A stretch of DNA of 43,614 nt from Ceratorhiza oryzae-sativae (taxonomy: Eukaryota > Basidiomycota > Agaricomycetes > Cantharellales > Ceratobasidiaceae): the NCBI GenBank assembly GCA_030998015.1, contig JARWMV010000121.1, positions 1 through 43,614 on the forward strand, given 5' to 3'. Positions within the stretch are counted from its first letter, which is position 1. Every line of letters begins with the position of its first letter. The notes under the pieces were generated by a model that worked only from the letters and a program-made list of their open reading frames with translations, made no database searches and was not told the origin of the DNA. Made by a program: the position numbers and the translations under genes. Below, piece after piece: positions 1 through 43,614 of this stretch.

Positions 1-687
1 AGACACAGACTCCGATAAGACCAGGAATCCCGGAAAACATGTTTTCCGGGATTCAGCGCGCCTTATTTCCCCCCCCCTGAATACTAAGGCGGGGCGGGGT
101 TGGGCAGCACCCATTGCCGTCCTGCCACCGCGCTTAGGCCGCCCTTCGGGCGATCAAAGAGCGCGGTGGGGCAAGATTATGGCAACTACCCCGCCGCCGT
201 ATGGACTTTGAGGAGCCGGCCCAGCTAGGGGACTTATCGTGGTTGGGAGGAGTCCTGAGGGACCCATCAGGACGTTGCCGAACGGCTAATTTCCCCAGGG
301 TTATCCAATACTGACTATGTCAGTACTGTGGAGGGAGAGATGAAGATTAATCTCCATCCTGGAAGACTTACTGCGCTTGGAGATTCCACCACCAAGCACG
401 GTAGCGTAGGTCCCTAAGTTAAATTTGGGTTATAGGAGTTGTGAATACCAAACTCCCTTCGGTAGCAACCTCTACTACGTCGTTCCCATCAAAAGGAACG
501 AGGTTTTATTACTTTTTTTTGTTCATGTCTGGAAACCCCAAAATAAAGCGTTAACTAGCATGCGGCCTCATGCTTCAGGCTAGGGCAGCCTCATCTTTCG
601 TGTGGTTGACAATGATTCGATCTTAACTATATCGGGTCAGAGTGCAATTTAGGACGCACAAAAAGAATAAAATAAAAAATATAAATT
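1..687. other. Noncoding, hairpin-rich stretch upstream of nad4L
   Basis: I found no gene here. It holds a perfect 30-nt palindrome at 25-54, a run of nine C at 68-76, a CCGCGC/GCGCGG-stemmed element at about 126-172 of the family seen throughout the window, and several mid-sized hairpins at 300-480. I searched by eye for conserved rRNA strings (530 loop, peptidyl-transferase loop, 3' end of the small subunit) and saw none. A diverged RNA gene or the nad4L leader remains possible. The inverted copy is 8000-8686. Confidence 0.5.
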
Positions 688-954
688 ATGAATCTTTCAA
701 TAATACTGTTTTTAATTGGAATTTTAGGATTTATATTGAATAGAAAAAATATTATCCTATTAATCATTTCCATCGAGATAATGTTACTAGCTGTAACATT
801 ACTTGTTTTAATTAGTTCTTTTGGTTTCGATGATAACATCGGTCAAACATTCGGTGTATATATTATAGCAATAGCTGGAGCAGAGTCAGTTATAGGATTG
901 AGTATTTTAGTAGCATATTATCGATTAAGCAAATTAACTTTATTTATAATTTAA
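688..954 (+). CDS. nad4L: NADH dehydrogenase subunit 4L
   Basis: Encodes an 88-residue protein, the usual size for fungal Nad4L (NuoK homologue), a core proton-pumping membrane subunit of respiratory complex I in the inner mitochondrial membrane. Three hydrophobic helices are evident at about residues 2-17, 22-44 and 55-77. The two acidic residues expected within helices are present: Glu30 in SIEIMLL and Glu66 in AGAESVIGL, equivalent to the NuoK glutamates important for proton translocation. The start is an ATG after an A/T-rich leader and the stop is TAA. It is uninterrupted, unlike its neighbours, and matches its inverted copy. The next feature, three bases after the stop, is a short hairpin element and then a 5'-truncated endonuclease ORF. 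Confidence 0.96.
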   Translation: MNLSIILFLIGILGFILNRKNIILLIISIEIMLLAVTLLVLISSFGFDDNIGQTFGVYIIAIAGAESVIGLSILVAYYRLSKLTLFII

Positions 955-956
955 TG

Positions 957-993
957 ACTTGAGGCGGAGCTGCGATCGTAGGCGGGCACGGGT
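957..993 (+). repeat. Short GC-rich hairpin, family C
   Basis: A 37-bp element with the core GAGCTGCGATCGTAGGC, abutting the nad4L stop and the first codon of HE-1A. Other copies lie at about 1774-1810, 2674-2709 and 27826-27861, with a fused form at about 39887-39935. In HE-1A and HE-1B it sits at the same codon, so it either predates their duplication or used the same site twice. Confidence 0.8.
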
Positions 994-1402
994 GAGAAAC
1001 ACAACAACCTTACTGAAATCATGGGGAAATGTTAGCAATAACGACCGAATTAATTCTTATATTCACCCTAAAAGCTTAACAATATCCACAGGGCCTAAGA
1101 ACCTGGAATCAATTAAACCTAATAACGAGTGCAAGGCATTAGTTCCGTACTCCGAAGGGTTAGGTTCTACTATAGGTATGCGACTATCTACTTTCGCTTT
1201 ATCACAATTTAAACTGACAGCTGACCCCCAATGATTGCAATGCGCGCCACAAAACTTGTGGCGCCATTGACCCCAAACAAATGCAGCTACGCTGCATTGT
1301 TTGGGGGGTCAATGGTAATGAGACGAGATGGGACATTTTATTGTTACCTAACTACCAGAAGTTTACCTTGTCTTAACGAACTGTATGAAGCCTTCACAGT
1401 TG

Positions 1403-1486
1403 ACCCCCAATGCTTTACAGCATGTTGGGGGGTAATTGCCCCCCCAAACAATGCAGCGTAGCTGCATATGTTTGGGAGGGCAGTTG
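1403..1486 (+). mobile_element. Hairpin insert with 5-bp duplication AGTTG
   Basis: Two hairpins beginning ACCCCCAATG and ending GGGAGGGC are flanked by AGTTG at 1398-1402 and 1482-1486. Removing one AGTTG and the insert (84 bp) joins TTCACAGTT to GATGGT, giving FTVDGKK. HE-1B reads FTVNGKK at the same place without an insert. The paralogue thus supplies the pre-insertion site. The mirror copy is 7201-7284. Confidence 0.8.
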
Positions 1487-1514
1487 ATGGTAAAAAATGT
1501 GTAACAATGTCTAT

Positions 1515-1614
1515 TGCCCCCAAATTGGGGGTGTAGATTTGCCTGCGCAAATCACCCCCAATTTAGGAGTCCTCAGCGCTTAGGCCGCGCCTAAAGGCGC
1601 GATCAGAGAGTTGG
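1515..1614 (+). repeat. Composite hairpin insert in HE-1A
   Basis: About 100 bp beginning CCCCCAAATTGGGGG, with an inner hairpin around TTTGCCTGCGCAAA, then the CGCTTAGGCCGCGCC element. The same composite occurs at about 3096-3190 in HE-1B, at a different codon, and at 5498-5592 and 7073-7172 in mirror. No clear target duplication could be read at this copy. Confidence 0.75.
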
Positions 1615-1866
1615 AAGAAATACATCACGCCGCAGGCCCTTGCTATATGGAGCCAAGATGACGGAGGCCGAATGGGTTCCGGTTTCGTTCTATGTACTCA
1701 TTCTTTCAGTTTAACTGAACAACAAATTCTTCAACAAATCCTTTTGAGTAAATTTGGTTTAAGTACAAATATAACTTGAGGCGGAGCTGCGATCGTAGGC
1801 GGGCACGGGTAAGGAAACATTCTATGGACTTATTTCGAAATATTGTAAGTCCTTATTTTGGATCTC

Positions 1867-2038
1867 CCGCGCGCGTTAGTTGCTGGTGGGACTTGTCCCA
1901 CCAACCAACGTGAGCAATCGCAACCGTTTGCGATTGCTAGTGCGCGGCATAATATCGATATTTAGCCGCCGGCTGAAAATGACGAACGGTCGTCATTTTC
2001 TACGAGGGAATCTTTAGGATTCCCTCTAACGCCGGCGG
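1867..2038 (-). repeat. 172-bp two-lobed hairpin element (TLE), copy 1
   Basis: Defining description of the family, read from the CCGCCGGC end. Lobe 1 is closed by CCGCCGGC/GCCGGCGG and holds two hairpins (GAGGGAATC/GATTCCCTC and GAAAATGACGA/TCGTCATTTTC). A linker carries the palindrome AATATCGATATT. Lobe 2 is closed by CCGCGC/GCGCGG and holds two more hairpins (AGCAATCGCAA/TTGCGATTGCT and GGTGGGAC/GTCCCACC). Both lobes are three-way junctions. Strand '-' means the CCGCCGGC end lies to the right. This copy truncates the HE-1A C terminus. Confidence 0.93.
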
Positions 2039-2327
2039 GTATAAATTAAGTTCCGTTTAGCTTCAGCCAATTTTGATAAAATATTTCATTATATTTCATT
2101 AATTCAGTACTCCTCTGTGTAAAATAACAAACTCCCCTCCTCAGCGCGGTAGCTAGGGGTCTATTATTTGCGGAACCCGCTACCACGCGGCGGTTGTTCT
2201 GTGTCTATGTCATTCTTATTTATAAAGTTAATAATTTCTTGGTCCTGGATTAATTCTACATTGGAACCAACCGTAGAACCGGGGCATGGCGGCCTACGCC
2301 CCGGAATATATATCCACGCAATTCACT
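2039..2327. other. Unassigned AT-rich stretch before the group I intron core
   Basis: No ORF or tRNA recognised. It includes a bulged hairpin around 2145-2190 (GGTAGC/GCTACC) and a GGGGC/GCCCC hairpin at 2279-2302. It should contain the 5' part of the intron and possibly the end of an exon, but I could not place a 5' splice site. Confidence 0.4.
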
Positions 2328-2590
2328 AAATGCTGGGACGTATCATGATAACTAATAATGTTAATAATTATTTAAAATGTTGTCAAGATGTCATTTGTTT
2401 TGATCTTATGACATAACCAATCAGCAGGCTTTATGAAGCCTCAGAGACTACACGTGAGTCTGTTATTTATAACACTTGCCGGCCTAACAGTATCCACTTG
2501 TCTAATTTTATTCAAAGCGGGTACTTAAAAGTTCTAGTTGGTGTTGTAATTCTTAGCTACGGAAACATTTAACAGAAGATATAGTCCGAC
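2328..2590 (+). ncRNA. Group I intron catalytic core (P, Q, R, S)
   Basis: The four classical group I elements are present in order. P is AAATGCTGGGAC at 2328-2339. Q is AACCAATCAGCAGG at 2415-2428, whose CAGCA can pair with TGCTG of P (P4/P6 region). R is TCAGAGACTA at 2441-2450. S is AGAAGATATAGTCC at 2574-2587. P7 forms between GACTA of R and TAGTC of S. A small P6 extension hairpin (GGCTTTATGAAGCC) lies between Q and R. About 120 bases separate R and S, so the P8 loop carries no ORF. HE-1B begins just downstream and would be its 3'-side ORF. Which gene it interrupts is not visible here. The mirror copy is 6101-6360. Confidence 0.75.
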
Positions 2591-2710
2591 CCTGAATGGT
2601 AATCTATATTTAAGAATAAGGGTAAATTGGGGTTTTGTAAGAGGGAATATTTCACTAATGACTTAATGACACGCTTGAGGCGGAGCTGCGATCGTAGGCG
2701 GGCACGGGTG

Positions 2711-3752
2711 AGAAATACTTTAGTTTCACTTAAATCTTGGGGAACAATTAGTAATGCTGACCGAATTGCTTCATACCCCCGCTTAGGGTCAACCAGCATT
2801 GTATTTATATATAAATACATGCTGTTGACCCGTGGGTATGGTTATCGAGGCCGCGTTCGCGGCGAGGTATTGCGAGGTACCCTGGAACTTTCAGTTCCAG
2901 GGTACCTCGGAATCAGACGCCGCGCGCACGCCAGGGCCGCCTTGGCTTGATTATTGACCTTAAGGTCAATATGAGCCAAGCTTGCTTGGCTTAAGCCAAG
3001 GCGTTCGCAGGCGTGCACGGGTCATATATCTACCCCAAAGATGTAACCATTTCCACAGGTTCACGTAATCTTGATTATGTTAAACCTAATCAAACCCCAA
3101 ATTGGGGGTGTAGATTTGCCTGCGCAAATCACCCCCAATTTAGGAGTCCTCAGCGCTTAGGCCGCGCCTAAAGGCGCGATCAGAGAGTTGGAATTGTATT
3201 TCGTTAATACCATACTCCCTTGGTTTAGGGTCTACAGTAGGAATGAGATTACCTACTTCTGTTCTATCTGAAATTAAATTAACGGCTGAAGCAATGTCAA
3301 TTCTAGCGGGTTCTCTTCTAGGTGATGGGAGTATTAGAAAACCTTCAACTAATGGAGCTCCTCAGTGGAGATGCAACGTTGGGTTGCTCCATATAGAATA
3401 TCTTCTATCACTCGAGAATGCATGTAGATTTGGCGTCCCATCAATGGGACACCAAATCATGCACTCTCGGCCGCGCCGGCCGCGCTGGGGACGCCCGAAA
3501 TGCGATTTCCAAAAACACCCCCAAACATCAATCCTTGACATTTCCTAAGGAATTGTCAAGGAATGGCAGTTTGGGGGGTCAATGGTGAGAAGAAGAGACG
3601 GCTCATATTATTGTTATTTAACTACTAGAAGTTTACCTTGTCTTAACGAACTGTTAAAGGTATTTACAGTTAATGGGAAAAAATATGTTACAATGGCTAT
3701 AGCGGAATATATCACACCGCAAGCCTTGGCTATTTGTTGGGGTTGGTTAAAA
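2711..3752 (+). pseudogene. HE-1B: broken LAGLIDADG homing endonuclease
   Basis: It is homologous to HE-1A and better preserved in the middle. Coding pieces are: 2711-2775 (SLKSWGTISNADRIASY); 3027-3095 (PKDVTISTGSRNLDYVKPN); 3191-3439 (YSLGLGSTVGMRL, then first motif LAGSLLGDGSIRKPS and GLLHIEYLLSLE); and 3581-3752 (RRRDGSYYCYLTTRSLPCLNEL, VNGKKYVTMAIAEYITPQALAI, then out of register with a TAA stop). It ends before the second acidic motif that HE-1A retains as DDGG, so the C-terminal half of the nuclease is lost. Inserts at 2776-3026, about 3096-3190 and about 3440-3580 break the frame. It follows a group I intron core, so it was probably the intron's own ORF. Confidence 0.87.
2776..3026 (+). 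mobile_element. 246-bp composite hairpin element (family B) with TCATA duplication
   Basis: Starts CCCCCGCTTAGGGTC and ends GGCGTGCACGGG, flanked by TCATA at 2771-2775 and 3022-3026. Excision restores GCTTCATATATC (ASYI), matching NSYI of HE-1A. Internal parts in order: the GGGTCAAC/GTTGACCC hairpin with an AT-rich loop, GGCCGCGTTCGCGG, a GAGGTACCCTGGAAC/GTTCCAGGGTACCTC hairpin, the palindrome ATTGACCTTAAGGTCAAT, and AGCCAAG/CTTGGCT. Relatives lie at 11313, 14780, 16153, 19142, 25511 and in mirror, usually abutting a 172-bp element. Confidence 0.85.
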
Positions 3753-4101
3753 TAAACCTGCCTAGGCAACTGCGCTTTAGCGCACGTCTTGGCAGGGGTA
3801 ATTAAAAGAAGAGGAAGAAATTCCTTTTTAGCAGCGCAAAACATATCTATTGTAATAGGGTTCTTGGTTCTTAAACTATTTGAAGTTTATTACCCGTGCA
3901 CGCCTGCGAACGCCTTGGCTTGCCAAGGCGGCCCTGGCGTGCGCGCGGCTCGCCGCGAACGCGGCCTCGTTAACAATGCCCACGGGTCGTTGACCCTCCG
4001 CTTTATTACCCCTGCCAAGACGTGCGCTAAAGCGCAGTTCTCTAGGCAGGGCGGCTGAAATCTTGGGTTACACCTAAGATTTTAGCCGATAGAGCGGGGG
4101 C
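3753..4101 (+). other. Hairpin elements around an unidentified short coding-like stretch
   Basis: The order is a GCCTAGGCAACTGCGC/GCGCACGTCTTGGC element (3757-3797), an AT-rich stretch at 3798-3890 open in one frame (KRRGRNSFLAAQN, then IVIGFLVLKLF) that I do not recognise, and a short family B composite at 3892-4101 with a second GCCAAGACGTGCGC element nested in it. The open stretch might be a remnant of another endonuclease or of an exon; nothing decides this. Confidence 0.45.
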
Positions 4102-4273
4102 CCGCGCGCGTTAGTTGCTGGTGGGACTTGTCCCACCAACCAACGTGAGCAATCGCAACCGTTTGCGATTGCTAGTGCGCGGCATAATATCGATATTTAG
4201 CCGCCGGCTGAAAATGACGAACGGTCGTCATTTTCTACGAGGGAATCTTTAGGATTCCCTCTAACGCCGGCGG
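4102..4273 (-). repeat. TLE copy 2
   Basis: Unnested 172-bp copy. It lies 53 bases from the axis of palindrome 1, and its mirror (4415-4586) faces it across the tip. Confidence 0.93.
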
Positions 4274-4414
4274 AAAATAAACAAAAAATGGCCCGTAGGG
4301 CGCCCTACGGGCTTGGCCAAAACCACCCCCAAACAATGCAGCGTAGCTGCACATGTTTGGGGGTGTTTTGGCCAAGCCCGTAGGGCGCCCTACGGGCCAT
4401 TTTTTGTTTATTTT
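4274..4414. other. Axis of palindrome 1: candidate hairpin telomere
   Basis: Symmetry centres on base 4344. Outward from the axis: loop GTA (4343-4345), stem GCAGC/GCTGC, an asymmetric internal loop, CCCCCAAA/TTTGGGGG (4326-4333 with 4356-4363), then TTGGCCAAAA with its partner, GCCCGTAGGGCGCCCTACGGGC on each side, and finally a TLE on each side. The innermost 38 bases are a copy of the C-rich hairpin family found all over the window. As a single strand this would fold into a continuous closed end. Whether it is a true molecular end is inference. Confidence 0.6.
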
Positions 4415-4586
4415 CCGCCGGCGTTAGAGGGAATCCTAAAGATTCCCTCGTAGAAAATGACGACCGTTCGTCATTTTCAGCCGGCGGCTAAATATCGATA
4501 TTATGCCGCGCACTAGCAATCGCAAACGGTTGCGATTGCTCACGTTGGTTGGTGGGACAAGTCCCACCAGCAACTAACGCGCGCGG
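4415..4586 (+). repeat. TLE copy 3
   Basis: Mirror of copy 2 and the first copy on the single-molecule reading. Its CCGCCGGC end points to the tip. Confidence 0.93.
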
Positions 4587-4935
4587 GCCCCCGCTCTATC
4601 GGCTAAAATCTTAGGTGTAACCCAAGATTTCAGCCGCCCTGCCTAGAGAACTGCGCTTTAGCGCACGTCTTGGCAGGGGTAATAAAGCGGAGGGTCAACG
4701 ACCCGTGGGCATTGTTAACGAGGCCGCGTTCGCGGCGAGCCGCGCGCACGCCAGGGCCGCCTTGGCAAGCCAAGGCGTTCGCAGGCGTGCACGGGTAATA
4801 AACTTCAAATAGTTTAAGAACCAAGAACCCTATTACAATAGATATGTTTTGCGCTGCTAAAAAGGAATTTCTTCCTCTTCTTTTAATTACCCCTGCCAAG
4901 ACGTGCGCTAAAGCGCAGTTGCCTAGGCAGGTTTA
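4587..4935 (-). other. Mirror of the 3753-4101 hairpin stretch
   Basis: Inverted copy of the short family B composite, the unidentified open stretch and the GCCTAGGCAACTGCGC element. Confidence 0.45.
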
Positions 4936-5977
4936 TTTTAACCAACCCCAACAAATAGCCAAGGCTTGCGGTGTGATATATTCCGCTATAGCCATTGTAA
5001 CATATTTTTTCCCATTAACTGTAAATACCTTTAACAGTTCGTTAAGACAAGGTAAACTTCTAGTAGTTAAATAACAATAATATGAGCCGTCTCTTCTTCT
5101 CACCATTGACCCCCCAAACTGCCATTCCTTGACAATTCCTTAGGAAATGTCAAGGATTGATGTTTGGGGGTGTTTTTGGAAATCGCATTTCGGGCGTCCC
5201 CAGCGCGGCCGGCGCGGCCGAGAGTGCATGATTTGGTGTCCCATTGATGGGACGCCAAATCTACATGCATTCTCGAGTGATAGAAGATATTCTATATGGA
5301 GCAACCCAACGTTGCATCTCCACTGAGGAGCTCCATTAGTTGAAGGTTTTCTAATACTCCCATCACCTAGAAGAGAACCCGCTAGAATTGACATTGCTTC
5401 AGCCGTTAATTTAATTTCAGATAGAACAGAAGTAGGTAATCTCATTCCTACTGTAGACCCTAAACCAAGGGAGTATGGTATTAACGAAATACAATTCCAA
5501 CTCTCTGATCGCGCCTTTAGGCGCGGCCTAAGCGCTGAGGACTCCTAAATTGGGGGTGATTTGCGCAGGCAAATCTACACCCCCAATTTGGGGTTTGATT
5601 AGGTTTAACATAATCAAGATTACGTGAACCTGTGGAAATGGTTACATCTTTGGGGTAGATATATGACCCGTGCACGCCTGCGAACGCCTTGGCTTAAGCC
5701 AAGCAAGCTTGGCTCATATTGACCTTAAGGTCAATAATCAAGCCAAGGCGGCCCTGGCGTGCGCGCGGCGTCTGATTCCGAGGTACCCTGGAACTGAAAG
5801 TTCCAGGGTACCTCGCAATACCTCGCCGCGAACGCGGCCTCGATAACCATACCCACGGGTCAACAGCATGTATTTATATATAAATACAATGCTGGTTGAC
5901 CCTAAGCGGGGGTATGAAGCAATTCGGTCAGCATTACTAATTGTTCCCCAAGATTTAAGTGAAACTAAAGTATTTCT
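4936..5977 (-). pseudogene. HE-1B, inverted copy
   Basis: Mirror of 2711-3752 with the same pieces and inserts. No repair of any break is seen in this arm, so the breaks are not sequencing errors private to one arm. Confidence 0.87.
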
Positions 5978-6100
5978 CACCCGTGCCCGCCTACGATCGC
6001 AGCTCCGCCTCAAGCGTGTCATTAAGTCATTAGTGAAATATTCCCTCTTACAAAACCCCAATTTACCCTTATTCTTAAATATAGATTACCATTCAGGGTC

Positions 6101-6360
6101 GGACTATATCTTCTGTTAAATGTTTCCGTAGCTAAGAATTACAACACCAACTAGAACTTTTAAGTACCCGCTTTGAATAAAATTAGACAAGTGGATACTG
6201 TTAGGCCGGCAAGTGTTATAAATAACAGACTCACGTGTAGTCTCTGAGGCTTCATAAAGCCTGCTGATTGGTTATGTCATAAGATCAAAACAAATGACAT
6301 CTTGACAACATTTTAAATAATTATTAACATTATTAGTTATCATGATACGTCCCAGCATTT
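6101..6360 (-). ncRNA. Group I intron core, inverted copy
   Basis: Mirror of 2328-2587, with S reading GGACTATATCTTCT at 6101-6114 on the plus strand. It lies upstream of HE-1B on the minus strand. Confidence 0.75.
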
Positions 6361-6648
6361 AGTGAATTGCGTGGATATATATTCCGGGGCGTAGGCCGCC
6401 ATGCCCCGGTTCTACGGTTGGTTCCAATGTAGAATTAATCCAGGACCAAGAAATTATTAACTTTATAAATAAGAATGACATAGACACAGAACAACCGCCG
6501 CGTGGTAGCGGGTTCCGCAAATAATAGACCCCTAGCTACCGCGCTGAGGGGGGAGTTTGTTATTTTACACAGAGGAGTACTGAATTAATGAAATATAATG
6601 AAATATTTTATCAAAATTGGCTGAAGCTAAACGGAACTTAATTTATAC
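6361..6648. other. Unassigned stretch, mirror of 2039-2327
   Basis: No gene recognised. It differs from the other arm by a 1-bp indel in the C/G run near 6545-6553. Confidence 0.4.
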
Positions 6649-6820
6649 CCGCCGGCGTTAGAGGGAATCCTAAAGATTCCCTCGTAGAAAATGACGACCG
6701 TTCGTCATTTTCAGCCGGCGGCTAAATATCGATATTATGCCGCGCACTAGCAATCGCAAACGGTTGCGATTGCTCACGTTGGTTGGTGGGACAAGTCCCA
6801 CCAGCAACTAACGCGCGCGG
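6649..6820 (+). repeat. TLE copy 4
   Basis: Unnested; mirror of copy 1. It abuts the truncated C terminus of the inverted HE-1A. Confidence 0.93.
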
Positions 6821-7693
6821 GAGATCCAAAATAAGGACTTACAATATTTCGAAATAAGTCCATAGAATGTTTCCTTACCCGTGCCCGCCTACGATCGCAG
6901 CTCCGCCTCAAGTTATATTTGTACTTAAACCAAATTTACTCAAAAGGATTTGTTGAAGAATTTGTTGTTCAGTTAAACTGAAAGAATGAGTACATAGAAC
7001 GAAACCGGAACCCATTCGGCCTCCGTCATCTTGGCTCCATATAGCAAGGGCCTGCGGCGTGATGTATTTCTTCCAACTCTCTGATCGCGCCTTTAGGCGC
7101 GGCCTAAGCGCTGAGGACTCCTAAATTGGGGGTGATTTGCGCAGGCAAATCTACACCCCCAATTTGGGGGCAATAGACATTGTTACACATTTTTTACCAT
7201 CAACTGCCCTCCCAAACATATGCAGCTACGCTGCATTGTTTGGGGGGGCAATTACCCCCCAACATGCTGTAAAGCATTGGGGGTCAACTGTGAAGGCTTC
7301 ATACAGTTCGTTAAGACAAGGTAAACTTCTGGTAGTTAGGTAACAATAAAATGTCCCATCTCGTCTCATTACCATTGACCCCCCAAACAATGCAGCGTAG
7401 CTGCATTTGTTTGGGGTCAATGGCGCCACAAGTTTTGTGGCGCGCATTGCAATCATTGGGGGTCAGCTGTCAGTTTAAATTGTGATAAAGCGAAAGTAGA
7501 TAGTCGCATACCTATAGTAGAACCTAACCCTTCGGAGTACGGAACTAATGCCTTGCACTCGTTATTAGGTTTAATTGATTCCAGGTTCTTAGGCCCTGTG
7601 GATATTGTTAAGCTTTTAGGGTGAATATAAGAATTAATTCGGTCGTTATTGCTAACATTTCCCCATGATTTCAGTAAGGTTGTTGTGTTTCTC
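6821..7693 (-). pseudogene. HE-1A, inverted copy
   Basis: Mirror of 994-1866 with the same inserts and missing first motif. It runs 3' of the inverted nad4L on the same strand. Confidence 0.87.
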
Positions 7694-7732
7694 ACCCGTG
7701 CCCGCCTACGATCGCAGCTCCGCCTCAAGTCA

Positions 7733-7999
7733 TTAAATTATAAATAAAGTTAATTTGCTTAATCGATAATATGCTACTAAAATACTCAATCCTATAACTG
7801 ACTCTGCTCCAGCTATTGCTATAATATATACACCGAATGTTTGACCGATGTTATCATCGAAACCAAAAGAACTAATTAAAACAAGTAATGTTACAGCTAG
7901 TAACATTATCTCGATGGAAATGATTAATAGGATAATATTTTTTCTATTCAATATAAATCCTAAAATTCCAATTAAAAACAGTATTATTGAAAGATTCAT
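7733..7999 (-). CDS. nad4L: NADH dehydrogenase subunit 4L, inverted copy
   Basis: Encodes the same 88-residue protein as 688-954, with Glu30 and Glu66 present. On the single-molecule reading this is the one copy of the gene within 4344-27117, transcribed towards the left tip, on the same strand as tRNA-Asp, nad6 and tRNA-Asn. Confidence 0.96.
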   Translation of the reverse strand: MNLSIILFLIGILGFILNRKNIILLIISIEIMLLAVTLLVLISSFGFDDNIGQTFGVYIIAIAGAESVIGLSILVAYYRLSKLTLFII

Positions 8000-8711
8000 A
8001 ATTTATATTTTTTATTTTATTCTTTTTGTGCGTCCTAAATTGCACTCTGACCCGATATAGTTAAGATCGAATCATTGTCAACCACACGAAAGATGAGGCT
8101 GCCCTAGCCTGAAGCATGAGGCCGCATGCTAGTTAACGCTTTATTTTGGGGTTTCCAGACATGAACAAAAAAAAGTAATAAAACCTCGTTCCTTTTGATG
8201 GGAACGACGTAGTAGAGGTTGCTACCGAAGGGAGTTTGGTATTCACAACTCCTATAACCCAAATTTAACTTAGGGACCTACGCTACCGTGCTTGGTGGTG
8301 GAATCTCCAAGCGCAGTAAGTCTTCCAGGATGGAGATTAATCTTCATCTCTCCCTCCACAGTACTGACATAGTCAGTATTGGATAACCCTGGGGAAATTA
8401 GCCGTTCGGCAACGTCCTGATGGGTCCCTCAGGACTCCTCCCAACCACGATAAGTCCCCTAGCTGGGCCGGCTCCTCAAAGTCCATACGGCGGCGGGGTA
8501 GTTGCCATAATCTTGCCCCACCGCGCTCTTTGATCGCCCGAAGGGCGGCCTAAGCGCGGTGGCAGGACGGCAATGGGTGCTGCCCAACCCCGCCCCGCCT
8601 TAGTATTCAGGGGGGGGGAAATAAGGCGCGCTGAATCCCGGAAAACATGTTTTCCGGGATTCCTGGTCTTATCGGAGTCTGTGTCTAAATTTAGGGGCTT
8701 GACAATCCCAT
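8000..8711. other. Noncoding stretch between nad4L and tRNA-Asp
   Basis: 8000-8686 mirrors 1-687. From 8687 the sequence becomes single-copy in the window (AAATTTAGGGGCTTGAC...). No gene recognised. The T-rich run before the nad4L start corresponds to its 5' leader. Confidence 0.5.
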
Positions 8712-8784
8712 CGGGTCCTATCGGAATCGAACCGATATAATCCTAAGTGACGCTTAGGGGCTTTACCTATTAAGCTAACAACCC
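8712..8784 (-). tRNA. trnD: tRNA-Asp (GTC)
   Basis: A full cloverleaf can be read on the minus strand. The acceptor is GGGTTGT with AGGACCC (one G-G mismatch at the sixth pair and one T-G). The D stem is GCTT/AAGC, the anticodon stem CCTAA/TTAGG with loop GCGTCAC (anticodon GTC; C instead of the usual T at position 33), and the T arm ATCGG-TTCGATT-CCGAT. No CCA is encoded. The first three acceptor pairs are G-C, so there is no sign of the 5' tRNA editing known from some chytrids. It is the only gene in the single-copy segment between the palindromes. Confidence 0.85.
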
Positions 8785-8928
8785 TTATGTTTGAACTTTA
8801 TACTTTCCTTTTCACCACCGCCCCATCCCTATGTCAAGTTAGCCCGACACAGGCGGCATAGTCCCTGCCTGCGTAATATTGTACTTGACCCGTAGCCTCT
8901 TCCCGTCCTCGCCCCCACAAATTGATGT
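8785..8928. other. Structured stretch 5' of tRNA-Asp
   Basis: Contains a segment (about 8815-8875) that is a diverged relative of 29850-29950, with the shared core ACTATG, GTGTC and ATGGGGC. A CCGCC/GGCGG stem can form here where the relative has TGCC/GGCA. No ORF. Confidence 0.45.
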
Positions 8929-9100
8929 CCGCCGGCGTTAGAGGGAATCCTAAAGATTCCCTCGTAGAAAATGACGACCGTTCGTCATTTTCAGCCGGCG
9001 GCTAAATATCGATATTATGCCGCGCACTAGCAATCGCAAACGGTTGCGATTGCTCACGTTGGTTGGTGGGACAAGTCCCACCAGCAACTAACGCGCGCGG
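8929..9100 (+). repeat. TLE copy 5
   Basis: Unnested. It sits in a block (about 8912-9310) that recurs inverted at 13045-13500 and 24494-24940, where the TLE is nested. Confidence 0.93.
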
Positions 9101-9530
9101 GCCTACGCAAAGCATCACCCCGCTAATCGATACCCCTGCCAAGACGTGCGCTAAAGCGCAGTTCTCTAGGCAGGGTGTAGATTTGCCTTCGCAAATCATC
9201 GATTAGTTGAGCCCTCCGCGCTTAGGCCGCCCTGCGGGCGATCAAAGAGCGCGGAGGGATTTGTAAGGAGCGTTCAGCGCTTAGGCCGCGCCTAAAGGCG
9301 CGATCAAAGAGCGGTGCCCAACTCCTGCCCCCCAAACATGTGCAGCTACGCTGCATTGTTTGAGGGGCATACGCCCCCCAATAAGGTAATGGCCCCCCCC
9401 CCCCAATACGTTGGCCCGTAGGGCGTGCCTTACAGGCTTGGTAACGCATTGGGAGGCCATTGCCTTGTTGGGGGTCTACGATAAGTATTCTTATCGTGGT
9501 TGGGTCACGGTTGGGGTATAGGGGGTAGGG
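9101..9530. repeat. Cluster of short hairpin elements
   Basis: In order: GCCAAGACGTGCGC element (9133-9175), TTTGCCTTCGCAAA hairpin, CCCTCCGCGC/GCGCGGAGGG element (9211-9258), CGCTTAGGCCGCGCC element (9278-9310), C-rich AAACATGTGCAGC element (9329-9369), and a nested ACCCCC-class element around the CGTTGGCCCGTAGGGCG hairpin (9370-9475). No coding sequence. Confidence 0.75.
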
Positions 9531-10219
9531 CCTCACCTGATTCCCAGGCGGGATAGATCAAAGCTGCTCTCATGCATTATTTTGATCATGATGGAGTTAC
9601 GCGGTATTGCCCAGCTCCCCGCCTTCGGAAATTGACGTCTGCAAAAAAGTCAGTTGGTCTGACCAGATCAACTTCCGTCAATTATCCTTCGACTGGGCCC
9701 AGTGTACTCTAAATAGGGTTGGAAAGGGAAGGCTCACGTTCGATCGATCGCGGCTCTATTTAACAGATATAAGATCATTCACCCAATACCCGCCTTTATT
9801 CATAATCCCTAATTTCCCAGTCAGCAGGCTGACTGTGCTACCGCGCTTGGTGGTGGAATCACCACCAAATGGCCCCCTTTGCCCGTAACTCCGCGCCCCA
9901 TAATGGAGAATAACCTCCAACCCGGTAGCCTTTGGTAGATTCAATTTATTAGAAATAGTCTCATCACGGATAAAGATAATTTACATTCTGGATATCTCTG
10001 ATGGTAAAAAGATAAAAAGGCCAGGCAGTAGGTGATTTCCATCCGTTTTTCCTGCTGAACATCTGTGATGGTCTGTAAGAAAAATGAACGAAAAATGCAT
10101 AGGCCGTGCGTGAAGATAAATGTAGAGCTCATCTAAAATTAGTCTGGCCTCTATCTCGGTCAACATCGTTCCGTGGTTTGCTTCCATGCAAGATTTATAA
10201 AATCTTGCTGGACCTGTAT
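9531..10219. other. Unassigned single-copy stretch
   Basis: No gene recognised. It holds a long hairpin AATTGACG/CGTCAATT at 9627-9680 whose loop pairs GTTGGTCTGACCAGATCAAC (copies at about 26810-26865 and mirror), an inverted repeat around TTCGATCGATCGCGG (9738-9752), and GGTGGTG/CACCACC at 9849-9867. AT-rich 9950-10140 has no open frame of convincing composition. From 10142 it enters an 826-bp block that recurs elsewhere. Confidence 0.45.
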
Positions 10220-10441
10220 CCGCCGGCGTTAGAGGGAATCCTCAGATGAGGTAGCCTTGACCATGAGTCTCATGGTCCAGGCTACCTCCCATAAAGATTC
10301 CCTCGTAGAAAATGACGACCGTTCGTCATTTTCAGCCGGCGGCTAAATATCGATATTATGCCGCGCACTAGCAATCGCAAACGGTTGCGATTGCTCACGT
10401 TGGTTGGTGGGACAAGTCCCACCAGCAACTAACGCGCGCGG
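10220..10441 (+). repeat. TLE copy 6 with nested 50-bp hairpin
   Basis: 222 bp. The GAGGGAATCCT arm is interrupted by 50 bases from CAGATGAGGTAGCC to GGCTACCTCCCAT, themselves a hairpin (GAGGTAGCC/GGCTACCTC with ACCATGAG/CTCATGGT inside). Otherwise the 172-bp frame is unchanged. Confidence 0.93.
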
Positions 10442-10652
10442 GCCCCCGCTCTATCGGCTAAAATCTTAGGTGTAACCCAAGATTTCAGCCGCCCTGCCTA
10501 GAGAACTGCGCTTTAGCGCACGTCTTGGCAGGGGTAATAAAGCGGAGGGTCAACGACCCGTGGGCATTGTTAACGAGGCCGCGTTCGCGGCGAGCCGCGC
10601 GCACGCCAGGGCCGCCTTGGCAAGCCAAGGCGTTCGCAGGCGTGCACGGGTC
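10442..10652. repeat. Short family B composite between two TLEs
   Basis: From GCCCCCGCTCTATCGG to GTGCACGGGTC, carrying a GCCAAGACGTGCGC element nested in its GGCTAAAATCTTA/AAGATTTCAGCC hairpin. Same form as 4587-4797, 19142-19352 and 34882-35092. Confidence 0.85.
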
Positions 10653-10824
10653 CCGCCGGCGTTAGAGGGAATCCTAAAGATTCCCTCGTAGAAAATGACG
10701 ACCGTTCGTCATTTTCAGCCGGCGGCTAAATATCGATATTATGCCGCGCACTAGCAATCGCAAACGGTTGCGATTGCTCACGTTGGTTGGTGGGACAAGT
10801 CCCACCAGCAACTAACGCGCGCGG
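10653..10824 (+). repeat. TLE copy 7
   Basis: Unnested. Last copy in this orientation along the molecule; all later copies up to the right tip are reversed. Confidence 0.93.
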
Positions 10825-10964
10825 ACGCTAAACCACGGTTCGACTCAAGCTTCGGAGCCGTCTGTGTACGGCTTAAGCCGCACACAGACGTCTCCTCTAC
10901 AAGCGTGAAATTGTTGCACGTACGTGCAACAACTTCAGAGTAGTTGACACGAGATAGGGTAGGG
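10825..10964. repeat. GTTGCACGTACGTGCAAC hairpin group
   Basis: A CGTCTGTGTACGGC/GCCGCACACAGACG hairpin followed by TTGTTGCACGTACGTGCAACAA, lying exactly where TLE orientation switches. Related groups at 18840-18960, 20030-20098, 23268-23356, 23862-23952 and their mirrors all abut a TLE. Confidence 0.75.
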
Positions 10965-11140
10965 GAATTACTTTTTTCTTATCAGAATAAAAAAGACAAT
11001 AAAGTTCATTAAAACAAGGTAATGCCATAGTGTTAAAACTTACCCGATTGTACACCCTGTTCTTATGTCAGGCAATCGGTTAGAGGTTGTTGGAGCTGAC
11101 AAGCAATAATTTTTGTATAAAACATACAAATGAAAAAGGT

Positions 11141-11312
11141 CCGCGCGCGTTAGTTGCTGGTGGGACTTGTCCCACCAACCAACGTGAGCAATCGCAACCG
11201 TTTGCGATTGCTAGTGCGCGGCATAATATCGATATTTAGCCGCCGGCTGAAAATGACGAACGGTCGTCATTTTCTACGAGGGAATCTTTAGGATTCCCTC
11301 TAACGCCGGCGG
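11141..11312 (-). repeat. TLE copy 8
   Basis: Unnested. First copy of the reversed orientation, inserted in HE-H and fused to the family B composite at 11313. Confidence 0.93.
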
Positions 11313-11563
11313 GACCCGTGCACGCCTGCGAACGCCTTGGCTTAAGCCAAGCAAGCTTGGCTCATATTGACCTTAAGGTCAATGTAAGCCAAGGCGGCCC
11401 TGGCGTGCGCGCGGCGTCTGATTCCGAGGTACCCTGGAACTGAAAGTTCCAGGGTACCTCGCAATACCTCGCCGCGAACGCGGCCTCGATAACCATACCC
11501 ACGGGTCAACAGCATGTATTTATATATAAATACAATGCTGGTTGACCCTAAGCGGGGGTATGA
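11313..11563. repeat. Family B composite
   Basis: Full-length form from ACCCGTGCACGCC to GGGGGTATGA, in HE-H directly after TLE copy 8. Mirror 42674-42924. Confidence 0.85.
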
Positions 11564-11605
11564 ATAATTCCTTGTTCAAATCTCAAAATTACATTAGCAT
11601 TTTTC

Positions 11606-11810
11606 CCTCTGGGGCCATCATCCCTTTCGGGCCCTTCGGGGCATGTGATGATGAATGGCAGTTGACCCCCCAAACTGATGCAGCTATGCTGCATTGTTTG
11701 GGGGGGTAATGGCACTCCCAATACGCTGGCCCGTAGGGCGTGCCTTACAGGCTTGGTAACGCATTGGGAGGCCGTTGCTTTTCGCATATGGAGTTCTGGC
11801 TAGGAGGGGA
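11606..11810. repeat. Nested C-rich elements
   Basis: Contains CCCTTTCGGGCCCTTCGGGG hairpins, then a CCCCCCAAACTGATGCAGC element joined to the CGCTGGCCCGTAGGGCG element ending GGGAGGC. Near-duplication CAACG/CAACT flanks the pair in the mirror (about 42463 and 42574). Confidence 0.7.
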
Positions 11811-12078
11811 TTTAAGCCAATTTTGTATTTCATCATGGGGTTCATCTCAGTAGCCAACAATTCTTGTAACACAGAAATTGAATAAGCGGGTATTATGATT
11901 ACATAACCCCGCCGGGAGCCGGCGGATACGCGGCCTCCAGTAGCTAGAGGTATTGCGAGGTAGCCTGGACCCCCGAGGTTCCAGGCTACCTCGGAATCAA
12001 AGTCCTTATGGCCGCGGGTTTGTTTAAGTAACATTTTAACCCGAACTTATCATTTAAGACAGTAACTAAAAGAGTTAC
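11811..12078 (-). pseudogene. HE-G: C-terminal LAGLIDADG fragment, left-arm copy
   Basis: Mirror of 42159-42426. Carries the PAYSISVLQELL and MMKYKIGL C-terminal motifs, split by a GAGGTAGCC hairpin. Confidence 0.8.
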
Positions 12079-12600
12079 TTCTTCTTTCTAACGCGCTCTT
12101 TGATCGCCCGAAGGGCGGCCTGAGCGGGGGGCTCGTCTTGTGGCGCGCATTGCAATCATTGGGGAGCAGCTGAAAGGGAAGAGAGAGAACTCCTACCCTA
12201 ACCCTGTCGTCAGCGTGTACAAGTACACGCTGCTAGGGAACCTCTTCCCCTCCGCGCTCTTTGATCGCCCGCAGGGCGGCCTAAGCGCGGAGGGCTAGAG
12301 GATGCCCGTAGACCCCCAATGATGCAATTAGGGGCCACTTAAAATAGCAAAGCTATTTTAGAGGCCCCGTAATTGCTTCATTTGGGGGGTGGATGCCCCC
12401 CAAACAATGCAGCGTAGCTGCACATGTTTGGGGGGCACTAGGGCCCAAAACCACCGTAAAGGTGCATTCGGTCGTCCCCAGCGCGGCGGGCGTCTGATTC
12501 CGAGGTACCCTGGAACTTAAAGTTCCAGGGTACCTCGCAATACCTCGCCGAGAATCGATGATTTGCCCTGGCAAATCTACATCGATTCTCGAGGGTAATA
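12079..12600. repeat. Dense cluster of short hairpin elements
   Basis: In order: GCGCTCTTTGATCGCC element, GGCGCGCATTGCAATC relic, GCGTGTACAAGTACACGC hairpin, CCGCGC/GCGCGG element, an ACCCCCAAT element with AAAATAGC/GCTATTTT loop, a C-rich AAACAATGCAGCG element (12397-12437), a GAGGTACCCTGGAAC hairpin and a CATCGATTC-type hairpin. No gene. Confidence 0.75.
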
Positions 12601-12709
12601 ATAGAGGAGATATTCGAAGAGAAGGTAGCACATTGGCTAACATATTTACAATGTTACAAGCAAAAAGCATTATTGTTGTTTTCATCTCTTTTATTTTATT
12701 CTCCGCACA
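12601..12709 (-). pseudogene. Unidentified coding-like fragment (left-arm copy)
   Basis: Mirror of 41528-41636. An AT-rich open stretch whose minus-strand reading begins MKTTIMLFACNIVN and includes SLRISPLLL. No family recognised. The SLRI string resembles SLRIFPFL in HE-D. Confidence 0.35.
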
Positions 12710-12892
12710 TTAATTTACTAAAATAGTATTAAAGCTCACAAATCCTACGATCCACCATGGGTTTGGTAAAACTATGCTTGTGTATTTAATTACAGGAGTT
12801 AAAATTAATTCAAGTAACGCACCGTAGATAGATGTGACTGATTCTAATGTTTCAGCTTCTAAGGGTCTATTTAAACAATCCGTCGCCGGTGA
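12710..12892 (-). pseudogene. Unidentified C-terminal coding fragment (left-arm copy)
   Basis: Mirror of 41345-41527, with LNRPLEAETLESV and PNPWWIVGFV, stopping at TAA. Paralogous to a piece of the HE-3 region. Confidence 0.55.
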
Positions 12893-13260
12893 CCCCCAAT
12901 GATTGCAATGCGCGCCACAAAACTTGTGGCGCCAGCGCGGCCGGCGTCTGATTCCGACGGAATCAGACGCCGCGCGCACGCCAGGGCCGCCTTGGCTTAA
13001 GCCAGGGCGTTCGCAGGCGTGCTCGGGTCAAAAAGCTATTTCTCTAACGCTCTTTGATCGCGCCTTTAGGCGCGGCCTAAGCGCTGAACGCTCCTTACAA
13101 ATCCCTCCGCGCTCTTTGATCGCCCGCAGGGCGGCCTAAGCGCGGAGGGCTCAACTAATCGATGATTTGCGAAGGCAAATCTACACCCTGCCTAGAGAAC
13201 TGCGCTTTAGCGCACGTCTTGGCAGGGGTATCGATTAGCGGGGTGATGCTTTGCGTAGGC
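12893..13260. repeat. Hairpin-element cluster
   Basis: Contains the ACCCCCAATGATTGCAATG/GGCGCCACAAG element, a truncated family B piece (12943-13028), CGCGCC/GGCGCG and CCGCGC/GCGCGG elements, TTTGCGAAGGCAAA hairpin and the GCGCTTTAGCGC element. Part of the block shared with 9101-9310 inverted. Confidence 0.75.
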
Positions 13261-13482
13261 CCGCGCGCGTTAGTTGCTGGTGGGACTTGTCCCACCAACC
13301 AACGTGAGCAATCGCAACCGTTTGCGATTGCTAGTGCGCGGCATAATATCGATATTTAGCCGCCGGCTGAAAATGACGAACGGTCGTCATTTTCTACGAG
13401 GGAATCTTTATGGGAGGTAGCCTGGACCATGAGACTCATGGTCAAGGCTACCTCATCTGAGGATTCCCTCTAACGCCGGCGG
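13261..13482 (-). repeat. TLE copy 9 with nested 50-bp hairpin
   Basis: 222 bp. Same nested hairpin at the same position as copy 6, although the inverted relative of this block at 8929 lacks it. Confidence 0.93.
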
Positions 13483-14008
13483 ACATCAATTTGTAGGGGC
13501 GAGGATAGAAGTTAGCAGAGGATATAAATCAAACGCCCGCCTACTGCCCCCCAAACATGTGCAGCTACGCTGCATTGTTTGAGGGGCATCCTTAGGAGTC
13601 CCCTGCCGCCCACGGCCGCTTTAGCGATCTACCGGCAAAAAGTCCTAGGTATAATTAATTGTACCTAGGCTTTTTGCAGGGGAGTTTACTTCTTCTTTCT
13701 AACGCGCTCTTTTATCGCCCGAAGGGCGGCCTAAGCGCTGAGATCTCCTACCCTAACCCTGTCGTCAGCGTGTACAAGTACACGCTGCTAGGGAACCTCT
13801 TCCCCTCCGCGCTCTTTGATCGCCCGCAGGGCGGCCTAAGCGCGGAGGGCTCCCACTAATCGATGATTTGCGAAGGCAAATCTACACCCTGCCTAGAGAA
13901 CTGCGCTTTAGCGCACGTCTTGGCAGGGGTATCGATTAGCGGGGGCCTGTAAGGGAAGAGTCCGATTTGGCGCAAATCGGGGGTCAAGAATCGGTGCTTT
14001 GCGAAGGC
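13483..14008. repeat. Hairpin-element cluster
   Basis: C-rich AAACATGTGCAGC element (13546-13587), an AAAAAGTCCTAGGTATAATT/AATTGTACCTAGGCTTTTT hairpin (13637-13676), CGCGCTCTTTTATCGCC element, GTACAAGTACACGC hairpin, CCGCGC/GCGCGG element and GCGCTTTAGCGC element. No gene. Confidence 0.75.
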
Positions 14009-14180
14009 CCGCGCGCGTTAGTTGCTGGTGGGACTTGTCCCACCAACCAACGTGAGCAATCGCAACCGTTTGCGATTGCTAGTGCGCGGCATAATATCGA
14101 TATTTAGCCGCCGGCTGAAAATGACGAACGGTCGTCATTTTCTACGAGGGAATCTTTAGGATTCCCTCTAACGCCGGCGG
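14009..14180 (-). repeat. TLE copy 10
   Basis: Unnested. Cuts HE-F after the DDGSF region. Confidence 0.93.
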
Positions 14181-14711
14181 GCGTCGATTCTGTGGGGAAA
14201 GTAAATGATTCTGTACAAAGAGTAACTCTTTGACTTGATTTACAAAAACTACCATCGTCGCATAGCCAATAAGCTAAAGATATAGGAGTAAGTAGATCAC
14301 TTACCCGTGCCCGCCTACGATCGCAGCTATAAGCTGCGGCCCTGGCGTGCGCGGGTCATATAACTCATTAAAGCAAGGTAATGCACAGGTTGTAAATGTG
14401 ACTCTAGCATAGATTTTACCGGTTCGTTTATCAGGAAGTCGATTACTTGTTTGGGGGGCTGATTGACAGTAACTTTTAAATAAATCGTAGAGATGGAAAA
14501 GATAAGTCTCATGAACAAGTCCCTGTTCGAAGCATAAACACGCATTTACACTTCTTTTTTGTTTTCGAGCATAAAGGTCTCCCAATAGTAGACCAACCAA
14601 TATGGCCTTTAAATCAGCAGATAAAGAAAAAAGTGATCGTTCTTCTTTTGTCATAATTTTTCGGCTAAGAGGAGAAAAAGTGTGAAATTGTGATTTTGTA
14701 ATATTTCTCAT
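14181..14711 (-). pseudogene. HE-F: broken LAGLIDADG endonuclease, left-arm copy
   Basis: Mirror of 39526-40056, with the same pieces and breaks. See that entry. Confidence 0.85.
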
Positions 14712-15463
14712 TTAAAAATTAAAAAGGTGAAAACACGAGTTATGTTGTTTTGAATACCCTATTTGCCACACAATTTATGACCCGTGCACGCCTGCGAACG
14801 CCTTGGCTTAAGCCAAGGCGGCCCTGGCGTGCGCGCGGCGTCTGATTCCTAGGTACCCTGGAACTGAAAGTTCCAGGGTACCTCGCAATACCTCGCCGCG
14901 AACGCGGCCTCGATAACCATACCCACGGGTCGTTGACCCTCCGCTTATCGGCTGAAATCTTGGGTTACACCTAAGATTTCAGCCGATAAGCGGGGGTATG
15001 ATTCAGGCGATTATAGGACTCAAAACTTTCTTCAAATTTTAGGAATCTGACCTAACTTTGGAATCGTCTACATCTCTATACGGAGAACAATAGAATCCAA
15101 AGGTCCGGTTTCTTCCATATCTGGATAGAAGTAAAGCTCAAATCGACTTCCCGGCTGAGGAGTCCATCACTGGAGCCCTCGGAGACAGAAAGACCAATCT
15201 TGGAACCCCGGACCTAAAAGTTGGCTTGTCTTCCTAAATGGATATTTATCATTAGGAGACAACTCAGAAATAAACTTTTAAAAAAAGTTAGCCTCGTAAC
15301 TAAGATTAGTTTCAAATAATTTATTTTTAAGGATAAAAACTTGAATTACTATTTCTACCTCGTCTGTGGTCTTGTTCCAGGAACACGACCGCAGACTTCT
15401 GCCCCCCAAACATGTGCAGCTACGCTGCCCGGAGCCTGTGGGCGGCTAAAGCCGCCCACAGTC
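14712..15463. other. Family B element and unassigned DNA
   Basis: 14780-15000 is a family B composite with a long ATCGGCTGAAATCTT/AAGATTTCAGCCGAT hairpin. 15001-15354 is plain unassigned DNA with no open frame that I trust. 15355-15463 holds the GTCTGTGGTC/GACCGCAGAC and GTGGGCGGC/GCCGCCCAC hairpins around a C-rich element. Confidence 0.5.
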
Positions 15464-15978
15464 GAGGTTATCATTTTCCAGAAACAAACCCGGAGATCCA
15501 CATAGGATAAGGTATATTTCCATCTGGACCACCATGCAACTGGACCACCATGCAACTGGACCAGTTGAAACCATACTCTGGTCTCTCTACTGACCCCCAA
15601 ACATGTGCAGCTACGCTGCATTGTTTGAGGGGCAGTAGCCCCCCAATAATGTAATCATTGGGGGTCTACAGGGACAACATTTGTGAACGCTATTTTCAAT
15701 TCTTCAGGCAAACCTTTATTTAGATTGTCCGGATATAAACCCAATAACCCACCAAGGACTTGGAATAGTTACACTAGAATACTTTACAACAGGCGGTAAG
15801 ATTAACAATGACCTCCCAATGCGTTACCAAGCCTGTAAGGCCAACGTATTGGGAGGGCCATTACCCCCCCAAACAATGCAGCATAGCTGCATCAGTTTGG
15901 GGGGTCAATGGTAGTTTTCCGTAAATCCCTGTGATAGAGTTTAATGTCTCGGGTTCTAATGGTCTGTTAAGATAGTTT

Positions 15979-16152
15979 CCGCGCGCGCGTTAGTTGCTGG
16001 TGGGACTTGTCCCACCAACCAACGTGAGCAATCGCAACCGTTTGCGATTGCTAGTGCGCGGCATAATATCGATATTTAGCCGCCGGCTGAAAATGACGAA
16101 CGGTCGTCATTTTCTACGAGGGAATCTTTAGGATTCCCTCTAACGCCGGCGG
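15979..16152 (-). repeat. TLE copy 11
   Basis: 174 bp, with one extra CG dinucleotide in the CCGCGC end relative to all other copies, including its mirror at 38087. Confidence 0.92.
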
Positions 16153-16403
16153 GACCCGTGCACGCCTGCGAACGCCTTGGCTTAAGCCAAGCAAGCTTGG
16201 CTCATATTGACCTTAAGGTCAATGTAAGCCAAGGCGGCCCTGGCGTGCGCGCGGCGTCTGATTCCGAGGTACCCTGGAACTTAAAGTTCCAGGGTACCTC
16301 GCAATACCTCGCCGCGAACGCGGCCTCGATATCCATACCCACGGGTCAACAGCATGTATTTATATATAAATACAATGCTGGTTGACCCTAAGCGGGGGTA
16401 TGA
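16153..16403. repeat. Family B composite
   Basis: Full-length copy fused to TLE copy 11, inside HE-3. Mirror 37836-38086. Confidence 0.85.
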
Positions 16404-16437
16404 AACAGCTCTCATGAAACCTTCCACAGAAAGATGT

Positions 16438-16609
16438 CCGCGCGCGTTAGTTGCTGGTGGGACTTGTCCCACCAACCAACGTGAGCAATCGCAACCGTTT
16501 GCGATTGCTAGTGCGCGGCATAATATCGATATTTAGCCGCCGGCTGAAAATGACGAACGGTCGTCATTTTCTACGAGGGAATCTTTAGGATTCCCTCTAA
16601 CGCCGGCGG
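16438..16609 (-). repeat. TLE copy 12
   Basis: Unnested. Inserted between VFDMF and HLSVEGFMRAV of HE-3. Confidence 0.93.
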
Positions 16610-17010
16610 ACAGAACATATCAAAAACAATTAAAAATATAAAGAAACTATTTCTTTTTGAGGTCAATAAAGGGAATAGTTTAAAATGTTGAACAATAATT
16701 TCGAGATCCCTTTTAGAATATACAGCATAATACGCGTCTTTACTTCTTAAAGTGACTGTACCTACCCCAAAGAATTCTTTTAAACTGACAAGTAGATCAT
16801 ACTCTCTAGCATGCATGTGAAGACAAAATTGGGGTTTTAGTTCGAAACCTAGTTTTCTCCCACTTTTTTTTGTAATGTGAAACCAAAATAGCCCTCAGCA
16901 TCCACTAGACCTGTAACAGCCCAAGGATCTAATTTACCCGAGTAAGAAGATGTATGGTAAGAAGCTCTATTACCGGAGTTGAGCCCAAGATTATGTTTAA
17001 CTGATCTTGT

Positions 17011-17684
17011 TCAATTAAATGAAATAGAGTTTCTGGTTTGGGAGGGGTTAGAAGTTTGATAAGTTTTTTGGTTATTACTTGATTTTAAATGGACAACTGA
17101 AATAGGAGCCAACATCGAAAGCAATAGTATTATACTACATAAAATGAACAATGGGGCTCCATAGGTGTACAGTCCGTGGCCAATGATTCTACTTGTAGGA
17201 AACTAAAACTTGAAATGTCCCAAGTATACGGATTTTGGGAAATATTTACATCAGATATTGAAGAACGGTTGAACCGTATAGTAATCCATTTAAATAAGTT
17301 AATAATTCCAAAGGCAGATTTAATATAGCAACTTTACCGAAGTTCACGGAATTACTGTGAAAATCTCATGTAAATAGAAAACCTACAGTTAAAGCCAAAG
17401 GTAGGTTTTTTTGTATACTGACTTCCAATGTCCAGTATGTCAGATAAATTAATATTAATCATCATAATTACAAATAGGAAAAGCACAGCTATGGCTCCAA
17501 TGTAGACTATTATGTATGAAATACCTACAAAGCCCACTCCAAGTAAGATTAGGTAACCTGCGGCGTTGCAGAAAGCTGAAATTAAGAAAAGTACAGCAAT
17601 TACAGGGTTTTTAGAAGTAATAACTAAAATACCTGATAAGATAGCTCCAGCGGCTAACACGTCTAATAAAAAGTTGTTTATCAT
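17011..17684 (-). pseudogene. nad6: nad6, left-arm copy with frameshifts
   Basis: Same gene as 36550-37227, read from an ATG at 17684. Relative to the intact copy it has one extra A in an A run (seven against six, near codon 92), and lacks AT, C, C and G at four later places. The frame is lost after about 92 codons and the stop falls at 17352. The flanking arms are otherwise nearly identical. Consensus errors in one arm are therefore at least as likely as a true pseudogene. If the arms are one duplex segment read twice, they must be. Confidence 0.85.
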
Positions 17685-17862
17685 TTTTTTTTTGTTTAAT
17701 TGTGCCTATGCTTTCGCATTTCTAAATATTTGTTTTTACCTCGTCTGTGGTCTTGTTCCATGAACACGACCGCAGACTTCTGCCCCCCAAACATGTGCAG
17801 CTACGCTGCATTGTTTGGAGGGGCCGGAGCCTGTGGGCGGCTAAAGCCGCCCACAGTCGAGG
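17685..17862. repeat. nad6 leader and hairpin elements
   Basis: Mirror of 36372-36549: a T-rich nad6 leader, GTCTGTGGTC/GACCGCAGAC and C-rich AAACATGTGCAGC elements, and GTGGGCGGC/GCCGCCCAC. Confidence 0.7.
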
Positions 17863-18084
17863 CGAAAAAGGCTGAATCCAGTATTTTATTTTTATACAGG
17901 ATAGGTTTTCCTTGAAACTTAACCACAATTTGACTAGGGTATTGATGGAACACTTTATTGCACCAGCTAGCCAGAAGTTTATTTTTGTTTTTATTTGATC
18001 TAGCTGAAACCGAGTAATACAAACCGATCGTTTTCAGAAGTTGAGTTACCTCAACAATGAAAACGAGCTTACGATCGCCGATTC
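17863..18084 (-). pseudogene. Unidentified Lys/Asn-rich coding fragment, left-arm copy
   Basis: Mirror of 36150-36371; see there. Confidence 0.4.
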
Positions 18085-18969
18085 AGCAGCGTACCTAGCA
18101 AGGTAAGGAAAATTCAATCCAGAGCCCCAGGACATGTGTTCAAGGGTTCTGGGTGTTATTTTTTTTTATTACCAGAAGATCCCAGATAGTTGGGCAAAGA
18201 GTGCCCGTAGACCCCCAATGATGCAATTAGGGGCCACTTAAAATAGCAAAGCTATTTTAGAGGCCCCGTAATTGCTTCATTTGGGGGGTGGATGCCCCCC
18301 AAACAATGCAGCGTAGCTGCACATGTTTGGGGGGCACTAGGGCCCAAAACCACCCCGGGTAATGGCACTCCCAATACGCTGGCCCGTAGGGCGTGCCTTA
18401 CAGGCTTGGTAACGCATTGGGAGGCCGTTGCCATGCATGATTTTTGACCATGATGCTCAGAAAGGCGCGGTCTTTGGGGAAAACTCCGAAGGGATACCAC
18501 TATCCGTAAGAGCGTTTTTACTTCAGCCCCGAAGGGCTCGGTCAAATTTCGTTACCGCACTTTTGCCCTCACTTCTAACGCTCTTTGATCGCCCGAAGGG
18601 CGGCCTAAGCGGGGTACCCAGGTTCTTCCCTTTCAGCTGCTCCCCAATGATTGCAATGCGCGCCACAAGACTTGTGGCGCCATTGACCCCCCAAACTGAT
18701 GCAGCTCGGAATCAGGCTCCTTGACAATTCCTAAGGAATTGTCAAGAAATGGCAGTTTGGGGGTCACCTGCGTCTGTGGTCGTGTTCCAGGAACACGGCC
18801 GCAGACGGGAAGAAGGAGAACTTAAGTTCCCCTACCCTATCTCGTGTCAACTACTCTGAAGTTGTTGCACGTACGTGCAACAATTTCACGCTTGTAGAGG
18901 AGACGTCTGTGTGCGGCTTAAGCCGTACACAGACGGCTCCGAAGCTTGAGTCGAACCGTGGTTTAGCGT
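18085..18969. repeat. Hairpin-element field with no gene
   Basis: ACCCCCAATGATGC element with AAAATAGC/GCTATTTT loop (18211-18285), C-rich element (18294-18334), GGCCCGTAGGGCG element (18368-18427), GCGCGCCACAAG element, a TTGACAATTCCTAAGGAATTGTCAA hairpin (18721-18746), and the GTTGCACGTACGTGCAAC group. 18430-18560 has no open frame of mitochondrial composition. Confidence 0.7.
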
Positions 18970-19141
18970 CCGCGCGCGTTAGTTGCTGGTGGGACTTGTC
19001 CCACCAACCAACGTGAGCAATCGCAACCGTTTGCGATTGCTAGTGCGCGGCATAATATCGATATTTAGCCGCCGGCTGAAAATGACGAACGGTCGTCATT
19101 TTCTACGAGGGAATCTTTAGGATTCCCTCTAACGCCGGCGG
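18970..19141 (-). repeat. TLE copy 13
   Basis: Unnested, inside the 826-bp block. Confidence 0.93.
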
Positions 19142-19352
19142 GACCCGTGCACGCCTGCGAACGCCTTGGCTTGCCAAGGCGGCCCTGGCGTGCGCGCGGC
19201 TCGCCGCGAACGCGGCCTCGTTAACAATGCCCACGGGTCGTTGACCCTCCGCTTTATTACCCCTGCCAAGACGTGCGCTAAAGCGCAGTTCTCTAGGCAG
19301 GGCGGCTGAAATCTTGGGTTACACCTAAGATTTTAGCCGATAGAGCGGGGGC

Positions 19353-19574
19353 CCGCGCGCGTTAGTTGCTGGTGGGACTTGTCCCACCAACCAACGTGAG
19401 CAATCGCAACCGTTTGCGATTGCTAGTGCGCGGCATAATATCGATATTTAGCCGCCGGCTGAAAATGACGAACGGTCGTCATTTTCTACGAGGGAATCTT
19501 TATGGGAGGTAGCCTGGACCATGAGACTCATGGTCAAGGCTACCTCATCTGAGGATTCCCTCTAACGCCGGCGG
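19353..19574 (-). repeat. TLE copy 14 with nested 50-bp hairpin
   Basis: 222 bp, inside the 826-bp block; corresponds to copy 6. Confidence 0.93.
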
Positions 19575-19652
19575 ATACAGGTCCAGCAAGATTTTATAAA
19601 TCTTGCATGGAAGCAAACCACGGAACGATGTTGACCGAGATAGAGGCCAGAC

Positions 19653-20098
19653 AAATTTGGGCAAGGACCAGTCATAGTCCGCAACCTTCGGTCGGTTGTT
19701 ACCCCCATATGATCCATACTCGCCTCGATCGGCGTTCTTTCTCTCTAAGATCGTCGGCCCTGGTATCTAGGTTAACGGGAGCAGGCTCACCGCCAGAGGG
19801 CCGGCCTCGTGCCCCATTCCCCAACGGGTCAGGTGTACGCTGGAATCTCCGCACGTTCCCTGCTCGGTCATCGAAGATGTCCGGCAGGGACGCACTAAAC
19901 CGATTCGACGAGGGTTCATTTAACAGGGCCGGCGGAGGATCGTGCTTGCACGATCGTCCGCCGGCCCTTCCGCCGCCTCCTGTCCCTCTAGGGCAGCTTG
20001 AGGAAATAATCATGCTTGCATGATTTAACTCAAGCTTCGGAGCCGTCTCCTCTACAAGCGTGAAGTTGTTGCACGTACGTGCAACAATTTCAGCCAGC
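19653..20098. other. Unassigned GC-rich stretch with large hairpins
   Basis: No gene recognised. It holds GGGCCGGCGGAGGATCGTGC/GCACGATCGTCCGCCGGCCC (19926-19967), a CATGCTTGCATG hairpin and a GTTGCACGTACGTGCAAC group. 19680-19920 contains no convincing ORF; its long open frames are GC-rich shadows. Confidence 0.5.
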
Positions 20099-20320
20099 CC
20101 GCGCGCGTTAGTTGCTGGTGGGACTTGTCCCACCAACCAACGTGAGCAATCGCAACCGTTTGCGATTGCTAGTGCGCGGCATAATATCGATATTTAGCCG
20201 CCGGCTGAAAATGACGAACGGTCGTCATTTTCTACGAGGGAATCTTTATGGGAGGTAGCCTGGACCATGAGACTCATGGTCAAGGCTACCTCATCTGAGG
20301 ATTCCCTCTAACGCCGGCGG
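20099..20320 (-). repeat. TLE copy 15 with nested 50-bp hairpin
   Basis: 222 bp. Its right flank CGTATGGACT... is followed by unassigned DNA and a CGTCG-duplicating insert. Confidence 0.93.
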
Positions 20321-20628
20321 GCAGCCCTAGAGTCCATACGGCGGCGGATCATGGGCCTGAACCATGGTTATGGTCCGGCGGCTACGCCGACAGATAAATT
20401 GGGGTATGAATTTAGGCGCGGTTATACCAACACGACGGCCTCCCAATGCGTTACCAAGCCTGTAAGGCACGCCCTACGGGCCAGCGTATTGGGAGTGCCA
20501 TCACCCCCCCAAACAATGCAGCATAGCTGCATCAGTTTGGGGGGTCGACGGTGGCAATTGACGCCTGTGTCGGCCTTAGAGGTATTTTCTGATGTATTTA
20601 TTTTGGCAGGCTAAATTATTACTATATT

Positions 20629-21171
20629 TTATAGCCCGATTTTGTATAGCATCATGGATGGCATAAGGTCCTTCAATAAGGATTGTAAAACCGGTGTTGA
20701 TTTGGCTGAAATTCTGATTGTAAAACCACCATTATTTGCATTAATTGTGCTTTTTAACCCGAATTTGTCAGTTAAAACTTGAACTAGAAGTTCTACCTCA
20801 GCAATAGTGAAACTTTGAGTACTTAGCACCAATGCCCGGTCTTTTTTATTAAAACTACCATCGTCACAAAGCCAGTAAACTAAAGACAAAGGAGTAAGCA
20901 ACTCCCCTATGTTTAATGGAACTACTTTTTGCCCATTCGGATAGAACAAATCATAGAGTTCATTAAAGCAAGGTAAGGAAAAGGTATTAAACGTAACTCT
21001 AGTATATATTTTACGTGTTACTTTGTGCGGCGGTCGATTAGTTGTTTTGGGCAATGAAGAACAATAAGTTTTAAACAAATCATAAAGGTGGAGCAAGTAA
21101 TCCTCATGTAAAATACTTTGTTCAAATTGCAATCTTGCATTCACACTTGCTTTTCGTTTACGAATGCACAT
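20629..21171 (-). CDS. HE-E: LAGLIDADG endonuclease lacking its first motif, left-arm copy
   Basis: Identical to 33063-33605; see there. Confidence 0.85.
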   Translation of the reverse strand: MCIRKRKASVNARLQFEQSILHEDYLLHLYDLFKTYCSSLPKTTNRPPHKVTRKIYTRVTFNTFSLPCFNELYDLFYPNGQKVVPLNIGELLTPLSLVYWLCDDGSFNKKDRALVLSTQSFTIAEVELLVQVLTDKFGLKSTINANNGGFTIRISAKSTPVLQSLLKDLMPSMMLYKIGL

Positions 21172-21308
21172 CTACCGTGGCCTGCTTCAACTCTTCGAGA
21201 GGCCAGGATCGAGGCCTGCTTCAACTCTTCGAGTTGAAACAGGCCAGGATATCGACTCCTTGGGGAAAATAAGGAGGGGTTTGTTGTTAATAATAATAAT
21301 ATATAAAA

Positions 21309-22293
21309 CTATAAACCTATTTTATGTCGCATCATAGGAGCCATGTGCGCCGCCAACAAATTTCGTAAAACAGGAATTGAATAAGAAGGAATTATTATTC
21401 TGTAAGAAGTTCCTTGTCTACATTTGTAGCATTTTAAGTTAAATTTGTTATTTAAAACTTCAATTAAAAGTTCAACTTCTTCTAATGTGAAAGAATCCGT
21501 ACATAATACGGTATATTTGCCAGGTTTATTCCAGCTACCATCATCTGCTATCCAATAGCTTAAAGACAAAGGTGTTAACAAGTCCTCTATAATGCTTGGA
21601 ACTACCTTTTTACCTGATATGTAAAATAAATTATATAGCTCGGTAAAACAGGGTAAGCAATAAGTGAAAAAAGAAACACGAGAATATACATTTCCTGTTC
21701 TACTGTCAGGAAGACGATTAGTTATTTTTGGGGCACTTGAACAATAAGTTTGAAATAGTTCGTACAAATGGTAAAGGTAATCTTTATGAACTATTCCTTG
21801 TTCAAATCTAAAATAAGCATTTCCTTTAATGGTTTGTTTCTGTGCAGACAAATCTCCTAATAATAACCCTATAGACCCCCAATACGCTGGCCCGTAGGGA
21901 CCGCGTATTTTGGGGGGCTATAGCCCCCCCAAACAATGCAGCGTAGCTGCATCAGTTTGGGGGGTCTATAGTGATTTCTCGTAAATTTTCAGGTATAACA
22001 AATTCCTCTCTTTCCTTTTTTGTTAGCCGTTTGGTTTTAACAGGCACTAAAGAAGAAAGGAATAGTTGACTATACAAATTTATATCAGACTCAATTAATT
22101 GAGTATAATCGATATAGAATAATAATTTCGTAGCACAATAAAATACAAAAGTTGTTATTAGAATTAAAAAAGGGAATATTCGAAGAGAGTCCCCGAGGAT
22201 AAGCCCGACAAGAATGTCTTTCAGATTTTGAGGTAAAGAGAACTGTAATCGTTCTGCTTGAGTCATGCTATTTCTTTTCATGGTTTTAATCAA
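21309..22293 (-). pseudogene. HE-D: LAGLIDADG endonuclease with one 97-bp insert, left-arm copy
   Basis: Mirror of 31941-32925, insert at 21869-21965; see there. Confidence 0.87.
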
Positions 22294-23145
22294 AAATATT
22301 TATAAGACTGACATTTTAAAGGTATATCATATTAAAGATTAATATAATCACATCCTCTATGAATGAAGAACTGTGGTTTCGCGTGTTTATACTATAAATA
22401 CAGTCCAGGAAAATCCCACCCAGAATAGGCTTAAATCGGATTTATTGGTATTTCACCAAACCACGGGAACCTGGTTAAAGCACAACCACGGAGTAGAAAT
22501 AAAACACAGCCCTTCACCATAAGACGAAACCTAGGGCCATTCTGATAATTCCTGAACTATATACTTGTCAGAAGTGCAGGTTAATTCGCTCTGCATAGAG
22601 CTTTAGCCAAACACAGTCGAAACGCCTACTTTAGTCGGAATCCTCCTGATTGCGAGGTATCCCGGATTAATTAATCCGGGTACCTCGGAATCCACAGCGC
22701 AAAAGAATCGCGCCATCAAAATGGGTTAGTCAGTGGAGTATGGTTGAAAATTTTAAGAGGATAAGATTTCTTATACTCTTCTTTTATAAGAATTTCGCGC
22801 TGGAGGCCATGATTCCGAGGTATCCTTCCATGCAATTGCTGGAATGCAATTGCTGGACCGGATTAATTAATCCTGTCCAGCAAGATTTTATAAATCTTGC
22901 GTGGAAGGATACCTCGCAATGCCATACACTGGTATCCAAAGGATACACAGTGTATGACGACTCCCTCTTGGCACGCACATACGCATTAACTTCAAGAAGT
23001 TAATACATGCCAAGCCTTCTCATTCAGGACATGTTTTAACACGCCATGGCGGGTTAAAGCGCTGCCATGGTGGTTGTGCTTGTGCTCGAGGTGAGCCAGG
23101 GGCCGGAGCGTGGAGCAGGCCCCAGGCTCCTACGAGCAAACCCAA
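22294..23145. other. Unassigned stretch between HE-D and tRNA-Asn
   Basis: Mirror of 31089-31940: GAGGTA...TACCTC hairpin cassettes and a plain AT-moderate segment with no recognised gene. Confidence 0.5.
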
Positions 23146-23217
23146 AGGCGTTAAGAGGAATTGAACCTCTGTTAAAAGTATTAACAGTACTCCGCATGAC
23201 CACTATGCTATAACACC
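23146..23217 (-). tRNA. trnN: tRNA-Asn (GTT), left-arm copy
   Basis: Mirror of 31017-31088, identical cloverleaf. Confidence 0.9.
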
Positions 23218-23417
23218 ACTTCGAGAATTTGAATAAGACCCCTATTTTTCCTGACCCGTCCCCTAGGTTGTTGCACGTACGTGCAACAATTTCACGCTTG
23301 TAGAGGAGACGTCTGTGTGCGGCTTAAGCCGTACACAGACGGCTCCGAAGCTTGAGGGTGAATACTCTTCGACAGGGTTAGGGTAGCTTTTCATTGACCG
23401 CAGGCCCGGCCCGCTCC

Positions 23418-23639
23418 CCGCGCGCGTTAGTTGCTGGTGGGACTTGTCCCACCAACCAACGTGAGCAATCGCAACCGTTTGCGATTGCTAGTGCGCGGCA
23501 TAATATCGATATTTAGCCGCCGGCTGAAAATGACGAACGGTCGTCATTTTCTACGAGGGAATCTTTATGGGAGGTAGCCTGGACCATGAGACTCATGGTC
23601 AAGGCTACCTCATCTGAGGATTCCCTCTAACGCCGGCGG
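23418..23639 (-). repeat. TLE copy 16 with nested 50-bp hairpin
   Basis: 222 bp. Flanked by GGCCCGCTCCCC on the left and GGGGAGCGG on the right, a palindromic context shared with copy 17. Confidence 0.93.
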
Positions 23640-24058
23640 GGAGCGGAGCTAGGGCCGCAGGGGAAATAAAATTCCGGTTTTTCTAAAAAAAAACCCCCTT
23701 TGCGGGCAACTTTGATGGCATGATGATTTGCCTGGCATGCCTTCTTCCACGCCTCAAGCGCCGATTGACGCTATTATCGTTCCTATCCCGCTTTCCCACA
23801 ACAGAGCGGAGAAACTCCGGGATAGTTTTGAATCCCCTATTTTTCCTGACCCGTCCCCTAGGTTGTTGCACGTACGTGCAACAATTTCACGCTTGTAGAG
23901 GAGACGTCTGTGTGCGGCTTAAGCCGTACACAGACGGCTCCGAAGCTTGAGGGTGAATACTCTTCGACAGGGTTAGGGTAGCTTTTCATTGACCGCAGGC
24001 CCGGAGAAATATTGATTTTCCCTTGGGTTTTCCCTTGGGTTTTCCCCCGGCCCGCTCC
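23640..24058. repeat. Near-repeat of the DNA left of copy 16
   Basis: The segment CCCCTATTTTTCCTGACCC through GCAGGCCCGG (about 23838-24005) repeats 23240-23410 almost exactly, then adds two and a half TTTTCCCTTGGG units at 24015-24048. A tandem duplication carrying a TLE is implied. No gene. Confidence 0.75.
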
Positions 24059-24230
24059 CCGCGCGCGTTAGTTGCTGGTGGGACTTGTCCCACCAACCAA
24101 CGTGAGCAATCGCAACCGTTTGCGATTGCTAGTGCGCGGCATAATATCGATATTTAGCCGCCGGCTGAAAATGACGAACGGTCGTCATTTTCTACGAGGG
24201 AATCTTTAGGATTCCCTCTAACGCCGGCGG
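24059..24230 (-). repeat. TLE copy 17
   Basis: Unnested, although the duplicated neighbour (copy 16) is nested. So the 50-bp hairpin was gained or lost after the duplication. Confidence 0.93.
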
Positions 24231-24701
24231 GGAGCAGATCTAGGGCCGCAGGGGATGTATTTATCTCTTTTAATTAAAACGGACTAGCATAATATGGCAT
24301 CCTTAACACTGCCCCATTCCTATGCTCATTTACCCTGACACTGGCATCATAGTTCCTGCACACGGAAGGAGGCCGTAGTGTGCGGGGCTTATCCCTGACG
24401 ACTTCGATCTTGCCTCCCTAATCTCTCCCCTTTCAGTTTGGGTGTGTCCCTGCCGGACAGCTTCGATGACCGAGCAGTGAACGCCTAACGCTCTTTGATC
24501 GCGCCTTTAGGCGCGGCCTAAGCGCTGAACGCTCCTTACAAATCCCTCCGCGCTCTTTGATCGCCCGCAGGGCGGCCTAAGCGCGGAGGGCTCAACTAAT
24601 CGATGATTTGCGAAGGCAAATCTACACCCTGCCTAGAGAACTGCGCTTTAGCGCACGTCTTGGCAGGGGTATCGATTAGCGGGGTGATGCTTTGCGTAGG
24701 C
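24231..24701. other. Structured stretch and hairpin elements
   Basis: 24290-24390 is the mirror of the 29850-29950 segment related to the DNA beside tRNA-Asp. 24490-24700 is the CGCGCC, CCGCGC and GCGCTTTAGCGC element block shared with 9101-9310 and 13030-13260. Confidence 0.6.
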
Positions 24702-24923
24702 CCGCGCGCGTTAGTTGCTGGTGGGACTTGTCCCACCAACCAACGTGAGCAATCGCAACCGTTTGCGATTGCTAGTGCGCGGCATAATATCGATATTTAG
24801 CCGCCGGCTGAAAATGACGAACGGTCGTCATTTTCTACGAGGGAATCTTTATGGGAGGTAGCCTGGACCATGAGACTCATGGTCAAGGCTACCTCATCTG
24901 AGGATTCCCTCTAACGCCGGCGG
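24702..24923 (-). repeat. TLE copy 18 with nested 50-bp hairpin
   Basis: 222 bp, in the shared block. Confidence 0.93.
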
Positions 24924-25288
24924 ACATCAATTTGTAGGGGCGAGGACGGGAAGAGTACGTCAAACTCGATCCTACCTCGGCGGGATGGCAAATAGGTCTT
25001 CCACAAAGGGGTTGAAAGTTTCATTTTTGCAGCGCGCTATGCGGCTGCCCACAAATTGAATTTTGGACTATTGTTCTTGACATTAAAAATTACCCGACTT
25101 CGCTTAGATCCGATTTAGCTTGAGGGTAAATCGGGCTCCTCGAATGTACGTCTTCCAGGATGGAGATTAAGCTCCATCCGGAAGCCCATGGGAAATTAGG
25201 CGTTCTTCCATGCAAGATTTATAAAATCTTGCTGGACCTGCATCCTACCCAACAGGGCGGATGCCAGAACTTTATTTTGTTTTTACCT
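24924..25288. other. Unassigned stretch
   Basis: No gene. Holds CCCGACTTCG.../CGAAGTCGGG-like and GATGGAG/CTCCATC hairpins and a TCCATGCAAGATTTATAAAATC hairpin element. Confidence 0.45.
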
Positions 25289-25510
25289 CCGCGCGCGTTA
25301 GTTGCTGGTGGGACTTGTCCCACCAACCAACGTGAGCAATCGCAACCGTTTGCGATTGCTAGTGCGCGGCATAATATCGATATTTAGCCGCCGGCTGAAA
25401 ATGACGAACGGTCGTCATTTTCTACGAGGGAATCTTTATGGGAGGTAGCCTGGACCATGAGACTCATGGTCAAGGCTACCTCATCTGAGGATTCCCTCTA
25501 ACGCCGGCGG
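25289..25510 (-). repeat. TLE copy 19 with nested 50-bp hairpin
   Basis: 222 bp, fused to a shortened family B element. Confidence 0.93.
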
Positions 25511-25663
25511 GACCCGTGCACGCCTGCGAACGCCTTGGCTTAAGCCAAGCAAGCTTGGCTCATATTGACCTTAAGGTCAATAATCAAGCCAAGATTACCC
25601 CTCGGGTCAACAGCATGTATTTATATATAAATACAATGCTGGTTGACCCTAAGCGGGGGTATG
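25511..25663. repeat. Family B element with internal deletion
   Basis: Retains both ends but lacks the GGCCGCGTTCGCGG and GAGGTACC parts; about 153 bp against about 250. Mirror 28571-28723. Confidence 0.8.
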
Positions 25664-25759
25664 AATTTGGGTTTTCTAAAGCAAGATCCATTAAAGTATT
25701 TTCGATTACACCTGTTACTCCCCAGGAAGAAGGTTAATAACGGGTTTATTGAATTGATG

Positions 25760-27065
25760 TTACATTCCTATTTCCAACTCTCTGATCGCGCCTTTAGGCG
25801 CGGCCTAAGCGCTGAGGACTCTGATTCCGACGGAATCAGGCGCCTCCCGTGGTGGATGGGCCAGAGCGAAGCGACGGTCCTCACCACCACGGGGGGCGAG
25901 TAAGCAGGGATTCTAATTGTATGAGAATCACCTCTTTTGGATTTATAGCATTTTAAGCCCCACTTAGAGTTTAAAGCATTGATTAACAACTCAACTTCAT
26001 TCAATGTAAAGGAATGAGTACATAATTCAACATATCGACACTGTTTATTTCTTGTCCCATCATCTGCAAAAAGCCTGACTTTTTGCCAATAAGCTAAGCC
26101 TAAGGGAGTTAAAAGATTCCCGCGCGCGTTAGTTGCTGGTGGGACTTGTCCCACCAACCAACGTGAGCAATCGCAACCGTTTGCGATTGCTAGTGCGCGG
26201 CATAATATCGATATTTAGCCGCCGGCTGAAAATGACGAACGGTCGTCATTTTCTACGAGGGAATCTTTAGGATTCCCTCTAACGCCGGCGGGCAGGAACT
26301 ACTTTTTTTCCATCGATATAGAACAATTCAAAGAATATATATAAAGCAAGGCAAGGAAAGGGTGTTAAACCTGACCCGTGCCCGCCTACGATCGCAGCTC
26401 CGCCTCAAGCTAGAACTATATTCAGCACCAGTTACTTTGTGGGGCCCGGTTTTAGTTGTTTTAGGTTCCAGGTTACAATAACTAGTGACCCCCAATAAGG
26501 CAATGGCCTCCCAATGCGTCACAAACGTATTGGGGGGGGCCATTACCAACATCAATCCTTGACATTTCCTAAGGAATTGTCAAGGAATGGCAGTTTGGGG
26601 GGTCAATGGCGCCACAAGTTTTGTGGCGCGCATTGCAATCATTGGGGGTCTACTGAATAATTTATACAAATGTTCAAGATATTCTCTGTTAGGAGCCCCT
26701 TGAACAAAAAATAATCTTGCATTTGCATATTGTTTCTGAATATATAAATCGCCCAGGCAGAGACCAATTAAAATATATTTCAATTCACTCCCCTACGCCC
26801 CGACGGGAAATTGACGTCTGCAAAAAAGTCAGTTGGTCTGACCAGATCAACTTCCGTCAATTATCCCGGCGGGAATTTGGAGACGGCTCTCCGCGCGTGG
26901 GCCGCGCCTCTGGCGCGATCTAAGCGCGGAGGGAGGTAAAGTGATTTGGGGTCTTTCTTCCTTGCTTAACAGCACAGATCTAGTTCTTTTCTCTTCAGAT
27001 GATTTAATAGGCACTATAGAAGAAAGGGAAAGTAGACAAAATACATGATTACTTACGTCAAATAT
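25760..27065 (-). pseudogene. HE-C: broken LAGLIDADG endonuclease, left-arm copy
   Basis: Mirror of 27170-28474; see there. Confidence 0.87.
26120..26291 (-). repeat. TLE copy 20
   Basis: Unnested, between KVVP and NLLTPLGLAYW of HE-C. Confidence 0.93.
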
Positions 27066-27169
27066 GACCCGTGCACGCCTGCGAACGCCTTGGCTTACAT
27101 TGACCTTAAGGTCAATATGAGCCAAGCTTGCTTGGCTTAAGCCAAGGCGTTCGCAGGCGTGCACGGGTC
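27066..27169. other. Axis of palindrome 2: candidate T-shaped hairpin telomere
   Basis: Arms 27066-27097 and 27138-27169 pair perfectly over 32 bases. The 40 bases between (27098-27137) are not symmetric about the axis. They form two separate hairpins, the 18-nt perfect palindrome ATTGACCTTAAGGTCAAT and AGCCAAG-CTTG-CTTGGCT. Folded, the tip is a three-way junction. The same material occurs inside family B elements elsewhere, so the tip is built from one. Confidence 0.65.
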
Positions 27170-27585
27170 ATATTTGACGTAAGTAATCATGTATTTTGTC
27201 TACTTTCCCTTTCTTCTATAGTGCCTATTAAATCATCTGAAGAGAAAAGAACTAGATCTGTGCTGTTAAGCAAGGAAGAAAGACCCCAAATCACTTTACC
27301 TCCCTCCGCGCTTAGATCGCGCCAGAGGCGCGGCCCACGCGCGGAGAGCCGTCTCCAAATTCCCGCCGGGATAATTGACGGAAGTTGATCTGGTCAGACC
27401 AACTGACTTTTTTGCAGACGTCAATTTCCCGTCGGGGCGTAGGGGAGTGAATTGAAATATATTTTAATTGGTCTCTGCCTGGGCGATTTATATATTCAGA
27501 AACAATATGCAAATGCAAGATTATTTTTTGTTCAAGGGGCTCCTAACAGAGAATATCTTGAACATTTGTATAAATTATTCAGTAG

Positions 27586-27753
27586 ACCCCCAATGATTGC
27601 AATGCGCGCCACAAAACTTGTGGCGCCATTGACCCCCCAAACTGCCATTCCTTGACAATTCCTTAGGAAATGTCAAGGATTGATGTTGGTAATGGCCCCC
27701 CCCAATACGTTTGTGACGCATTGGGAGGCCATTGCCTTATTGGGGGTCACTAG
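27586..27753 (+). mobile_element. Nested ACCCCC-class elements with 5-bp duplications
   Basis: The outer element runs from ACCCCCAATGATTGC to TTATTGGGGGT and is flanked by AGTAG (27581-27585) and ACTAG (27749-27753), one mismatch. Inside it lies a second insert, 27632-27729, from ACCCCCCAAACTG to GGGAGGC, flanked by CATTG at 27627-27631 and 27730-27734. That insert in turn carries a CCTTGACA/TGTCAAGG hairpin. Two rounds of insertion can thus be ordered. Confidence 0.8.
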
Positions 27754-27942
27754 TTATTGTAACCTGGAACCTAAAACAACTAAAACCGGGCCCCACAAAG
27801 TAACTGGTGCTGAATATAGTTCTAGCTTGAGGCGGAGCTGCGATCGTAGGCGGGCACGGGTCAGGTTTAACACCCTTTCCTTGCCTTGCTTTAATATATT
27901 CTTTGAATTGTTCTATATCGATGGAAAAAAAGTAGTTCCTGC

Positions 27943-28114
27943 CCGCCGGCGTTAGAGGGAATCCTAAAGATTCCCTCGTAGAAAATGACGACCGTTCGTC
28001 ATTTTCAGCCGGCGGCTAAATATCGATATTATGCCGCGCACTAGCAATCGCAAACGGTTGCGATTGCTCACGTTGGTTGGTGGGACAAGTCCCACCAGCA
28101 ACTAACGCGCGCGG
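27943..28114 (+). repeat. TLE copy 21
   Basis: Unnested, in HE-C; mirror of copy 20. Confidence 0.93.
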
Positions 28115-28474
28115 GAATCTTTTAACTCCCTTAGGCTTAGCTTATTGGCAAAAAGTCAGGCTTTTTGCAGATGATGGGACAAGAAATAAACAGTGTCGAT
28201 ATGTTGAATTATGTACTCATTCCTTTACATTGAATGAAGTTGAGTTGTTAATCAATGCTTTAAACTCTAAGTGGGGCTTAAAATGCTATAAATCCAAAAG
28301 AGGTGATTCTCATACAATTAGAATCCCTGCTTACTCGCCCCCCGTGGTGGTGAGGACCGTCGCTTCGCTCTGGCCCATCCACCACGGGAGGCGCCTGATT
28401 CCGTCGGAATCAGAGTCCTCAGCGCTTAGGCCGCGCCTAAAGGCGCGATCAGAGAGTTGGAAATAGGAATGTAA

Positions 28475-28570
28475 CATCAATTCAATAAACCCGTTATTAA
28501 CCTTCTTCCTGGGGAGTAACAGGTGTAATCGAAAATACTTTAATGGATCTTGCTTTAGAAAACCCAAATT
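28475..28570 (+). other. Short coding-like stretch of unknown origin
   Basis: Open from 28501, reading SWGVTGVIENTLMDLALENP and ending at the family B element. Composition is AT-rich and protein-like, but I do not recognise it. It may be a remnant of another endonuclease or an exon end. Confidence 0.35.
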
Positions 28571-28723
28571 CATACCCCCGCTTAGGGTCAACCAGCATTG
28601 TATTTATATATAAATACATGCTGTTGACCCGAGGGGTAATCTTGGCTTGATTATTGACCTTAAGGTCAATATGAGCCAAGCTTGCTTGGCTTAAGCCAAG
28701 GCGTTCGCAGGCGTGCACGGGTC

Positions 28724-28945
28724 CCGCCGGCGTTAGAGGGAATCCTCAGATGAGGTAGCCTTGACCATGAGTCTCATGGTCCAGGCTACCTCCCATAAAG
28801 ATTCCCTCGTAGAAAATGACGACCGTTCGTCATTTTCAGCCGGCGGCTAAATATCGATATTATGCCGCGCACTAGCAATCGCAAACGGTTGCGATTGCTC
28901 ACGTTGGTTGGTGGGACAAGTCCCACCAGCAACTAACGCGCGCGG
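28724..28945 (+). repeat. TLE copy 22, nested
   Basis: Mirror of copy 19. Confidence 0.93.
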
Positions 28946-29310
28946 AGGTAAAAACAAAATAAAGTTCTGGCATCCGCCCTGTTGGGTAGGATGCAGGTCC
29001 AGCAAGATTTTATAAATCTTGCATGGAAGAACGCCTAATTTCCCATGGGCTTCCGGATGGAGCTTAATCTCCATCCTGGAAGACGTACATTCGAGGAGCC
29101 CGATTTACCCTCAAGCTAAATCGGATCTAAGCGAAGTCGGGTAATTTTTAATGTCAAGAACAATAGTCCAAAATTCAATTTGTGGGCAGCCGCATAGCGC
29201 GCTGCAAAAATGAAACTTTCAACCCCTTTGTGGAAGACCTATTTGCCATCCCGCCGAGGTAGGATCGAGTTTGACGTACTCTTCCCGTCCTCGCCCCTAC
29301 AAATTGATGT
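28946..29310. other. Unassigned stretch
   Basis: Mirror of 24924-25288; no gene, several hairpins. Confidence 0.45.
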
Positions 29311-29532
29311 CCGCCGGCGTTAGAGGGAATCCTCAGATGAGGTAGCCTTGACCATGAGTCTCATGGTCCAGGCTACCTCCCATAAAGATTCCCTCGTAGA
29401 AAATGACGACCGTTCGTCATTTTCAGCCGGCGGCTAAATATCGATATTATGCCGCGCACTAGCAATCGCAAACGGTTGCGATTGCTCACGTTGGTTGGTG
29501 GGACAAGTCCCACCAGCAACTAACGCGCGCGG
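29311..29532 (+). repeat. TLE copy 23, nested
   Basis: Mirror of copy 18. Confidence 0.93.
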
Positions 29533-30003
29533 GCCTACGCAAAGCATCACCCCGCTAATCGATACCCCTGCCAAGACGTGCGCTAAAGCGCAGTTCTCTA
29601 GGCAGGGTGTAGATTTGCCTTCGCAAATCATCGATTAGTTGAGCCCTCCGCGCTTAGGCCGCCCTGCGGGCGATCAAAGAGCGCGGAGGGATTTGTAAGG
29701 AGCGTTCAGCGCTTAGGCCGCGCCTAAAGGCGCGATCAAAGAGCGTTAGGCGTTCACTGCTCGGTCATCGAAGCTGTCCGGCAGGGACACACCCAAACTG
29801 AAAGGGGAGAGATTAGGGAGGCAAGATCGAAGTCGTCAGGGATAAGCCCCGCACACTACGGCCTCCTTCCGTGTGCAGGAACTATGATGCCAGTGTCAGG
29901 GTAAATGAGCATAGGAATGGGGCAGTGTTAAGGATGCCATATTATGCTAGTCCGTTTTAATTAAAAGAGATAAATACATCCCCTGCGGCCCTAGATCTGC
30001 TCC
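29533..30003. other. Hairpin elements and a conserved structured segment
   Basis: 29533-29745 is the GCGCTAAAGCGC, CCGCGC and CGCGCC element block. 29850-29950 (AGGAACTATGATGCC... AATGGGGCAGTG) is about three-quarters identical by eye to the minus strand beside tRNA-Asp (8815-8875). No ORF. Confidence 0.5.
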
Positions 30004-30175
30004 CCGCCGGCGTTAGAGGGAATCCTAAAGATTCCCTCGTAGAAAATGACGACCGTTCGTCATTTTCAGCCGGCGGCTAAATATCGATATTATGCCGCGC
30101 ACTAGCAATCGCAAACGGTTGCGATTGCTCACGTTGGTTGGTGGGACAAGTCCCACCAGCAACTAACGCGCGCGG
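30004..30175 (+). repeat. TLE copy 24
   Basis: Mirror of copy 17, unnested. Confidence 0.93.
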
Positions 30176-30594
30176 GGAGCGGGCCGGGGGAAAACCCAAG
30201 GGAAAACCCAAGGGAAAATCAATATTTCTCCGGGCCTGCGGTCAATGAAAAGCTACCCTAACCCTGTCGAAGAGTATTCACCCTCAAGCTTCGGAGCCGT
30301 CTGTGTACGGCTTAAGCCGCACACAGACGTCTCCTCTACAAGCGTGAAATTGTTGCACGTACGTGCAACAACCTAGGGGACGGGTCAGGAAAAATAGGGG
30401 ATTCAAAACTATCCCGGAGTTTCTCCGCTCTGTTGTGGGAAAGCGGGATAGGAACGATAATAGCGTCAATCGGCGCTTGAGGCGTGGAAGAAGGCATGCC
30501 AGGCAAATCATCATGCCATCAAAGTTGCCCGCAAAGGGGGTTTTTTTTTAGAAAAACCGGAATTTTATTTCCCCTGCGGCCCTAGCTCCGCTCC
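30176..30594. repeat. Duplicated hairpin stretch
   Basis: Mirror of 23640-24058, with the CCCAAGGGAAAA tandem units at 30186-30219 and a GTTGCACGTACGTGCAAC group. No gene. Confidence 0.7.
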
Positions 30595-30816
30595 CCGCCG
30601 GCGTTAGAGGGAATCCTCAGATGAGGTAGCCTTGACCATGAGTCTCATGGTCCAGGCTACCTCCCATAAAGATTCCCTCGTAGAAAATGACGACCGTTCG
30701 TCATTTTCAGCCGGCGGCTAAATATCGATATTATGCCGCGCACTAGCAATCGCAAACGGTTGCGATTGCTCACGTTGGTTGGTGGGACAAGTCCCACCAG
30801 CAACTAACGCGCGCGG
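30595..30816 (+). repeat. TLE copy 25, nested
   Basis: Mirror of copy 16. Confidence 0.93.
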
Positions 30817-31016
30817 GGAGCGGGCCGGGCCTGCGGTCAATGAAAAGCTACCCTAACCCTGTCGAAGAGTATTCACCCTCAAGCTTCGGAGCCGTCTGTG
30901 TACGGCTTAAGCCGCACACAGACGTCTCCTCTACAAGCGTGAAATTGTTGCACGTACGTGCAACAACCTAGGGGACGGGTCAGGAAAAATAGGGGTCTTA
31001 TTCAAATTCTCGAAGT

Positions 31017-31088
31017 GGTGTTATAGCATAGTGGTCATGCGGAGTACTGTTAATACTTTTAACAGAGGTTCAATTCCTCTTAACGCCT
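31017..31088 (+). tRNA. trnN: tRNA-Asn (GTT)
   Basis: Complete cloverleaf: acceptor GGTGTTA/TAACGCC (one T-G pair), D stem GCAT/ATGC, anticodon stem GAGTA/TACTT with loop CTGTTAA (anticodon GTT, T33 present), five-base variable loop, T arm AGAGG-TTCAATT-CCTCT. Discriminator T, no encoded CCA. No mismatches that would need 5' editing. Confidence 0.92.
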
Positions 31089-31940
31089 TTGGGTTTGCTC
31101 GTAGGAGCCTGGGGCCTGCTCCACGCTCCGGCCCCTGGCTCACCTCGAGCACAAGCACAACCACCATGGCAGCGCTTTAACCCGCCATGGCGTGTTAAAA
31201 CATGTCCTGAATGAGAAGGCTTGGCATGTATTAACTTCTTGAAGTTAATGCGTATGTGCGTGCCAAGAGGGAGTCGTCATACACTGTGTATCCTTTGGAT
31301 ACCAGTGTATGGCATTGCGAGGTATCCTTCCACGCAAGATTTATAAAATCTTGCTGGACAGGATTAATTAATCCGGTCCAGCAATTGCATTCCAGCAATT
31401 GCATGGAAGGATACCTCGGAATCATGGCCTCCAGCGCGAAATTCTTATAAAAGAAGAGTATAAGAAATCTTATCCTCTTAAAATTTTCAACCATACTCCA
31501 CTGACTAACCCATTTTGATGGCGCGATTCTTTTGCGCTGTGGATTCCGAGGTACCCGGATTAATTAATCCGGGATACCTCGCAATCAGGAGGATTCCGAC
31601 TAAAGTAGGCGTTTCGACTGTGTTTGGCTAAAGCTCTATGCAGAGCGAATTAACCTGCACTTCTGACAAGTATATAGTTCAGGAATTATCAGAATGGCCC
31701 TAGGTTTCGTCTTATGGTGAAGGGCTGTGTTTTATTTCTACTCCGTGGTTGTGCTTTAACCAGGTTCCCGTGGTTTGGTGAAATACCAATAAATCCGATT
31801 TAAGCCTATTCTGGGTGGGATTTTCCTGGACTGTATTTATAGTATAAACACGCGAAACCACAGTTCTTCATTCATAGAGGATGTGATTATATTAATCTTT
31901 AATATGATATACCTTTAAAATGTCAGTCTTATAAATATTT
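31089..31940. other. Unassigned stretch between tRNA-Asn and HE-D
   Basis: Hairpins dominate to about 31600: CCATGGCAGCGC/CCATGGCG, TTAACTTCTTGAAGTTAA, ATACACTGTGTATCC/GGATACCAGTGTAT, and GAGGTATCC...GGATACCTC with CAAGATTTATAAAATCTTG and GATTAATTAATC hairpins nested in it. 31600-31930 is plain. GGTTTGGTGAAATACCA (31779-31795) recalls a domain V string of large-subunit rRNA, but the surrounding conserved motifs are absent, so I do not call rRNA. Confidence 0.45.
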
Positions 31941-32925
31941 TTGATTAAAACCATGAAAAGAAATAGCATGACTCAAGCAGAACGATTACAGTTCTCTTTA
32001 CCTCAAAATCTGAAAGACATTCTTGTCGGGCTTATCCTCGGGGACTCTCTTCGAATATTCCCTTTTTTAATTCTAATAACAACTTTTGTATTTTATTGTG
32101 CTACGAAATTATTATTCTATATCGATTATACTCAATTAATTGAGTCTGATATAAATTTGTATAGTCAACTATTCCTTTCTTCTTTAGTGCCTGTTAAAAC
32201 CAAACGGCTAACAAAAAAGGAAAGAGAGGAATTTGTTATACCTGAAAATTTACGAGAAATCACTATAGACCCCCCAAACTGATGCAGCTACGCTGCATTG
32301 TTTGGGGGGGCTATAGCCCCCCAAAATACGCGGTCCCTACGGGCCAGCGTATTGGGGGTCTATAGGGTTATTATTAGGAGATTTGTCTGCACAGAAACAA
32401 ACCATTAAAGGAAATGCTTATTTTAGATTTGAACAAGGAATAGTTCATAAAGATTACCTTTACCATTTGTACGAACTATTTCAAACTTATTGTTCAAGTG
32501 CCCCAAAAATAACTAATCGTCTTCCTGACAGTAGAACAGGAAATGTATATTCTCGTGTTTCTTTTTTCACTTATTGCTTACCCTGTTTTACCGAGCTATA
32601 TAATTTATTTTACATATCAGGTAAAAAGGTAGTTCCAAGCATTATAGAGGACTTGTTAACACCTTTGTCTTTAAGCTATTGGATAGCAGATGATGGTAGC
32701 TGGAATAAACCTGGCAAATATACCGTATTATGTACGGATTCTTTCACATTAGAAGAAGTTGAACTTTTAATTGAAGTTTTAAATAACAAATTTAACTTAA
32801 AATGCTACAAATGTAGACAAGGAACTTCTTACAGAATAATAATTCCTTCTTATTCAATTCCTGTTTTACGAAATTTGTTGGCGGCGCACATGGCTCCTAT
32901 GATGCGACATAAAATAGGTTTATAG
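31941..32925 (+). pseudogene. HE-D: LAGLIDADG endonuclease with a single 97-bp hairpin insert
   Basis: The span is 985 bases. Taking out 97 bases (32269-32365) leaves 888, exactly 296 codons, in one open frame. Order: a start MIKTMKRNSMTQAER; a first-motif-like ILVGLILGD; a hydrophobic stretch (RIFPFLILITTFVFY); SSLVPVKTKRLTKKERE; then a second first-motif GLLLGDLSAQK, split by the insert; FRFEQGIVHKDYLYHLYELF; KKVVP; second motif SLSYWIADDGSW; SFTLEEVELLIEVL; and the C-terminal PMMRHKIGL. It looks like two N termini fused ahead of one catalytic body. Stop is TAG, at the same place as TAA in HE-E, so TAG reads as stop or is tolerated here. With the insert kept, the frame closes at 32282. Confidence 0.9.
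32269..32365 (+). mobile_element. Two tandem hairpin elements with triple CTATAG
   Basis: CTATAG occurs at 32263-32268, 32311-32316 and 32360-32365. Between them are a 42-bp ACCCCCC...GGGGGGG element with a TGATGCAGC/GCTGCATTG core and a 43-bp CCCCCC...GGGGGT element with an ATACGCGGTCCCTACGGGCCAGCGTAT core. Deletion of both with two repeats restores HE-D. Mirror 21869-21965. Confidence 0.88.
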
Positions 32926-33062
32926 TTTTATATATTATTATTATTAACAACAAACCCCTCCTTATTTTCCCCAAGGAGTCGATATCCTGGCCTGTTTCAA
33001 CTCGAAGAGTTGAAGCAGGCCTCGATCCTGGCCTCTCGAAGAGTTGAAGCAGGCCACGGTAG
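32926..33062. repeat. HE-D/HE-E spacer with GCCTGCTTCAACTC hairpins
   Basis: AT-rich tail, then CCTGGCC, TTCAACTCGAAGAGTTGAA and GGCCTCGATCCTGGCC hairpin repeats. The right end abuts HE-E exactly where its first motif should be. Confidence 0.7.
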
Positions 33063-33605
33063 ATGTGCATTCGTAAACGAAAAGCAAGTGTGAATGCAAG
33101 ATTGCAATTTGAACAAAGTATTTTACATGAGGATTACTTGCTCCACCTTTATGATTTGTTTAAAACTTATTGTTCTTCATTGCCCAAAACAACTAATCGA
33201 CCGCCGCACAAAGTAACACGTAAAATATATACTAGAGTTACGTTTAATACCTTTTCCTTACCTTGCTTTAATGAACTCTATGATTTGTTCTATCCGAATG
33301 GGCAAAAAGTAGTTCCATTAAACATAGGGGAGTTGCTTACTCCTTTGTCTTTAGTTTACTGGCTTTGTGACGATGGTAGTTTTAATAAAAAAGACCGGGC
33401 ATTGGTGCTAAGTACTCAAAGTTTCACTATTGCTGAGGTAGAACTTCTAGTTCAAGTTTTAACTGACAAATTCGGGTTAAAAAGCACAATTAATGCAAAT
33501 AATGGTGGTTTTACAATCAGAATTTCAGCCAAATCAACACCGGTTTTACAATCCTTATTGAAGGACCTTATGCCATCCATGATGCTATACAAAATCGGGC
33601 TATAA
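33063..33605 (+). CDS. HE-E: LAGLIDADG endonuclease lacking its first motif
   Basis: An open frame of 180 codons. It opens MCIRKRKASVNARLQFEQ, where relatives have GDLYIRKQ...; the preceding LAGLIDADG helix (GLLLG in HE-D) is replaced by hairpin repeats. The rest is intact: ILHEDYLLHLYDLFKTYC, FSLPCFNELYDLFY, KVVP, second motif LVYWLCDDGSF, SFTIAEVELLVQVL, and the C-terminal PSMMLYKIGL plus TAA. A two-motif nuclease normally needs both acidic residues, so this one is probably inactive as a nuclease although openly translatable. The ATG is where the frame begins and may not be a natural start. Confidence 0.87.
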   Translation: MCIRKRKASVNARLQFEQSILHEDYLLHLYDLFKTYCSSLPKTTNRPPHKVTRKIYTRVTFNTFSLPCFNELYDLFYPNGQKVVPLNIGELLTPLSLVYWLCDDGSFNKKDRALVLSTQSFTIAEVELLVQVLTDKFGLKSTINANNGGFTIRISAKSTPVLQSLLKDLMPSMMLYKIGL

Positions 33606-33913
33606 AATATAGTAATAATTTAGCCTGCCAAAATAAATACATCAGAAAATACCTCTAAGGCCGACACAGGCGTCAATTGCCACCGTCGACCCCCCAAACT
33701 GATGCAGCTATGCTGCATTGTTTGGGGGGGTGATGGCACTCCCAATACGCTGGCCCGTAGGGCGTGCCTTACAGGCTTGGTAACGCATTGGGAGGCCGTC
33801 GTGTTGGTATAACCGCGCCTAAATTCATACCCCAATTTATCTGTCGGCGTAGCCGCCGGACCATAACCATGGTTCAGGCCCATGATCCGCCGCCGTATGG
33901 ACTCTAGGGCTGC
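33606..33913. other. HE-E tail and a CGTCG-flanked insert
   Basis: AT-rich tail to 33655, then the insert at 33689-33801, then unassigned DNA with CATAACCATGGTT. No gene. Confidence 0.6.
33689..33801 (+). mobile_element. Hairpin element pair with CGTCG duplication
   Basis: From ACCCCCCAAACTGATGC to GGGAGGC, flanked by CGTCG at 33684-33688 and 33797-33801. Mirror 20433-20545. The same pair of hairpins is inserted at 38332 and 42443-42575 at other targets. Confidence 0.85.
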
Positions 33914-34135
33914 CCGCCGGCGTTAGAGGGAATCCTCAGATGAGGTAGCCTTGACCATGAGTCTCATGGTCCAGGCTACCTCCCATAAAGATTCCCTCGT
34001 AGAAAATGACGACCGTTCGTCATTTTCAGCCGGCGGCTAAATATCGATATTATGCCGCGCACTAGCAATCGCAAACGGTTGCGATTGCTCACGTTGGTTG
34101 GTGGGACAAGTCCCACCAGCAACTAACGCGCGCGG
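33914..34135 (+). repeat. TLE copy 26, nested
   Basis: Mirror of copy 15. Confidence 0.93.
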
Positions 34136-34581
34136 GCTGGCTGAAATTGTTGCACGTACGTGCAACAACTTCACGCTTGTAGAGGAGACGGCTCCGAAGC
34201 TTGAGTTAAATCATGCAAGCATGATTATTTCCTCAAGCTGCCCTAGAGGGACAGGAGGCGGCGGAAGGGCCGGCGGACGATCGTGCAAGCACGATCCTCC
34301 GCCGGCCCTGTTAAATGAACCCTCGTCGAATCGGTTTAGTGCGTCCCTGCCGGACATCTTCGATGACCGAGCAGGGAACGTGCGGAGATTCCAGCGTACA
34401 CCTGACCCGTTGGGGAATGGGGCACGAGGCCGGCCCTCTGGCGGTGAGCCTGCTCCCGTTAACCTAGATACCAGGGCCGACGATCTTAGAGAGAAAGAAC
34501 GCCGATCGAGGCGAGTATGGATCATATGGGGGTAACAACCGACCGAAGGTTGCGGACTATGACTGGTCCTTGCCCAAATTT
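34136..34581. other. Unassigned GC-rich stretch
   Basis: Mirror of 19653-20098; large GGGCCGGCGGACGATCGTGC hairpin at 34267-34308, no gene. Confidence 0.5.
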
Positions 34582-34659
34582 GTCTGGCCTCTATCTCGGT
34601 CAACATCGTTCCGTGGTTTGCTTCCATGCAAGATTTATAAAATCTTGCTGGACCTGTAT

Positions 34660-34881
34660 CCGCCGGCGTTAGAGGGAATCCTCAGATGAGGTAGCCTTGA
34701 CCATGAGTCTCATGGTCCAGGCTACCTCCCATAAAGATTCCCTCGTAGAAAATGACGACCGTTCGTCATTTTCAGCCGGCGGCTAAATATCGATATTATG
34801 CCGCGCACTAGCAATCGCAAACGGTTGCGATTGCTCACGTTGGTTGGTGGGACAAGTCCCACCAGCAACTAACGCGCGCGG
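34660..34881 (+). repeat. TLE copy 27, nested
   Basis: Mirror of copy 14. Confidence 0.93.
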
Positions 34882-35092
34882 GCCCCCGCTCTATCGGCTA
34901 AAATCTTAGGTGTAACCCAAGATTTCAGCCGCCCTGCCTAGAGAACTGCGCTTTAGCGCACGTCTTGGCAGGGGTAATAAAGCGGAGGGTCAACGACCCG
35001 TGGGCATTGTTAACGAGGCCGCGTTCGCGGCGAGCCGCGCGCACGCCAGGGCCGCCTTGGCAAGCCAAGGCGTTCGCAGGCGTGCACGGGTC

Positions 35093-35264
35093 CCGCCGGC
35101 GTTAGAGGGAATCCTAAAGATTCCCTCGTAGAAAATGACGACCGTTCGTCATTTTCAGCCGGCGGCTAAATATCGATATTATGCCGCGCACTAGCAATCG
35201 CAAACGGTTGCGATTGCTCACGTTGGTTGGTGGGACAAGTCCCACCAGCAACTAACGCGCGCGG
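35093..35264 (+). repeat. TLE copy 28
   Basis: Mirror of copy 13. Confidence 0.93.
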
Positions 35265-35407
35265 ACGCTAAACCACGGTTCGACTCAAGCTTCGGAGCCG
35301 TCTGTGTACGGCTTAAGCCGCACACAGACGTCTCCTCTACAAGCGTGAAATTGTTGCACGTACGTGCAACAACTTCAGAGTAGTTGACACGAGATAGGGT
35401 AGGGGAA

Positions 35408-36149
35408 CTTAAGTTCTCCTTCTTCCCGTCTGCGGCCGTGTTCCTGGAACACGACCACAGACGCAGGTGACCCCCAAACTGCCATTTCTTGACAATTCCT
35501 TAGGAATTGTCAAGGAGCCTGATTCCGAGCTGCATCAGTTTGGGGGGTCAATGGCGCCACAAGTCTTGTGGCGCGCATTGCAATCATTGGGGAGCAGCTG
35601 AAAGGGAAGAACCTGGGTACCCCGCTTAGGCCGCCCTTCGGGCGATCAAAGAGCGTTAGAAGTGAGGGCAAAAGTGCGGTAACGAAATTTGACCGAGCCC
35701 TTCGGGGCTGAAGTAAAAACGCTCTTACGGATAGTGGTATCCCTTCGGAGTTTTCCCCAAAGACCGCGCCTTTCTGAGCATCATGGTCAAAAATCATGCA
35801 TGGCAACGGCCTCCCAATGCGTTACCAAGCCTGTAAGGCACGCCCTACGGGCCAGCGTATTGGGAGTGCCATTACCCGGGGTGGTTTTGGGCCCTAGTGC
35901 CCCCCAAACATGTGCAGCTACGCTGCATTGTTTGGGGGGCATCCACCCCCCAAATGAAGCAATTACGGGGCCTCTAAAATAGCTTTGCTATTTTAAGTGG
36001 CCCCTAATTGCATCATTGGGGGTCTACGGGCACTCTTTGCCCAACTATCTGGGATCTTCTGGTAATAAAAAAAAATAACACCCAGAACCCTTGAACACAT
36101 GTCCTGGGGCTCTGGATTGAATTTTCCTTACCTTGCTAGGTACGCTGCT
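35408..36149. repeat. Hairpin-element field
   Basis: Mirror of 18085-18826: GTCTGCGGCCGTGTTCC, TTGACAATTCCTTAGGAATTG, GCGCCACAAG, GGCCCGTAGGGCG and C-rich elements. No gene. Confidence 0.7.
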
Positions 36150-36371
36150 GAATCGGCGATCGTAAGCTCGTTTTCATTGTTGAGGTAACTCAACTTCTGA
36201 AAACGATCGGTTTGTATTACTCGGTTTCAGCTAGATCAAATAAAAACAAAAATAAACTTCTGGCTAGCTGGTGCAATAAAGTGTTCCATCAATACCCTAG
36301 TCAAATTGTGGTTAAGTTTCAAGGAAAACCTATCCTGTATAAAAATAAAATACTGGATTCAGCCTTTTTCG
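36150..36371 (+). pseudogene. Unidentified Lys/Asn-rich coding fragment
   Basis: Open from 36152 to the GTGGGCGGC hairpin at 36372, with KTIGLYYSVSARSNKNKNK, LASWCNKVFHQYPSQ and FQGKPILYKNK. Composition suits a mitochondrial ribosomal-protein or intron ORF. I cannot assign it. An in-frame TGA lies just upstream (36149). It precedes nad6 on the same strand. Confidence 0.4.
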
Positions 36372-36549
36372 CCTCGACTGTGGGCGGCTTTAGCCGCCCA
36401 CAGGCTCCGGCCCCTCCAAACAATGCAGCGTAGCTGCACATGTTTGGGGGGCAGAAGTCTGCGGTCGTGTTCATGGAACAAGACCACAGACGAGGTAAAA
36501 ACAAATATTTAGAAATGCGAAAGCATAGGCACAATTAAACAAAAAAAAA
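36372..36549. repeat. Hairpin elements and nad6 leader
   Basis: GTGGGCGGCTTTAGCCGCCCAC, C-rich AAACAATGCAGCG element, GTCTGCGG...ACAGAC pair, then an A-rich leader ending in ten A before the nad6 ATG. Confidence 0.7.
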
Positions 36550-37227
36550 ATGATAAACAACTTTTTATTAGACGTGTTAGCCGCTGGAGCTATCTTATCA
36601 GGTATTTTAGTTATTACTTCTAAAAACCCTGTAATTGCTGTACTTTTCTTAATTTCAGCTTTCTGCAACGCCGCAGGTTACCTAATCTTACTTGGAGTGG
36701 GCTTTGTAGGTATTTCATACATAATAGTCTACATTGGAGCCATAGCTGTGCTTTTCCTATTTGTAATTATGATGATTAATATTAATTTATCTGACATACT
36801 GGACATTGGAAGTCAGTATACAAAAAACCTACCTTTGGCTTTAACTGTAGGTTTTCTATTTACATATGAGATTTTCACAGTAATTCCCGTGAACTTCGGT
36901 AAAGTTGCTATATTAAATCTGCCTTTGGAATTATTAACTTATTTAAATGGATTACTATACGGTTCAACCGTTCCTTCAATATCTGATGTAAATATTTCCC
37001 AAAATCCGTATACTTGGGACATTTCAAGTTTTAGTTTCCTACAAGTAGAATCATTGGGCCACGGACTGTACACCTATGGAGCCCCATTGTTCATTTTATG
37101 TAGTATAATACTATTGCTTTCGATGTTGGCTCCTATTTCAGTTGTCCATTTAAAATCAAGTAATAACCAAAAAACTTATCAAACTTCTAACCCCTCCCAA
37201 ACCAGAAACTCTATTTCATTTAATTGA
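36550..37227 (+). CDS. nad6: NADH dehydrogenase subunit 6
   Basis: A 225-residue membrane subunit of complex I (NuoJ homologue). It starts at ATG directly after an A run. Hydrophobic helices are at about residues 5-23, 28-48 and 51-76, with further ones near 92-108 and 178-200. The conserved third helix is unmistakable: GFVGISYIIVYIGAIAVL then FLFVIMM, residues 51-75. The conserved-type region GHGLYTYGAPLFIL and the closing MLAPISVVHL match fungal Nad6. The last 25 or so residues (SNNQKTYQTSNPS...) are hydrophilic and may not be native. The only stop is TGA at 37225-37227. If TGA codes Trp here, as in most fungal mitochondria, the frame runs on into HE-3. Confidence 0.96.
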   Translation: MINNFLLDVLAAGAILSGILVITSKNPVIAVLFLISAFCNAAGYLILLGVGFVGISYIIVYIGAIAVLFLFVIMMININLSDILDIGSQYTKNLPLALTVGFLFTYEIFTVIPVNFGKVAILNLPLELLTYLNGLLYGSTVPSISDVNISQNPYTWDISSFSFLQVESLGHGLYTYGAPLFILCSIILLLSMLAPISVVHLKSSNNQKTYQTSNPSQTRNSISFN

Positions 37228-37629
37228 ACAAGATCAGTTAAACATAATCTTGGGCTCAACTCCGGTAATAGAGCTTCTTACCATACATCTTCTTACTCGG
37301 GTAAATTAGATCCTTGGGCTGTTACAGGTCTAGTGGATGCTGAGGGCTATTTTGGTTTCACTATTACAAAAAAAAGTGGGAGAAAACTAGGTTTCGAACT
37401 AAAACCCCAATTTTGTCTTCACATGCATGCTAGAGAGTATGATCTACTTGTCAGTTTAAAAGAATTCTTTGGGGTAGGTACAGTCACTTTAAGAAGTAAA
37501 GACGCGTATTATGCTGTATATTCTAAAAGGGATCTCGAAATTATTGTTCAACATTTTAAACTATTCCCTTTATTGACCTCAAAAAGAAATAGTTTCTTTA
37601 TATTTTTAATTGTTTTTGATATGTTCTGT

Positions 37630-37801
37630 CCGCCGGCGTTAGAGGGAATCCTAAAGATTCCCTCGTAGAAAATGACGACCGTTCGTCATTTTCAGCCGGC
37701 GGCTAAATATCGATATTATGCCGCGCACTAGCAATCGCAAACGGTTGCGATTGCTCACGTTGGTTGGTGGGACAAGTCCCACCAGCAACTAACGCGCGCG
37801 G
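37630..37801 (+). repeat. TLE copy 29
   Basis: Mirror of copy 12, in HE-3. Confidence 0.93.
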
Positions 37802-37835
37802 ACATCTTTCTGTGGAAGGTTTCATGAGAGCTGTT

Positions 37836-38086
37836 TCATACCCCCGCTTAGGGTCAACCAGCATTGTATTTATATATAAATACATGCTGTTGACCCGTGG
37901 GTATGGATATCGAGGCCGCGTTCGCGGCGAGGTATTGCGAGGTACCCTGGAACTTTAAGTTCCAGGGTACCTCGGAATCAGACGCCGCGCGCACGCCAGG
38001 GCCGCCTTGGCTTACATTGACCTTAAGGTCAATATGAGCCAAGCTTGCTTGGCTTAAGCCAAGGCGTTCGCAGGCGTGCACGGGTC
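37836..38086. repeat. Family B composite
   Basis: Starts after TTTCATA as at 2771-2775, but here its far end is fused to a TLE. Confidence 0.85.
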
Positions 38087-38258
38087 CCGCCGGCGTTAGA
38101 GGGAATCCTAAAGATTCCCTCGTAGAAAATGACGACCGTTCGTCATTTTCAGCCGGCGGCTAAATATCGATATTATGCCGCGCACTAGCAATCGCAAACG
38201 GTTGCGATTGCTCACGTTGGTTGGTGGGACAAGTCCCACCAGCAACTAACGCGCGCGG
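38087..38258 (+). repeat. TLE copy 30
   Basis: Mirror of copy 11 but without its extra CG. Confidence 0.93.
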
Positions 38259-38331
38259 AAACTATCTTAACAGACCATTAGAACCCGAGACATTAAACTC
38301 TATCACAGGGATTTACGGAAAACTACCATTG

Positions 38332-38431
38332 ACCCCCCAAACTGATGCAGCTATGCTGCATTGTTTGGGGGGGTAATGGCCCTCCCAATACGTTGGCCTT
38401 ACAGGCTTGGTAACGCATTGGGAGGTCATTG
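38332..38431 (+). mobile_element. Hairpin element pair with CATTG duplication
   Basis: 95 bp from ACCCCCCAAACTG to GGGAGGT, flanked by CATTG at 38327-38331 and 38427-38431. Removal joins CTACCATTG to TTAATC, matching the uninterrupted relative at 41345-41527 (YGALLELILTP). Mirror 15806-15905. Confidence 0.87.
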
Positions 38432-38565
38432 TTAATCTTACCGCCTGTTGTAAAGTATTCTAGTGTAACTATTCCAAGTCCTTGGTGGGTTATTGGGTTT
38501 ATATCCGGACAATCTAAATAAAGGTTTGCCTGAAGAATTGAAAATAGCGTTCACAAATGTTGTCC

Positions 38566-38645
38566 CTGTAGACCCCCAATGATTACATTATTGGGGGGCT
38601 ACTGCCCCTCAAACAATGCAGCGTAGCTGCACATGTTTGGGGGTC
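38566..38645 (+). repeat. C-rich hairpin insert in HE-3
   Basis: ACCCCCAATGATTACATTATTGGGGGG followed by a CTGCCCCTCAAACAATGCAGCG element. The coding text resumes as VERPEYG. Just downstream, 38680-38716 holds a short tandem repeat TTGCATGGTGGTCCAG. Confidence 0.7.
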
Positions 38646-38769
38646 AGTAGAGAGACCAGAGTATGGTTTCAACTGGTCCAGTTGCATGGTGGTCCAGTTG
38701 CATGGTGGTCCAGATGGAAATATACCTTATCCTATGTGGATCTCCGGGTTTGTTTCTGGAAAATGATAA

Positions 38770-39525
38770 CCTCGACTGTGGGCGGCTTTAGCCGCCCACA
38801 GGCTCCGGGCAGCGTAGCTGCACATGTTTGGGGGGCAGAAGTCTGCGGTCGTGTTCCTGGAACAAGACCACAGACGAGGTAGAAATAGTAATTCAAGTTT
38901 TTATCCTTAAAAATAAATTATTTGAAACTAATCTTAGTTACGAGGCTAACTTTTTTTAAAAGTTTATTTCTGAGTTGTCTCCTAATGATAAATATCCATT
39001 TAGGAAGACAAGCCAACTTTTAGGTCCGGGGTTCCAAGATTGGTCTTTCTGTCTCCGAGGGCTCCAGTGATGGACTCCTCAGCCGGGAAGTCGATTTGAG
39101 CTTTACTTCTATCCAGATATGGAAGAAACCGGACCTTTGGATTCTATTGTTCTCCGTATAGAGATGTAGACGATTCCAAAGTTAGGTCAGATTCCTAAAA
39201 TTTGAAGAAAGTTTTGAGTCCTATAATCGCCTGAATCATACCCCCGCTTATCGGCTGAAATCTTAGGTGTAACCCAAGATTTCAGCCGATAAGCGGAGGG
39301 TCAACGACCCGTGGGTATGGTTATCGAGGCCGCGTTCGCGGCGAGGTATTGCGAGGTACCCTGGAACTTTCAGTTCCAGGGTACCTAGGAATCAGACGCC
39401 GCGCGCACGCCAGGGCCGCCTTGGCTTAAGCCAAGGCGTTCGCAGGCGTGCACGGGTCATAAATTGTGTGGCAAATAGGGTATTCAAAACAACATAACTC
39501 GTGTTTTCACCTTTTTAATTTTTAA
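38770..39525. other. Hairpins, unassigned DNA and a family B composite
   Basis: GTGGGCGGC and GTCTGCGGTC hairpins to 38880. 38881-39236 is plain unassigned DNA. 39237-39457 is a family B composite with the ATCGGCTGAAATC hairpin. 39458-39525 is the AT-rich leader of HE-F. No gene. Confidence 0.5.
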
Positions 39526-40056
39526 ATGAGAAATATTACAAAATCACAATTTCACACTTTTTCTCCTCTTAGCCGAAAAATTATGACAAAAGAAGAACGA
39601 TCACTTTTTTCTTTATCTGCTGATTTAAAGGCCATATTGGTTGGTCTACTATTGGGAGACCTTTATGCTCGAAAACAAAAAAGAAGTGTAAATGCGTGTT
39701 TATGCTTCGAACAGGGACTTGTTCATGAGACTTATCTTTTCCATCTCTACGATTTATTTAAAAGTTACTGTCAATCAGCCCCCCAAACAAGTAATCGACT
39801 TCCTGATAAACGAACCGGTAAAATCTATGCTAGAGTCACATTTACAACCTGTGCATTACCTTGCTTTAATGAGTTATATGACCCGCGCACGCCAGGGCCG
39901 CAGCTTATAGCTGCGATCGTAGGCGGGCACGGGTAAGTGATCTACTTACTCCTATATCTTTAGCTTATTGGCTATGCGACGATGGTAGTTTTTGTAAATC
40001 AAGTCAAAGAGTTACTCTTTGTACAGAATCATTTACTTTCCCCACAGAATCGACGC
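39526..40056 (+). pseudogene. HE-F: LAGLIDADG endonuclease, N-terminal two-thirds
   Basis: An ATG start (MRNITKSQFHTFSPLS), MTKEERSLFSLSADLKA, an intact first motif ILVGLLLGDLYARK, then CFEQGLVHETYLFHLYDLFKSYC, NRLPDKRTGKIYARV, and ALPCFNELYD to 39886. A hairpin insert (39887-39935) replaces about 15 codons around KVVP. Then DLLTPISLAYW, LCDDGSF and TLCTESFTFPTE run to about 40052, where TLE copy 31 cuts in. The missing end matches fragment HE-G (EEVTLLVTVLNDKFGLK), 2.1 kb downstream on the same strand. It has the best-preserved N terminus of the family. Confidence 0.88.
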
Positions 40057-40228
40057 CCGCCGGCGTTAGAGGGAATCCTAAAGATTCCCTCGTAGAAAAT
40101 GACGACCGTTCGTCATTTTCAGCCGGCGGCTAAATATCGATATTATGCCGCGCACTAGCAATCGCAAACGGTTGCGATTGCTCACGTTGGTTGGTGGGAC
40201 AAGTCCCACCAGCAACTAACGCGCGCGG
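40057..40228 (+). repeat. TLE copy 31
   Basis: Mirror of copy 10. Confidence 0.93.
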
Positions 40229-40754
40229 GCCTTCGCAAAGCACCGATTCTTGACCCCCGATTTGCGCCAAATCGGACTCTTCCCTTACAGGCCCCCGCTA
40301 ATCGATACCCCTGCCAAGACGTGCGCTAAAGCGCAGTTCTCTAGGCAGGGTGTAGATTTGCCTTCGCAAATCATCGATTAGTGGGAGCCCTCCGCGCTTA
40401 GGCCGCCCTGCGGGCGATCAAAGAGCGCGGAGGGGAAGAGGTTCCCTAGCAGCGTGTACTTGTACACGCTGACGACAGGGTTAGGGTAGGAGATCTCAGC
40501 GCTTAGGCCGCCCTTCGGGCGATAAAAGAGCGCGTTAGAAAGAAGAAGTAAACTCCCCTGCAAAAAGCCTAGGTACAATTAATTATACCTAGGACTTTTT
40601 GCCGGTAGATCGCTAAAGCGGCCGTGGGCGGCAGGGGACTCCTAAGGATGCCCCTCAAACAATGCAGCGTAGCTGCACATGTTTGGGGGGCAGTAGGCGG
40701 GCGTTTGATTTATATCCTCTGCTAACTTCTATCCTCGCCCCTACAAATTGATGT
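40229..40754. repeat. Hairpin-element cluster
   Basis: Mirror of 13483-14008. No gene. Confidence 0.7.
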
Positions 40755-40976
40755 CCGCCGGCGTTAGAGGGAATCCTCAGATGAGGTAGCCTTGACCATG
40801 AGTCTCATGGTCCAGGCTACCTCCCATAAAGATTCCCTCGTAGAAAATGACGACCGTTCGTCATTTTCAGCCGGCGGCTAAATATCGATATTATGCCGCG
40901 CACTAGCAATCGCAAACGGTTGCGATTGCTCACGTTGGTTGGTGGGACAAGTCCCACCAGCAACTAACGCGCGCGG
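40755..40976 (+). repeat. TLE copy 32, nested
   Basis: Mirror of copy 9. Confidence 0.93.
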
Positions 40977-41344
40977 GCCTACGCAAAGCATCACCCCGCT
41001 AATCGATACCCCTGCCAAGACGTGCGCTAAAGCGCAGTTCTCTAGGCAGGGTGTAGATTTGCCTTCGCAAATCATCGATTAGTTGAGCCCTCCGCGCTTA
41101 GGCCGCCCTGCGGGCGATCAAAGAGCGCGGAGGGATTTGTAAGGAGCGTTCAGCGCTTAGGCCGCGCCTAAAGGCGCGATCAAAGAGCGTTAGAGAAATA
41201 GCTTTTTGACCCGAGCACGCCTGCGAACGCCCTGGCTTAAGCCAAGGCGGCCCTGGCGTGCGCGCGGCGTCTGATTCCGTCGGAATCAGACGCCGGCCGC
41301 GCTGGCGCCACAAGTTTTGTGGCGCGCATTGCAATCATTGGGGG
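40977..41344. repeat. Hairpin-element cluster
   Basis: Mirror of 12893-13260, including a truncated family B piece and the GGCGCCACAAG...ATTGGGGGTC element that abuts the next coding fragment. Confidence 0.7.
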
Positions 41345-41527
41345 TCACCGGCGACGGATTGTTTAAATAGACCCTTAGAAGCTGAAACATTAGAATCAGT
41401 CACATCTATCTACGGTGCGTTACTTGAATTAATTTTAACTCCTGTAATTAAATACACAAGCATAGTTTTACCAAACCCATGGTGGATCGTAGGATTTGTG
41501 AGCTTTAATACTATTTTAGTAAATTAA
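41345..41527 (+). pseudogene. Unidentified C-terminal coding fragment
   Basis: Reads LNRPLEAETLESVTSIYG, LLELILTPVIKYTS and LPNPWWIVGFVSFNTILVN, ending in TAA. The 38259-38500 stretch is a clear paralogue (LNRPLEPETLNSI, LPPVVKYSS, PSPWWVIGFIS), also closing at a TAA just after. WW.VGF resembles the start of a LAGLIDADG helix, but the shared stop argues for a C terminus. Family not recognised. Confidence 0.55.
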
Positions 41528-41650
41528 TGTGCGGAGAATAAAATAAAAGAGATGAAAACAACAATAATGCTTTTTGCTTGTAACATTGTAAATATGTTAG
41601 CCAATGTGCTACCTTCTCTTCGAATATCTCCTCTATTATTACCCTCGAGA
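41528..41650 (+). pseudogene. Unidentified AT-rich coding-like fragment
   Basis: MKTTIMLFACNIVN, MLANVLPSLRISPLLLP, then a TCGATGATTTGCC-type hairpin ends it. No family recognised; SLRI followed by hydrophobics recalls HE-D residues after its first motif. Confidence 0.35.
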
Positions 41651-42152
41651 ATCGATGTAGATTTGCCAGGGCAAATCATCGATTCTCGGCGAGGTATTGC
41701 GAGGTACCCTGGAACTTTAAGTTCCAGGGTACCTCGGAATCAGACGCCCGCCGCGCTGGGGACGACCGAATGCACCTTTACGGTGGTTTTGGGCCCTAGT
41801 GCCCCCCAAACATGTGCAGCTACGCTGCATTGTTTGGGGGGCATCCACCCCCCAAATGAAGCAATTACGGGGCCTCTAAAATAGCTTTGCTATTTTAAGT
41901 GGCCCCTAATTGCATCATTGGGGGTCTACGGGCATCCTCTAGCCCTCCGCGCTTAGGCCGCCCTGCGGGCGATCAAAGAGCGCGGAGGGGAAGAGGTTCC
42001 CTAGCAGCGTGTACTTGTACACGCTGACGACAGGGTTAGGGTAGGAGTTCTCTCTCTTCCCTTTCAGCTGCTCCCCAATGATTGCAATGCGCGCCACAAG
42101 ACGAGCCCCCCGCTCAGGCCGCCCTTCGGGCGATCAAAGAGCGCGTTAGAAA
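41651..42152. repeat. Dense cluster of short hairpin elements
   Basis: Mirror of 12085-12600. Together with 40057-41650 it forms the mosaic separating HE-F from HE-G. Confidence 0.75.
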
Positions 42153-42158
42153 GAAGAA

Positions 42159-42426
42159 GTAACTCTTTTAGTTACTGTCTTAAATGATAAGTTCGGGTTA
42201 AAATGTTACTTAAACAAACCCGCGGCCATAAGGACTTTGATTCCGAGGTAGCCTGGAACCTCGGGGGTCCAGGCTACCTCGCAATACCTCTAGCTACTGG
42301 AGGCCGCGTATCCGCCGGCTCCCGGCGGGGTTATGTAATCATAATACCCGCTTATTCAATTTCTGTGTTACAAGAATTGTTGGCTACTGAGATGAACCCC
42401 ATGATGAAATACAAAATTGGCTTAAA
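42159..42426 (+). pseudogene. HE-G: C-terminal LAGLIDADG fragment, probable end of HE-F
   Basis: 42159-42215 reads VTLLVTVLNDKFGLKCYL, preceded by GAAGAA. A GAGGTAGCCTGG hairpin cassette and others fill 42216-42330. 42331-42426 reads VIIIPAYSISVLQELL and PMMKYKIGL. The residues follow directly on those lost from HE-F at 40052, so the two are best explained as one gene split by a 2.1-kb mosaic. Confidence 0.8.
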
Positions 42427-42631
42427 TCCCCTCCTAGCCAGAACTCCATATGCGAAAAGCAACGGCCTCCCAATGCGTTACCAAGCCTGTAAGGCACGCC
42501 CTACGGGCCAGCGTATTGGGAGTGCCATTACCCCCCCAAACAATGCAGCATAGCTGCATCAGTTTGGGGGGTCAACTGCCATTCATCATCACATGCCCCG
42601 AAGGGCCCGAAAGGGATGATGGCCCCAGAGG
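42427..42631. repeat. Nested C-rich elements
   Basis: The GCGTTACCAAGCCTGTAAGGC element fused to a C-rich AAACAATGCAGC element, then CCCCGAAGGGCCCGAAAGGG hairpins. Mirror 11606-11810. Confidence 0.7.
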
Positions 42632-43272
42632 GAAAAATGCTAATGTAATTTTGAGATTTGAACAAGGAATTATTCATACCCCCGCTTAGGGTCAACCAGC
42701 ATTGTATTTATATATAAATACATGCTGTTGACCCGTGGGTATGGTTATCGAGGCCGCGTTCGCGGCGAGGTATTGCGAGGTACCCTGGAACTTTCAGTTC
42801 CAGGGTACCTCGGAATCAGACGCCGCGCGCACGCCAGGGCCGCCTTGGCTTACATTGACCTTAAGGTCAATATGAGCCAAGCTTGCTTGGCTTAAGCCAA
42901 GGCGTTCGCAGGCGTGCACGGGTCCCGCCGGCGTTAGAGGGAATCCTAAAGATTCCCTCGTAGAAAATGACGACCGTTCGTCATTTTCAGCCGGCGGCTA
43001 AATATCGATATTATGCCGCGCACTAGCAATCGCAAACGGTTGCGATTGCTCACGTTGGTTGGTGGGACAAGTCCCACCAGCAACTAACGCGCGCGGACCT
43101 TTTTCATTTGTATGTTTTATACAAAAATTATTGCTTGTCAGCTCCAACAACCTCTAACCGATTGCCTGACATAAGAACAGGGTGTACAATCGGGTAAGTT
43201 TTAACACTATGGCATTACCTTGTTTTAATGAACTTTATTGTCTTTTTTATTCTGATAAGAAAAAAGTAATTC
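42632..43272 (+). pseudogene. HE-H: LAGLIDADG fragment split by a family B element and a TLE
   Basis: 42632-42670 reads KNANVILRFEQGIIH. After 42674-43096 (family B plus TLE copy 33) it resumes LFHLYVLYKNYC, LSAPTTSNRLPDIRTG. Then a frameshift near 43190, then FNTMALPCFNELYCLFY and KKVIP to 43272. The order matches HE-D and HE-E. Both ends are missing. Confidence 0.82.
42925..43096 (+). repeat. TLE copy 33
   Basis: Mirror of copy 8. Confidence 0.93.
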
Positions 43273-43412
43273 CCCTACCCTATCTCGTGTCAACTACTCT
43301 GAAGTTGTTGCACGTACGTGCAACAATTTCACGCTTGTAGAGGAGACGTCTGTGTGCGGCTTAAGCCGTACACAGACGGCTCCGAAGCTTGAGTCGAACC
43401 GTGGTTTAGCGT
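43273..43412. repeat. GTTGCACGTACGTGCAAC hairpin group
   Basis: Mirror of 10825-10964. Confidence 0.75.
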
Positions 43413-43584
43413 CCGCGCGCGTTAGTTGCTGGTGGGACTTGTCCCACCAACCAACGTGAGCAATCGCAACCGTTTGCGATTGCTAGTGCGCGGCATAATA
43501 TCGATATTTAGCCGCCGGCTGAAAATGACGAACGGTCGTCATTTTCTACGAGGGAATCTTTAGGATTCCCTCTAACGCCGGCGG
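43413..43584 (-). repeat. TLE copy 34
   Basis: Mirror of copy 7. The window ends 30 bases later inside the adjoining family B composite. Confidence 0.93.
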
Positions 43585-43614
43585 GACCCGTGCACGCCTG
43601 CGAACGCCTTGGCT

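Follow-up and report, generated by a model that had tools for sequence, protein, structure and literature searches.

Mitochondrial palindromes of Ceratorhiza oryzae-sativae turn at natural stem-loops that other contigs cross unfolded

Nearly all of one contig from Ceratorhiza oryzae-sativae consists of two giant palindromes, which raises the question whether it represents a linear chromosome with closed ends or DNA that has folded back on itself in some other way. The stretch analysed here (the window, 43,614 bp) corresponds to contig C121 in an assembly totalling 48.8 Mb. Self-comparison of the window yielded inverted self-matches at positions 1–8686 (99.885%) and 10623–43614 (99.867%), with palindrome axes at approximately 4343.5 (axis 1) and 27118 (axis 2). 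The segment between them, 8687–10622, occurs only once and is the sole unpaired part of the window. This confirms what had been noticed in the sequence-only reading, namely that two palindromes cover everything except this segment and that both keep their symmetry up to the window ends. Alignment of the left (1–4343) and right (4344–8686) arms of palindrome 1 revealed one mismatch and three gap positions in 4,343 columns. For palindrome 2, arms A (10623–27097) and B (27138–43614) showed no mismatches and ten gap positions in 16,481 columns. Palindromes of this length cannot have arisen by chance. Also contained in the window are three copies of repeats that reach 836 bp.

A Pfam scan of 28 of the 78 listed open reading frames detected only nad6 and LAGLIDADG families. 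Predicted nad6 is fused in frame to a LAGLIDADG domain (36550–37668, plus strand, 372 amino acids with code 4), and the mirror of this reading frame in arm A is broken by indels into separate reading frames. Two tRNAs are present: tRNA-Asp lies within the unpaired segment (8712–8784, minus strand), and tRNA-Asn in arm A (23146–23217, minus strand) has its mirror copy at 31017–31088 on the plus strand. With these families among the scanned frames and only two tRNAs, the stretch falls short of a genome with a complete gene set. Judged by nad6 and the LAGLIDADG endonucleases, the DNA is mitochondrial, in agreement with the earlier assignment. The nearest named relatives of the window nad6 belong to Rhizoctonia and hence a comparison with chytrid mitochondria, which had also been drawn, is unlikely to apply; the source of this mitochondrial DNA (mtDNA) is likely a Rhizoctonia relative.

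The sequence-only reading had taken the window for a linear mitochondrial chromosome of 22.8 kb, permanently closed by a hairpin at each end and traced around the two tips. Two axes do occur on a single contig, and the tips, with their order of arm, loop and reverse complement of the arm, have the sequence expected for a strand rounding a closed hairpin; this part of the claim stood. The fixed ends did not. Contigs C109 and C152 contain the same 22.8 kb embedded in other DNA on both sides, and the two tips are crossed at more loci (at least 11 for axis 1 and at least 16 for axis 2) than they fold. Furthermore, C120 possesses tip 2 without tip 1, while C94, C77 and C67 turn at stem-loops internal to the 22.8 kb. 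The end position shared by all copies that marks closed-hairpin linear mtDNA was thus not found. No evidential weight attaches to the agreement between the unpaired segment and twice the axis spacing less the window length, since this identity holds wherever a contig has two axes. The fixed dumbbell chromosome was rejected on account of the contigs that run across both tips, and we regard it as most improbable.

To which structures do the turns correspond? Axis 1 lies on a stem-loop (A1, 4317–4371, plus strand) and axis 2 on a double hairpin (A2, 27086–27149, plus strand). At both positions the arm and its stem-loop are followed by another flank in the unfolded contigs C109 and C152, whereas in the folded contigs the same arm and stem-loop lead into the reverse complement of the arm. 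The point at which folded and unfolded sequences diverge coincides, to within one base, with the outer boundary of the natural stem at A2, A3, A9 and A13, and lies a few bases from it at A1. Wherever an unfolded counterpart could be placed, the turn sits on a natural stem-loop. Natural perfect stems of 11–21 bp were found at the seven axes that were measured against a placed unfolded counterpart (A1, A2, A3, A6, A7, A9 and A12), against a background of stems of at least 11 bp at 10.3% of 5,950 positions, so that a short inverted repeat already existing in the unfolded DNA borders each of these turns. The loop is retained once and the arm is repeated in reverse; at A6, A7 and A12, small differences of a few bases close to the loop also separate the folded from the ordinary version, and the ordinary counterpart of A12 is a 99% match rather than identical. 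A10 and A11 were left out of the placed axes as their arm is a dispersed repeat, copies of which have a 10-bp stem where the stem-loop is present (11–12 bp in two variants) and stems of 4–7 bp where it is not.

A 1-kb window probe matched 25 other contigs, and 29 fold-back axes were read in 25 contigs (eight in six contigs and 21 from 23 further places examined). Counts of folding and crossing, for each of which 40 candidates were scored, are lower bounds. Folding at A1 was found in the window only, and A1 is crossed unfolded at no fewer than 11 loci in ten other contigs. A2 is folded in five contigs (C121, C120, C127, C195 and C212) and crossed at at least 16 loci in 14. For A3, folding in at least three contigs compares with crossing at at least nine loci, and for A13 the respective numbers are at least four and at least 15. 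Both states of one stem-loop coexist in C67, where it is crossed at about 16.6 kb and folded at 65.0 kb. The window also runs unfolded through three stem-loops, all on the minus strand, that are turning points elsewhere: A9 (1264–1315, mirror 7372–7423) is a fold-back axis in C67, A6 (12943–12971, mirror 41266–41294) in C94 and A7 (14941–14993, mirror 39244–39296) in C77. Folding from the other flank was found neither at A2 (0 of 16 full-length flank loci) nor at A1 (0 of 15 flank loci). The axes were reached by following A1 and A2, a biased sample, and a simulated clumping of axes at few stem-loops was therefore set aside. A15 (C125 and C92) was tested as the opposite side of A13, an arrangement that would have spoken for cruciform cutting, and this was rejected as the flanks match for about 139 bases and then diverge. 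The position near 19,438 in C81, predicted from match spacing, proved not to be an axis. Match coordinates suggest a further candidate axis at about 3,955 in C162.

Taken together, the window probably belongs to a large set of folded-back forms, produced either in the cell or while the library was prepared. We give an even chance to an origin in the cell, where broken ends of mtDNA would have closed on stem-loops so that hairpin-capped or fold-back molecules came to exist alongside ordinary DNA. In this scheme, breakage or cutting at the stem-loop base would allow the strand to pair with itself, and the strand might then be joined to its own complement by ligation or by copying that starts at its 3′ end; self-pairing and joining would thus produce the order arm, whole stem-loop and reverse complement of the arm. 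The anatomy of A1 and A2 in C109 and C152 compared with the folded contigs speaks for this reading, as do comparable turns on further stem-loops, the stem lengths at the placed axes, the two states of one stem-loop in C67 and the human precedent of PMC3907307. The lack of folding from the other flank at A2 (0/16) and A1 (0/15) counts against it, because cruciform cutting would predict such folding. So do the extra base differences at A6, A7 and A12 and the imperfect counterpart of A12. The competing explanation, to which we assign a somewhat lower probability, is that fragment ends at stem-loops snapped shut on the bench during end repair, ligation or amplification, were read as palindromes and, as mtDNA is sequenced very deeply, reached the assembly. 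Fold-backs are a documented artefact: they make up 0.55–0.6% of Oxford Nanopore (ONT) genomic reads, recur at the same places and can tangle assembly graphs (PMC12870357), amount to 0.18–7.33% of reads with ligation kits (PMC13141652) and are enriched in yeast mtDNA (PMC9054137). The excess of crossing loci over folded contigs at all four counted axes (lower bounds) and the concentration of errors in one window arm fit this explanation as well. Artefacts of the yeast type, in which both strands are read in succession according to the account in PMC9054137, should turn at fragment ends regardless of sequence, whereas the placed axes here lie on natural stem-loops, and the A2 turn is common to five contigs. 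Moreover, three PacBio samples, HiFi included, are described in PMC12870357 as having virtually no or very few fold-back reads, which would speak against a bench origin if the present assembly came from such data. An assembly looks the same under either origin, and formation inside the cell rather than in the library is put at about one half.

Neither of two further explanations fared well. Strands might have been joined through short inverted repeats by the assembler without any palindromic read, and the axes are indeed short inverted repeats in repeat-rich mitochondrial DNA. A stem-loop of 30–60 bases is too short for a long-read overlap, and the assembly is probably a long-read one because the longest of 20 sampled contigs reaches 1.49 Mb and the window spans three repeat copies of up to 836 bp; pure assembly error is hence very unlikely. 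The long, near-identical inverted copies in a likely basidiomycete mitochondrial genome also recall the fixed large inverted repeat of Termitomyces, which in the published description sits between single-copy regions (PMC6609731). Here the folded form has no single-copy DNA past the stem-loop and the second arm is absent from many contigs. We did not find both copies in all molecules with single-copy borders, and a repeat of this type has a negligible probability.

Among known systems, the human inverted duplications attributed to fold-back in PMC3907307 are likewise bordered by short inverted sequences, with the loop present once and the arm reversed. In contrast to these, the present turns occur in mtDNA and at many sites, unfolded loci outnumber folded contigs, and an origin in the cell is putative. 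Long-read fold-back artefacts, as portrayed in PMC12870357, PMC13141652 and PMC9054137, share the near-perfect palindromes, the recurrent places and, in yeast, the enrichment in mtDNA, but in our case the placed axes lie on natural stem-loops and the stem-loop is kept. Termitomyces resembles the window in having long inverted copies in basidiomycete mtDNA and differs, so far as PMC6609731 describes it, in that its repeat is fixed between single-copy regions while the fold-back here is variable and lacks a spacer. Dispersed short stem-loops are also known from the repetitive hairpin-forming elements of sponge mtDNA (PMC2800124). A literature search for fungal mtDNA with hairpin telomeres retrieved no report. 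Small linear plasmids of Rhizoctonia solani such as pRS64, from a member of the same family, have fixed closed hairpin ends. Unlike these plasmids, the mitochondrial genome itself is concerned here, and it has no fixed end.

If fold-backs exist in the cell, mtDNA would survive breaks without telomeres, its scattered hairpins serving as ends, which would also help to account for the splitting of the mitochondrial genome into many contigs. A more far-reaching view, which we consider doubtful, is that the dispersed stem-loops act as conditional chromosome ends, so that mtDNA, once broken or cut, closes on any that it happens to reach and the genome is a shifting collection of giant palindromes and linear pieces capped by hairpins, none of them with a fixed end. 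If the fold-backs were made on the bench, stem-loop-rich organelle DNA can give rise to convincing false dumbbell chromosomes in assemblies.

Finally, we compared the arms of palindrome 2 with the other contigs. Their differences are small indels concentrated in arm A, which bears most of the private ones. Arm B matches the other contigs, being identical to one C120 arm across 16,477 bases and showing 0–3 gap openings relative to the remaining three compared sequences, while 7–11 gap openings were required for arm A relative to both C120 arms, C109 and C152. These differences look like consensus errors. The error-rich arm resembles the poorer second half of fold-back reads as depicted in PMC9054137.

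The two palindromes proposed in the sequence-only reading are real as sequence. In a self-comparison of the window, positions 1–8686 (axis 1, termed A1) and 10623–43614 (axis 2, A2) were 99.885% and 99.867% identical to their own reverse complements. The arms of palindrome 1 differ by one mismatch and three gap positions, those of palindrome 2 (arm A, 10623–27097; arm B, 27138–43614) by no mismatch and 10 gap positions. Arm B was identical to one arm of C120 (C-numbers denote contigs of the same assembly) over 16,477 bases. Because alignment to four sequences (both C120 arms, C109 and C152) gave 0–3 gap openings for arm B versus 7–11 for arm A, most of the differences in palindrome 2 are probably errors private to one arm, several lying within nad6. 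In the nad6 copy of arm A (about 16877–17410, minus strand), clustered small indels split the reading frame into separate ORFs; the copy of arm B is intact, and its length here is common to most other full-length loci.

The window makes up the whole of C121, one of the 253 contigs of an assembly totalling 48,843,654 bases. Besides C121 itself, a 1-kb window probe matched 25 contigs, 19 of them over the full probe. The longest of 20 sampled contigs measured 1.49 Mb, which suggests assembly from long reads, although this length does not indicate their kind. A single in-frame ORF of 372 aa (code 4; 36550–37668, plus strand) combines nad6 with a LAGLIDADG domain according to Pfam, a pairing also present in several database relatives (e.g. 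P0001, 94%). Further LAGLIDADG ORFs and three predicted tRNAs (one for Asp and a mirrored pair for Asn) were found, and a Pfam scan of 28 of the 78 listed ORFs gave nad6 or LAGLIDADG domains as the only family matches. Few of the best 120 of 2,825 nad6 matches carry names; since the closest organism-named ones were Rhizoctonia sp. (63% over 75% of the query) and R. solani (71% over 55%; Cantharellales, Basidiomycota), we infer a Rhizoctonia-type placement, and the chytrid comparison drawn previously is unlikely. One published account gives 109 to 236 kb for Rhizoctonia mitogenomes, handles them as circular maps and attributes 18–43% of five complete R. solani mitogenomes to repeats (PMC8488467).

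In every search made from the axes of the window, 40 candidates were scored, and the resulting counts are lower bounds. A probe of 744 bases with its end at axis 1 returned at least 17 rows covering 650 bases or more: two were the window's own arms, 11 (in 10 contigs) run on into one identical other flank, and four (C120, C123 and C156 twice) depart from the arm ahead of the axis. For a probe of 518 bases with its end at axis 2, at least 24 rows covered 497 bases or more, nine from fold-backs in five contigs and 15 crossing. C121, C120, C127 and C195 contain both arms of this fold-back; the second arm of C212 comprises just 111 bases at the contig start. Arm and other flank are joined at axis 2 at no fewer than 16 loci in 14 contigs, counting C86 (279 arm bases match), and all 16 full-length flank loci listed adjoin the arm. 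The crossing sequence was read directly in C109 and C152, the other A1 and A2 crossings being deduced from adjacent coordinates. With tips crossed at at least 11 (axis 1) and 16 (axis 2) loci, the proposed linear dumbbell chromosome with fixed hairpin ends is not supported. The 22.8 kb between the axes also lies inside C109 (25,235–48,016) and C152 (4,333–27,115), where different DNA follows past either tip. The earlier sum has no evidential value, since for any contig with two axes the unpaired part is, as an identity, what remains when the window length is taken from twice the axis spacing.

Further axes were predicted from match coordinates, and 501–700 bases were read at each of 23 places. 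At 21 of these the sequence was its own reverse complement, 20 times over the whole stretch (96.0–99.8%) and in C212 over the first 222 bases (88%). The two exceptions were a failed prediction in C81 near 19,438 and a place in C67 near 16,631, neither being self-complementary. The C67 place served as a test of symmetry: of the two arms that meet at the C67 axis at 40,831, the right one folds at stem-loop A3 (65,031) and the left one, near 16,631, passes through A3 into other DNA. Eight axes in six contigs were read at length (two each in C121 and C127, one each in C120, C109, C152 and C195). In total, 29 fold-back axes were read in 25 contigs, about 19 of them distinct by sequence, a non-random sample, as axes were located by following A1 and A2. 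At A3, folding was seen in three contigs and crossing at no fewer than nine loci in seven contigs, the crossing sequence having been read in C67. The figures for A13 are four folding contigs and at least 15 crossing loci, spread over 13 contigs, with the crossing sequence read in C106 and C177. Summed over A1, A2, A3 and A13, 13 folded contig junctions stand against at least 51 crossing loci, figures that count contigs and not frequencies of molecules.

Since any fold makes its axis hairpin-like, we examined the ordinary DNA instead, in which arm and stem-loop continue into the other flank. The seven axes with a placeable ordinary version showed natural perfect stems of 12 (A1), 12 (A2), 11 (A3), 15 (A6), 21 (A7), 11 (A9) and 14 bp (A12, ordinary version a 99% match). 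Among 5,950 C109 positions scored likewise, stems of 11 bp or more occurred at 10.3% and of 10 bp or more at 13.6%; the stem-loops fall into few families, so that the axes are not fully independent. By eye, the A13 stem measures 17 bp. A10/A11 could not be placed, the arm being a dispersed repeat; its copies with the stem-loop have 10 bp (11–12 in two variants), those without it 4–7 bp. Folded and ordinary versions of A2, A3, A9 and A13 agree until they reach the stem's outer edge, where, to within one base, they diverge. For A1 they diverge inside the last bases of the stem, and A6, A7 and A12 show a few additional base differences near the loop. The finding worth keeping is this general pattern, mitochondrial DNA contigs folding at natural stem-loops. 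Stem-loops are plentiful, about 70 sites within the 22.8-kb stretch having stems of 11 bp or more, and folding was seen at some only. The window itself crosses A9 (1264–1315 and 7372–7423; axis in C67), A6 (12943–12971; axis in C94) and A7 (14941–14993; axis in C77). The A2 double hairpin is a dispersed element, with exact off-axis copies at 11333–11396 and 16173–16236 and mirrors at 42841–42904 and 38003–38066.

Self-pairing of a strand whose end lies at the base of a stem-loop might give rise to such folds: after ligation, or extension of the 3′ end, the product would be arm, loop and reverse arm. Cutting and sealing of an extruded cruciform would give the same product but should cap both flanks, and folding from the other flank was found at none of the 15 (A1) and none of the 16 (A2) full-length flank loci listed. 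As the A13/A15 candidate for two-sided folding also had to be rejected, being another copy of the repeat, self-pairing of ends appears the better explanation. We give about even chances to formation of the folds in the cell. Formation at the bench, during library preparation, is a serious possibility that falls somewhat short of even: fold-back reads are described as a known product thought to come from this step. One account reports them as recurrent, at 0.55–0.6% of ONT genomic reads, and describes virtually none in HiFi data among three PacBio samples (PMC12870357); others give 0.18–7.33% with ligation kits (PMC13141652) and an enrichment of fold-backs in yeast mtDNA reads (PMC9054137). In favour of formation in the cell, strands read in succession should turn irrespective of sequence, whereas the placed axes sit on stem-loops. 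Moreover, the A2 turn is common to five contigs, and C121 and C120 differ in private errors.

C120 departs from its match to the window near C120 position 4445, left of window position 4415, at a GC-rich motif, an alternative joint at a repeat; beyond this point lies a weak cox1 exon match (C120:4196–4342), below the family cut-off. In C127, at window 19119–19353, about 234 bases that are present in one arm, bounded by direct repeats some 150 bases long, are missing from the other. The window (at 43614), C120 and C127 all end at one identical base within an 836-base repeat.
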